NCBI GenBank assembly: GCA_004335835.1
Contig: RWJK01000419.1
Span: forward strand, 30,006-94,005
Direction of reading: 5' to 3'
DNA from: Scenedesmus sp. ARA3
Lineage: Eukaryota > Chlorophyta > Chlorophyceae > Sphaeropleales > Scenedesmaceae
Length of the DNA stretch: 64,000 bases
Positions 1-64,000 of the stretch are shown one piece after another; position 1 is the stretch's first letter; every line of letters starts with the position of its first letter. The notes beneath the pieces were generated by a model, which was not told the origin of the DNA, made no database searches, and saw only the letters and a list, made by a program, of their open reading frames with translations. The translations under genes were made by a program, and so were the position numbers.

Positions 1-3000
1 GGCGTGTTTGACTGGCTGCAGCAGCAGGGCCGCCTGGCCAGCCTCATCCGCCAGGTCAGCAACCCCATGGCGGGCTGCGACACAACGCTGCTGGCGCTGG
101 CGGGCTCGGGGTTCAGCGCGCGGCGCGCGTTTGGCTTCATGAGCTGCGAGCGCGTGGTGGGCGCGGCCGAGGGCATGAACGTGCTGCAGGTGCGCTGGGG
201 TTGTAATACATTGTGGGTGTGGTTGCTGTGATTTGGACACTGTGCATGTTATTGACATGTCCCGCCATAGCTATTGTATCCTGCATCCAGTCTTTCACTC
301 TACATGCGGCTGCTAGCAGCGCAGCTCCACCCCCGCTGCATTGCCCGTTTGCAACGGATCCCCTTCTGTTACCTACAAGGTTGAACCTGTTTGTGCAGGA
401 CGCGCTGCTGCTAGAGGGTGGCGCCTGAAAGTTGCCTATGCCACCACACCATGAAACAGTGCGCAGTTACACATGTTGTTGATGTTCCACTTGTGCTTGC
501 AGGAGCGCAAGGTGTGGGTAGAGGATGCCTCTCTGCCCGAGGGCGGTTCCTGGCAGTTCGACTACGCCATCACCAACGTAGAGTACACCGAATTCGAGCG
601 CCTGGGCATTACGGACCAGCCAATGCACGAGGGCAGCAGCCACAGCGCCTTTCCTGCGAACACAAATATTCTGTATGTGGGCCTGGCTGCTGCGCGCGCT
701 GCTGTGGAGGCTGCGGTGGCGGCTGGCGGCGGGGAGGTGATGCCAGGACTGATCTTCAACCTGAAGAAGAAGGTGAGGCGGCGGCTGCTGCTGCTTTGTT
801 TTTGTCTTGTATTGGTTTCTTGTATGCTGATTTTCTTGTTTCAGCGTGTAGGCATCACTGACCAGGTCATGCACGAGGGCAGCAGGCACAGCGCGTTTCC
901 TGCGGACACAAACATCCTGTACATTGGGCTGGCGGCTGTGCGTGCTGCTGAGGCGGCGGCGAGGCAAAGCGTGAAGTTCTCGCTGCACCTGCCCTGCCCT
1001 GCTGTTTTCAACGTCCAGGTGAAGTTCTTTGACCCGTTTTTCCAGGAGGAGTGCGAAGTTCACAGCGCCATCCCCTTCCTGCTTGTAATCACCCCTCCTG
1101 CACTCTTCTTCTCACTTCTCCCAACTTTCAGGTGAAGTTCTTCGACCCGTTCATCCAGGAGGAGCGTGAAGTTCGCGCCGGCCGCATGGAGTGCACCATG
1201 CAGAACCTGGCAGACTCCCTCACCAGCCGCAGCGCAGCAGCGCTGGCGGGGCCGGGCGCAGGCCCTGGGGCTGAGCAGGCGCTGATGAAGCGGCTGAGCA
1301 CCTTCATGGTCTACAACATGCGCCGCAAGGTGGGCGTTGTGCAACATTTTATCACTGGTGTGTTTGGTTCGCTGCCGACAGTTGTGTGTGGTTTGCATTG
1401 GAGGCTGTGTGCTGCAGCTGCGGTGGCAACGTCGTGTTGCAGGAACAGGGAGGATCGTGCGCGTATGATCTTAATGTATCTGCTGCTTGCTGAAAGCGGC
1501 AGCGCTGCACCTCGAGTAATGCTTGGCAGACTGCGTAGCTGGGCCTCACCATGCTGCCACCGCTGCTGGTGCTGCTGCTGCTGCTGCCAGGTCACGTCCT
1601 CTGCCAAGAAGAAGCGCGACCCCCGCAGCAGCCACATCCACCAGACGCCCGAGGGGGCCTTCTACGACCTGCAGCGCAACGCATGGCAGGTGCGCACGTG
1701 TGTGTGTGTGTGTGTGTGAGAGAGATAATCCAGAGCAGCTGTACATTTTTGAACTATGCATGTGCACGTGGGTGCTCATCGCCACGTCTAAAGCACCAAG
1801 TCATGCTGCACAGGTTTGTGCTGGTACCTGCCTCAACCACTGCACAGCTTTTGTGTACCCATGCATGCTCCCACTCATCAAGCCTGCAAATGTGCCCCCA
1901 TTCCACGGCTCTGCAGGTGCGGCAGCGCTGCGGCATGCGCCATGTGCCGCCAGTCGGTGACGTGGGCGAGTACATCGCCCATCAAAAGACTTTTGCTGTC
2001 CCTGAAAACTTATATCTCCATGCATTGCCGTGTGCAGGTGCTGCAGCGCTGCGGCATGCGCCACGTGCCGCCGGACGGTGACGTGGCCGAGTACCTCACA
2101 CATCATAACATCACTTTTGGATGCTTATTAAAGCCTTGCGTGTCATTTACGCCCCTGCAGGTGCTGCAGCGCTGCGGCATGCGCCACGTGCCGCCAGTGG
2201 GTGATGTCGCCGAGTACCTTACACAAGGCCCCGGCTTCATCTTCCTCTTCCACCCAGCGCCGACACTGATTCGATCAAAATGTTTTTTGCTGCAAGTGCT
2301 GCACCAGCGCTGTGGCATCCGTGCCGCCAGTGGGGAGTGTGAGCTCCTGCCTTGCCCGTCAACATCAGTTTCAATTGCTTGATAAAGCACTACATGTCCC
2401 TGCATTGCCGCGTGCAGGTGCTGCAGCGCTGCGGCATGCGTCACGTGCCGCCAGTGGGTGATGTGGCCGAGTACCTCACACAAGGCCCCGGCTTTATCTT
2501 CCTCTTCCACCCAGCACTGGGCCCCCTCTGGGATGTTATTTCCCAGAAGATCCGCGGCGGCGCGCTGCTGGACGGCTCAGAGCTTGTGCTGGAAGTTGCA
2601 GAGGCACGGCTGCTGGATGTAACAGTGGATGGCAGCTTGCTAATCCACGCAGGCAATGTAATGGGCCACCTGGAGCAGCAGAATGCGGCAGATGCCAGCA
2701 GCAGCAGCAGCAGCAGCAGCCGGCTGCAGTATAGTGCGGCCAACGGGCGCGTGCACCTGATGAACGTCACGGTGCAGAACGTGGGCGTGGATTGGCACCA
2801 CCCGGGCAACTGCTACTGGCAGCACCGCGTGAACCGGCACGAGGCGTGCAGGGTGGTGCTGCACGGGCGCAGCGAGTTTGAGGCATACGACTGCAAGATC
2901 AGCGGCGACCAGGTGGGCTGTGAACCTGTGTTTTCACTGGTGGTTGGGATTCATATGTGCAATGCTATGCAATGACTTTGCATTGCTGAAGTGCTGGGCG

Positions 3001-3499
3001 CAGCGAGTTTGAGGCATACGACTGCAAGATCAGTGGCGACCAGGTGGCTGTGAGCCTGTGTTTCGTGTGCGTGTGTTTATTGTCTGTAGGTTACTTGCAG
3101 GTAGTCTGTGCAGTTTTAACTGAGGGATGTTATTTTAAGCAACAACTTAAAGAATGCTGCTGCTCCGTCCTAGCTGCTGGCATCCACGTTCACCCACTGT
3201 GTCCAACACTGTGTTGCTGTCTCCACTCGATTTGCTCTTGCCCGCAGGTGTTCGAGGTGCCAGACGGCTTCCGCATGGTCGTCACAGCAGCAGGCAGCGC
3301 GGGCGGCCTGTCCGTGCAGCTGCTGCCACTGCAGGGCGACAAGCCCACCTGGCAGTGGGCCTACAGCATGGAGCCCTCCGGCGCGCTGCAGCTGCAGTTT
3401 GTGCGCAACGCTGCGCTTGACCTGTGGAGCTCCCCTGTGCTGGCTGCAGCACGCAGCCGGCAGCAGAACGAGGAGGAGGTGCTCGACTTTGTCATCTAG
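1..3499 (+). CDS. UGP3: UGP3-type plastid UDP-glucose pyrophosphorylase, 3' part
   Basis: Plant UGP3 makes UDP-glucose from UTP and glucose-1-phosphate in the plastid, feeding sulfolipid synthesis (family knowledge). The gene is cut by the window edge. Supported exons are 1-189, 503-772, 1132-1329, 1591-1689, 2418-2912 and 3248-3499, all phase 0, giving 500 codons to TAG. Family landmarks in order are NPMAGCDTTLLALAGSG, FPANTNILYV, MECTMQNLADS, VTSSAKKKR followed by HQTPEGAFYDL, then FLFHPALGPLWDV. After these comes the beta-helix-like tail with VDGSLLIHAGNVMG, CRVVLHGRSEFEA and VFEVPDGFRM. A short Ser run from AGC repeats (about 2697-2720) lies inside the fifth exon. Partial copies of its exons lie in the introns (see the repeats), and the copies beginning 1917, 2038, 2161 and about 2296 are not used because they lack the downstream LGPLW part. 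The start and N-terminal catalytic half lie outside the window. Confidence 0.9.
1019..1060 (+). repeat. Upstream echo of UGP3 exon 3 start
   Basis: Encodes VKFFDPFFQEECEV directly after a CAG, against VKFFDPFIQEEREV at the true exon start at 1132. A further copy of exon 2 coding (GITDQVMHEGSRHSAFPADT) lies at about 844-962, downstream of the true donor at 772. Confidence 0.85.
1917..2395 (+). repeat. Four upstream echoes of UGP3 exon 5 start
   Basis: Copies of the acceptor plus the exon start encoding VLQRCGMRHVPPVGDVAEYL begin at 1917, 2038, 2161 and about 2296; the true exon begins at 2418. Spacing is roughly 120-135 bp. The first three keep the CAG acceptor and an open frame but run into intron sequence. 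The fourth is frameshifted. The copy at 2161 is longest and continues to GPGFIFLFHPAP before diverging. Confidence 0.9.
2997..3042 (+). repeat. Downstream echo of UGP3 exon 5 end
   Basis: Encodes GRSEFEAYDCKISGDQ followed by a GT, repeating the last residues and donor of the exon that ends at 2912. Confidence 0.9.
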
Positions 3500-5602
3500 A
3501 TCTAGGGTTTGAGGCTCAGGTGGGGGGTTGTGTGGGTGTGGGGTAGGGTGTGGGTGTAGGAATTGTGCGTTGGTGAGAGAGGTGCTGATGGTGGAAGCCA
3601 TTGGGAAGGCGCCCGGTTCGGAGGTTTGCGCAGAGCTCGTGGATGCGTGAAGGTGTGAAGAGTTTGCGAAGGAGGTGTATGGAAGGGCCTATGTGGCCTG
3701 ATGTACTGTGCTGAGCCAATTACATGCTCTGCACAACAGCTGCAAAGGCTGCTGTTGGTGGTTTGGTTTAATTGGCATTGTCCTGTGCCTGCCTTGTGTG
3801 CTGCTAATGCGCCAGATGTACCAAGTGTACCATGTCTCAGTTGTTCCGAGTCGCCGACTAGGTGGACTGGCAAGAGCATGAAGCTGCTCAGTTTGTCAAC
3901 TGGCTGTGCTGCATTGCTGGCAGAGTGTGCTACACACCTGTTACCTACTTTCACAGACAGGCTTTTGCACATAATTGGAGTTGTGCTCGACTTGGAGGTT
4001 GAGATAGGCACACGCGGCCGTAGCAGTGGCGCAAGGCAGAGCTGTAGCCTACTAGAAGCAGATCATTTGCACAACTGCATCAGGATGGCTTCTGCATCAG
4101 AGGTGAAAGACCCGCTGAGGTTTTGTCGAGGAGGCTGAAAAGAGGTGTAGCTGCAACAGCTTGGCAAGGGTTTTAGCTAGCCCAGGATAGGCTAGCCGTG
4201 TTTGGTGGTGTTTCAAGTGGCGCTGCTGCGCCGCTGCACTCTTGGATACTGTGCATTGGAGGGCTCTGCTGCAGTGGTGTTGATTGCTGCCAGGCGCCAG
4301 GATCGCTGAGTTTTCAATCCTGCTGTCAGCAATTTGGTGGAGTGTCGTATGGTTCCTATTGCTAGGGCACTAGGTTTCTATTTTGTGTCGCTGGGTCTCT
4401 GCTGCAGAGATTGCAGCAGGACCAAACTCCTGTCGCAGCCCAAAATAGCCGATGCTGATGTGGTGTGCTGCTGCACACCCATCGTGCTTTGGGACGCGAG
4501 ATTTCGCTGCCATACATTGCGATGCATATACAAACAGCACCAACCCCGACCCACCCTTCCTGGCTCGCGGTGTTGTGTGTGGTTTGCGATGCAGTGACCA
4601 GCATATGCTATGGTGTGTAGCACTGTTTGGTGGCTCTAGGGATTGCTGGTGTTGGCAGCAGCGACCAGCAAGCGTTGACAGCAGCACTGCTGAGCCGCCA
4701 ACGCACGCTGGCCTGGTGTGTTATGCTGTCTGTTGTGCTGTGCAATTCTCCCTCGCTTAAGTTGCACTGGTTGGCCTTGCCATAAGGCCGCAGTGTTCCT
4801 TGCTTGGAATCAAGGAGCTGACTTCGCTCCCTTTGCATCAGTGTGCTGCAGTCAATGCATGGGCAGCTCATGAGGTTGTGTGGTGCTCTGTGGACAGGCG
4901 CTGGAGGTGGGTGAAGGCAGCTGCGTTTGCACATGCACGTGTCACCTGTTTTATCCACGTGCATTATTTGCCATTCTGTCAGCTGGGCACGTACTATGGG
5001 GTTATTTTGCATTGAAAAAAGGCAGTGTGTACAGTGTCGCAGCTTCGGTGCACCAGGCTGATTGCCAACCAATCCAAACCTCTCTGTGTTTCTATTGAAG
5101 AGAGTGTAGTTGGAAGGGTTGAATAAGGCAGAACTTCGTGAGTTGTACTATTGAGCTGGGGGCCTTAGCCCTAACTTTAGCCCCAACTTTGCATGCTTTC
5201 AGACACCATTTCGTCTTTGAGTACTGCACGTTGGATGTGGCAGTGAGGGTGCTGTACAGCTCAGCACTCCTTGTGCATGTGCGAGCTGCATGGACAGCTA
5301 TGTAACATCAGTTGTAAAAATTACATGCAATACACTATTGTGCGGCTTGGTTGGCACGTGAACCCGGGACAATAAAAGAGGATGAGTACTGCTAGGAGGT
5401 GGCCAGCAGCAGTGATGCACTTCTGGCTGCTTGAAAGATCCATCGACCCTAGCAGCATCTGGCTGTACTCAAGTCCACGCTCCTGCAGTGTCGTGCCTGC
5501 CTCGCTCCTCCTGCACCAACATCGACGAGGTGTAGAGAATTTAAAGCCCACGATCGTGCAACCCAAGGACAACAGATGACGTGGCCCACGTGATGAGGCC
5601 CT
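3500..5602. other. UGP3 3' UTR and intergenic stretch
   Basis: No open frame here shows family similarity or believable splice structure. TGTAA, the usual chlorophycean poly(A) signal, occurs at about 5301 and 5314, which would give a long 3' UTR for UGP3. The rest looks like plain intergenic DNA rich in TGCTG motifs. Confidence 0.5.
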
Positions 5603-5679
5603 CATTGTTCCGGGAACAATGCGCTCCTGCTGCCTGATGCAGAGCTGCAAGGTCCCCGCCTTGCACGGCAGTATTTAAA
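5603..5679 (+). promoter_or_regulatory. Candidate promoter of dioxygenase A: palindrome plus TATA-like box
   Basis: An inverted repeat with 9-base arms, CATTGTTCC and GGAACAATG, separated by one G, spans 5603-5621. A TATTTAAA box follows at 5672-5679. The ATG is at 5977, so the 5' UTR would be about 270 bases. Related TTCC-GGAA elements precede dioxygenase B and the LAX gene. Function is inferred from position only. Confidence 0.45.
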
Positions 5680-5976
5680 CCAATCGATGTGTGGTTGCTG
5701 ACGTGCATTCTTAGAAGGATTACGCGGCGGTTGCAGCAGGATCCAGCCTCATCCTCAGAACGAAGTTCCCAGAACTGCCAAGGAGGAAGGCGTTCCGACT
5801 TGCGCGAACGTTCCTTGCCGCTCTAGTTATACGGCACTAATGTTCATCGCATACTCAAACATCTCCTGCGGCAATCATCATTTGCGAAGGATCTCGTCTC
5901 CTGCCTTTTGCTGTTGCTTCCTGTTTCCGTTCCCTCGCAATCCCTCGTTGCTCGCTACCTCGCTCGCTGCAGCACG

Positions 5977-7526
5977 ATGTCTCCACCAGATGCAGCAGCA
6001 ATCCCCGACCCTGTGGCATATGATTCCACCTGGTACCTGGAGAAGGTGGACAAGATCGGCCAGAAGGTCAAGGCTGCCCCTGCTGCAGCAGCAAACGTTG
6101 AGTTTGCAAAGGAGCAGGAGGCAATCCCGTAAGTGGACAGCACAGCTGCGTCGTCAATGTGTCTTTAAGAGAAAGACATTTTTAATGGTTTTTTTCTGCT
6201 GGTCAGAAGCTACACTTAGGGCAGATCTGGTGTCTGGTCAGGCGCGCTGATCATCAGGCAACGGTTGCAGATGCTGCTGCATGCAGCCTGAGCCTATCAG
6301 GCACCTGGCAGCCAGTTCCCTGCAGTTCCGGCATGATCAATCACAACACATTGATGAATCCAACTATGCACTGCAGCCTGCACTGCAGGATGTTCCAGCA
6401 CGGCATGTCATTAAATTGTATTGCAGGCTGCGGTGCTGCTGGCAGCCGAAGCTGTTGCGGCACTCCCGGCCTCCCATGTGTTATGGCCACTCTGATGTGT
6501 GTTTCCCCATAGACATCCTGGCTGCCTGAACCTATTGCTGATGTTCCTGCTGCTGTTGGTATCTGTTACTCCTGCTCTACCCCGCTGCCTTCTCCACACC
6601 ATCTGCCGCATCATCTGCTGTGCAGGCACAGCGGCCCCCAGGGCAAGGTCGTGCCGCTGACCATCATCGACGACCCCGCCGACTGGCGCGCGTCCGAGCT
6701 GAAGCCCGCGGATTACACTTATCACCTGAGCCCCGCCGAGGTGGCGGAGATCATCGCGGCCACCGAGGCCATTCTGGCGCGCGGCGTTAAGGACGAGGAG
6801 GACATCAAGAAGGTGAAGCCGCGGTTGCAGCAGCCAGCCAATATGCGGAGTTTATACATTTTTATATCTTTGCTTTTTTATTTTGCATGCTGTCAGCTTG
6901 CCATGTAAAAGCGGCAGTCATGCCTAGTCCCAGCCAAACCCTAAGCCTGCACATCTCCAGAGCAGACACCTGCCATGCTGCTGTCCTCGATCCACCTCAA
7001 GCAGCAGTGTAGCAAGGGTGAATCCAGCATGTCATGCAAATCTATGTGCTTCTGTAAGGCAGGCAGACACTCTCAACAAAACGTATTCTCCGTCTTCAGC
7101 TGCAGATGACAGCCGCTGCTGTCTGCATCAGGTGCCTCTGCCGGCTGCAGCTGGCGCTTGGTGTAGCTGCTTGCACACACTCATATGAACCCTTCTCTGC
7201 TGCTGCTGCTGCTGCTGCTGCTTCTGCTGGCTGCAGCTGACGCGCGACGACTACCACCTGCCCAGCCTGGGCCCCAAGCTGATTGAGCTGGCTGATAAGG
7301 AGGTGACCAACGGCCGCGGCTTCCTCATCATCAAGTGAGCCGCCACTCGAAAATCCATGCATTCACCCTGTTGTGTCTCATACCATCTAAGCGAGCACCC
7401 GATCGAAAATCTGCTTGCACGCATGCTGCATGCCGCGTGACTTACACTGTTCCTGCTAAATGACAGGAAGCTGCTGCTCTGATGCTACCCCTGCTCCTCG
7501 TTCGGGCTGCTGACCATACATGACTC

Positions 7527-7577
<51 letters not shown>

Positions 7578-10168
7578 CTACTGCAGGGGCTTCCCTGTGC
7601 AGCACTTTGCCTCCAACCGTGCCGGCCTGGTGGTGGCATTCTGGGGCTGGGCGCTGCTGCTGGGCAGGGTGCAGATCAGCCAGACCGACTGGAACAGCAA
7701 GGGCGAGGTGTTTGGCTCCATCTTCAACCACGTCACCGTGGGACGCTTTGCTGACGGTGAGTGGCGGGGCTGCTAGTTGGTGCTTTGAGGCTTACCGTAG
7801 CCTGCAGTGCGGCCACCTGCATTGGCACTCGGCGCCATCTGTAAACATGTCAATGTGGGACGCTTCACAGACAGAGAGTTGATGTGTTGCTTTGCTGTGA
7901 TCTTCAACCACGTCACTGCGGGCGCTTCGCTGGCGGTGAGTGGCGGGGCGGTAGCTGGTGGGTCGCACCCCTGCTGGCAATGTGTATGTTACAATTCAGT
8001 TACGCACGTTAGCTGGTGGTGTCAGTCCCGTGCATCAACTGATGCGTCACTTTTTCGGCAGTGTTCCCTTGCCCATGTCAGTGGCTGCGCCCTGCTGGCA
8101 GTCTGTGGACAGCATGCTGTGGCTGCAGCAGATGTGATGCAGCTGTACACAGCGATGCTGTGGTGATGCTTGCCTACGCAGTGGCAGGCACAGCACGTGA
8201 CGCCTTCAGACCTGACAGAAGATGACATGATGCTGCTGCTGCTGCTGCTGCTGACTGCAGTGTACACTGAGCCTCACAATGAGTACACCAAGAAGGGCGA
8301 TGACAAGAAGCTCTCCTTCCACAGCGACCAGGTGAGGCTGCTGCCTGCAACGCATTCTGAGCGGCTTCATGTTATTATCTTTGCTTCATGCCTGCAACCT
8401 GAAGCAGTGGGCCTACTTTGCACAGCATAAGTGATGGTCTGGGCAGGTGTGTGTAGAGAACAACCGTCCTGTACATGGCGGCATCAAGTGCTGACAGCTG
8501 GGGCAGCTAATCAAGGGGAGCAGTAGATGCAGCCTCCCGCCCTGAACAGGGAAACTGCTGCCGTGCTGAGATATGTAGTTGTACAACAACTAACCCATGG
8601 ACCAACCTGCTGCTGCTGCCACCAGGGCGCCACCGACCTGATCGCGCTGCTGTCGCTGAGTGCTGCCAAGGAGGGTGGCGAGTCGCAGCTGGTGTCGGCC
8701 ATCGCCATCCACAACGAGCTGCTGCGGCGTGGGCGCAAGGTGCGCACCAAATACGACATACAATCAGATTGATGTCATTGCGATATAGGTTTGCTGTACA
8801 TTGTCTTTTCTTATGGCGGCTGGTGTCAGCCCTTGCCAACCACAGCGAGCTGGCGCTGCAGGGACGTGCAAGGTGGGTAGGTTGGGTGAGCTCATGTGAT
8901 GGCAACGTATGTGTGACTCACAATCTGCAGTGCGCGCAGCACACATGTAGCACTCTGTGCAGTCTTGTACAGCTGAACACATGAGCTGGAGGTGAACAGC
9001 GTGCAGCCCTAAACCATCGTGCCCTTTACCGCTATGCTTTATCAGCTAGCCGCTTCTGTATATGCCTTCTCCCCTGCTTTCACCCCGTGCGCTGACACAT
9101 GCAACATGTCATGTAACATGTTGCTCTGCCTGTTATGTAAGTGTCATGTGGCATGACCTGATGGAGGTTCTGTCCACGCCAGGCATCTGGCACACGGCCA
9201 ACAGGAGACTCCAGGCATCCGATACACCTCCCAAAACATATAACATGTTACCTCCTAATTGTTACAGATTTATATCATGTTACTTGCTGCTTGTTATTCT
9301 GTTGTGTAACAGGACCTGGTGGAGGTGCTGTCCACGCCAGGCATCTGGCACACGGCCAAGCAGGAGACGCAGCGCAGTGCCCTGCCTAATGCTGATGGCA
9401 GCTATGCTGACTATGAGGAGACGCAGCCATTTGAGTACCATGGCGGCTACCTGAGCGTGCATTTTGGTGCCAGGAAGTTTGCAGGTGTGCTGTGTAGGGA
9501 AACGAGGGTTTAGAGGCTTACGGTCAGGGTTGATGGATTGTTAAGTTGCGACCATGTGACCACCATGGCGGCTACCTGAGCGTATGTTTTGCGGCCGGAA
9601 TGTTTTGAAAGTGAGCGTATACACAGCATCTCGTACTAAACAGAAGTACTGGCCATAGCATCCCATCGATGACCAGTTCTGTGTGGCGGCACTGCTCGCA
9701 TCATGTGCTCTGCTCATGTGGCTGGCAATCACTGTGTGCTTGCAAATCAGCAGGACTTTTGATCCACTCAGTCCTTGTCCCTCATCCTCACTCACTGTGT
9801 TTCCACTTTCTGACTCCACTGTTTTCCTGCACACTGCAGACACCGCCAAGCAGCTGGCCCCCCTGCAGGAGGAGGCCATCTGGGCAGTGGCTGCCATCGC
9901 TGAGGACCCCGCCTTCCACCTCAGCCTCAAGCTGGTGCCGGGGGACGTTGAGCTGCTTCGTGAGATGCGATGTTTGTGTTGTTCAATTGATTACTCGTAG
10001 AAGGAACATATGCTTGAGTATAACCATTCAATGATTCTGAGAATGACTTCACACAGGGGCAGGTGTAGACCTACCTATAGGTAAGTGTATGTACATAGGC
10101 ATGGAATGGATGGTCCCTGCCTTCATGAGGTGGTTGACGGCATCAACCGCCACCTGCTTGCTCACATG

Positions 10169-10217
<49 letters not shown>

Positions 10218-10741
10218 GCAGACAACCCCAGCACCTTCCATGCCCGCACCCACGTGGTTGACGGCACCAACCGCCACCTGGTGCGCTGGTGGGTGCACAG
10301 TGACAGCAACAAGCGGCCTGTGGCACCACACTACGCGCCACGCAGCAACGTGGGCGACATTGGCGGGTGAGTGAGCGCAGCAATGACAGGCCACGCGTGC
10401 ATGCCTAAACTACTGTGCTGCTGAGGTTCCAGCATTAGCAGGACTCGCATGTGATGAACTTAATTTGCAGGGAACATGACAGCTATGCAGTGCAGTGTAC
10501 GCCATGCAGGCTGCATGCACGCCACTGCATTCTTTGTGTGCTGCTTCATCCACAAGATGGCAAGCAAAGCGTGCAACATAGCTCAAAGTGACACTGCCTG
10601 CTGCTGCTGCTGCCGCCTGCTGCTGCTGCCGCCTGCTGCTGCAGCTTCCTGGTGCCGCACTACCCCGACCTGTCCAAGCAGCGGCTGCCGCTGCACCCCT
10701 ACAGCAGGCACGACGGCTTGGGCCAGTCACACGTGGAGTGA
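5977..10741 (+). CDS. TauD/TfdA-like Fe(II)/2-oxoglutarate dioxygenase A
   Basis: Belongs to the clavaminate synthase-like (TauD/TfdA-like) fold, enzymes that oxidise a substrate with Fe(II), O2 and 2-oxoglutarate; the substrate is unknown. Exons are 5977-6128, 6626-6812, 7237-7334, 7587-7756, 8261-8331, 8626-8739, 9313-9484, 9840-9959, 10222-10366 and 10645-10741, in consistent phase, giving 441 aa. The metal triad is probably H223 and D225 (SFHSDQ) with the distal H368 (TFHARTHVVD). R383 in RHLVRWW fits the 2-oxoglutarate-binding Arg. AIAIHNELL after the HxD motif is typical of the fungal/algal branch. No clear targeting peptide follows the ATG. Dioxygenase B at 50735 is a distant relative of almost equal length. 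Several acceptors sit behind CTG tracts (7236, 7586, 8260, 10221). Confidence 0.85.
7527..7580 (+). repeat. CTG tract before an acceptor
   Basis: A near-pure CTG array with one TTG, directly ahead of the acceptor at 7586. It takes the place of a polypyrimidine tract. Similar tracts stand at 7198-7224, 8229-8252, 10168-10216 and 10597-10640 in this gene. Confidence 0.9.
7846..7940 (+). repeat. Downstream echoes of dioxygenase A exon 4 end
   Basis: Two degraded copies of the exon end ending at 7756 (FNHVTVGRFAD): one at about 7846-7880 and one at about 7900-7938, the latter reading IFNHVTAGAS followed by a GT donor. Confidence 0.8.
8822..8875 (+). repeat. Downstream echo of dioxygenase A exon 6 end
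   Basis: Reads VSALANHSELALQGRAR then GTGGG, a diverged copy of the exon end VSAIAIHNELLRRGRK at 8693-8739. Confidence 0.8.
9155..9212 (+). repeat. Upstream echo of dioxygenase A exon 7 start
   Basis: Encodes DLMEVLSTPGIWHTAN, matching DLVEVLSTPGIWHTAK at the true exon start 9313. Confidence 0.9.
9552..9606 (+). repeat. Downstream echo of dioxygenase A exon 7 end
   Basis: Copy of the HGGYLSVHFGARKFAG coding end (exon ends at 9484), degraded to HGGYLSVCFAAGMF. Confidence 0.85.
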
Positions 10742-11786
10742 TGCATGTACAGGCATGCCGCATCGGCGATGCTGGCGGCCTGTCCCGGGCCCCGGGCCCA
10801 GGCCATCCTTCAATGTCGGCTGCTTGGAGTGAAGGCCTAGGCCCGGCACAGGTGGAGTGAGGCATGCGATGATGACCGTCATGGTCCTGCATGACGCACC
10901 AACACATGGCTATGTCGCATGGGGCCCTAGTCCTGTCAATTGCTTGTGTGAAGCATGATTAAAGATATTGGCTTGAAGTCCAGCGGACGTGTGGTGGCAT
11001 CACACCATACAATAAGCAAAACATTAGAGCCAAGATGGCGTCAGTGGCGGCTGCTATGACAGCTAGCCACTTGATCTAGTATTGCGCTGTGATGGAGAGT
11101 CTGGTTATGCTGACTGGTCCTGGGCAGAGTCACTTTATGTTGATGGTATGTGCGGCTCACTGTGCGGCACTTAACGATGTGTATTTTTGATTGTGGATTA
11201 ATAGTTTGGACTGCACTACTGGGATATGCGCTGGCTGGCGTGGCTGTACTCCTGGTGTAAGCCTGGTTGCTACACGTATGTACTGTATAACATGTACACT
11301 GTAACACTGTTGGTTGACTGTTACGCTCCATATGCATGCCGTTGATCTGACAGCACCCTGCAGCTGGCAACAGTGGTCGTGGTAAGGCCCGTGCCAGCAA
11401 TGTCTTGGCCTGTCCACTCTTGATTCGTCCTTCTGAACGCTGGTGTGACGCCACAACTCCGTTTCAGCTGCTAGCACTGGGAGTCAACACCACCGTCATA
11501 CAAGGCAAATTACAAGGTGAATACAACGTAACACATGGAAGACCATGCACCCCTGTCACCTATGCATGCACATCGGTGACAATAGCGTGCCACAACCAAG
11601 CCAAGCTGTGTTTTTGGCAAGCCTATGGCACCTAGTGACAGTATGCCTGTCTCGCCACCGGTGACACAGCGCTCTGTAGAGAACTGCCAAAAGACCCTGA
11701 CAACAAATGCCAGCATGCCCGGCACAGCCAGCTACTCAATCTATTAGCCACAGAAGTCTCTTCTACACCAGATCACATGTGGCGCT
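10742..11786. other. Convergent intergenic region
   Basis: Lies between the 3' ends of dioxygenase A (+) and the Gln-rich gene (-). It holds no supported gene. TGTAA near 11301 (plus strand) and TTACA near 11507 (TGTAA on the minus strand) are possible poly(A) signals. Confidence 0.5.
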
Positions 11787-13162
11787 TCATCTGCGCACAA
11801 GCGATGGCAGCTGCTGTGACAGTGCATTCAGGTTTGCCATCTTACGGCCGGCCCCGGGCCGCGGCTGCTGCTGCTGCTTCCCACTCGCATCCTGCCCCAC
11901 CCCTGCAGCCGCCACCATCTGCTGCTGCATCTGCATTTGCTGCGAGTAAGCCGCAAACTGCCCTGCTGCTGCTGCTGCCGCGCCTGCCGCACCTCCTGGC
12001 AGTAATCCTGCCATAGGATTAGCCATTCCTGGCAAGCTAGGCACCATTCCTGCAGGCACAGAAGGGTTTGGGATCATCCCAAGCTGCCCCTGAGGCCTTG
12101 GCCAGCTTGCTGGGCTGAAAGGCAGCGACTGAGAGCTGCCACGTGCTAAGGCGGCAGCAGCAGCAGCATTCATCCCTGCTGCTGCTGCTGCTGATGTGGA
12201 TAGAGCAGCAGGTGGCTCTAGAAAGGCCTGTGCCTGGTGCTGGATACTGCTGATCAGCTGCGCAGTCGGGTTGCCTGCCGCCGCACCCTGCTGCTGCTGC
12301 TGCTGCTGCTGCTGGGGTGGTGATGACACTGTAGGTACCCAGCCGCTGCCCGCCTGCTGCTGCTGCTGCCCCTGTGCAGCCGCTGCCGCTGCTGCTGCTG
12401 CCGCCGCCTGCTGCGCTGCCATCATTGGGTTGAACATCATAGGGTTGAACCCCGGATAGGGTAGCGGCATGGGCATTGTAGGGAATCCTGAGGGCAGCAT
12501 AGGGGGGCTGAGCATAGCCCCAGAGCCCATGCGTTGCATTGCAGCCTGCTGCTGCTGCCATGCTGCCATTGCCATCTGCTGCTGCTGCTGGTGCTGCTGG
12601 TCCAAAGGGTTTGACACACCACCCATCGCTGCAGATGCTGCTATTGCTGCTGCTGCCGCTGCCGTTGCTGCTGCACTTGCTTGTGCTGCTTGTGAGGTGG
12701 GGACAGGTACCATGCCGTTAGCAAAGGCAGGTGCCTTTAGCCGTCCACCCTCCACGCCCTGCTGCTGCTGCTGCTGCTGTTGTGGCATCCACTCGGTCAA
12801 GCTGCCTACCCGCTGGCCTGAGGCCTTGTTGCTACCAGCAGCCGCCTGTTTCTGTTGCTGTTGCTGCTGCCCCTGCTGTGGCACCCATCCAGAGCCGCCA
12901 CCTCCACCTGCTGCTGCAGCAGCACCTGTGCCTGCCCCAGGAGTAGGCATGAAGCCAGGCAGCAGCTTACTTTGCTGCTGCTGCTGCTGCTGCTGCTGTT
13001 GAGGCACCCAGGCGCTCCCTGTAGCAGCAGCAGCGCCGGGTGTAGGAACAAAGCCTGCTGGCACCTGCTGCTGCTGCTGCTTAGGCTGCTGCTGCACTGT
13101 GTAGTGCCCAGGCCCAAGCATAGATCCACTGCTGGGGGACACCACCCCACTATAGCCCTGCC

Positions 13163-13203
<41 letters not shown>

Positions 13204-15785
13204 TTCCTTGGATCCTCGGGCATGACATGCTGCATCTGCTGCTGCTGTGTGCTGTGTGGGTTGCTGTGCTGCCAGTGTGATGCTGGCATTGCAAGCCAGG
13301 TGCTGCTAGAGGCTCCAGCCGCACCTACTGGAACCATACCCTTTGGCAAAGCTGCCTGCTGCTGCTGCTGCTGCTGCTGGCCTGAGCCTGCTGGTGCTGC
13401 CGCTGCTGCTGAAGCTGCTGCTGCTGAGGGGCTGCCAAAGCCGCCTGCAGTAAACATCGGATCATTGCCCAGATCAAGCAGATCATCCGGGATGTCGCCG
13501 AGATCTGTGTCGATCAGCATCAGGTTCTGGCTATCCTGCCGCTGTGCCTGCTGCTGTGCCTGCTGCTGCTGCTGCTGCTGCTGAGCCTGCTGTTGCCGAG
13601 TCAGCGGTTGCTGTTGCTGCTGCTGCTGCTGTCGCTGCTGCTGGCCCCTACGAGGCCGCTGTGTTGCGATTGAGCCGCTCGCACTTGCACTACCACTACC
13701 AGCAGTACCAGCCGCCGCTGCTGCGCTGTTTGTTGAGTAGTTGATGCAGCGCTTGGGTGGAGCTTGGGGTTTCTGCTTTGCCTTTGCAGCAGCCTGCTTG
13801 GCGGCACCCTGCTTGCCTGGCTGCTTCCCATGCTTGCTGCTGTTTGAAGCGGCACCCACGCTCGCCGACGCTGCTGCTGCTGCTGCTGCTGCTGCTGCCC
13901 TGCTGCCAGCTGCATGTGCCGGCACTCGTAGTGGCGCTGCTGCTGCATTTGTGGTGCGTCCTGCTGCTGCAAGCATCTTGGCAGGGGGCCCAGAGTAGCT
14001 TGTTGAGCCTGCATGCGGCCGCTTGCTGCCTGCAGTGCTGCTGCTGCCGCCCGCTGCTGCTGCTGCTGCTGCCGATCTGGTGTGCGCTGCTGCTGAAGCG
14101 GCCAGCAGGTGTGTGTTGCAGGTGTCTAGCAATGCAGCAAGGTTGTCTCGCCGCCGCCTGCGAGAGCGATGCAACAGTATGCAGCGCACAGAGTAGGTGA
14201 GTAGGACAACTCACAAAGGTTCAATGCTCAGCATGTGCCAGGGTGTGCAAACAATATCACCTACTTTCTGCACCGTCACCGGCGCAGCTATGTGGTACAT
14301 CAGCGCACCATTGCATACAAAACGCCGTGTTCGCTGCACTCTATTTCCCGCATCCACTTCTACTCTCCCACACACCCTGCCACAGCAACACTCAGCACAA
14401 CACATCAAACTGCATCATTTTTATCATATCCAGTGCTGCACCACATACCTGTGTGGTGCCAGCGAGCGCCGCCGCCTGCCATGTGGAGCAGCAGCACCAG
14501 GATGACTCTCCATGCCTACCCCAAGCATAAAAGAAGACCCCACCCCTCTGCTGCCCCTGCCAGCCCCTGCAAGCACAGCCGCATCGCTGCTGCTGCCGCT
14601 GCCGGCAGCGCCGCCGTTGCTGCTGCTGCTGAAGCCGCGCTGCTGCTGCTGCTGCTGCAGGACGGTAATCCCCCCGCCCACCCCGCTAGCAGCAGCAGCA
14701 GCAGCAGCAGCAGTGCTGTTTCCTGCAAGGCCGTACTCTGGTGGGATCGCAGGTGTGGGCAGCCGCGGTGCGGGTGACAGCTCTACAGTAAACCCGGGAT
14801 CGCCCCGCAGTTTAGGTGACAGGGATCGCACCAAACCCACACCCCCAGTGCCACCAGTACCTGCAAGCTGGTGTGTCACTATGGCACCTGGCGGCAGCTG
14901 CCCGGGTGCTAAACCCCCTGCTAAACCCAGGCCAGACAGCGAAGGAGCCTTCAGCAGCGGCTTAGGCAGGGGCGGCTTGCCTGCTGCTGCACTGGCCACA
15001 TCTACTGCTGCTGCTCCGTACGCCATGGCATTCAAAACAGCGCTGCCGGCACCATGCAGGGAGCTTCCAGGGCCATAGCTGCCAGCTGCTGCTGCTGTTG
15101 CTGCACTGCCGGCGTAGCTTGCAGCTAGCAAGCCACCAGCAGCCCCATCAGCAGCAGCAACAGCAGCAGCAGCAGCGCCGCCCAGGCCACCCCTGCTTCC
15201 TGCAAGCAAGGCTGCAGCGCCATTTGCAGAGAGCTTTGGAGTTCCTGCCCTGTAAGGGTTCAAGTTGCTTGCACCCCGCTTGCTCTTGCTGCCGTGTGAA
15301 CCCCGCAGCGCAGCAGCAGTGCCCCCAGCACTGCGGTTGCTGGTGGTGCTGATCGGCGGCGTTGACGGCCGCGCCTGTGCTGCGGCTTTGGCTGCCAATG
15401 CGGCTGCTTGCTTCTCTGCTAGGGCTTTGCGAGCTGCGCAGCGCTGCTGGTGAACCCTAAAGCGCACCGCCAGCACCGGCCGCTTGCAGGAACTGCAGCT
15501 GACCAGCATCGGCGCTGCTGCTGCAGCTGCTGCTGCTTGTAGGACGCTGCTGGCATTGGCGCCTGCTGTGTCGCCTGGTCCCTGATGCTGCTCCTGCTTT
15601 AGCTGTTCTAAGCTCGCTGCAATGCTGGGTGCTGCATCTGTAGGACTACTGCTGCTGTTGTTAGGGCAGTTGTGGTTGGGGTGGCAGTCTCCTGCAAGGC
15701 ATAGCTTGCTGCTGCAGGCAGCAGCACCATCTGCTGCTCCAACAACTGCCCCATTCGCTTGCTGCTCCTGCTTAATTCCCTGCTC

Positions 15786-15835
<50 letters not shown>

Positions 15836-16984
15836 TGTGCGCCTGCGCTTGCCATTGCTGCCGCTGCTGCTGCCGCTCCTGCTGCTTCTGGAGCACCACT
15901 TCCTGCAGCCAGCCCAGCTCAGAATGGTGTGTGTATGTTGTGCTGTCTAGCAGGTGCAGTGTTTCCTGCAGCTGCTTCAAAGACTCTGCTGCCTGTTGCA
16001 GCTGCTCCTTGGTGCATTCGGATGCTGCTGCGGCTTTTGCTGCTGCTGCTGCTGCCTGGCCTGTGCTGGCTGAACAGGGATCGCCTGTGCTGACACAGCT
16101 GCAGCAGCACAGAGACAGTGGCAGAAGTCAACCACACACTTAAGAAAACGACACAGCTCTGCTTGCTGACCTGCTGGGTGCATGCACTGATGATGCAAGC
16201 ACTGGATTGATGCCGAGTGTTGTTCAGTTCGATGTGCGCTGCTTGTGCTGCCAACCGCCGCTGGCATGGCACACTGTCTTCGCAGAACAGCAGCTGCAGC
16301 TCAAGCGGCAACATGTTGGCGGGGCTGATGCAATGCTCAATACATTTGGTCGGTCTGCACATCTGGCGCTCATCAGCTGCTGGTCTTTCTCTGGCCGCTG
16401 TTGTACCAGGACTTGCAGGAAACATGCTTGACCAGCTTCTGCTGAACTCATGTACATCTGCCGGCAATCACAACTGACAGCTAAAACAAACATCTCAAGC
16501 GCCGTTGACGTTTTTTTCACACTGGGTACAGGGCCGACTGCTAGGAGATTGAGCATGCTGCGTTGACATCCTGTGCTGTGCCTGCTGCCTGCTGCTGCTG
16601 GTGCCCCCGACTTGACAGCATTAGCTTGGGTGCTGTAGCTTGGCTGCTGTGTAAGCTGAACACTCACTCTGTAAGCCCAGGAGGTGGCTGGCAGTCCTCT
16701 TTTGCGAAGCATTCAACCAGGCAGTCGAGCAGCAGCGGACAGTTGCTGGACCTGATGACCTCTGGCAGGCCAGCAGATACTGCCTCATTGAGCTCTGCGG
16801 CAGCAGCAGCGCACGCGTGCAATCGTGGACTGTTGGTGCGATCAACATGCAAAGCATGTAACAGTAAGATCATGCACTGCTGAAAAGGAGCAGCAGCGCA
16901 GGCTCATTTCGAGTGTGAAGAGCACAGTGCTGGTGCTTGGTGCGTACCCGACAGGAGCTGATGCCTCCTGGAAGCTGCTGACAT
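11787..16984 (-). CDS. Gln/Ala-rich protein with Sgf11/SCA7-like C2HC zinc finger
   Basis: Exons read 16984-16948, 16794-16668, 16098-14449 and 14157-11787, with phases joining without a break, for 1394 aa. The N-terminus starts MSAASRRHQLL and runs into a helical, Cys-containing stretch (ELNEAVSAGLPEVIRSS). Residues of about 256-275 carry CSSCKRPVLAVRFRVHQQRC, spacing C-x2-C-x11-H-x3-C. This is the spacing of the Sgf11/ATXN7L3 finger of the SAGA deubiquitinase module (family knowledge). The rest is low complexity: long Gln, Ala, Ser and Pro/Gly runs encoded by CAG, GCA and AGC frames of one repeat. A nuclear transcription-associated role is inferred from the finger and Gln-rich composition; SAGA membership is unproven. 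The first exon is the least certain part. It is chosen because it supplies an ATG, a donor and the required phase 1. Confidence 0.65.
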
Positions 16985-18165
16985 GATCACATCAAAAATA
17001 AAGCATTGAGAGCACAACAATCCAGTCCCGCTATCATACTGTCCAACTTTTCAATGATGGGACTCGAAATATTTGCCCCTGAGAACTTTAGAATAAATAA
17101 GGTAGGTTGATCATCGTTTCGTGGCGTCTGCAGCGGAGGCACAGGAAAACCTATCACTGGCATGTGCCAACAAGGCAGGTCAGGACAAGGGTGCAGCGTC
17201 TGTCTTGGGTCATGGTCTATGCTGAGTCACGATCTTTGTTTATAAAATCCTTTGCAGTTTGAATGCGGCTAAAAATCCCACCATTACCCTCTGCCCACAG
17301 TACTGCTGTGACTGCTCAATGCTGTGCTGGCGTCGTGTGCTGCCAATGTTGTTGGCCACAATGCTCACGCACCAACAGCGACTAATGCATGTACAAACTG
17401 CTACACATTGAACGTATTATGAACTTTTACATTAACATAGCACAGTCTGGGGTTGTCTGTCGTTTAGTCTCGTACTCAAATCATGAAGACAGTTGCCTTG
17501 CAAACTACTGAACTGGCTGCAGCATCCACACGCAAGCACACCAGGCATGCAAGCTGACAGCTGCCTCCATAACCTAGCAGGCTGCAGGCTGCACTGCAGC
17601 CACGCAGGGTGAACAGGGAAACACACGCTGCACAAATACTGGAGCGTGTCATACAGTCTGTCATGTTACAGTGCATGCCGCATGGCGGCGCCATCATCAC
17701 CTTGCCAATCACGGCTGCTGGCAAAATAGTCTGCCAGCTCTAATGTACACCTAATGTACAGCCGCATGCAGCTCATCTAAGCAAGCTTAGCAACAGCCCC
17801 AAACCAACACGTGTCACCCAAAAGAAGACAGCCCTGCCTACATTGCTGCTGGCCAGCATATATTGAGTATGCATATGCGCTGCCAGCAGAGAATACAGCA
17901 GCATACTAGGCAGCAGCTGCTGCCTAACCAGAAAATGCAGCAGCTGTAACACAACACGGCTGTACAATGATGACCAATGGCACAGCAGCGCACGCATATT
18001 CTCAACAATCACTGAAGCGAGCTCACTCCTCCCAGCCAATGCAGAAGTATGTTGTGACCCTTTGAGGGTCTCGTCAGCGTCGGACTGGGGTTCCCACTCC
18101 TTTGATGAATGGAGTATTTTCAATGACACGACAAATAATAACTACAAACTGAAGGCCAGGTGGCA
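16985..18165. other. Intergenic stretch
   Basis: Upstream of the Gln-rich gene and downstream of the CPSF-A-like gene, both on the minus strand. I see no supported coding region. A TTACA (minus-strand TGTAA) at about 17664 could end the CPSF-A-like transcript. Confidence 0.5.
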
Positions 18166-18677
18166 TCAGTCCCAGCAGGGCAGCAGCTGCAGCCTGCACA
18201 GCACAGCATCCAACACAGCCTGCTGCAGCTGAGGCACCTTCAGTGCTGCAGCCAGCCGCCCCGGCAGGCACTGCGCCAGCCCTGCGCTGCCAACCATCAT
18301 GCCAAACAGACGCCCAGCTCTATGCAACCGCCACATCCAGAGCCTGTCAACACCTTGCGTGCCACACATGTATGCACAAATGGATACATAGACGAGTCCT
18401 GCTGACAGAGAGCTGGGTGAGTTATTCCCAGCAGGGCAGCAGCTGCAGCCTGCACAGTACCGCATCCAACACAGCCTGCTGCAGCTGGGGCACCTTCAAC
18501 GCCTTCGCTAGCCGCCCCGGCAGGCACTGCGCCAGCCTTGCGCAAACCATCATGCCCAACCATATGCCCAGCTCTGTGCAGCCGCCACATTCAGAACCTA
18601 TCAACACCTTGTGTGCCATACACGTACTGCACAAATGGATACATAGACGAGTCCTGCTGACAGAAAGCCAGGTTGCA
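18160..18677 (-). repeat. Two extra tandem copies of the CPSF-A-like gene's 3' coding end
   Basis: A unit of about 256 bp is repeated. Copies of the C-terminal coding segment LAQCLPGRLAKALKVPQLQQ...LLPCW plus stop lie at about 18166-18290 and 18422-18545, after the true end at 18678. The segment between copies is repeated too: a stretch starting TGCACAAATGGATACATAG occurs at about 18372 and 18628. The middle copy ends in Glu-TAA instead of Asp-TGA. The outer copy keeps an open frame with one K-to-A change. Confidence 0.9.
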
Positions 18678-21278
18678 TCAGTCCCAGCAGGGCAGCAGCT
18701 GCAGCCTGCACAGCACCGCATCCAGCACAGCCTGCTGCAGCTGAGGCACCTTCAGTGCTTTTGCTAGCCGCCCTGGCAGGCACTGCGCCAGCCGTGCACT
18801 CTGCAGCAGCAGCAGCTGCAGCTCCCCTGGCAGCAGCAGCAGCTGCTGCAGCACCCTGCCATCTACTGCTCCCAGCCTTGCAGGAACTGCCTGCGCATTT
18901 CCTGCAAGCTTTCCTGCAAGCTGCTGCTGCTGCTGCTGCTCGTGCAGTACGCTGTCAGCGCCAATGCACAGCCCGCGAGTGAGCGGGTGCTGCAGCAGCA
19001 GCTGCTGCAGGTGCAGCAGCAGCCGTCCTTCCTGTGCAGGGAGCTTCTGCAGGTGCAGCACTGCGCCACACCTTGAGGCAGCAACAGCAGATGATGCTGC
19101 CATTCCAGCCGCCGCAACTGCCGACCCTGCTGCTGCTGCTGTTGTGCCAGCTGCAGGATCGTCAGGTGCACCAGCAGCAGCAGCACAAGCAGATGCCCCA
19201 CTCGCCGCCGCAGCAGCAGCCAAGGGGTCCTGCCAATGCAGCTGTATGTCCTCAATATCAAGCAGCGCATACAGTGAGCGGCAGAACCAGTCTGCACCAC
19301 TGCTGCCGCCGCTGCCGCTGCTGCTGCTGCTGATACCAGCGGCACCCCCGCCGGCAGCTGGCAGTACGTGCAGGCCTGCAGCAACACCATTCAAAGGCAT
19401 GCATGCAACAGTAGCCAGGCACTTCACTGGCACCGCTCTCTGCTTGGCCCAAGACACCTCCAGCACATACCCACGGCTGTCCAGGCACAAGCCATGTGCC
19501 TTTGCTACAGCTGCACCCCACGCTGCATCTGCTGCAGCTGCAATGCCATTCGCTGCACTGCTGTTGCTGTTGCTGCTGCTGCTGCCAGGGCGCTCCTTAG
19601 CAGCAGCAGCCGCTGCTGCCGCTGCTGCTGCTGCGCTGCCAGATTTGAAGCCTGGCAGGGGTGGCAGGCATGCCACCTGAGCAATAGGCCTCACATCATT
19701 GTGTGCTGCAACTGCCTGAATGCTGACCTGGCCTGTCTGTTCATGCACATCCAGCTGGTATGCAGTCAGCCCTTGCATCAAATCAGCTGCCAAAACTAGC
19801 CCACTGCTTGCCTCGGCAACAGAAAGTGACACAATGGGTGCTCGCGTGAAGCAATAGGCTGCCTGCTGCAGCTGGCCCCTTTGCTCAGGATGGGTGCGGT
19901 ACGCTGCAAGCACATTACCAACTGCCACCAGCAGCAGCTCATGGCTGAAGCCGCAGACAGCTGTTACTGGCTCGGGCATACGCAGGCGCGCTACACGTTG
20001 CAGGCTGTAGCTGCTGCTACTGCTGCTACTGCTGCTGCTACTAACACCTGCAGCTGCTGCTGCTGCATGTGGCTGGGTCAGCAGCTGCAGCACAATTACT
20101 TGACCCCTGCAGCCATCCTCCTGCTCAGATGCACTAGTACCCAGCACCACTAGAGGTCCCGCCCGCTGCCAGTTTGACCAAGTTTGACCAAACCCTGCTG
20201 CCCTCTGCTGAGACCTAAACCGCCCAGGTGCACTGCCAGGAGAGTCCAGGCAACACAGCAGAGCAGCCAGCTGAGCAGCAGCGTCGGCTGCTGCACCAGT
20301 CGCACTAGCTGCTGCTGCCCTGTTGCCGCTTGGTGCGCTGAAATGCAGCCCCGGTAGACCCTGCTGCTGCTGCTGCTGTTGCTCAGGGCTGCTGCTTGCG
20401 CCACTTCGAGGCCCTTGCCAGTTGCTGAATGCATCTGCTGCTGCATCCCATAGCCCTATGCACACAATGCTCTGACCTCCACTAGGCTGATATGCTGCTA
20501 GCTTTGCACCTGATGATGCATCAAGGCATTGCAGCCAAGTCACGTCTCGCTGCTGCTGCTGCTGGTGTGTAGTGCCACCTCGTAAGCTTGGAACGCCAGT
20601 GCCGCTACACTGCGCCAGCAGCAACTGCTGCTGCTGCTGGGAACAAGGGAAGGCCAGCAACTCAGACACAGCAACTCCAGGCAGCCATGTTTGAATACGG
20701 TGCTGCTGCAGGTGTGGTAGAGTAAGCAGCTGCAGCTGCCCGTCTGGCAGCACGCACGCAATGTGCTGCTGCTGCTGCTCCTTATCATACTCCTGCCTGG
20801 TACCCTCACTGCTGCTGCTGCTAGTGCTGCTGCTGCTGCGGGGTAGACGCAGCGGCAGCAGCAATGCAGATGCCAGTAGGGCTGGGGGTGCCGCAATGTG
20901 CCTCAGCTGCACTTGGTGAGACTGACGGCTGATCTGCAGCAGCCATAGCCCCTCGGACACTGCCAGCACATTCACAAACCTGCTGCTTTCCACCTGCTGC
21001 TGCTGCTGCTGTCCTGAGGCACTGCTGCTGCTGCTGCTGGTTGGTGATATGTCAGGCAGCAACTGCAGCTTGGCAGGAGGGCCGGGTAACCGCAGATGTG
21101 ACACCACCCTCAGGTGCTGCTGCTGCTGCTGCTCCACTGCTGCTGCTGCTGCCGCTGCTGCTGCTGCACCACCTAGCTGCTGCTGCTGCTGCTGCATCAG
21201 CAGAGACTGCACAGCAACATCGTACACTGCCACGTCTCCATTCCTAAAGCTGACAAGCAGCAGCAGGCTGGCAGGCCC

Positions 21279-21310
<32 letters not shown>

Positions 21311-23433
21311 GGCCTGCTCTGTTGCGCCTGCTAGCACTAGCACTAGTTCCAGCTGCTGTTGCTGCTGGCTGGTGCTGCTGCTGTGAGCCGAGCCAGTGTG
21401 ATGTACTGCTGCTGCTAGGTATGACGAGGCAGCTGTCAGGTACTACAGGCGACACCATGTGTGCTGCTGCTGTTGCTGCTGCCACTCGGCTGCGGTCTCC
21501 TGTAAGGGACGACAGCAGCCGCAGGGGGTGCAACTGCTCTGTGTTGAATGTAGCTAGTGTATGTATGCTGCCTGTACTGCTTGTACTGCCTGATCTGATT
21601 GTACTGCTTGTACTGCCAGAAGCCAGTTGTACTGCCAGCAGCTGCAGGCTCCCAGTGTAGCTGCCTGCCACTATGTAGTTACTAGGGCAGCTGCTGAGGC
21701 TCCTCTGCATGCTGCTGCTGCTGCTGGCCCAGTGGGCAGCTGCCGAGCTGGCAGCAGCAGCAGCAGCAGGGGCGCTACAGATCTGTATGCATGACACATG
21801 CCTGTCCAAAGCGATACCAGCAGCAGGTGTGAGGCACCAGCCGCTTCTGCACCTCTTCTTGCTGGCAGTAGGAAGTGCAGTGGCAGCAGCATCATGCTGC
21901 TGCTGCTGCTGCTGCTCGTCTGCTGCTGGTGCTGCAGCACATGCAGAGGCCGCCTGCTGCCGCACTTGCTGCTGCTGCTGCTGGCAGGACACCTGCAGCA
22001 GCAGCAGGTCGCCAGAGCTGAGGTAGACAGCTACTGCCCCTGCCACTGCTGCTGCCAGCACCACTGCTACATGTGGCTGCTGCTGCTGCTGCCCAGGTGC
22101 TGCTGCACCTGCCTCCTCCTGCATGCCATCTTCAGACTGCTGCTGCTGCTGGTGTGTGTCGCTCGTCTGCATAACCACGTCGTGCTGATCTGTATGCTGC
22201 TGCTGCTGCTGCTGCTGTTGTGCTGCATAATCCTGCACTGACCACTGCCAGGCAGAGCCTGCAAAAGGCTGGCTGCTGCTGCACTGCTGCTGCTGCTGCT
22301 GCTGCTGCTGGTTGTCGAGTAGCGTCTTAGGACTGTTGCAGCTCTGCAGCAACACTGCAGCACCTGCTGCTGCTGTTGCCGCTAAGCCCTGTGCTGCCGG
22401 CATCGGTTGCTCTGCCTGTAAGCTGCTGCTGCATGCTGCCAGCCTGCAGGGCACCGCTGCTGCTGCCGCTGCTCCTGCTGCAGTTTCACCTCCAGCAGCC
22501 TCTGCCCAAGCAGCTGATGGCAGCAGCTGCATATGGCCTAAGCTACCTGGTTGCTTCTGCTGCTGCTGTGGCTGCCAGCTGGGTCTGCTGCTCTTGGGGC
22601 TGTGCCGCCACTGCCTGCTGCTGCTGCCGCCGCCTAAACCGCCACCGGCCTCGTCCTTTCCAATTGCTGTGCACAGCAGTGGATCCAGGGGGCACAGCCG
22701 CACACCAGATGGCGTCACTTGTGCTGCTAAGCCCTCTGCTACACAAGCTGCCAGCAGCGTTGGCTCGTGCTGTGCAATACCCAGGATATCAGACACATCT
22801 GAAAAGCAGCGCCCTACCGACAGCGCTCGCGACGCAGCAGCGAAGCTCACAACTAGTGCGCAGTGCGGCGCAACACCCTCGCTGCTGCTGCTGCTGCTGC
22901 TGCTGCCAAGCTTGCTGCTTGCTGGTGCTGCTGGCAGCGGCCACATGCCAGTAGCTCCTGAAAGCATGCCCTCTGAGCCACACAGCAGCTGCTGTGCAGC
23001 AGTACCCGCGGTTAGAACCCTTAGGCCCTTGCTGGGCTGCTGGCTTGCTGCTATTAGCTGCGGCCGGCTGGGCCAGCTGCTGCTGCTGCTGCTGCTGCAG
23101 GGTTCAGGTGTGTTAGGCACTTGAACCACAGCACACTTGCCTACAGGGCCAAGCAGCTTCAGCGTGTCGGTTACAGCGTAGCTTGCTGGCAGATCAGTGG
23201 TAGATCGCTCACTGCCATCCTCAGCGTCAGGTGCCAAATCGCACATGTGCTGCTGCTGCTGCTGCTGCCAAAGGCGCTCCACTGCTGCTGCTGGAGCTAT
23301 CCAGCCAGGGCTGTCACCAGCAGCAGCAGCAGCAGCATCAGGAGAGCCAGGGGAACCGCCAGCACTCAAGCCCTCAAGCCTGTGAGAATGCAGACCACCT
23401 GCTGCTGCTGCTGCTGCTGCTGCATCCTCGTCC

Positions 23434-23480
<47 letters not shown>

Positions 23481-25729
23481 GGGTTGGCTGTCTATGCCTC
23501 GAGGTGTGTCCAGATCCATGTCACTTGCTCCAGCAGCAGTGCCAGCAAACTGAGAATCCAGCTGCAGCTGCCCCAGCTGACGCATTGCAGGAGAAGCCAT
23601 GCGCAGTGGCCCCATCAGCTGCTGCTGCTCATCAGGTGTGGCAACCGCTGCTGCTGCCGCTGCTGGAGTAGACAGGGGCTGCTGTAAGCCAGCAGCGCCA
23701 GCAGCAGTTGCGGCGGCGGCAGCTTGCTGCTGGCTATCTGGGCTCAGCAGCAGCACGGTACTGCTGCTGTCAGTCACAGCAAGCAGCTGCTGCTGCGGCA
23801 GCGCAAGCAGCAGCTGTGCCGAGCTGCCGATCGCGTCACTGCTGCTGTCTGCTGCTGCTGCTGGCATCACTTGGAGCGCCTTCTCTCCGACAATGCTGAT
23901 GACAGGGCGATCAAATGTGCTGCTGCTGCTGCTGTTGTGAGGCCTAGACTGGTGCTGCTCTGCTGCTGTCAGCAGCAGCCTCAGCAGCCCTCCAGCAGTG
24001 GCCATCACTAGGCAGTCTACTGGAGCAGCAGCAGCAGCAGCAGCAGCAGCGGCGGCAGCAGCAGCCACATCACCTGCTGCAGCAGCCTCAGGGCTGGCAG
24101 GCTGGCCTGGTGCATCCACAGCAGCTGCAGCAGCAGGTTGCTGCTGCTGCTGCTGCTGCTGAGGCAACTGCCAAGCCCAGGCTGTGACGATACCTGAAGC
24201 TTCCTGCAAGGGAGGGTGTGTTACAAAGCAGGGCAGAAAGGCAGCGGCATGTGAGCTGAATGCAGCGACCCACACCTGAATGGGGTTGCTAATGTGATCT
24301 GTTGCACATCAACAATGCAGGGAAGCAGTGTACGCAGCTAGCTCCGAAGATAATTGCCTTGCACAGGTACACCGTGGCCATGCACTGGCACACATGATGT
24401 CTCCACACAGACCAACAAAAGTCATACCATCTAAGATGGTGCGAGAAACCACATGCGTTACCAAAAGGCGCCGCACACCTGAGCGTTACTGCCTGAGGTG
24501 GGATCATCTGCTTCCTGAGCCCGCAGCCCCGCTGCAGCAGCTGCCTGCTGCCGGCGGACTTCGCGGCGCAGGTCAGCAGCAACAACTGCAGCCGCCACTG
24601 CTGCGACATCCAGCTCCGCCTGGCCCTCGTCCCCTGCCCCTTGATCCTCCAGATCTTCGTCAATATCTTCAAATATCGCGTCATCTGTCGTGTCATCTGT
24701 TACAGGCAGATCTTCGCCGTCATCGTCATCGCCGTCTTCTGCTGCCCACGCTGCTGCTGCTGCGGCTGCCGCTGCTGCCTCTGCTGCTGCCTCAAAGGCT
24801 TCTGCTGCTGCTGCCGCCGCCTCTGCCTGCTGTACTTCTTGCTGCAGCAGGTGGTGGCCACGTGCTGCTGTTGCTGCTGCTGCTGCTGCTGTGGGAGAGG
24901 CATCAGGAGTGGTGAATGCAGCTGCATCATCGCCTGCAGGTGAGTAGCACAGATGCACCGCCAACGCATTGGCATGTTTCAACAGCAAAAGGCAGGTATG
25001 GTGTGCACCCGCGCATCATCACCCCAGTTTGTGTCAGCAAACACCAGTTAACACACAGTATTCACATATGCCTTGGGTAGGCTGCCCGCATGCATCATCT
25101 TTGAGCGCTGATGATGGCCCACGAAAACGTAAAACCCCAGCGCTGCAACATACGTGGTGCAGCCTACCTGAGCTCTCGCCCGGCTGCCCTGCTGCATGCA
25201 TGCGTAACCCGTTGTCACCACTACACTCACACAACACACACACAACAAAAAGCCAAAACATGTTACAGCAGCACCCCCACCTGAGCTCTCTGCCCGCAGC
25301 CCTGCTGCCAACGCTACCGGCGCAGAGGGCAGCAGCACCTTGCCCAACCAGCACGGCAGCTCCAGCCGCCGCTGCTGCTGCTGCTGCTGCCACTGGCCCG
25401 GCAGCTGCTGTAGCAGGCACAGGTCGAAGAGGCGGACAGTTGAGGCCACTGCAGCAGCTGAGGCGGCTGGCTGCTGCTGCTGCGCGAGGATGGCTGAACA
25501 GTCCAGCACCAGTGCGGCTTTGATTCCAAGGATCACCAAGGCTGTTTGGAAGGCAGAAAGCAGCAAAAACCGCAGCGTCAGCGTCAGCAGCAGCAACAGC
25601 AACAGCAGCAGCAACACACACAAAGCCGACAGTGATACCCCGGTGCCCTTCTTCTAGTATGGGCAGCTTTGGACCCAAGGATCACCAGGGCTGCGTGGAG
25701 GATGAAGAGCAGCAGTGGTTGTCAAACAT

Positions 25730-25762
<33 letters not shown>

Positions 25763-27853
25763 CAGCATCAGCATCAGCATCAGCAGCAGCACACATCAGT
25801 CCAGATTGATGCACAGTAGTCTGACGTCGTTTTTGGTGCAGACAAGCTTGCACATATGCAAGCATGCATGTGCGGTCTGGGTGTAGAAGCAGCAACTGGC
25901 TGCTACGTGTCAGCCAGTTGCTGCTGCTGCTGCAGCAGCTGCAGCAGCCCTTGCCCTACCTGTCGGGCTGCTGGGCACTGCGCTCAGGTGCAGCGGCCGG
26001 CCTAACACGCCCTCAGGCCCCCGGTGGGCCAGTGTCACCAGCCCTAGCCTGGTCAGGGACTGGCAGTCGGCCTGCCAGCGCAACAGCAGCAGCTCGCTGC
26101 TCGACTCGCCAGGCCTGCGGCAGCGGTACAGTGTGTGGGAAAGTGAGCGAGTGTGACAAGGGCTAGGCTGGTCAGGGAGAGGCAGTTAGCCTGCCAGCGC
26201 AGCAGCAGCAGCTCGCTGCTAGACTCGCCAGGCCTGCAGGGCACAGGAGGCAGAAGGCAGGTGGGTTATTGGTGGGGCACAGCATGCACCAGAGGAGTGC
26301 GGTTACAGCTGGTGCAGGATGAACAGCAAAGTCAGCCCAGCATGCATCAGATGTGCTGAACCCAGCGCTACACCCGCCATAGCAGCCTTACAAAACCACC
26401 AAGCAGCAAGTGTGCTACACGCATTTGCGCAAGGCATGTGCATCGGCCGTGTTGGAGGTGCATTGTGCAGAGGCTGCACACCTGTAAGAAATGGCAGCCA
26501 AGTGCTGCACATCGCTGCTGCTGCTGCTGCTGCTGCTGCAGGAACAGAAGGCCAGGTCAACAATGCTGCCTAGCTCCAGCTGCTGCTCCCTTGCTCGGTC
26601 AACCGCCACTGCTCCTGCAACTGCTGCTGCTGCAGGCGCGTACACAGCGGGCTCTGAAAGCGCCACACCCTCTGCTGTTGAGGCTACAGCAAGGCACGCG
26701 ACGCGCCCGCGTGCTGCTGCAAGCGCCAAGCTCCTGCCATCTGATGAGATGGCTAGCCTGCATCCCAGGTGGTCCTTGTCCAGGTGATTTCCTGCAAGCA
26801 GTTTGGCATGCGCGGGCAGCAGGATCGGCATGATAAGGAGCGCTTTGACGGCGGCAAAGTTGGGTGTTATGTGCCTGGTGCCAGTGTGGTGACTCTGCAT
26901 GTAGGCACAGCAGTACCTACCAAGATGCAGGTGCAGCGAGCAGGGGAAGGCAGTCTTCTCTGCGCATTGGGGTGCATTAGTGCAGTGCGCGCTGCTGTTA
27001 CAGAGTCACCACGTCATTGCCGTCAAATGCTTAGAGTATTTACGGACATGAACACCAAGCAATATGACACAGCTGGCAGCGCTCACCACTAGCAAGCATC
27101 AGCTCAGAGACCACCATGAACCTGCAGCACAGCAAGCACAGCTCCTCCGTCACAAACCACAAACACCATGTCCAATGTTGAAGAGATTGATGATGAAAAG
27201 TGCTGCAGCACGAACAGCTGTGTGCATGCGGTGACCTGCCACTGACGGCAGCTCCCACGTCCAATGAGATGTCCTGTTAAGCTGCAGCTGGCACACTGTA
27301 AAAGTGACTCATACTGTCCAAGATGGTGCCAGGGCTCACGTGTGGCTACCCTTTCTCAAAGTGAACAGTCAGCAACTATGCTGGCGCAGCTTCAGGAAAA
27401 TCACATTGCGCAATTGTTGCTGTTCAGTCAAAGTAAAGACAAGTTGTCCTGCAAGCCGCACCTGTTGACCATGCTGTTGTAGCGTAGCACCGCCAAGCTG
27501 CCATTGGCCAGCAGAGCCACCAGCTGATCCAAAGGATACTGTAGGCATGCATGCAGCAGGGCGAGCAGGCAGGCAGTCAGGCAGGCGGGCAGGCAGGCAC
27601 AGTGTGCATTCAACAAAAAGGTGTCCTGCAAGACGCAACAGCGTCATATTCGACGTTCCTGCGGGCATGCTTATGTGTGTGACAACAATCATTCCTGCTC
27701 AGCTGGCGTCTGTACACTGTGCCGCTGCCATTGTGCTGTTGCGTGGCGCCCAGAAGGATTCACATGGGACTGCAACATGTTTCTGTGATGCATGAATACA
27801 AATGCACGCGACAGACTTCACTCACGTCTTTGCTGGCAGCATCAGCGTTGGTT

Positions 27854-27890
<37 letters not shown>

Positions 27891-28131
27891 AAGGCAGCAC
27901 CTGCAGGTCCCGCACTTGGTACAGCACAGGCTGCTTGAACAGTGTGACCAGCCTGCCATTAGGGGCCACGCTGAGCACATGCAGCTCTGAACCGTTGTTT
28001 AAGACAACGTCTGACACCCCAGAGTGCCTGAACTGGACTGCACAGGCACTGATAACACTGCCTGCAGCAACCAGGGGTGTGGCAAGCCAATAGCAGTGAG
28101 CCTGCTGGCTGACGTCCTGCTGCTGCGTCAT
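18678..28131 (-). CDS. CPSF-A / MMS1-N family protein (DDB1-like beta-propeller)
   Basis: Exons read 28131-27826, 27538-27462, 27121-27087, 26791-26482, 26114-25960, 25541-25281, 24933-24479 and 24203-18678, with unbroken phase, for 2374 aa. The order of motifs follows the plant CPSF-A-like protein (Arabidopsis At3g11960 type), not DDB1, CPSF160 or SF3B3 proper. It opens with SDVVLNNGSELHVLSV, then DQLVALLANGSLAVLRY, RFMVVSELMLASG, GCRLAISSDGRSLAL, ESSSELLLLRWQADC and KAALVLDCSA, then TAWAWQLP after an acidic insert (residues about 381-533). The C-terminal CPSF-A domain begins near residue 1880 (GPLVVLGTSA, PEPVTAVCGFSHELLLVAVG, SSGLVLAADLMQGLTAYQLD). The last exon is 5.5 kb without an intron. 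The protein is far longer than the roughly 1400-residue plant protein because Gln, Ser and Ala runs fill the loops between blades. The exact partner complex is unknown. Confidence 0.82.
25150..25200 (-). repeat. Downstream echo of CPSF-A-like exon 6 end
   Basis: The donor-side sequence around 25281-25310 recurs here with substitutions. An upstream echo of the same exon's start lies at about 25660-25700. Confidence 0.7.
26165..26240 (-). repeat. Upstream echo of CPSF-A-like exon 5
   Basis: On the minus strand this repeats the acceptor and PGESSSELLLLRWQANC, matching the true exon that starts at 26114. It then reads SLTSLALVTLAH and diverges. Confidence 0.88.
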
Positions 28132-28628
28132 TCAGGCTAGCCTCGACCTGCTAAGGCTGCAATGGCGGGTTGGAAACTTGTTGATTTCCTGCTAGCATTG
28201 TAAGCAGGGTAACAGCACTGGCAGCAGAGAACGCTGGATAGGCTTTGACAGTCAGTACTGCTTGCAGGGGACAGTGCCGGGGCAAGCGTCGTGTCCCAAG
28301 GCAGCGATCCATTCATATATACAAATAAAGTTTTTTATAATAGCTGTTATGCAATTGTTGCCTTAGCTTATCCCCGGGCCAGCGTGTCACAAAGGAGTTC
28401 GGGTACTATTGCCGGGCCCTGCTGCTCACTTCCCGTGTGCTTCTTGGAGCTCCGTTGATGCCATCAGATATCCACACTGCTTCCTTTGTTGTTTGTGCTA
28501 TCGATCCGCGGACGTTGCGTGTACAGTCCTGCTCTTCTGTTTTACTGAAGTTTTCAGTTGGCGGGCCTGTTGCTTCAGCTTGCCTCGGCCTCTGTATCTG
28601 AATCCTAAACTTTTGTCGATTGGAGAAT
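28132..28628. promoter_or_regulatory. Divergent promoter between CPSF-A-like and proton-pump-interactor genes
   Basis: The start codons face away from each other 497 bp apart. An AT-rich block at about 28311-28345 contains TATATA and, on the other strand, TATAAAAAAC, so it could serve either gene. Assignment is by position only. Confidence 0.45.
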
Positions 28629-31600
28629 ATGGCAGAGGCACTGGCAGCAGAGCCGGTGGCAAACGGGAACACGCTCCACGAGGAGCCAGCAGCAGTGCAG
28701 CCCGAGGCAGAGGTAGCAGAGCCCACGGAGCCTGAGCAGACATCGAAGGGACTGTACATTCTTCGCATTCCCCGGCCCACGTTTGATGACTCTGCGGTGA
28801 AGAAGTTGGAGGGCGAGCTGAGCGCGGTGTTCACCAAGCTGAAGGCCATCAACGGCAAGGCGCAGATCAAGAGGGTGAGCTTGATTTGTGCCATGTTGGC
28901 GCAACACATTGCCAGCTGAGTCATGCTGCTGCTGTGCAACCGCTTTTGTCGTTGGGGTGTGTGCTGGGTCCCGGTCAGCAGCAGCTGCTGCACGCCAGAT
29001 CCATGCCTTCAAGCCTTTTTACACCCCTTGTACGTGTACCTGCTGCCTAGTTCATCCCTCTTCAACGTCTTTGCTGCCTGCATGCCATCCCATCCTGGCA
29101 AACATGCTGCACCCCTGTGACTGTGCTGCTGTTGCTGCGGTCAACGCCCTGCTACTGTTGTCCTGCAGGGGGAGGCCAACGAGCTGCGCAAGCAGCTTGG
29201 CGTGGCGCGCTCGCTGCGCAACGGCTCCAGCCCCGAGTTTGACGAGAAGATGACGCGGCTCAAGCAGCTGCGCGAGATGCGCAAGGCTATCCTGGACAAG
29301 GTGGGTGGGGGCAGCAGCTGGGGCTGTAGTTAGAACTGTAGTTGTGTATTGTTCGTTTCTCATGCACCTGGGGCTGCTTTTGAGTTTTACTCCGGGAGCA
29401 TAACCCCTAGGTGTCTGTCCTGCATGGTGCATTGAAATATCGCACGACACCTCATTTCACCAGGTATCATTTCACCAGGTATGCCCTCATTTCACAGCAA
29501 GCCTCTCATTGCAGACTTATGTGCCTCGAGGGAAGCTTTTCAAAGAGTGCGAAGCACATTTTGCATGGCAAGGTCATGTGCAGAGCAGCAGGCAACGCTC
29601 ATCGCACTAGCGAGGCATACCAATCACCCTCCTGCCACCACCTGAACACCACTGTGCGGTTTCCTGCAAACGTGTCCTGCGAGCCAGTCCTGCAAACCAT
29701 TGCCTTGCCGAAGCATGTGTCCTGCACACCCTCAGAAGAGCAACAGGATGAAGCTCAGGCGCCAGAGCCTGGAGTGCCGCATTGTGGGAGAGCTGGACCT
29801 GCACTGCTGCTGTTTCAACCCATCTGGTAACCAAAGTACCCTCTGTCTTGCGAATATCAGACATCATGCAGGTGCAAGAGATGAAGAGCGCGTGTCAGGG
29901 CTTGGAATGCTGCACTGAGGAGGAGCAGGAACTGCGTTGATGCTGCTTCACGCCCTCCGCTGAACTGCAAACCCTCTGTCCTGCAACCCCTTCCTGCAAC
30001 CCCCCGCAGGTGCAAGAGATGAAGAGCGGGCGCCAGGGCCTGGAGTGCCGCACCGAGGAGGAGCTGGACCTGCGCATCGCTGAGATGGAGCACTCCATCC
30101 AGCACGACGACCTGCCGCTCAACACGGAGAAGCAGTACGTGCGCAACATCGCGAAGCTGCGCAGCCAGCGCGAGCAGATCCGCGCGGTGCAGGGCCAGCA
30201 GGAGAGCCTGGGTGCCATGGAGGCGGAGGCGAAGAAGATCAAGGCCGTGATCGACGAGGTGGGGGCAATGTTGTGGCTTGGTTGATTGGGAAGATGCATG
30301 TGATGCTTGTGTACAATGATTTTGATGGTGGTGATGGAGGGCGGAGGCGAAGAAGATTAAGGCCGTGATTGCTGAGGCGGGTTTAGTTGCCTGACGTGAG
30401 CTCAGCGTGCCATTGTGTTCATTGACCAGCATACGTAGCAGAGATCAGGTGACATTCGCGATAGCACGTGTGGCGTGGCGCTGTGAGTACTTGCATTTTT
30501 GGCATGCGCCGTGTTGCACCAAATGAATTGGTGCTGCTTATGCAGCAGGTGAACATGCTACGCAATTCATAACAGAACATTGTGTTTTCTTGCAGAAACG
30601 GCGGCAGAAACGGCCACAACCCTGCTGCTGCTGCTGTTCTTTCGTATGTCATGTTTTCTGCTTTGCTTTTCCTGCGCAGGTGGACAGCGAGATGAACATC
30701 CTGCGTGGCGAGCGCGACCAGGCCAAGGACATCATCGACGACCTGCAGAAGAAGCTGGCCGTGGTGACGGCTGTGCTCAACGACTACGACCTGGAGCGCC
30801 AGGTGCGCACATGTTATGTACACGTGTCTTCTGTGGGTCATATCCGCAATTTACATCCTGGAGCGCGTGGGTTACTGGATGTGCGCAGCAGCCGCGTGTT
30901 GTGTTGTTTGACGCGGCTGGGCTGGGGGATGCTAACGGGCAGCCTGGCCAAGCACAGCTGTTGAGCTAGTTGATGGGCAGTCACGTCGCGTCTGCCCTGA
31001 GCAGCCGCGCCTAAGCGACGTGGAGCAGCCAGGCGCTAAATCTCATGCAGCACGAATCATCAATCCTTGTTGCACTGTGCTCCATTACAACCTGCAAGAC
31101 CTGGAGTCCACCAAGCGCGACACCCAGCAGCAGCTTAAGCTGCAGCTTGCGCTGCGCGACGCAGTATGATGTACTGTTACGCAACGCACCCAACTCATTG
31201 CTGTGTTGCTGTGTTTCTTTGCAGGACCTGGAGTCCACCAAGCGCGACATCCAGGAGCAGCTCAAGTCGCTGCGCGAGGAGATCGACGGCCACATGTTTG
31301 AGTGGCGCGCCAACCGCAAGCTGTCGCTGCAGCTGCGCGACCTGGTGGCGGAGGGCAAGGCTGAGGAGGCGTCCAGCATCGCAGAGCAGCAGGTGGAGAA
31401 CTACCTGGGCAAGCTGCTGACGGACATGTGCTTCAGGTGCGTCTATTTTATTCTGTAGGCTTTTGAGGGGTGGTTTTTTTGTCTGGGGTATCTTGGAGCC
31501 ACAGCAGCAGGTGGAGAACTACCTGGGCAAGCTGCTGACAGACATGGGCTTCAGGTGCGCTGCAAGGCTCTGTACGAGGCTTCATAGGAGGGTTTGTGTG

Positions 31601-34142
31601 TGTGATAGGAGGGTTTGTGTGTGTGTGTGTGGGGGGGTGATGCACAGCAGCAGGTGGAGAGCTGCATGGGCAAGCTGCTGACAGGTACAGGCTTCAGGTG
31701 CAACGAAGGGGGTCTGCGGAGGGGTGTTGTATTCTTGCGTTGTTTCAAGTTCTGTTGAACTGTGTTTTGACTGCGTTGACTGTCTGTGTGCTTGTGTCTG
31801 CTGTTGCCTCTGCTTGTTTTGTATGCGCTGGTACATCATGCTGCTTACACTGCCTGGTCATATGTACTGCTGCTGACATACATATGTGCTGCTGGCTTTC
31901 TTCTCGTTGTCCCTCTGCTCGTGCGAGTGCATCAAGCTGTGTCGAGCGCCGCTACCTCTGCTTGTGCTGCTGCTGACGTGCATGTTCGTGTCCGTTGCTC
32001 CGTTTTGTCCCTTCTGCCGCACCTGCAGGCGCGAGTACATCAAGCTGTGGTCGGAGCAGCGCCGCTACCTGGTCAGCGAGCTGCTGCCAGACAGCGGCGC
32101 CCCAGAGCCCAAGCCAGCAGCAGCAGCAGGCAAGGCCGGCGACAAGGGCAAGGGCAAGCCAGCAGCACCCCTGGTGCCGCAGGGCGCCATGAAGGCGCAG
32201 GCCATCATTGCGGCTGCGCTGGCTGAGGCTGATGCTGCTGTGGCGGCAAAGCGGCTGGCGGAGCCGCAGGCGCCGGTGCAGGAGGAGCACAGCGAGCATG
32301 AGGAGGAGGCGGAGGAGGAGGCAGCGGCACCCGCAGCGCCTGCAGGTGAGTTTGGAAGCTTGGTGATATGTTGTTGATGCGCTTTTGATTTTGGATGGTG
32401 GCGCACAGCGAGCATGAGGAGGAGGCAGAGGAGGAGGCAGCGGCTCCTGCAGCGCCTGCAGTTTGGTTAAAGCGTGATGTGTATTGTCGTGTAGTTATTG
32501 TTTCTGAGTCGATGATGGCGCACAGCGAGCATGAGGAGGAGGCAGCGGACCCTGCAGCGCCCGCAGGTGGGTTGAAAGCGTGGTGTGTATTGTCATGTAG
32601 TTAAGTTGTTCTACGTCGATGATGGCACGCAGCTAGCCGGGGGCGGTGGAGGAGGCCACGGCCCCTGCAGCGCCTGCAGATGGGTTTTATTCAGGATTTG
32701 GGGTGTGTTTTGTTGGTCTATTGGTTTAAACCAAACCCCTTGCGCAGCAGGGGCGGGAATAGGTAGGCGCCGCAGTTCACTGCTTATCTGCACTGCGCAT
32801 CATGGCGCAACTGATACGCTGGTGGCCAGCAGCGCCAAGGTGCCGTGCGTTATGACATACAGTGCGCTTTCGCACCGTGCTGACTCATCTGCTGTGCCTG
32901 CTTCTCTGCATGCAGTGCGCATCGTGCCTGGCATCATTGATGAGCTGGTCGCCAGCAGCGCCAAGGCGGCGCGCATTATGTCACAACATGCGTCTTCGCA
33001 CTGTGCTGACTCATCTGCTGTGCCTGCTTTGCTCCATGCAGTGCGCATCGTGCCCGGCATCACTGACGAGCTGGTGGCCAGCAGCGCCAAGGCGGCGTGC
33101 ATCATGCATACCGTGCGTCTTTGCACTGTGCTGACTCGTCTGCTGTGCCTGCTTTGCTCCATGCAGTGCGCATCGTGCCTGGCATCACTGACGAGCTGGT
33201 CGCCAGCAGCGCCAAGGCGGCGCGCGCGCACGCCAAGCCCGCAGCAGACAAGTACAAGGCCGTGGCTGAGCTGCCGGAGGTGCCCGACTACGAGTACATC
33301 ATGCCACCCCCTAAGGAGGTGTCAGCAGAGACAATGAGCAAGGAGGAGCTCAAGGTGCGCTGCTGTGTGGCTGCTCCCTTTCTGAAATGCGTGGGTGTGC
33401 ACCGTTTTGTGCAGTACTGCATCGGTTGGGGGCTGACGTGTGCCAGGAATTGAAGTCGTGAACAATCAAGGAGCGCCACACTTGATTGTATGTCATACCA
33501 GACATGTTGCCTGGCAGTGTTGGGTGTGCAGAGAAGCCATGCACGCCACCAGCAGCAGAAGGCCCAGATGCCCTTCTGAGATCAGGACACACTGCTCGAT
33601 ACTCCCGGCAACCACTGCATGTGATGTACTCTTCCTCCCACTTTCTGCTGTCGCCACTGCTGCTGCTGCTGCAGGCGCGCGTGCGCGAGGAGCAGCGCCA
33701 GAAGGCCGCAGAGGCTGAGCTGCGCAAGAAGCGCCGCCAGGAGCAGCAGGTCAAGAAGGCAGCAGCAGCCAAGCAGAAGGCCGCAGAGCAGGCCGCCGCA
33801 GCAGCGTCAGCACCCCCAGTGGTTGCCGCCGGCCGTGTGGCTGCTGCACCTGTTGCGGATGAGATTGAGGGCGCATCTGGCACAGATGGCGAGAACGAGG
33901 CAGCTGAGGATGTGGCCGCAGTGCAGCAGCAGCAGCAGGTGAAGCAGCGCAAGGCCGACAACAAGCACCTGCCGGCGAAGGCAAAGCAGCAGCTGGCGGC
34001 AGCGGGGCGCAAGCCGATGCCCATGCCTAAGAAGGCTGCCAAGGTGCAGAAGTGGCACCAGCAGTACGCCACGGAGCTGGCCATTGCTGGCGTGGCGCTG
34101 CTGATGCTGGTGCTCATGCTGCTGTGGTTCACCACCAAGTAA
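28629..34142 (+). CDS. Proton pump interactor (PPI)-like coiled-coil tail-anchored protein
   Basis: Plant PPI1 binds the regulatory C-terminus of the plasma-membrane H+-ATPase (family knowledge). Exons are 28629-28874, 29169-29300, 30010-30258, 30680-30802, 31225-31436, 32029-32345, 33167-33354 and 33675-34142, for 644 aa. Residues 1-40 are acidic and Ala/Glu-rich. A long coiled coil follows, with the family-like ECRTEEELDLRIAEMEHSIQ, DDLPLNTEKQYVRNIAKLRS and DLESTKRDIQEQLKSLREEI. After it come REYIKLWSEQRRYL, an acidic Ala/Pro-rich linker, a Lys/Arg/Gln-rich coiled coil and a single C-terminal membrane segment at residues about 624-641 ending in FTTK. The tail anchor places the bulk in the cytosol. 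ATG at 28629 is the first in frame. Introns carry many exon echoes. Confidence 0.85.
29745..29939 (+). repeat. Upstream echoes of PPI exon 3 start
   Basis: A close copy at 29874-29939 reads VQEMKSACQGLECCTEEEQELR then a stop. A more decayed one at about 29747-29805 reads MKLRRQSLECRIVGELDL. The true exon starts at 30010. A downstream echo of the exon's end (EAKKIKAVIAEAG) lies at about 30341-30378. Confidence 0.9.
31500..31700 (+). repeat. Downstream echoes of PPI exon 5 end with intact donors
   Basis: Copies at about 31502-31556 (QQQVENYLGKLLTDMGFR) and 31648-31697 (QQQVESCMGKLLTGTGFR) repeat the exon end whose true donor is at 31436. Each still ends CTTCAG followed by GTGC. An upstream echo of the same exon's start (DLESTKRDTQQQLK) lies at about 31098-31165. 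Confidence 0.92.
32398..32690 (+). repeat. Downstream echoes of PPI exon 6 acidic end
   Basis: HSEHEEEAEEEAAAPAAPA recurs at about 32401-32462 and 32518-32566, and in decayed form at about 32627-32690, after the true donor at 32345. An upstream echo of the exon's start (CIKLCRAPLP, from REYIKLWSEQRR) lies at about 31926-31960. Confidence 0.88.
32793..33166 (+). repeat. Upstream echoes of PPI exon 7 start, period about 125 bp
   Basis: VRIVPGITDELVASSAKAA begins at 32916, 33042 and 33167 (true exon), with a fourth partial copy near 32795-32840. All extra copies break at the same place, after GCCAAGGCGGCG, so they appear to be expansions of one original duplication. Confidence 0.92.
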
Positions 34143-35535
34143 AGTGACGTGGCGGCACACTGAGCAGCGAGCGCGGCTGGTGGCGGGTGTTGCGTGACCT
34201 GTATGCCTGCGGGAAGCTGTGCGCCATGCGGCCATGTAGTAGCTGTGGGGAACATTGTGGAAGAAAGGGGTTGTGATTAAGTGGGGAAGTTGCAGTGCGG
34301 GTGCTCTGCGGCAGCAGTAGGCCCTTGTGTTATGCGGACAAAAAATTGACGCTTGCGGTGCTGCCGTAGGCTGACAGAGGTTCGGATCAAGCAAATCACG
34401 TGGCAGCAGGATGCGCTCCTGTATCGTACAGGAGACTGGGCATTGTTGCTCGTTGGCTGCTGCTTTCTGTACTACAGGCAGGTTTGTTAGGCTCCATTGG
34501 TTTTGTCACATGCTGTTTCAGCTGTAGCAGGCGTGTGCTTGTTGCTCGACTGTGATTCTGCGCGCTGAACGCATCATTCTTTTGTGTTGCTTGCTTTGCC
34601 TCCTCTCTCTGTCACCCGCCGCGCTGTCAGGTTTTGTGTTTTCTCCGGGCTGTGTGAGGATTGGTGTGCCACATGTACATCACCATCTCTTTCCTTCGAT
34701 GGATTTGGATTGCAAATGCAACACGCATCACAGGCTGGGCATGGCAGCAGCATTGATGTGTGGGTGCAGGACTGCCGCATGCTGCCTGGCTGCTTCGTTG
34801 GCAGGATGGCCTTGTGTAACAACAGTGGCCCCAACTGCTGTGATGTTGCTGCAACAGCCGCACGTGTGTGGAGACTCTCAGAGCCATGAGTAGGAGTCGG
34901 CGCACTCTGCAGAGTCGGACGCAGCTTGCTGGCAAAAAGTGTCCAAAAACAAACCTCAGTAAATTGCCATGAGCTGCGTGCATGGTGATTGTTACACGAC
35001 TGGAGCAGATGACAGGCTCAGCGTGCAACAGCCAAATCCACTGGGCATTAAGCTGCACAGTTTAATATCGCTAGACAGCACACCTGTCAAACTGCACCGT
35101 GCACAACCATTCATCCATGAAGGACAAAACCCTGAGGATCCGCCCACATACAAAACCTTTCAAACGAGGCGAAGGCTTCACCATCATTGTCCACTCTTAT
35201 CCCTAACAGTGTCTGGCACACCAACAGCTCCCCACTTTCGCACGCTGCAGCACAGCACTGGGTATCTAGACTGCAACCGCCGTTGAACAGCATGCTTTGG
35301 CATGGCATGGCTGCACAGCAGCTGCCATGGCTACTAGCTGTTGCCACAGGCCATGGCCTGGGTGACGACGCAAATGAAGCTAAACAGCTGGCACAACACC
35401 ACACACCCCGGTCACGCTGGCAAGTGTGTCAATTAGCACTGCTGAATCAGCAGCCGACCGCAGCACAGCCACGTCCTGAAGACCTGCTGCACGTCTGCAG
35501 CTGGTGCACACATCCGATGAGGCTCAGCAAGACCC
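34143..35535. other. Convergent intergenic region
   Basis: Lies between the 3' ends of the PPI-like gene (+) and the AcD-repeat gene (-). No coding region is supported. TTACA at about 34992 is a possible minus-strand poly(A) signal. Confidence 0.5.
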
Positions 35536-38024
35536 CTAGTAATGCGGCACCGGCCCGGCCCCTCTGCCGCCGCCCCTGCCACCCCCAACCGCCCCCACCC
35601 CAGCCTCCCCTCGGATATACCGCTTGCAGATGCCCATGATGTATGCGGGCAAGTTGCGCACGCCTGCCATGCTGTTGCCTCCCAGCTCATCTAGCACTGC
35701 CAGAGCATCATCATGCGGTAGCCGCTCCAATGTTGCTACAACGCCCTCGTCAAAGTGCTCCGCACGCAGCAGCGGCGCGTGGTCCCTGCGCAAGCAAACA
35801 GACACACAACAGGGACTGGATGACACCATGGGAGCTGTGATGAGGAGGCAGCCGCTCCAATGTTGCTGCAACGCCTTCATCAAAGTGCTCCGCGCGCAGC
35901 AGCGGCGCGTGGTCCCTGCGCAAGCAAACATACACACAACAGGGACTGGATGACCACATGGGAATTGTGATGAGGAGGCAACCGCTCCAAGGTTGCTACA
36001 ACGCCCTCGTCGAAGTGCTCCGCGCGCAGCAGAGGCGCATGGTCCCTGCGCAACTAGAAAACCACACAGCAAGTGTAAACGAAGTTGTTGGGCCGTCGTC
36101 TGGGGCAGCCGCTCCAGTGTTTGCCGCCGTCGCCGCCACCGTCACCATCAACATTGCCAACGTATCAGCCGTCGCCATCATACCAAACAACTTGATGGTG
36201 ACTTGATGCATATACATACAACCCTGACATCAAAGTTGCAGCACACCGCGCACCTGCACAGCTCTTCTGCTTTGGCGCGCTGCGCAGGCGGCAGCAGACG
36301 TATGCCCGTGGCCCGCGAGGCGTGGCCGTCTTACAGCCGCCGCCATCACCGCCCCCGTAATCTCCGCCGCCATGCCAGCCGCCACCCAAAAGCCCCTCAC
36401 CGCATTGCGGTGTCTTGATGCAAACGCACCACCCAAAACCCAAACTGCAGCGCATCTCTCACCTGCACAGCTCCTCTGCTTTTGCGCGCTGCGCAGGCGG
36501 CAGCAGACGTATGCCTGGCGCGCGCGGCGTAGCAGTCCTATAACAGCCACCACTGTCATCTCCGCCGCCGTGCCAGCCACCACCCGAAAGTCTCAAACAC
36601 CATCACATCAATTTGACGCAAACGCACCACCCAAAACCCACTGCAGTGCTTCTCATACCTGCACAGCTCCTCTGCTTTTGCGCGCTGCGCATGCGGCAGC
36701 AGATGTATGCCCGGCGCGCGCGGCGTGGCCGTCCTATAGCCGCCGCCATCGCCATCACCATCATCGCCGCCGCCATGCCAGCCGCCGCCGCGGCCGCCGC
36801 CTGGTGGGCCGCGGCCCCTGCCCCTAAACCCTCCCTTGAAACCTCCTCCGCCGCGGCCGCCGTAGTGGTCATCACCGCCGCTGTCATACCTGCGTGGCAG
36901 GATTGATGTGCAGTGGAGCGACAGCAAGCATTTTGCTGTGAGAAAGGCTGCCTTCACAGAAGCCCGCTGGCAAAAGTGGCCTGGTGTTTTCAGAGTTATG
37001 GCCAGTAAACATACACAGCAAGAAGATCAAATGGAAGCCCCTGGTACCATCGTAGATGCCATGGCAATGTAACATAGTAACAATGACATGCATTTGAAAA
37101 GGGGCAGTGCCGTACCTGTCGTAGCCCCTGCCACCCTAGCCGCCCCTGCCCGGCGGCCCCTGATGGCCCAGGAGGTGCAGTGGCAATGCAACACACAAAA
37201 TGTGGCTAAAGTTGTTGATGTGTCCAGGCTTATCGCCCGTAAACATACACGTGGACATAACAAAAATGGACATGTCATTGTACAATGATGATAAAAACAT
37301 CAAAAAGGAACAGTGTCCCACCTGTCGTAGCCCCTGCCCCCATAGCCGGCCCAGCCCGGAGGCCCCTGGTGGCCCAGGAGGTGCCGTGGCAATGCAACAC
37401 ACAAAATGTGGCTAAACTTGATGTGTCCAGGCTTATCGCCGGTAAACATACACGTGGACATAACAAAAATGGACATGTCATTGTACAATGATGATAAAAA
37501 CATCAAAAAGGAACAGTGTCCCACCTGTCATAGCCTCTGCCCCCATAGCCGGCCCTGCCCGGAGGCCCCTGGTGGCCTGGGGGGTGGCCCGGCAGGTGCC
37601 CCGGCACCACCTTGCGCACCACAGACTGGCAGCAGCAGCAGCAGCAGCAGCGGTGGTGAGCATGGCAAAGACAGTGGCTCCAAGAGCAGCAAGCGCACAG
37701 CCTGCAGCAGGGCGGATTCAGCGCATATGGTGTGTACAGCCGCTGCAGCAGTACAAGATGCACAAGACAATGCACACCAACCCATGCATGCGCGGCACAG
37801 CGGCTAACAGGTGTCAAATTTTAGTTTTGTTTGGTGTAGCAACAAGCCACGCATAAAAGGCCTCTTAGGCATCTCACCATGAAGTACGCGTTGATGTTGC
37901 GTATCTGTGCGTGTGGGTTGAGCAGCGCCTGGCCTGCATCGTCAATGATGGCCAGTGCCTCGGGCGCAGGCAGCTCAGCCAGCACCTGCCACACCTTGTC
38001 ATCAAGCATGCTGACCTGTGAGGT

Positions 38025-38067
<43 letters not shown>

Positions 38068-41000
38068 GTGTCAAACCTCACAATGCTTGAGGGCCGGCAG
38101 CTCAGCCAGCACCTGCCACACCTTGTCATCAAGCATGCTGACCTGCAGGGTGGATCAGCAGCAGCAGCAGCAGCAGCAGCACTAGAGGTTGAGTCAAAGT
38201 GGCGCTGCCCAAGCTGGCACCTGCCACTCGTGACCACGCATGCGCAGCATATTCATCCACCCGGCAGAACCGCCTCTCACCTCACCTCTACATCCATCTC
38301 TGCTGCAGCAGCAATCACAGCTGCCACAGGCCCCTCTCACCAGTTCGTTGCCATCGTCCCACAGCTGATAATGACAACTGGCGCAGCACGCCACAGTTGC
38401 TTCTGCACGCAACAGTTGCTGCTGCAAACAGATATCGCTGCTAGAGGCAACAAGTCTTGCTGCCGCGGGCACCTGTTGCTTCCAAAAGCAACAGATCCGC
38501 AGCTGCGCCCGATTTTGCCGAACAACAACCTAATTGCCCATGACAAGGCAGGGTAAGGCCAACCCGCGCCTCTCACCAGTTCGTTGCCGTCGTCCCACAG
38601 CTGCTGCAGCTTCAGCGCCGGCGAGGGGTGCACAAACACAGCAAAGGGGCTCAGCCCGTGGAACTCGGCTGTCCTCACACCCAGCTGGCCTTGCTGCTAC
38701 CCACCTGCCCTTGATGCTACCCATAGCTACAGCGAGCATTGGAGCAATGATGCTTTCAGGCAACGGCTCCCACAAAAAGCACCCTGATTCCCAATATTAG
38801 ACATGATAAGGCCAACCCGCGCCTCTCACCAGCTCGTTGCCATCGTCCCACAGCTGCTGCAGCTTCAGTGCCGGTGAGGGGTGCACAAACACAGCAAAGG
38901 GGCTCAGGCCGTGGAACTCAGCTGTCCTCACTCCCAGCTGGCCCTGCTCAGTGCCGTACTGCTTGCGGCCGGCCGCCCATTCTGGCGGCACACCCGGCGG
39001 CGGCGCTGCTGCTGCTGCTGCTGGGATAACTGCAGGCGCTGCCGCCTGCAGGCAAAGGAAGATGAAGATAAAGGCATCAGGGTGCGTAGCAGATGAGTTT
39101 CCGAGCCTTTTTGTTAGAATTGCACCCAGCCTGTATGTCACTGACAGCACTGCTTTGTTACGATGCCTGGGCTGACACAGATTGGCCGACACATGCCACC
39201 GCGTGCATGTCCCAGCCAGCCAGCTAGAAACTGCCAACACAACAACAGACATAACAACACTAACAGTGACAAGCCCCACCTGCACCGCGAAGCCGCCCCC
39301 AATAGCGCCGCCAATCACAGTAGCGCCTGGCGGCACCGGCGTCAGCATGCCCCCAGCCGACACAATGTACTGCTGCTGCACACCGCCCACACCAGCCGCC
39401 ATGATCACAGTGCCAGGAGGCACCCCTGCCAGCCCACCAGGAGCCACCAGCTGCACCCCCGGCGGCTGTATCAGCCCACCACCCGCCAGCAGCAGCAGCC
39501 CCTCAGCCGAAACAGGCCCCCCTGCTGCTAGTGCTGCTCCACCCAGCAGCCCTATGCCGCCTGCTGCTGCATACTGCTGCTGCTGCCGCGGCGGCGGCGG
39601 CGGCTGGTGATCGTCCTCGTATCTGTCATAACCGCCGTCATAACCGCCGCTGCGGCGGCTGCCTGGGTGATCTGCGCCGCCTAAACTTGGATATCCCGGG
39701 TAGCTGCGGGGTGTCGGGCCCCCTGCTGATGCTGCTGCGCTGCCGCTGCTGTAGCTGCCGCTCGGGGCTCCGTACGGCCCACCGCTTGATCGGCTGTGGC
39801 TGCCTGGTGGTGGGCCGTAGCCGCGGGCGGCTGCTGTTGCTTCAGGGCCTGCTACTGACTTGACTGTGGATATGAACAGCGCGGAGGGGTTGCGCACCTC
39901 TGAAAAGTCATGGCCACCATACCTGCGCAATCACAATGTAGTTGAAAGATTACATCATGGCACATCGTGAAAAGCCTTGATTTATAATTTTAACATCATT
40001 GAAAGCTCCTGGAGTTACTCAAAGGCCAAGGTACATGCACAACTACGCACAATGCTTGACTAGGTGGCTGGCAGCTGTGGCCGAAACACACCGTGCATGC
40101 TGAGGCGCGCGCTGTGCAGCAGCAGGGTGGTGCATGGCTTTTGACGGCAAGGCGATTGCAGTGCGGTTTGTGCGATGCCAGAGACGCGTAATCGCGTGTT
40201 TGCTCCCTTGACAACAGTCAAGAGCAGGGAGTCAGCTACATGCCTGGAACACAAACTACACGGTACAGCGCGACAAAACAACCACCTCACACGGCTCCAG
40301 CACTGCAACGGCTTTTGCACAGCAGGCATCACACGAACTGCCAGAAATAATGTTATAACAGTGTGTGCAGCCGGCCGCATACCTCTCCAGAACTGCAATG
40401 GCTGTTGCTGGGGGCAGGTTGGCCAGAGTGTCCATGCAGCCCTTATCAAGATCACCTCCCCTGATGGAGCCTGCAGGTCAAGGTAAGCAAACCAAGCAAA
40501 CATTGTAGCACAGTAAGGGTTCACACTGATGACGCATGAGCTGGTGCAGTCACCCACCTGCTGTTATGATCTGGTTGAGCTTTTGCTGCTGCTTTCATGG
40601 TAAATTGCTGGTTTTTAGTTGCCATCAAGCGCCTGCTGCAGTGACAAGCTGCTGCAGCCGCCCACTGCCTGTCATGAGCTGGTTCAGCTTCTGCTTTGAA
40701 TATATGTTGCTATGCGCAAGCTGCTGTCATGTGCTGCTGCCGTCGCCCACCTGCTGTCATGAGCTGGTTCAGCTTCTGCTGCAGCTGTGTAGGTGAGACT
40801 GCTGCTGCTTTCTAGGTGCTGCTGAACGTATGCTGCTGTCATGAGCTGCTGCAGCCACCCACTGCCTATCATCAGCTGGGTAAGCTTCTGCTGCTGCTGC
40901 TGTCAACACGTCATATACTGTAGCGTCAGCTGCCGTTGACCATGACCTGGCGCAGCCACCCACCTGCTGTCATGAGCTGCTGCAGCCACCCACTGCCTGT

Positions 41001-41176
41001 CACGAGCTGGGTAAGCTTCTGCTGCTGTTGTTAACACGTCATATACTGTTGTTTCAGCTGCCGTTATGACCTGGCGCAGTCACCCACCTGCTGTCATGAG
41101 CTGGTTGAGCTTGGCCTGCACCTCTGGCTGCAGCTGCTGCTTGTTGGCCAGGTGGGCCTTGCGCTTCAGCGCGCCT

Positions 41177-41226
<50 letters not shown>

Positions 41227-43653
41227 GGCGGTCTCAGCACAGATCAGCAAATGCACAGATTGGCAAATGACACACATTCCCTTGTGAGTTGTAACAGGTG
41301 CCGCGTGTTGCTGTGGTGTAAGCACTGCTGACGATGGTACGCTGATACATCACAATACAACCACCCCTTGCCTTGAACGGGAACATGAAAATGAAGCCGC
41401 ACCTGCCAGGTAGGCGCGCCTGTTGCGCACTGTGCTGAAGTCGGCTTGGCTGTAAAACCCACAAAACCCCACAAACAAAATCCCACGCAACAACAGCAGA
41501 CAGCCTTCAAAGCCCATGGTGATTGCAGGCTACAAAATCAAACCGCATCTGCAGGGCAGGCGCGCCACGAGCAACCAATAGTGCACACACTTGCTGCAGC
41601 AGGCGGCCGGCAAACTGCATCAACAAACACTTGCAGAACAACCATTACAAAACAAGCCGCACCTGCCAAGTAGGCGCGCCGGTTGCGCACTGTGCTGAAG
41701 TCAGCCTGGCTGTAGTGCTCCAGGATCTCCAACGCTACAGCCGCATCAAACTTGCGCAGCTCAGCTACGTTGCGCTCATCCAGGTCCTCAGCTTGCAGCT
41801 GCAGCAGATGATGACATACATATTGTAATAGAACAGAACACGTGTGGCTGGTGCGCGTGTGAGGCTCGTCCTGTTCTTTGGCTTGCAGCTGCAGCAGCGC
41901 AACAGCAGCACAGACAAGCCAACCAGCACTGATGCAGCTGCTGCGCCAGCATGCAGTGTTTGTGTTCAGCATGCGCGTCAGTGAATCGGTTTGCGCAGCC
42001 ACAAACCCTAGAAAGGCTGCGGTATTCAATCAAGTTGTGTCAGATGCTGATGCGACCAAGTCCTGTCGTTGAGGACATTCATGCAGCAGCTGTTATGCTG
42101 CACTGCACCAAGCCTTACGACACACCAATACATTGCAGTACTGTGACTTAGTTGTGACGTCAGCAACTTGTCCGAGGTTGCAGGAGCGCCATTGTCAGCT
42201 TGCGCACACTGTGGCTGCCTGCAAGCGCGCTGCATGCTGACAATGAGCTTGCGATATGTGGTTGGGTCTTGCCAGTGCAAGCGTTTTCAATTTGCATTGG
42301 AGGAAGGTGGGTACTGTGCATCGTATAAAGCCTCCAGCAAATATTGTTAAACATGCTCTTGATTGCTATCAATCATGATAATGTTTAAATATTGTTAAAC
42401 ATTGTTCTGGCAGCTGTATACGATGCCCCAGCACGCATCCTGCCTCCCTGGCGCTTGGCAAAGGACTTATGTTGACATGTTGATGAGCGAGCAGAGCAGA
42501 CATGTGTTGGTGACAGAAGTCACACCGCTGAACGCCAGTTTCGCAGCATAGTGCCATGTGCAGCAGCCCAGCAGCTGATCGAAGTGCACAGCATTACAGC
42601 ATTACAGCAAGCAAGTAAGCAGCAAGTAAGCAAGTAAGCACGCAGCAGCTGCGGCAGCATGCACGCCAACCAGCAGTCGCTGTGCTGTCTATAACTTGAG
42701 CACATTCTGGCAAACGTATGCTGGTGCTGCATGCGCACACATGCTTCAAGCAACGCAAGGCAGCAGCACCAACAGTTGCATGCCTCAGCTTGCCAAGGTG
42801 ATTCCCTGCTGCAGCTGTGTATGTGTGCCGGCTGTGTTTGACTCATGCGCTGCATTGCCAATACGTTATGTTTTGCTCAATGCCTAGATTATGTGTGATA
42901 GGTACCCAGACTGAAACTGCAAAGTGCTGCAGCATGCAGCAGCTGTGCTCTGGCATGCCTCAGGCTGCACAGCGCAGCCCTGAGCATGCCCAGCTGAACA
43001 TGCAGTCAAAAGCAAACTTTGCCATCCAGACTATGTGATTGCTGCTGTTCTGGCTATCATTTGGTCGCTGGTGTCGAGAATCGTACGTGCCATGATGAAC
43101 AGCGCAGTGAGCGGGCCGACTGCTGTCATGTGTGCCGCATGTGACTGTGTCTTGCAGAATCCATGTCTGCCCTGCATGACGCAGGCAACTGCTACGAAGC
43201 AATCAAGACATGCAAGTACGCAGGGAAAACCACTCTGAACCACCCCCAAACCCGCATGATGCAGCTGGAAGCAATCGAGCTGCGCCGCCGCTGCTGCTGC
43301 TGCTGCCATGGCACTGCTGTGCTGATGACCGATGCTGCTTATCCAGGACAGCTGCTGCTATTCAATCGGCCTACCATTCCGTCGTCGAACATCGAACGAA
43401 GCTTGATTCGCACGGAGGGGTCCATAGATTCCAGAAAGTCTGCACATGTACAAAGACAGTAGCTCTGCATCAGCTGAGTCCCAGGCTGACCGAAGCGAGC
43501 GACATGCTGTCGGCACGACACGAGCGGTTGTGTTTGATCGATATGCATATCCAGGTGCGTTTGCCGGCGGTCACCTTCGATCCTGAACGACTTTGCAGGC
43601 CTGTCGTTTCCAGGGCCCAACCCTGCCTCGTGTGCAGTGCGTTTGCCGTCCAT
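35536..43653 (-). CDS. Four-module hnRNP-Q acidic-domain (AcD/NURR) RGG protein
   Basis: Exons read 43653-43575, 43439-43375, 41798-41663, 41174-41088, 40470-40383, 39922-39280, 39045-38830, 38015-37878, 37625-37525, 36889-36659 and 35785-35536, in unbroken phase, for 677 aa. In human hnRNP Q/R one acidic domain precedes three RRMs (family knowledge). Here four related modules are seen. Module 1, residues about 27-105, has LDERNVAELRKFDAAVALEI then FSTVRNRRAYLAG. Module 2 is at about 108-172 (LDKGCMDTLANLPPATAIAV, FSEVRNPSALF). Module 3 is at about 415-484 (LDDKVWQVLAELPAPEALAI, RNINAYFM). Module 4 is at about 585-660 (FDEGVVATLERLPHDDALAV, GVRNLPAYIMGICKRY). Between modules 2 and 3 is a Gly/Pro/Gln-rich stretch with hydrophobic repeats. 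RGG/GGG clusters lie before and after module 4. I find no RRM motif. An RNA-linked role is inferred. The first in-frame ATG is at 43653. Confidence 0.78.
35840..36050 (-). repeat. Upstream echoes of the AcD-gene last exon start
   Basis: Minus-strand copies of DHAPLLRAEHFDEG and the following residues lie at about 35850-35917 and 35977-36046, ahead of the true exon start at 35785. Both keep the CAG acceptor. Confidence 0.9.
36250..36585 (-). repeat. Downstream echoes of AcD-gene exon 10 end
   Basis: The exon end coding RLLPPAQRAKAEELCR plus donor recurs at about 36474-36530 and 36252-36312, after the true donor at 36659. Both copies also carry part of the preceding GGG-rich coding sequence. 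Confidence 0.88.
37100..37524 (-). repeat. 206-bp tandem units derived from AcD-gene exon 9 end
   Basis: On the plus strand the unit contains TGTGGCTAAA, a stretch with AAACATACACGTGGACATAA, and a copy of the exon end coding GPPGRAGYGGRGYDR. Unit starts at 37201 and 37407 are 206 bp apart. A shorter, older copy covers about 37085-37190. The true exon ends at 37525. Confidence 0.9.
38335..38700 (-). repeat. Downstream echoes of AcD-gene exon 7 end
   Basis: A long copy at about 38577-38690 encodes AEFHGLSPFAVFVHPSPALK and the residues to the donor. A short one at about 38335-38362 keeps LWDDGNEL. The true donor borders 38830. An upstream echo of exon 8 start lies at about 38092-38144. Confidence 0.9.
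40540..41087 (-). repeat. Ladder of decayed donor-end copies of AcD-gene exon 4
   Basis: At least seven short plus-strand copies of the motif CACCTGCTGTCATGAGCTGG (minus strand: exon end KLNQLMTAG plus the GTGGGT donor) occur between 40545 and 41010, in varying states of decay. The intact exon end is at 41088. Many also carry an AGCTTCTGCTGC extension. Confidence 0.85.
41177..41224 (-). repeat. Sense-CTG tract before acceptor of AcD-gene exon 4
   Basis: CAG repeats on the plus strand read CTG on the coding strand and end in the acceptor AG at 41175-41176. Equivalent tracts are at 38025-38063 and 37628-37650 in the same gene. Confidence 0.9.
41400..41580 (-). repeat. Downstream echoes of AcD-gene exon 3 end
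   Basis: The end YSQADFSTVRNRRAYLAG with its donor (true end 41663) recurs well preserved at about 41402-41450 and badly decayed at about 41537-41575. Confidence 0.88.
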
Positions 43654-44700
43654 GACCGCGATGGCTGTCGTGCACGGACGATCTGCTGTTGCTAACAGGA
43701 CGTCGGCCACCGCATAGCCTGCTGGTTGAGCGAGCTACCCCTGCTGCTAGAGTGGCGCCCCTCCAGTCGCTGTCAGCACAGATCGTGCGCCTGCCGCCCA
43801 AAAACAATTTTGATATCGGTTAAACTCCAATTGAACTGGCAACCATAGTCGAAGCTTGCGTGTCAAGCCGCTGACCAGTTCCCTCCACTGCTGCTTGAAC
43901 AGCACAACCTGGATACAAGCTTGCCAAACGCTCAGCAGTCTCTTAAGAACGAAACAACAATCTATTTGGTGCTGATACAAGGATTGTGCAAAAGAAGGCA
44001 CAGGGCGTCGTGTGTTCCTGTGGTCCAGCACCCTGAACCACTGCTGTGACGCCAGCTGGGACGCTTGCAGCACTCTCAGAGTCCGCAGGACGAGAACTAC
44101 AGGCCTGTACTAGGCAAGGGAAAGGTTAATAACAGCAGAACGACAAGTACTTGTTGAATTGCTCGAAATACTGAATCTCATGCGCCGTTACGCTCTGGGC
44201 TGCTCAAGAACAATTATTCATTGCTGAAGGAGCGCACCACACTGGCAGACGCTCCACGGCCGCAATTACTAAGTGTTGTGCTCGTTCAATGGAATAGTTC
44301 ATTCTGATCTTATAACGAGATGCATGAACACCCTGTACTAGAAGGCTGTCATGTGCCTGTGAAGTGCACACCATCGTCACCACCATCATCAAGGAATGAC
44401 AGGGATGTCTGCCAAGTGCTAGAGGGCCAAGATGCCTACTTCGACCTCTGCTATACAGACACGCACTGGTTGACAAGCATCGCTGTACGCCTGCAGCCAA
44501 CAAGGCTCCCGTCACCCTCCTGGGGTTGTGTCAGCTGTTACTTGCTGGTAATGTAACAGAGGTTGAGTCATGCACAGCTGCACCGTGTTCAGAAGAGGCC
44601 AGCAGCGCGTTGAAAGGCTGAATGTAAGGGACTGTATCTTGTACGTGAGTTGCAGAAGCTTTACGAAGCCTGGGCTGTCAGTGATAACCTCTTGGCAACC
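43654..44700. promoter_or_regulatory. Divergent intergenic region between AcD gene and succinyl-CoA ligase
   Basis: The two start codons point away from each other across 1047 bp, so both promoters must lie here. A TATAA near 44311 is the only obvious AT-rich candidate. No coding region is supported. Confidence 0.4.
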
Positions 44701-46537
44701 ATGGTTCGCTGTCAGCAGGCATTCAGGTGTGCATTTCGAGCTGTTTCGGTCATCTAGTTTTACACAGTACTGCTGCTGATCTCTTCTCTTTGGCAGGGCC
44801 CTGTCTGCAGCTCTCAACCAGGCAGCAGCGGGCTTGCGACAATATTCCCAGGTAACCACTTTATACGCTGCTGATCTAAGCACGTTGCCTCTTAAAACGT
44901 CGTGAAAGCACATCAGATATTTTCCTGTTTCCGGATGCATCCCGTGCCATGCCACGTCGAGTTGACGAGAGCCCTACATCTCGGTCGTTTTGCAACTTCC
45001 CGATCTGGTTGCAGGCAGCACAGCCGGCTGTGTTCGTGGACAAGAACACAAAGGTTATTTGCCAGGGTATCACGGGCAAGAACGGCACCTTCCACACAGA
45101 GCAGGTCAGTGAGCAGCAGGTCCTGCTGGTGCTGAGGAGCAGCATGTTGATCTGCTACGCCGTGCTCACGCTGTCTGCAGCGCCATTGCACCCGGCAGTT
45201 GTTTTCTATGCAGCTGTCTGTCCTAGAGTCGCAAGCACAGCTCCCTTTACAGCTACTTCTAGTTGCCGCTTCACTGCGGCATGGTTCACTTGCCTCATCG
45301 GCCCTGCCGAGTCCCTAAATACCAACAGTCATCCAACCCAGCCTCAGTCACTTCCTCCCACACAACAACACCCTGCTACCGCGCCCGCCACAAACCATTG
45401 CAATTCCTTCACACTCACCGCACCTTCCTGCAGGCAATCGCCTATGGTACGCAGATGGTGGGTGGTGTCACCCCCAAAAAGGGAGGCACCACTCACCTGG
45501 GGCTGCCAGTGTTCAACTCAGTGGCCGATGCCAAGGCAGCAACCGGCTGCAACGCCACAGTGATCTACGTGCCGCCGCCGTTTGCAGCAGCAGCGATTCT
45601 GGAAGGAGTCGAGGCTGAGCTGGACCTGGTTGTGTGCATCACAGAGGGCATCCCGCAGCACGACATGGTGCGCGCATACATTATGTGTGATGTTGTTCTT
45701 GCTTTTCAGCAGCAGCTAGCACTACTGTGTGAGAGCCAGCAGCATGGGCTGCAGCGGCCAAGCATCCCTGTTTGATTATACAAGCAAAATAGCGGTGCAG
45801 TGTGAGCAGCAGCAGCAGCAGCAGCAGCAGCCATCCTGGAGGGCGTTGAGGCTGAGCTGGACCTAGTGGTGTGCATTACTGAGGGCATCCCGCAGCACGA
45901 CTGGTTGGTATCTGTGTGATGTTTGCTGTTTGGTTTGTTTAAAGCACAGTCAAGCAAGTAACAGCACGGGGCGGGAAGCAGCCGGGGGAGCGGCAGCTGC
46001 AATGGGTGGACAGTGTTTTGCATACGGCGACGTCGCAAGTGGCTAGCAGCCCAGTGAGAGCAGCAGCAGGGGTTGTAGTGTGGGCTGGCAGCAGGGGGTG
46101 AGGCTGAGCTGGACCTGGTGGTGTGCATCAGAGTGGACATCCCGCAGCACGACATGTTGTTCGTTCAGTGTGAATGCAGCAGCAGCAGCAGCAGCAGCAG
46201 CGGCGGCAGCAGTGGCAACGAGGGCAACAACAGGCATAGCATGTCATGATGTGCCAATGTTCATCTAGCAGCTGGCAGTGCAGCAGCGACTACAGCAGCA
46301 GGAGCAGCAGCACGGCGTAATGCGTGAGCGTGCAGCTGGTAGATAGCAGCTCAGTGAGAAGAGCGGCGGCAGCGGCAGCAGCAGCAGAGTGTTTTGTGTG
46401 ATTGGCTGGGTAGGTGGCTGGGTGGGTGACTGGTTAGCTGCCACCCACTGGTGGTGGTGGTGGTTGCTTTGAAATGGGGGCAGCTGGCGACCAACGTGTT
46501 TGGATTTGCATACAGCCTGCAGTCATCCATGTGCATT

Positions 46538-46585
<48 letters not shown>

Positions 46586-46966
46586 GGCTGCTGCTGGCGT
46601 CAGGTCAAGGTGAAGAAGGCGATGAGTGAGCAGAGCAAGACGCGGCTGATCGGGCCCAACTGCCCCGGCATCATCAAGCCAGGGGAGTGCAAGATCGGCA
46701 TCATGCCGGTGAGCCGGCAGTTTGGCGTCTTGCGGTGCTAGCTTCTGCTACCATATGTTCATGCTCATAGTGGGCTTCAATCAGATGTTGTCAGACGCCG
46801 ACGCAACAGCAGCAGCAGAAGTGAAGGTCAAATTGTGCAGCAGGGTTGCGTGGCTGAAGTGCGAGTTAGCCAAACAACTGCAGTTGCTGCATATGTGAGC
46901 TTTTTTGCCTGAGCAATGCTCACCTGATTAGTTCATGATCAGTAGCTAATACAGCTATTATGCCGC

Positions 46967-47008
<42 letters not shown>

Positions 47009-49159
47009 AGGGCTACATCCACAAGCCAGGAAAGATCGGCATCGTGTCGCGCTCAGGCACACTCACCTACGAGGTGCGCAGCAGCAGCAGAGGCAGCAGC
47101 AGCAAGAGGCAGTCGCCGCAGCAGCAGCTGCAGCAGCAAACTTGGTAGCACTGTCCTCAATGTTCAGGAAATCAAGCCGGCAGCAGCTCTTTTGCCTTCT
47201 TAGCAGATAGGGTCATGAATTTGGTGGTGCCCCGTCTTCTCTCTGTGAAGTACGTATTTAATGCAATGTATATGCTGCAGGCCGTGTTCCAGACCAGTGC
47301 GCAGGGCCTGAGCCAGTCCACTGTGGTGGACATAGCAGTGTCTGGCAGGAAGTACGGAGATGAACACTTGTACCATTGTGCTATTTTCTCTTTTGTCCTG
47401 CAGGCCGTTTCCCAGACCAGTGCGCAGGGCCTGGGCCAGTCCACTGTGGTGGACATAGCAGCGTCTGGCAGGCAGTATGGAGATCAACACTTGTGACATT
47501 CTACTTTTTTCTCTCTGTCCTGCAGGCTGTGTTCCAAACCAGCGCGCAGGGCCTGGGCCGGTCCTCAGTGGTGGCATAGCAGTGTCTCAGGCTGCAGCTT
47601 GCAACAAACCATCACCCTCCTGGTGTTCCACGCTCTTCTCTTTCGCAGGCTGTGTTCCAGACCAGTGCGCAGGGCCTGGGCCAGTCCACGGTGGTGGGCA
47701 TAGCAGTGTCTGGCAGGAAGCACGAATTTATACACTTGTAACATTCTGAAATTCTCTCTCTGTCCTACAGGCCGTGTTCCAGACCAGTGCGCAGGGCCTG
47801 GGCCAGTCCACAGTGGTGGGCATTGGGGGTGACCCCTTCAACGGCACCAACTTTGTTGACTGCCTGGAGAAGTTTGTGAAGGACCCACAGGTGATGGTTT
47901 GCATAGTCCTCTGCGGTTTTGTGTTTTTATTCCTGCTTCTGGCTGTTTCACACTGCCTTCCAGGGCACCAAATTTGTGGACTGCCTGGAGAAGTTTGTCC
48001 AGAACCCACAGGTGAGGAATTCGACTTGCAAAGGTACGTGGGTGGTTGGGCACCTACCTACCTACCTACCCACCTACCTGCAAAGGACCCCTGTTTGGCC
48101 CTGCTATCCTGTTATGACGGGCAGGGGACCCCTCCAACGGCACCATGATGGATGTGCTGCAACATGCCGGTTCTTTTGTATCTGTTTCTGCTGCTGCTTA
48201 TTCTGCTCTTGTGCAGGCCAACACCAGCTGCTGCATCTGTCGGAGCAGCACCGACATGCGCAGCACATTCAACCAAAAACATGCCGCTGCTGCTGCTGCT
48301 GCTGCCGCTGCTGCAGACCGAGGGCATCATCATGATTGGTGAGATTGGTGGCACAGCGGAGGAGGAGGCTGCAGAGTTCATCAGGGCCTCAGGCACACAG
48401 AAGCCAGTGGTCTCCTTCATCGCAGGTGAGGGCGGCGGTGTTATCTGATAGCTAGCTGTGTAACTATGTAATGTAATGTGATGTAATGTAATGTAATGTA
48501 TGTGACTCGGTAGCCAGCAGCCAGGGGCTTCTGGTACAGCCGGTGACGGCAGTGGTGCGTTGTAAACATTGTTTAGCATCCAGCAGCCAGTTGTGTCCTT
48601 CATTGCAGGTGAAGGCAGTGCTGTCAAGTTCCTTAAAAGTCAACATCCAGATGACTCTTGTTCTGTTGCATCCAACCCTTTGACCCTTGTTCTGCAGGCC
48701 TGACCGCGCCGCATGGGCCACGCGGGTGCCATCATCAGCGGAGGCAAGGGCTAAGCCTCAGATACAATCATGCCAATCTCTCATTTCCACTAAATCAAGT
48801 TCTGTTGCGTCCCCTTCATGGCTGCTGCCACGCAGGCCTGACCGCGCCTCCTGGTCGCCGCATGGGCCATGCTGGTGCCCTCATCAGCGGAGGCAAGGGC
48901 AAGGCCACAGACAAGATCACAGACAGTCCTCGCCTGCACTAAACCATGCTCTGCCACATCCAACTTGTGCTGTGCTGCAGGCCTGACCGCGCCTCCTGGT
49001 CGCCGCATGGGCCATGCTGGTGCCATCATCAGCGGAGGCAAAGGCAAGGCCACAGACAAGATTGCTGCTCTGGAGGCTGCAGGCGTCACCATCAGCCAGT
49101 CACCCGCGCAGATGGGCGTCACCATGAAGCGCGTGATGCAGGAGCGCGGGCTGCTGTGA
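44701..49159 (+). CDS. SCLA1: Succinyl-CoA ligase (ADP-forming) subunit alpha, mitochondrial
   Basis: The alpha subunit of the TCA-cycle enzyme that interconverts succinyl-CoA and succinate with ATP formation, working with a beta subunit in the mitochondrial matrix. Exons are 44701-44726, 44797-44851, 45015-45104, 45434-45667, 46604-46708, 47011-47073, 47771-47890, 48317-48425 and 48981-49159, for 326 aa. The first 27 residues ([20 protein letters not shown] then GLRQYSQ) form an Arg-containing presequence. The CoA-binding N-domain has [14 protein letters not shown] and [11 protein letters not shown]. Next come [58 protein letters not shown] and [14 protein letters not shown]. The phosphorylated active-site His is H279 in [15 protein letters not shown]. 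Length is normal for the family. The first exon rests on phase, ATG and splice sites. Four decoy copies precede the seventh exon. Confidence 0.95.
45830..46160 (+). repeat. Downstream echoes of succinyl-CoA ligase exon 4 end
   Basis: [20 protein letters not shown] (true exon ends 45667) recurs at about 45832-45903 almost intact. A second copy at about 46098-46156 is altered ([11 protein letters not shown]). Confidence 0.92.
47281..47770 (+). repeat. Four upstream echoes of succinyl-CoA ligase exon 7 start
   Basis: Copies of acceptor plus [15 protein letters not shown] start at about 47281, 47404, 47527 and 47650, each 121-123 bp apart, then the true exon at 47771. All four extra copies depart from the exon at the same point (CATAGCAG followed by TCTGGCAGG or a variant), so one junction was amplified. 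The first two are joined by an open frame; the third has a one-base deletion. Confidence 0.93.
47960..48013 (+). repeat. Downstream echo of succinyl-CoA ligase exon 7 end
   Basis: Encodes [16 protein letters not shown] then GTGAGG, against [16 protein letters not shown] at the true end 47890. Confidence 0.92.
48580..48950 (+). repeat. Echoes around the last intron of succinyl-CoA ligase
   Basis: A downstream echo of exon 8 end (VVSFIAG plus donor) lies at about 48588-48615. Upstream echoes of the last exon start at about 48699 (a deletion of several codons, then a stop) and about 48837 ([20 protein letters not shown]). The true exon starts at 48981. Confidence 0.9.
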
Positions 49160-49197
49160 ACTACTCGGTTGGAACAGCTGTGAAGTTCACGGTTTAA

Positions 49198-49275
49198 GGC
49201 GTCACCATCAGCCAGTCACCCGCGCAGATGGGCGTCACCATGAAGCGTGTGATGCAGGAGCTCGGGCTGCTGTGA
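49198..49275 (+). repeat. Copy of succinyl-CoA ligase C-terminal coding end after the stop
   Basis: [20 protein letters not shown] plus the end and stop is repeated 39 bp after the real stop, with one R-to-L change. Further fragments of the same end run to about 49410. Confidence 0.9.
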
Positions 49276-49410
49276 AGTTCGCAATGAGTCCTGCTGTGAA
49301 GTTCGCAGTGAGTCCTGCTGTGCAAGTTGCAGCGAGGCGTGCTGCAGCGCTGTAACTTGCAACTGGCCGTTATTTTGAAGCGCGCGCTGAAGGAGCGCGG
49401 GCTGCTGTGC

Positions 49411-50582
49411 TGGAAGTTTATGTGAGGCATGGTATGAGGCTTGCCAATTGCTGTCACAGCACGGCATGGTGAAGTTGGTAGAGAGGCAGGCCCTGTGGAG
49501 CTGCATTGCTGGTTGGTGCCGTTGCTTGCAGGATACGCGAGCTAAGGTGCTCACTGCCTGGTCGCGACCATGAACCAGCCAGTGGTGATGTTGCAAGACA
49601 GGCAGTGCCGGTCTTTCCTGCAACACAGCAGCCTGCTAGCAGCGCGCTGTGCTGGTGCTGCATGCACACCTCAGCTGCATAAAGTGCTGGTGTGTTTGTG
49701 TTGGGGCTTGCTTTGTTGGTACTGCGTGAATGTACCAACGCTGTACACATGTGGTTTGTGTGTGGTTGAAATGCGTGGATCAGCTGCTGGCTAGTGGAAG
49801 TGTTGAGTTGCATCGCGTTGTGCTTTGCATCCTGCACCTGCGCAGCATTGTGAAGATGTGTCTTGCTGCAGTTGCAATACGATGACGCAGCGGTTGCTTG
49901 TGTCTGACAACATTGTCATACCAGGGAGGCGTCACTCGCCACAGGCGTGGTGCTGCAGGTGTGTTGACTTGTGTTTGCTGCCATTTGCAGCACAATCTAG
50001 CCGGCTTACTCCCCGAATCATTCGCATGACTAGAGGACAGGTGTGCACAGCATTGCATGGATCCCTCTGGAGGTCTTTCTGCATTTGCATGCTGAGCATC
50101 ATTTGCATGTTCAGCTGACGGAGCAATGCGTGTGCTTGGTTTCTGTTGGCGACACGCAGCTGCTGGCTGCATGGGACATAATGCATGCATGTGCATGTGG
50201 TGTTTGGGTGGCCTCTGTGTGTGGTGCACATTGCTGCCTTTTGATTGTTGCCGCTGCAGCACCTGCAGGTTGCTGGCGTGCATGCGCTGCTGCCTTGGTA
50301 ACAAGCAACGCCTGTGATGTTCCGTGCTTTGTTAAACAGTGCGTTCTTTTAGAGCGTATGTACTCCATGCATGCACGGATTGCAGACAGAAGGCACCAGC
50401 ATAGCTGCTGCTTGGTGAAGACAGCAGAACAGAGGTCCTGCCCTGTTGCAGAGGCTACTGCATGCACTTCTTTGTGGTTCGATGCTTTAAGATGTGCAAA
50501 ATCGTGCTTATCCAACGATGCCCGGGTATACTCTGCATATCACGGGTCCATTACGCCCGATTACGGTGTTGTAGGTGGACAT
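49411..50582. other. Intergenic stretch
   Basis: Between succinyl-CoA ligase and dioxygenase B. No coding region is supported. A TGTAA at about 49350, just before this stretch, may end the upstream transcript. Confidence 0.5.
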
Positions 50583-50674
50583 GGTTCCGATCCATGGGCG
50601 GAACGCCTCGTGCGATGCCCTGCCGTTCCCAATGTAACACCCGAGGACACGTCGCTGATGCTCTATATTTAAAA
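50583..50674 (+). promoter_or_regulatory. Candidate promoter of dioxygenase B
   Basis: A GGTTCC ... GGAACG inverted element (about 50583-50604) is followed by CTGCCGTTCCCAA at 50620-50632 and a TATATTTAAAA box at 50664-50674. The ATG is at 50735. The two upstream elements recur, similarly spaced, ahead of the LAX gene at 57434-57476. Confidence 0.5.
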
Positions 50675-50734
50675 CGCCATACTTCTTATTGCAAATTATT
50701 TGCTTACGGCAGCTGTGCAGCGTAAGTTGCTACA

Positions 50735-53073
50735 ATGATGCTCGGCAAGCCAGCAGCAGCTCTCCGCTTCACTCCTCACGCCCAGGCCTCTCGCAGTCGC
50801 CCGTTTGCCCTGAAGGCAGTCATGGCTCCTGCTGCTTCTGACATCAGTTATGACCAGGCAGCTGGTGTGTTCGCCATCACTTTCTTTCATTAGGGTTTCC
50901 TGTGTGCTGTGGCAGCAGCAGCAGGGCAGCAGTACGTGCAGCTGCAGCTAATACATATGGCATGGACGACCAACTGACAGCAGCATAGCATCTGAGATGC
51001 ACTTGAAAAAGCATTAAGTCAACTGTTTCAATCAACAGCGGTGTGTTCATGATTGTTATCTGCTTCTGCTCTGCAGGGCCCCTGCCAGCCATCACCCCTC
51101 CTGAGTTGCCGCCTCAGGTGCGGGACTCCTCCCAGCTGAAAGTTACCAGGTGAGGCAGCACGGCAGGTATGGTGGTGCTGCAACCTTGTTGATCGTTGCA
51201 GATGATTTGTTGCTCATGTTTAATCGGAGCCAGTACATGGCAAGCTTGACACCTGGCAGTGCTGTCAGCTGCTTGCCGCCAGGCATCAACAACACAGTTC
51301 GCTCATGCGGTGCCCTGCATGTTATCTCCTGCAAGCAGCCAGGTTTCAGTGGAACCCTATACCCCTGTGGGAGGGTTCAGATGCCTCTAATGAATGCTGC
51401 CTGTGTTGTGATATCTGCGAGCAGACAGGGTTTTGTGAAGCCATATACCCTGGTGAAGGGCCCACATGCTGTTCTGGATGCTGCCTGTGCTGCCATGATA
51501 TAATTTACTGCAAGCAGGCAGGGTTCAGTGGAGCCGTATACCCTTGTGGAGGGTCCGGAGGCCTGGTATGGGCGCGACTACCAGCACAACATTGACCAGT
51601 GGGCCATCACATTGAGTGAGACACACATTGCTGAGCTGGATGCTGCCATTGAGAGAGTGCTAGCAAACAAGACCATCACACAGGAGGGCAACTACCTGCA
51701 CCTGGTGAGCACAAAATAACATATAATAACGCTTAGTAGTTTGCACCTGTGCTGCCTGATGCTGCCATTGAGAGAGTGCTGGCAAACAAGACGATCACAC
51801 AGGAAGGCAATTTGCTATACCTGGTGGAGCCTGCGTGTCTTGTTGCATGAAAGAGTTGTGGCCTGTGATGATGAGCTGGGTGCTGCTATTGAACTCGCCA
51901 CTGAACTCGCGCTTGCCAACAAGACCATCACGCAGGAAGCCAACTACCTTCACCTGCTGAGTAAAAACTGCCTGCGATGATGCAGCATGGTTTAGGGTTA
52001 TGCTGCATCGTTGACATGAACGCTGTCACTGAGAGAGTGCTGGCAAACAAGACCGGCACGCAGCTGCAGGAAGGTAATTAGGCTGCGAGCTGCATGCAAC
52101 GCTGACATAGGATTGCTGCTGCTGCTGCTGCTGCTGCCGCTGCTTTCGCTGCTGCTGCTTCTTCTGCTGCTGCTGCTGCGCTGCACAGATCAACAGCGTC
52201 ACCAAGGAGGACTTCCCACTGGAGACGCTGGGGCCTATCCTCAAGGAGGTGCAGCAGGAGGTGAGCAGCAGCTGCAGCATACAAGGCCATCTGCTAGCAC
52301 AGCTGCTGTCAGCTGTAGCACCTCCGCAGCTGTGGCTCGCTCGCTTCCGCTGCCTCCGTTGTTTCGGTGTAACTTCTGACCCAATCAACTGCTGTTGCCT
52401 TCCTGCATGCTTCCACTGCTTGCGGCCAGGTGCTGCGTGGGCGCGGCTTTGCGCTGCTGCGGGGCCTGCCAGTGGAGCGCTGGAGCCGCCAGCAGACACT
52501 CATCGCCTACTGGGGCATCGGCTTGCACTGGTGCGTGGCTTTTGGTGTTTTCGGAATGAACCTGCAACTAGCTGAAATGATAATATGCGGCATTACTTGT
52601 GTAACTGCCTGCTGTGACTGATGCTACTCTGCAGTAGCGACTCCCCCCCTCCTCCCCCACAGACACGCAAAAGGAAGCAGCTGGTCTCGTGCACACATCA
52701 TCAACGCAAAATAAACATTGTTTCACTATACTGCTCAGTCTGAACCGCCTGCTTGCTTTGAACATGCAGGGGCAACCTGCGGGGCCAGAATGAGAAGGCA
52801 CAACTGATCGGCCACGTGAAGGACGCGGGCAGGCGTCCAAGCACGGCAACATTGCACCCTGCTCAGCCTGCTGCATCATGAAAAAATTTGTTGCTGTGTG
52901 CATGCAGGGGCAACCTGCGGCGCCAGAATGAGAAGGCACACCTGATCGGCCACGTCAAGGATGTAGGTGTGGACTCCAAGCACCAGAACCCCACCACGCG
53001 CATCTACCTCACCTCAGTGGCGCAGCCATGGCATGTGGACGGCACTGACGTTGTGGGTGAGTGCAGCTGGTTG

Positions 53074-53130
<57 letters not shown>

Positions 53131-54738
53131 GTTCTGCATCTACCTCACCTCAGTGGTGCAAGAGCAGTTTGATCTTGGGGCTTACTTGAACATCAAGACT
53201 GTGCTGTTTTGCTGCTAACTGGGCTGATTGCTGGCTTAACTTGCAGGCCTGCTGTGCCTGAAGACTGCTAAGGCAGGCGGCAAGAGCAGCCTGGCCAGCA
53301 GCGTGACCATCCACAACGAGCTTCTCAAGAGGGACGCGGAGATCGTCAAAACACTGGTGAGTCTGCTGCCGACATAGCATGCGCTGTGCGTGCTGTCATG
53401 GGTCTGCTCATGCTAGAACTCCCATGACAAATCAGGGCACAAGACGGCGGCGGCATACAGCAGCACGCTTGCCAGTCACTGCGACACTGCGAGGCTGCGG
53501 CAGGTTATCCTAGAACCAAACAAGTCGCTTGGATAGGAAAAACTGTGGCATTTTTACAAGCTGGATGTAGGTTGATGTGCCTGCCGGCTGCTGCTGCTGC
53601 TGCTGCTGCATCAGGCTGGCACCTGGTACATGGACCGCAAGAATGAGGTGCCTGAGGGCAAGCTGCCCTACTACGTGCTGCCAGTGGTGCACTACCACCA
53701 GGGCTACCTGGCCACCAGCTTCAACGGTGAGCCATGCAGCAGCTGACAGTATCAAATTTGATTAGTATCAAGGCTTCGAATGTCTGTCCGTGGTGCACTA
53801 CCACCAGGGCTAGCTGGCCATCAGCTTCAAAGGTGAGCCACTGAGTCTGGTCATGTGTCAACTTTGAGGCTCTCTCCCATAGAAAAACCTGAAAAGGCTA
53901 GCAGCAACTGCAGATGCGTGCGATGTAGTGGTTGTAGTGGTTGTAGATGTAGTTGCCTGTGGTGCGCCAGTGTGAAGGCTACCTGGCCGCAAGCTTCAAC
54001 GGTGGATGCTGACAGCTGCTGCAACCCAAACACGCAAACTCATAGCTGCAGCACACGCATTGCAGTTGCATTATGCATACGCCTATTGCACGCTAGCAGC
54101 CACGTTGACAATGCATCTTACGGACCAAGCGATCATCTGAAATAACTGTTTTGTTATCTGTGCATCTTGTGCAGACGCCCACTACCAGCTGACAGCAAAA
54201 CCTGGCCGCCACCCTGCCACCTTAATCAGACATTATTTGTAATAATTTGTTTTGCCTTTTCTTGACGTGGTGCAGACACCTACTACCAGCTGGCAGCCAC
54301 ACCTGGCCGCCACCCCGGCGTGCCGCCCCTGACTGACGCCCAGGTCAAGGCCCTGGCAGCATACAGGTGAGGGTGCTAGCAGGTCTGTTGGGCAGTTGCT
54401 GCAGGGCTGTTGGGCAGTTGCTGCGTGGAATTGTGCCTGCAAGTGAATCTGTAATGACCTGGCAGACGCCCAGGTCAAGGCCCTTAGTAGCACGACCCTG
54501 GTGGATTGGCAACCAGCGTGGTGAAACAGCATGGCCTTTTTGCTTGAACAGCCTTGGATTCTGGCTGCAGCCGGGCATGCTCACACGCCAAGAGTCACAA
54601 ATGCATCAATGGCAGCTGCTGCTGCTGCACTGTCTGCTTCATGCAGAAAGGTGGCTGACAGCATTGCGCTGGACTTCTGGCTGCGGCCAGGCATGGATGC
54701 ACACACCAAGGCACAAAACACAATGATATTGTCTAACA

Positions 54739-54770
<32 letters not shown>

Positions 54771-55479
54771 GCTGTCTGCCACATGCAGGGAGGTGGCTGA
54801 TAGTGTGGCCCTGGACTTCTGGCTGCAGCCGGGCGACCTGCAGCTGGTGCACAACCACACGCAGGTGCACAACCGCAGCGCCTACGAGGACTACGAGGTG
54901 AGCTAGGCTCGTACTGAGAGAGGATAGTTACATGTGGGTCCTGGCACCATCTTGGATGGGCCACAACAGGTTGAACACAGGTCTGAGACCAGAAAAGGAG
55001 AGTGAGCACCGTAAAACACACTGCACACCCTTGAGCACCAAATCTCTCATGTTATATCCAGAGACGTCTTACTGCGATGCGCAACGGCACCCCACCTCAC
55101 CGGCAGCTTGCTCTAAGTGCAAACCACACCAACAGATAGCATGTTGTCGCAAATCAATAGCCAGAAGGGTATTGTCAGCTGAGGCAGACTGGTGTCAGCT
55201 GTGTGATGGGCTTTGCTTGCAACCCATAGCTGCCACAACTCTCAAAAACCAAACTCCTGAGGCATTGGGTTGGTTTACGTCGGGCAGGCATGAAGAAGCT
55301 AGGGCTGCTATGGTGAAATATTCTGCATCTGCAACATCGCCGGCACGTTGCTGCTGCTGCTGCAGGACGCGGGCCAGCGCGGCCACCTGCTGCGGCTGTG
55401 GATCGCTCCTTCAGCTGAGCACAGCGCCTTCCCGCTGCACGGGAGCTTTGCGGAGCTGGGGCGGGGCTGACTCATGCTG

Positions 55480-55518
<39 letters not shown>

Positions 55519-55737
55519 CTGCTGCTGCTGCTGCTGCTGCAGGACGTTGACCAGCGCCGCCACCTGCTGCGGCTGTGGATCGCCCCAAGCGCTGAGGATG
55601 GAGCCTTCCCACTGCATGACAGCTTTGCTGAGCTGTGGCACAGCACGCAGCCGGGCAACAGGGGCGGCATCTACATTGAGGGATACACGGAGACGATTCC
55701 ACTTGAGGCTGAAGTCGGCAACAAGCTGGCAACCTGA
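50735..55737 (+). CDS. TauD/TfdA-like Fe(II)/2-oxoglutarate dioxygenase B, plastid-like leader
   Basis: Same enzyme fold as dioxygenase A; substrate unknown. Exons are 50735-50864, 51077-51149, 51518-51704, 52189-52260, 52430-52530, 52908-53056, 53247-53356, 53615-53726, 54276-54366, 54789-54897 and 55543-55737, in unbroken phase, for 442 aa. The first 31 residues are rich in Ala, Arg and Ser and lack acidic residues, ending RPFALKAVMA, which looks like a chloroplast transit peptide with a V-x-A cleavage site. Metal ligands are H230 and D232 (PWHVDGTD) and the distal H369 (VHNRSAYEDY). R388 in RRHLLRLWIAP fits 2-oxoglutarate binding. VTIHNELLKR, TWYMDRKNEVPEG and VHYHQGYLATSF match the fungal/algal branch. 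An alternative last exon at 55366-55470 would give a shorter C-terminus. Confidence 0.88.
51330..51480 (+). repeat. Upstream echoes of dioxygenase B exon 3 start
   Basis: Two decayed copies of the GSVEPYTLVEGPEAW coding start lie at about 51333-51385 and 51418-51475; the true exon begins at 51518. Each follows a CAAGCAG or GAGCAGACAG acceptor-like sequence. Confidence 0.8.
51745..52076 (+). repeat. Three downstream echoes of dioxygenase B exon 3 end
   Basis: The exon end coding ERVLANKTITQEGNYLHL (true donor after 51704) recurs at about 51750-51822, 51875-51957 and 52020-52074, with increasing decay. Confidence 0.9.
52768..52835 (+). repeat. Upstream echo of dioxygenase B exon 6 start
   Basis: GNLRGQNEKAQLIGHVKDAG after a CAG, against GNLRRQNEKAHLIGHVKDVG at 52908. 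A short downstream echo of the exon's later part (IYLTSVVQEQ) lies at about 53137-53170. Confidence 0.9.
53785..54225 (+). repeat. Echoes flanking the intron after dioxygenase B exon 8
   Basis: Downstream copies of VVHYHQGYLATSFN lie at about 53788-53833 (with an in-frame TAG) and 53955-54003. An upstream copy of the next exon's start (TYYQLAATPGRHPG) lies at about 54173-54225; the true exon starts at 54276. A short copy of that exon's end lies at about 54463-54490. Confidence 0.88.
54540..54720 (+). repeat. Upstream echoes of dioxygenase B exon 10 start
   Basis: KVADSIALDFWLRPGMDAHT follows a CAG at about 54645. An older copy reads LDFWLQPGMLT (frame broken) at about 54545-54600. The true exon begins at 54789 (EVADSVALDFWLQPGDLQ). 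Confidence 0.88.
55366..55470 (+). repeat. Upstream copy of dioxygenase B last exon, coding-competent
   Basis: Follows a CTG-tract acceptor and encodes DAGQRGHLLRLWIAPSAEHS then a short tail and TGA, in the phase required by the exon ending at 54897. It keeps the predicted 2-oxoglutarate Arg but lacks the last roughly 30 residues of the main form. Could be an alternative last exon or a decaying duplicate. Confidence 0.75.
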
Positions 55738-57146
55738 CCAGGGTTGTTTAGCAAATGCAGCTTGTGCACTGCAGTGTTGATGTCAATTTGCCGACAGTTC
55801 CCTTGAAGGCTGAAGTTGGCAACAAGCTGGCCACATAAGGGCAGTGATGAAACAGCAGGTGTCACCAAGCCCGCCAGCTGGCGCAGCTTTACATTGAGAG
55901 AGGGTGGTTATCATTACATGTGGGTCCTGGCACCGTGCCAGGGTCTGGCCACATTGAGAGCTAAAAGAGACAATCTATGTGGAGGCTGAGTTGGGCAACA
56001 CGCTGACGACATAGTTTAAAGACATGGGTGCTTGATTGCAGAATGTTGGCTGCCATTACACTGGTGTTTGCTGCCAGTTGTAAACCTGTGATGTGTGTGG
56101 CAATTCCGTAGTATGTGGCAACGCAACATGTGCATAGTATATTCTTCTGGGTGCGCTGCAGCTTTCCAGCAGGGATAGCCAGTAGTTGAAAAGATAGCCA
56201 GTGGTTGAATTGTTGCTTGGCACAACCCCCTTGCCGCGGTTGTTGGTGCAGTCAAACTGGTGTGCACGTACCTTTCAGTGAAAGGCGTGATATTACAGCA
56301 TCTGTTGTGCAGGCTTGCATCTTCCTGCAAACGGGCCAGTGGCTCGAATGTAAGTTGGCGTGTCTGTTCTGCGTCATGCAGCAGGCGCCACTTGAGATGC
56401 TCCAACAACAAGGCTCCCACAACTGTGCAGCAGGTATACATGTGCATGCAGGGGGCATATAGCTGGTGTTTTTGCTGAAATTAGATGTGTCTGTGAGATG
56501 ACTGATCTGGCTTAAATGCATGGACTGCTGCAGCTGTCACTTGAGATCTGCAGCCCCCACAAAGGTAACATAATCTGTACATGATGCAAGTGGTGTGTGC
56601 CACTGTGGTCCAGTTGTGCGGACTGCTGGAGTGAACAACAATGGCAAGCTTACCATTGAGCTGTTGCTGTCATATTAGTTGCAAAGCAAACTTACAACTT
56701 TCAGCAGTCAATCAAGCCGAGTCCAGCTATATCACACCTCAACTCATCATCAGCAGGGTCAGCAGTCAACTGCTGTCAGCTGGTAAGGCTGACTGCAAGC
56801 CAGGCTGCCTCCGGCAACCTGCCACCAGAGCACATCTTCTGTGTGCATCTGACATGGCCAAGTGCTTGTAGCACAAGCACAGCAGCTGGCAAGCGTTATG
56901 TATCAATCTGCTAATGCGCTGATGAACTTCAGATAAGGGCTGTGCCACAGCAGTGCTGTGGGCAACGGTGTGCACAAAGCCGATCGCCGTTCAGCACCTG
57001 TGGCAACAAGGGCTCGCTGGTCAGAAAGTATAACTTGTTCTTAAAGTGCATTTTTGACACATACTGCTGCTGCTAGGGCTCAACAATTTCAGGTACAGCT
57101 GCTGTTTCTGCTGCAGGCCTGCTGCTGCTGCCGCCGCTGCCGCCGC

Positions 57147-57188
<42 letters not shown>

Positions 57189-57433
57189 AAATGTGCAGGC
57201 ACCGTTGGAATAAATAAATGTTTGATGAATTCAACATTTACATAGCCCCATGTGCTGCGTGCTAGAAATATGAGTTTTTGCAGACCAACGCTACCAACAC
57301 AGCACATGCCGCACTTACTCACTAGAGAGCTCTCTCAGATCCCGAAATGGTGGAAATCGGGATTGCAAGCTACCTAATGAATGCTGGATGCGGACCTCGC
57401 TAGTCGACGGACTAGGGCTCGCTCAGCTGGATC
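55738..57433. other. Intergenic stretch with a CTG tract
   Basis: A copy of the dioxygenase B coding end (LKAEVGNKLAT plus TAA) lies at about 55797-55839. A CTG/CCG tract lies at 57119-57188. No gene is supported. Confidence 0.55.
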
Positions 57434-57476
57434 GGTTCCATGCCGGGAACGGCCACACCGCAACTGCCGTTCCCAA
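57434..57476 (+). promoter_or_regulatory. TTCC-GGAA element upstream of the LAX-type gene
   Basis: GGTTCC, eight bases later GGAACG, then CTGCCGTTCCCAA at 57464-57476. The same two blocks in the same order precede dioxygenase B. The ATG is at 57614. Role inferred. Confidence 0.4.
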
Positions 57477-57613
57477 GGTGCCAAACCTCCAACGTAGCTT
57501 TGATGCTGATCTCTTATCATTACTTCAAGTGCACATTTCGGATCAAGCTAGGGAGTTTTCTTGTCTTTTGAGCCGGCGAACAGCTCCTGAGCAGGGGCAA
57601 CAGCTGCTGCAGA

Positions 57614-58511
57614 ATGGCGAACGCAAACCTGCCAGCGACCCCACATGGGTTCGAACTCTCCACCGCATCCTCTCGCAGCCTTGATGCGGAAGTCGTGGTA
57701 GCAGATGGCGATGTGGGCAAAGGTAAGATCGCGCCCGCGTGCAGCAGCAGAGCGCAGGGCACGCACTGCACGTGCCGTTCCCTTTGCTCCCAGCACTGCA
57801 GCCACGCAGTCTTTCACTCAGCTCACGTTGCCAAACATATCCCGAACATGTCAACATTAGTTGATTATTTATACACTTTTTCAACGAAATAATGTATTTG
57901 CAGGCGCAGTGCTGCCGTATGATGTCAACAGCGAGGCCGAGCTCGACCAGTACCAGGCAGCAGGCACACCCGCCAAGAAGGTCGGCAGGGTGCCGTGGTA
58001 CCAGCGGCTGCTGTGGGAGGGAGGCAGGCCCTTTGACGCCTTCCTGACCATTGTTTCAGCTCAGGTGGGTTATCAGAACCACACCTATGAACAAGGAGTG
58101 CCTGTACTGCTGAGCCTGTGACACCGCTGACCGCTGTGGGAGGGAGGCAGGCCCTTTGATGCCTTCCTGACCATAGTTTCAGCTCAGGTGGGTGCTTGAA
58201 TTGCTCAGCATCCAAAGAGGCGCCTGTATTGCAATGTTGCTGGTTTGAACCAGCTGACACTGCTGCTGCTGCTGCTGCGCCAGCTGCAGCTGGCGAAGGT
58301 TCACCAGCTGGCAGGCGGCAGGTTGTCAGTGAGAGCTGAAGCGCACCAGATGTGTGCTGCATGCATTGGCTGCTGCTGCTACTGCTGCTGCTGCTGCTGC
58401 TGCTCCTGCTGCTGCCGCTACAAGTGAGCCTAGCCATCCTCAACCTTCCCAACAGCATGGCCAAGGCGGGACTGCCCCTGGGAACATCACACTCAACCAC
58501 TTACAAGCCGA

Positions 58512-58565
<54 letters not shown>

Positions 58566-58693
58566 ATATTCTGCCGCTGCTGCTGCTGCCACACCACCAG
58601 GTGGGCCAGGTCATCCTTAACCTGCCCAACAGCATGGCTAAGGCAGGGCTGCCCCTGGGCACATCACACTCAGCCACTCACATGCCGATCCTG

Positions 58694-58732
<39 letters not shown>

Positions 58733-60838
58733 CAACTTCTGCCGTTGCGCTGCTGCCACACCACCAGGTGGGGCAAGTCATCCTCAACCTACCCAACAGC
58801 ATGGCCAAGGCGGGCCTGCCCCTGGGCACATTCTTCCAGCTGTGGGCTGCCGTGGTGTCCATGTACACGCTGTGGCTGCTGTCCATGCTGTACCAGGAGT
58901 TCAAGCGGCGCGCGGTGAGTGGTTGAAGGCGGCCTGCTGCTGCTGCTGCTGCTGCTGCAGCTGTGTCTGCATGCAAAGCAGCGCTTTGGGGCTGTTTTAT
59001 AATGTTGTACCAGGGGTGAGCACCGCTGAGCTCGTTCTGCTGCCTTGTTACGCTGTTGTGCCTGCGTTTGCCTTGCAGATCAAGGAGGGCAGCTGGTTCA
59101 ATGATGCTACGAGTGAGCGCCGCACCAAGGTCACGCAGTACCATGACGTCATCGGTGGTGTCACCGGCAGGTGAGATTACTGCCCGCAGCTAGCTGCACG
59201 CAGGCTAGCTGAGCAGCGGTGTATTCGCAGCCCCTTGTGCAGCAGCTGGATTCTGTGGCAGCAGCTGACCCAGACCCTCATAATACATTGGCTTCGGAGG
59301 GTGTGACTGCTGCCTTGCCAGCTCACAGCCTTACCTGATGCGAACGCCTGCTGCTGCTGCTGCCGCAGGCGCTGGTTGGGAGAGTTCGCTCGTGTGGTGA
59401 CTATTGTGGAGCTGGTGGGGCTGTGCGTGGCCCAGATCATTGCTGGCTCCAGCAACCTCTACACACTGCACTCAGCACTACCCAAGAGGTAAGCTGGATT
59501 TTGTGCAAAGTTGTCACTGCAGCGTGCGACACGATGCTGCATCCCAAATTTTAGCAACAGCCCTGCCTTTCCGCAGCAATCACTACATCAACAGCCTGAG
59601 CCGAATGTACAACAAAGGTGCTGCTGCCGCAGTCCTCTGCAGGACGTGGGCGTTTGGCATGGGGTCAATCACAGGGCTGATGGTGCTGGTGCCCTCTGTG
59701 CTCAACAAGCTGCTGCTGCTGCTGCTGCTGCTGTCCTCTGCAGGACGTGGGCATTCGTCAAGGGCTCGATCACAGGCCTCATGGTGCTGGTGCTTTCCAT
59801 GCATAACCTGCTGCTGCTGCTGCCTCTGCTGCTGCTGCTACTGTCCTCTGCAGGACGTGGGCATTTGCAATGGGCTCTATCGCAGGCCTGATGTTGCCAG
59901 TGCCCTCCATGCATAACCTGCTGCTGCTGCTGCCTCTGCTGCTGCTGCTGTCCTCTGCAGGACGTGGGCATTCGCAATGGGCTCTATCGCAGGCCTGATG
60001 TTCCCAGTGCCCTCCATGCGCGACAAGCTGCTGCTGCTGCTGCTGCCGCTGTCCCTGCTGCAGGACGTGGGCATTCATCATGGGCTCCATCACGGGCCTC
60101 ATGGTCCTAGTGCCCTCCATGCGCAACAAGCTGCTGCTGCTGCTGCTGCTGCTGCCGCTGTCCCTCCTGCAGGACGTGGGCGTTTGTCATGGGCTCCATC
60201 ACCGGGCTCATGGTCCTAGTGCCCTCCATGCGCAACATGCGCCTCTTCTCACTCTTCACACTCTTCACGACCACCTTCACAGCCATGTTCATGGTGGGAG
60301 CGAGCCTGAAGTCTGGCCTGAGCCTGGAGGCAGCGCAGCAGCCGCCACGTGGCACAGCTGACGTGTTCTCGGCGCTGGCAAACACCCTGTTTGCCTTTGG
60401 CAGTCACTGCATGCTTCTGTGAGTGGACCGCCGCTGCTGAGACAATGACTGCAGGTTCAGCATGACCCGTGTGCACGCCTGACAGGTTGATGTGTGATTG
60501 GCAGCAGGGATGTTTCTGATGTCAGCTAACATGGCTGTGCGCCGCGCGCACAGTGCAACGCAGGCAGTCCCTCACTGAACCCGTGCACCTGTCTTGAGCC
60601 AGTCCCCACTGTTGCCAGCTGCCTGCAGGCCTGCCTAGGCATTGCTGTCAGCGGCCTGGCTGCGTTGCAGCTGGTCCCAGTGATGACGCTGCACCTGCAT
60701 TCTGCACAGACGGGCACATCGGCAAGCGCAACACAAAGTCACTTTATATATCAGTGACATGGCACAACAAAGTACTGACATGACCTAGACCGGCTAAACC
60801 CTGCAAGTCTCTCAATATTCCCACTGTTGCCGCCCCTG

Positions 60839-60872
<34 letters not shown>

Positions 60873-62953
60873 AGTGAGGTGCTTGACAGCCAGTGGGCCC
60901 CCCGCAAGTTTACCAAGGCCTTCGCCTGGTCCCAGGTGTACGTGACGGGGTTGCTGACCTGGCCCAACGCAGCATTCACCTTCATGGCATTCCCTGTACT
61001 GTCATACAAGTTTGGTAAGTGGTTTTCAAATGTACCGTAGTGTCTTTTGAACTGCTGTTGCTGCATACATCAGGCGGATGTGACCCTGTTATGGTTGTCT
61101 ATAGCATCTCCTGTCCCCGACAAAACTGTTGAATGAATGAGCTACGCGTGGTGTGTTCACACTTAACACCCGCGTAAGTTAAGGAAGGGGACGTGTGTGG
61201 CGATGAGGGTACCTCATGCGCCTCCACGCCTCCTACCATCATCACAAAACTGTTTGCTTGTGCATGTCATTGTTCACCTGCAGATGCAGCCACTAACCTC
61301 TTCTGCTGCCGCTGCCGCCGCTGCTGCTGCTGCTGCCGTTGTCCCCTTATCCAGGCAACGCCTTTGCGGTGTACCCGCCAAGCACGCTCAAGTCTGTGGC
61401 CATTGTCACGATGGCGGTGCACCAGCTGACCGCCTTTGGCCTGTTTGTACACTCGCTGACCTTGGCACTGCTGTTGCTGCTGCTGCCGCCTCTTTCTGCA
61501 GGCAACGCGTTTGCGGTGTACCCGCCAAGCACGCTGAAATCTGTGGCCATTGTCACGATGGTTGTGGACCAGCTGACCGCCTTTGGCCTGTTTGTGCACC
61601 CGCTGTGCATCCTGTGGGAGAAGCTGCTGCGGGTGCACTACAAGCCCAACTGGATCAGGCTACCTGCACGCATCCCTGTCGGTGGGTTGCTCAATGCGTT
61701 GGATTGGTTCAGACTTTGAGGTCAGGTCTCTGAAACTGTTGCTGTTAGCAGCCTCTCACCAGTGTACGCCAGCCCAACTGGGTCCGGCTGCCGGCACGCA
61801 TCCCTGTCGGTAGGTGTTGGCCAAACCGAAAAAAAGCCCATGGGTTTCAGCTCAGTGCTTTGAGTTGGTCGCAATCAGCCCTCTCATATGGCCACTGTGA
61901 TTGCAGCACAAGCCTTGAGCGCTGAGCACTTGTGAGCATTTGGTCATCACCAGCAAGCTTACCTTGTCCAATAGAAGCTGTCTTTACTTCTCTTCAACTC
62001 GTGTTCAACACCTGATGATCCCTAACACTGCTCTTTCCTGCTATGTATGCGCCTGCAGCGCTGTTTGTGTGGTTCATCGCGCTGGCCATCCCTTTCTTTG
62101 GTGTGGTCAACGACCTGCTGGGCACCGTAACCTGCTGTCTGCGCCTGCGGTGTAAACCCTAAAACCTCCTGCATTGTGTGCTGTGCTTGCAGCACTGTTT
62201 GTGTGGTTCATCGCGCTGGCCATCCCTTTCTTTGGCGTGGTCAACGACCTGCTGGGCGCCTTCTGCGTGACCTTTGAGACCTTCATCCTGCCCCCGCTAG
62301 CCTTCAATCTGTACTACCAGGGCCGCCCAGACAGGCAGGCAGCCGCATTCCTCAAGCCAAGGTGAGTGCAGGCCATGTAGTGATTTGGTTCTGATGTTCA
62401 GCAGCCAATTTCAACCAATTGAGATAGAAACAACAGACATTTTTTTGGTGTGGTCAACGACCTGCTGGTTGCCTTCACAGCATATATTGTTCAAGGTGTT
62501 CTGCCAGGGGCGGCCTAACAGGCAGGCGGCCGCTTATTTCAAGGTGGGGCCTCTGAGGTTGAATCATAGGTTTCATGCCTGTGTTGATTCAATGGTGGAC
62601 AGCCCCATGCAGATACTATCTGCTGATATGTGATCTGGCCGTCCTGTTTCCACTGCTGAGCCCCAAGCGGCTCAGCTGGGTGGCGTACTTTGCCGTCAAC
62701 TGGTTCATCATTGCCACCACTTACCACTCACCTGCAAGCCATGGTTTGCCAAGTACTCACTAGTTCTCTGTGCTGTCTGCTGCTGCTGCCGCGCCGCAGG
62801 CGGCTCAGCTGGGCGGCCTACTTTGCTGTCAACTGGTTCATCATCGTTGCCACGCTGGTGGCTGGGCTGGGCTTTGGGGGCTATGCCAGCGTGAACGGTT
62901 TTGTGTCCTCGCTGCACAAGTTTGGATTCTTTGCCAAGTGCTACAACTGCTGA
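57614..62953 (+). CDS. LAX: AUX1/LAX-type amino acid/auxin permease
   Basis: AUX1/LAX proteins of the AAAP family import indole-3-acetic acid with protons across the plasma membrane in land plants (family knowledge); algal substrate unproven. Exons are 57614-57722, 57904-58064, 58768-58914, 59079-59170, 59369-59488, 60173-60418, 60875-61014, 61502-61681, 62193-62361 and 62800-62953, for 505 aa; Arabidopsis AUX1 is similar in size. Landmarks follow AUX1 in order: LLWEGGRPFDAF and NLPNSMAKAGLPLGT, then IIAGSSNLYTL and LPKRTWAFVMGSITGLM. Next are FAFGSHCMLLEVLDSQWAPR, DQLTAFGLFVHPLCILWEK and PFFGVVNDLLGAFCVTF, ending in GLGFGGYASVNGFV and FGFFAKCYNC. About ten to eleven membrane segments are visible. 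The N-terminal 60 residues are hydrophilic. Intron 5 holds five decoy acceptor copies. A plausible short exon at 59577-59617 is excluded on phase. Confidence 0.88.
58132..58192 (+). repeat. Downstream echo of LAX exon 2 end
   Basis: LWEGGRPFDAFLTIVSAQ followed by GTGGGT repeats the true exon end at 58064 almost exactly. Confidence 0.92.
58424..58690 (+). repeat. Two upstream echoes of LAX exon 3 start
   Basis: ILNLPNSMAKAGLPLGT begins at about 58434 (the copy runs from 58426) and 58602; the true exon starts at 58768. Both copies leave the exon at the same place and read into ACATCACACTCA and a long CTG tract. Confidence 0.92.
59643..60172 (+). repeat. Five tandem decoy acceptors of LAX exon 6
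   Basis: Copies of CTG tract, CAG acceptor and about 68 bases of exon start (TWAFVMGSITGLMVLVPSM in various states) begin at 59643, 59744, 59854, 59961 and 60064; the true exon begins at 60173. Spacings are 101, 110, 107, 103 and 109 bp, none a multiple of three. All extra copies leave the exon at the same point (CAACAAG or a variant, then CTG repeats). Confidence 0.95.
61355..61450 (+). repeat. Upstream echo of LAX exon 8 start
   Basis: GNAFAVYPPSTLKSVAIVTM after a CAG, matching the true exon start at 61502 for about 95 bases. Confidence 0.93.
61760..62135 (+). repeat. Echoes flanking LAX intron 8
   Basis: A downstream copy of the exon 8 end (PNWVRLPARIPV plus GTAGGT) lies at about 61768-61815. 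An upstream copy of exon 9 start (LFVWFIALAIPFFGVVNDLL) lies at about 62060-62128. The true sites are 61681 and 62193. Confidence 0.92.
62450..62725 (+). repeat. Echoes flanking LAX intron 9
   Basis: A decayed downstream copy of the exon 9 end (VVNDLLVAF, then QGRPNRQAAAYFK) lies at about 62452-62545. An upstream copy of the last exon (RLSWVAYFAVNWFIIATT) lies at about 62660-62722. The true sites are 62361 and 62800. Confidence 0.9.
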
Positions 62954-63064
62954 GCTTGGTCATCGCCACTGACAGCTGAGCTACAGCGAGTCAAACTGAT
63001 CCACGTGCTCCAGCTGATCAGCTCATGAGGGTTGCCTGCTTCTGCTGCGTAGGGCTTTCAAACT

Positions 63065-63069
63065 TGTAA
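63065..63069 (+). terminator. Candidate TGTAA poly(A) signal of the LAX gene
   Basis: TGTAA, the usual chlorophycean poly(A) hexamer core, lies 112 bases after the stop codon. Confidence 0.4.
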
Positions 63070-64000
63070 CAGCTTGTGAGGGTGTCAACATGGCCAAACT
63101 GAGGAGTGTGTCATGCTGTGGTTTATTTGCTGTTGAGCTGAGCGTCAAGCTTGCTTGAGCTGCCAGAGAGGCCGGTTGTTGGATGGTTATTAGGATGCTG
63201 AGTAACCAAGTACTTGTGTGAATGCTCCAAGGACTTGGTGCAAAGTGAAGTTGTATGCAATGTGTGTTACGACAGCATGAGCTGTGCCTGCATTGCAACA
63301 GCCTTTGGCTGCAGCAGAGCTTGTGCTGGGAATACACCCTATATTGAGCGGCTCAACCCAACCCATTCGGTTGTTTGTTTTGTTGTCGCATAGTGAGCCT
63401 ATGAGAGGACATGCCGGCCAGGTTAGCCTAGGCCTGGTCACTGAGAGCAACCCAACTTGGCCTGGTCACTGACAGCAACCCAATGCAGCACGGTACAACT
63501 CAACACGCGGTGGCGTTGCAGCCCTTCTACTGAAAGGATGGCTGCTGCACGATGATGAGGTGTGCTGCTCTGCAGGCTGCGCACATTCATGCTTGCAATG
63601 TGCAGCAGGTGATGTGTGGTTTATGTATGCAGCACATGCACTTCTATTGTGTGTGCTCTGTCGAGATATGCTTGATCCTGAGTGATTTATGGATTATGAC
63701 AGTACATGTGTCAAGTGGCTTCCATCAGAGTGCACTTGGGGTCTTTGGGGGACCACTGTATACAGCAGGGCGTGCAAGGGCACTGTCCACAAAGTGCTGG
63801 GCGCTGTTGTGATATTTGTAAGTTGTCTGAGATAGAAGGGAGCCACGCCTAAGCGCTTCGCGCAGTCTTTTAGAAACCCCCTTGGGGCCCAAGCAGTTCC
63901 CACAATGGTTTTACATTGTACCAAACGTATTGGAGCTATCAGCTCCCCGTTCCACTGAAAATATTTCAGGAGCGAGCCATCACCCAAAAAGTGAAAACCA
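63070..64000. other. 3' flank, no gene recognised
   Basis: No frame shows family similarity. The last 170 bases have a more even base composition than the rest and could belong to the next gene or its UTR. Confidence 0.4.

What the first reader, a model, noticed from the sequence alone, without database searches (positions are those of the whole stretch)
1..63000. Exon echoes: partial exon copies in introns, with a strict orientation rule
More than 50 partial tandem copies of exon edges sit in the introns of eight of the nine genes. A copy containing an acceptor plus the exon start always lies upstream of the intact exon; a copy containing the exon end plus a donor always lies downstream. I checked this at about 40 boundaries on both strands and saw no clear exception. 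It is what repeated small tandem duplications across a splice site would leave if only those preserving the outer, intact exon survive selection. The density (several per gene) is unusual and would mislead gene predictors.
Basis: partly seen in the sequence, partly recalled or inferred. Interest (0 to 1): 0.88.

Follow-up and report, generated by a model that had tools for sequence, protein, structure and literature searches.

The report
Exon-edge copies in algal introns
In this green alga short stretches that straddle exon edges have been copied repeatedly into the neighbouring introns, leaving decaying look-alikes beside the real splice sites, which lengthens the introns and could confuse gene prediction.

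Summary
Of 39 exons that I located in seven genes (Tetradesmus obliquus or a very close relative), 29 have a partial copy in neighbouring non-coding sequence: 63 copies. All 29 copies with an acceptor lie upstream of the intact exon; all 18 at an exon's 3' end (17 donors, one stop codon) lie downstream; 16 carry no recognised edge. Shuffled windows give no such repeats, and 9 of 11 loci from other contigs have them. The orientation rule is mostly geometry: a local direct duplication across a splice site must leave the partial copy on that side. Best reading: recurrent local duplication, typically 100-150 bp, across exon edges, then near-neutral decay. In three protein-confirmed genes all 21 repeat families touch an exon, and 35-45% of intron sequence lies between outermost copy and intact exon; without it mean introns would be 235-333 bp instead of 425-511. 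Unexplained: intron halves look far older than exon halves, and intron-only repeats are absent. One deposited T. obliquus protein isoform includes two copies, so some may be spliced. Single cases are known (potato RdRp); the density is unusual. Other algal genomes could not be compared.

The parts
1941..1976 (+). copy upstream of exon 2418-2699 (UGP3-like gene), no edge recognised
2038..2102 (+). acceptor copy upstream of exon 2418-2699
2161..2258 (+). acceptor copy upstream of exon 2418-2699 (96% alike)
2296..2334 (+). acceptor copy upstream of exon 2418-2699
843..942 (+). internal copy downstream of the matching part of exon 518-772
1019..1061 (+). acceptor copy upstream of exon 1132-1224
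2996..3043 (+). donor copy downstream of exon 2721-2912
7900..7937 (+). donor copy downstream of exon 7672-7756 (TauD-like gene A)
8816..8866 (+). donor copy downstream of exon 8626-8738
9155..9209 (+). acceptor copy upstream of exon 9313-9474
9552..9599 (+). copy of the end of exon 9313-9474, downstream (edge not fixed)
29747..29936 (+). two copies (29747-29802, 29872-29936) upstream of exon 30010-30258 (proton-pump-interactor-like gene)
30334..30376 (+). donor copy downstream of exon 30010-30258
31098..31125 (+). acceptor copy upstream of exon 31225-31436
31500..31552 (+). donor copy downstream of exon 31225-31436 (95% alike)
31642..31695 (+). second donor copy downstream of exon 31225-31436
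31916..31957 (+). copy upstream of exon 32024-32344
32793..33100 (+). three acceptor copies (32793, 32915, 33041) upstream of exon 33168-33354, period about 122-126
35847..36044 (-). two acceptor copies (35847-35914, 35982-36044) upstream of exon 35608-35784 (hnRNP-Q-like gene)
38330..38678 (-). two copies (38330-38367, 38547-38678) downstream of exon 38800-38958
41401..41453 (-). donor copy downstream of exon 41663-41783
45833..45903 (+). donor copy downstream of exon 45434-45667 (succinyl-CoA ligase alpha gene)
46100..46156 (+). second donor copy downstream of exon 45434-45667
47281..47701 (+). four acceptor copies (47281, 47404, 47526, 47649) upstream of exon 47771-47890; the first two are in a deposited isoform
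47956..48011 (+). donor copy downstream of exon 47771-47890
48581..48610 (+). donor copy downstream of exon 48317-48425
48700..48917 (+). two acceptor copies (48700-48762, 48838-48917) upstream of exon 48981-49156
49197..49407 (+). two copies (49197-49266, 49376-49407) of the last exon's end, downstream, in the 3' flank
51767..52063 (+). three copies (51767, 51911, 52006) downstream of exon 51573-51704 (TauD-like gene B)
52771..52823 (+). acceptor copy upstream of exon 52908-53056
53136..53160 (+). internal copy downstream of exon 52908-53056
53784..53831 (+). donor copy downstream of exon 53618-53726
53954..54000 (+). second donor copy downstream of exon 53618-53726
54174..54214 (+). copy upstream of exon 54275-54366
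54458..54484 (+). copy downstream of exon 54275-54366
54551..54692 (+). two copies (54551-54576, 54648-54692) upstream of exon 54789-54897
58133..58187 (+). donor copy downstream of exon 57904-58064 (AUX/LAX-type transporter gene; 97% alike)
58424..58664 (+). two acceptor copies (58424-58487, 58601-58664) upstream of exon 58768-58914
59644..60128 (+). five acceptor copies (59644, 59745, 59855, 59962, 60065) upstream of exon 60173-60419
61354..61458 (+). acceptor copy upstream of exon 61503-61681
61771..61811 (+). donor copy downstream of exon 61503-61681
62058..62126 (+). acceptor copy upstream of exon 62193-62361
62440..62533 (+). two copies (62440-62476, 62490-62533) downstream of exon 62193-62361
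62662..62717 (+). copy upstream of exon 62795-62950

Best explanation
Stretches that straddle exon edges are repeatedly duplicated next to themselves, in direct orientation, mostly with a spacing of 100-150 bp. The spliceosome keeps using the site that is joined to the rest of the exon, so the partial copy is stranded in the intron, upstream for acceptors and downstream for donors. Later duplications next to the exon add further copies, so a row of copies records earlier states of the exon. The copies then decay without clear constraint. Shown: the copies, their side, their spacing, their presence in other contigs, and roughly even change over codon positions in changes private to one copy. 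Inferred: the duplication step itself, the order of events, and splicing of the intact copy in this strain (deposited proteins of T. obliquus have the intact exons, but I saw no RNA).
For: 101 of 101 direct matches lie within 1000 bp, with 1 inverted match and 0 in five shuffles. After reduction to 108 pairs in window plus 11 loci, 70 have an offset of 100-149 and 6 are below 100. 29 of 29 acceptor copies are upstream and 18 of 18 3'-end copies downstream. Deposited T. obliquus proteins P0002 and P0121, and P0139 (metatranscript-type source, no species name given), match the intact exons. Changes private to one copy other than the most diverged: 12/18/24 at codon positions 1/2/3, 21 synonymous and 33 not; changes shared by two or more copies, which mark the exon's own past: 5/3/30. 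In three rows (33.0, 35.8 and 58.5 kb) spacers and cores of the copies are similarly diverged, as whole-unit tandem duplication predicts. Outer flanks of outermost acceptor copies still resemble the intact flank: mean z 1.81, SE 0.59, against other loci.
Against: Donor copies: the intron beyond the match is no more alike (3 of 15 with z above 2) than the exon side (4 of 15), and the mean z against other loci is only 0.92, SE 0.29; at the divergence of the exon part (about 7% at codon positions 1 and 2) a simulation expects z of about 12. Spacers of neighbouring copies are unrelated beside the exons at 31.3, 51.6 and 53.7 kb and for the third copy at 47.5 kb. In three complete genes 21 of 21 repeat families touch an exon and none is intron-only, where random placement gives 13.5. 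Raw differences between copy and exon favour codon position 3 (77/73/206; pN/pS 0.265) and, collapsed per locus, still do (73/70/171); copies have 2 stops where 5.8 were expected and fewer gaps than intron repeats (4.0 against 17.8 per kb). So weak constraint on some copies is not excluded.
Confidence: 0.7

Rival explanations
1. Templated insertion: during repair of a break in the intron, a piece of 40-100 bp that spans the exon edge is copied into a nearby site, so that only the piece and not the spacer is duplicated. Rows of copies arise by a later tandem step.
For: Abrupt ends of the match on both sides at donor copies; unrelated spacers between copies that share their ends; clean intron stretches of 16-27 nt within the match at some loci, then no likeness.
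Against: Residual flank likeness at acceptor copies and whole-unit rows; does not say why intron-only copies are missing.
Confidence: 0.25
2. The copies are working alternative exons kept by selection.
For: A deposited T. obliquus isoform, P0001, carries 60 extra residues made of the first two copies of the succinyl-CoA ligase exon. Copy acceptors are nearly as strong as real ones (median 9.2 against 9.7). Third-position bias, few stops, few gaps.
Against: No opposite splice site at the inner end of the copies (mean percentile 0.49 and 0.57 of random). Copy donors are weakened (median 5.0 against 10.7). Private changes are spread nearly evenly over codon positions. In this assembly the site that would end the isoform's extra exon reads GC, not GT. 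Whether P0001 rests on RNA is not known to me.
Confidence: 0.1
3. Assembly artefact: pieces of a diverged haplotype woven into the contig.
For: Contig-level assembly with some N runs.
Against: Only one place in the genome, in this contig, matches the succinyl-CoA ligase protein (10 matches). Rows of up to five copies at a steady period. The 60-residue stretch with two copies is in another group's T. obliquus protein with one residue different inside it.
Confidence: 0.04

Closest known systems
Tandem duplication across an intron-exon boundary in the potato RdRp gene (PMC4974935; abstract and passages seen)
   Same: The duplicate spans the end of an intron and the start of an exon; the upstream exon piece is left outside the intact exon.
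   Different: One event in one gene, which made a new intron. Here there are 63 copies beside 29 exons, and the deposited main proteins show no change.
[quoted passage not shown] Hellsten; reviewed in PMC3443670, passages seen)
   Same: Local direct duplication within genes, with splice sites supplied by the duplicate.
   Different: The classic model duplicates exonic AGGT and yields a precise new intron; here existing splice edges are duplicated and mostly left idle.
Internal gene duplications (Gao and Lynch 2009; not held; known to me from recall and from citations in the two papers above)
   Same: Partial duplications inside genes.
   Different: I could not compare rates or sizes.

Membership tests
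Tandem genomic duplication | copies are local and direct | tested here: met
   101 of 101 direct matches within 1000 bp, 1 inverted
Tandem genomic duplication | whole contiguous unit duplicated, intron part included | tested here: inconclusive
   seen in rows at 33.0, 35.8, 58.5 kb; faint at outermost acceptors; not at donors
Intron gain by duplication | the duplicate supplies a spliced new intron | tested here: inconclusive
   main deposited proteins ignore the copies; isoform P0001 uses two
Introner elements | similar sequences dispersed among many genes | tested here: not met
   no direct match in the window between places more than 1000 bp apart; the rest of the genome was not searched for this
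Cassette exons | splice sites at both ends of the copy | tested here: not met
   inner ends score like random intron positions
Lineage-specific excess | more frequent than in other chlorophycean genomes | not testable with these tools
   no other algal DNA held

The most novel reading that the evidence does not exclude
Exon edges themselves are the preferred target of a short-range copying process in this alga: copied pieces end near the splice site and about 55 nt inside the exon (median 55, quartiles 48 and 64, 47 copies), none of 21 families is intron-only, and copies of one edge can share both ends yet have unrelated spacers. Such a process would be tied to splicing or to exon chromatin and would be a new engine of intron growth.
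Probability: 0.2. Interest if true: 0.85.

Novelty: new variant of a known kind. Interest (0 to 1): 0.6.

Why it matters
If general in this alga, a mutational process makes a large part of intron length: in 24 introns of three genes 35-45% of the sequence lies between outermost copy and intact exon, and without it mean length would be 238, 235 and 333 bp. A published table gives a mean intron of 462 bp for T. obliquus against 230-302 bp for three other Sphaeropleales and Chlamydomonas (PMC5966456, passages). Each exon edge would carry dated fossils of its own past, ready decoy splice sites, and raw material for new exons and introns; gene predictors and short-read isoform calls would be at risk.

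Tried and rejected
Constraint on the copies: the first pooled count (pN/pS 0.265; third-position excess) suggested it. Splitting changes by sharing showed that much of the excess is the exon's own history counted in several copies, so I dropped it as the main reading, while some excess remains. Gene conversion from exon to copy was considered for the sharp match ends; I ran no test made for it, and equal divergence of cores and spacers in three rows does not call for it. Diverged haplotype as source: no second copy of the ligase gene found. Copies as complete mini-exons: not supported. Prior descriptions: nine searches of the paper library listed no paper whose title or abstract start describes this in an alga; the tenth was not used, and subscription journals are mostly not held.

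Full report
Setting. The window is bases 30006-94005 of one contig of an 87.3-Mb assembly in 1567 contigs. A protein joined from the ligase exons matches a deposited Tetradesmus obliquus protein, P0002, at 100% as rounded (one residue differs, K in the window and N in P0002). The transporter protein matches T. obliquus P0121 at 98%. So the source is T. obliquus or a very close relative. Pfam supports UGP3-like, TauD (two genes), hnRNP-Q-like, amino-acid transporter and succinyl-CoA ligase; it has no family for P0139, which I call proton-pump-interactor-like after names of its relatives. The label AUX/LAX-type is partly recalled; one relative is named auxin transporter 1.

The repeats. After masking short-period repeats (6,544 bases) the window shows 101 direct matches within 1000 bp, none beyond, and 1 inverted match. 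Shuffled windows give none. Eleven loci from other contigs, 89,017 bp, have 82 near and 2 farther direct matches, plus 5 near and 1 far inverted ones; two of the loci have no direct match. Reduced to 108 pairs, 70 offsets are 100-149 and 6 are below 100; pairs over 400 bp apart were left out of that reduction.

Exons and copies. 39 exon peptides read from open frames were each found once, most with a GT or AG at the edge. For three genes deposited proteins confirm the intact exons; the other four genes rest on my reading plus Pfam. Copies were taken from BLAST matches whose copy side lies outside exons, overlapping copies being merged and those under 25 nt dropped: 63 copies, 29 of 39 exons. 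Acceptor copies: 29, all upstream, at 15 of 26 known acceptor edges. 3'-end copies: 18, all downstream, at 14 of 32 scored edges, one of which is a stop codon. Ten exons have no copy in this count, though exon 37878-38015 seems by eye to have one hidden by masking.

Why the rule is strict. For any direct duplicate laid beside its source across an acceptor, the copy still joined to the rest of the exon is the downstream one. The rule therefore tests that the duplication is local and direct, which it is; it does not by itself show selection.

How the copies evolve. Exon-copy differences are 77/73/206 by codon position over 1123 codons, pN/pS 0.265, 2 stops (5.8 stops expected). Much of this is pseudo-replication: one change in the exon counts against each older copy. 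Changes shared by two or more copies are 5/3/30; changes private to one copy other than the most diverged are 12/18/24, close to neutral. Collapsed per locus the excess persists (73/70/171; ratio 2.39, bootstrap 1.80-3.13); a neutral copy beside a constrained exon predicts about 1.75 by the rates, just outside that interval. I read the copies as mostly unconstrained, with room for exceptions.

What does not fit a simple tandem duplication. The match runs a median of 55 nt into the exon but usually under 12 nt into the intron (22 of 30 outermost copies). Beyond that the intron of donor copies is no more alike than the exon side (3 of 15 against 4 of 15 with z above 2); for acceptor copies it is 10 of 15 against 1 of 15, reduced but not removed when other loci serve as control (mean z 1.81, SE 0.59; donors 0.92, SE 0.29). 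Simulated decay at the exon part's rate would leave z near 12. Spacers between copies are alike in some rows and unrelated in others (adjacent pairs summed: cores 124 of 808 different, spacers 320 of 916). In three complete genes all 21 families touch an exon; random placement expects 3.7 of 6, 5.3 of 8 and 4.5 of 7 (P 0.044, 0.028, 0.039). Either intron copies vanish much faster than exon copies, or copying favours exon edges, or both.

Splicing of copies. Copy acceptors score nearly like real ones, copy donors clearly less, and inner ends look random. Yet one of two deposited proteins with the same locus tag, P0001, has 60 more residues, encoded by copies 1 and 2 at 47281-47460 and then joined to the intact exon. 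Here the base pair after that stretch is GC rather than GT, so the isoform may depend on the strain or be an annotation product.

Weight in introns. The 24 introns of the three genes average 433, 425 and 511 bp; 14 hold a copy; 1564 of 3466, 1709 of 3823 and 1248 of 3579 bp lie between outermost copy and intact exon. Exon limits were trimmed by hand. The published T. obliquus mean is 462 bp, with 230, 302, 284 and 270 bp in the other four species of the table (passages). The agreement is suggestive only: three genes, and a span that includes spacers.

Verdict. A real pattern that also occurs in other contigs, ordinary in kind and unusual in density, with an open question about why exon edges are favoured.

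Noticed in passing
window 31225-31436: The intact exon reads TDMCFR near its end where both downstream copies (DMGFR, GTGFR) and deposited P0139 (DTGFR) have G: the copies seem to keep an older state, or the base is an error.
   Followed up: partly
window 49197-49266: The end of the last ligase exon with its stop codon is copied into the 3' flank, 97% alike.
   Followed up: partly
window, whole: CTG/CAG runs are very common, many of them in the introns and spacers of the copies.
   Followed up: no
window 7237-9474 and 51573-54897: Two TauD-type genes lie in one window.
   Followed up: no
window 47581-47644: Spacer of the third copy shares its first and last bases with the other spacers by eye, but aligns no better than shuffled with spacer 1 (0.44 against 0.44): a patch seems replaced.
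   Followed up: partly
L004:7177-8428: Three copies of a 103-104 bp stretch at 93-96% identity and 546-603 bp spacing, wider than the usual period.
   Followed up: no
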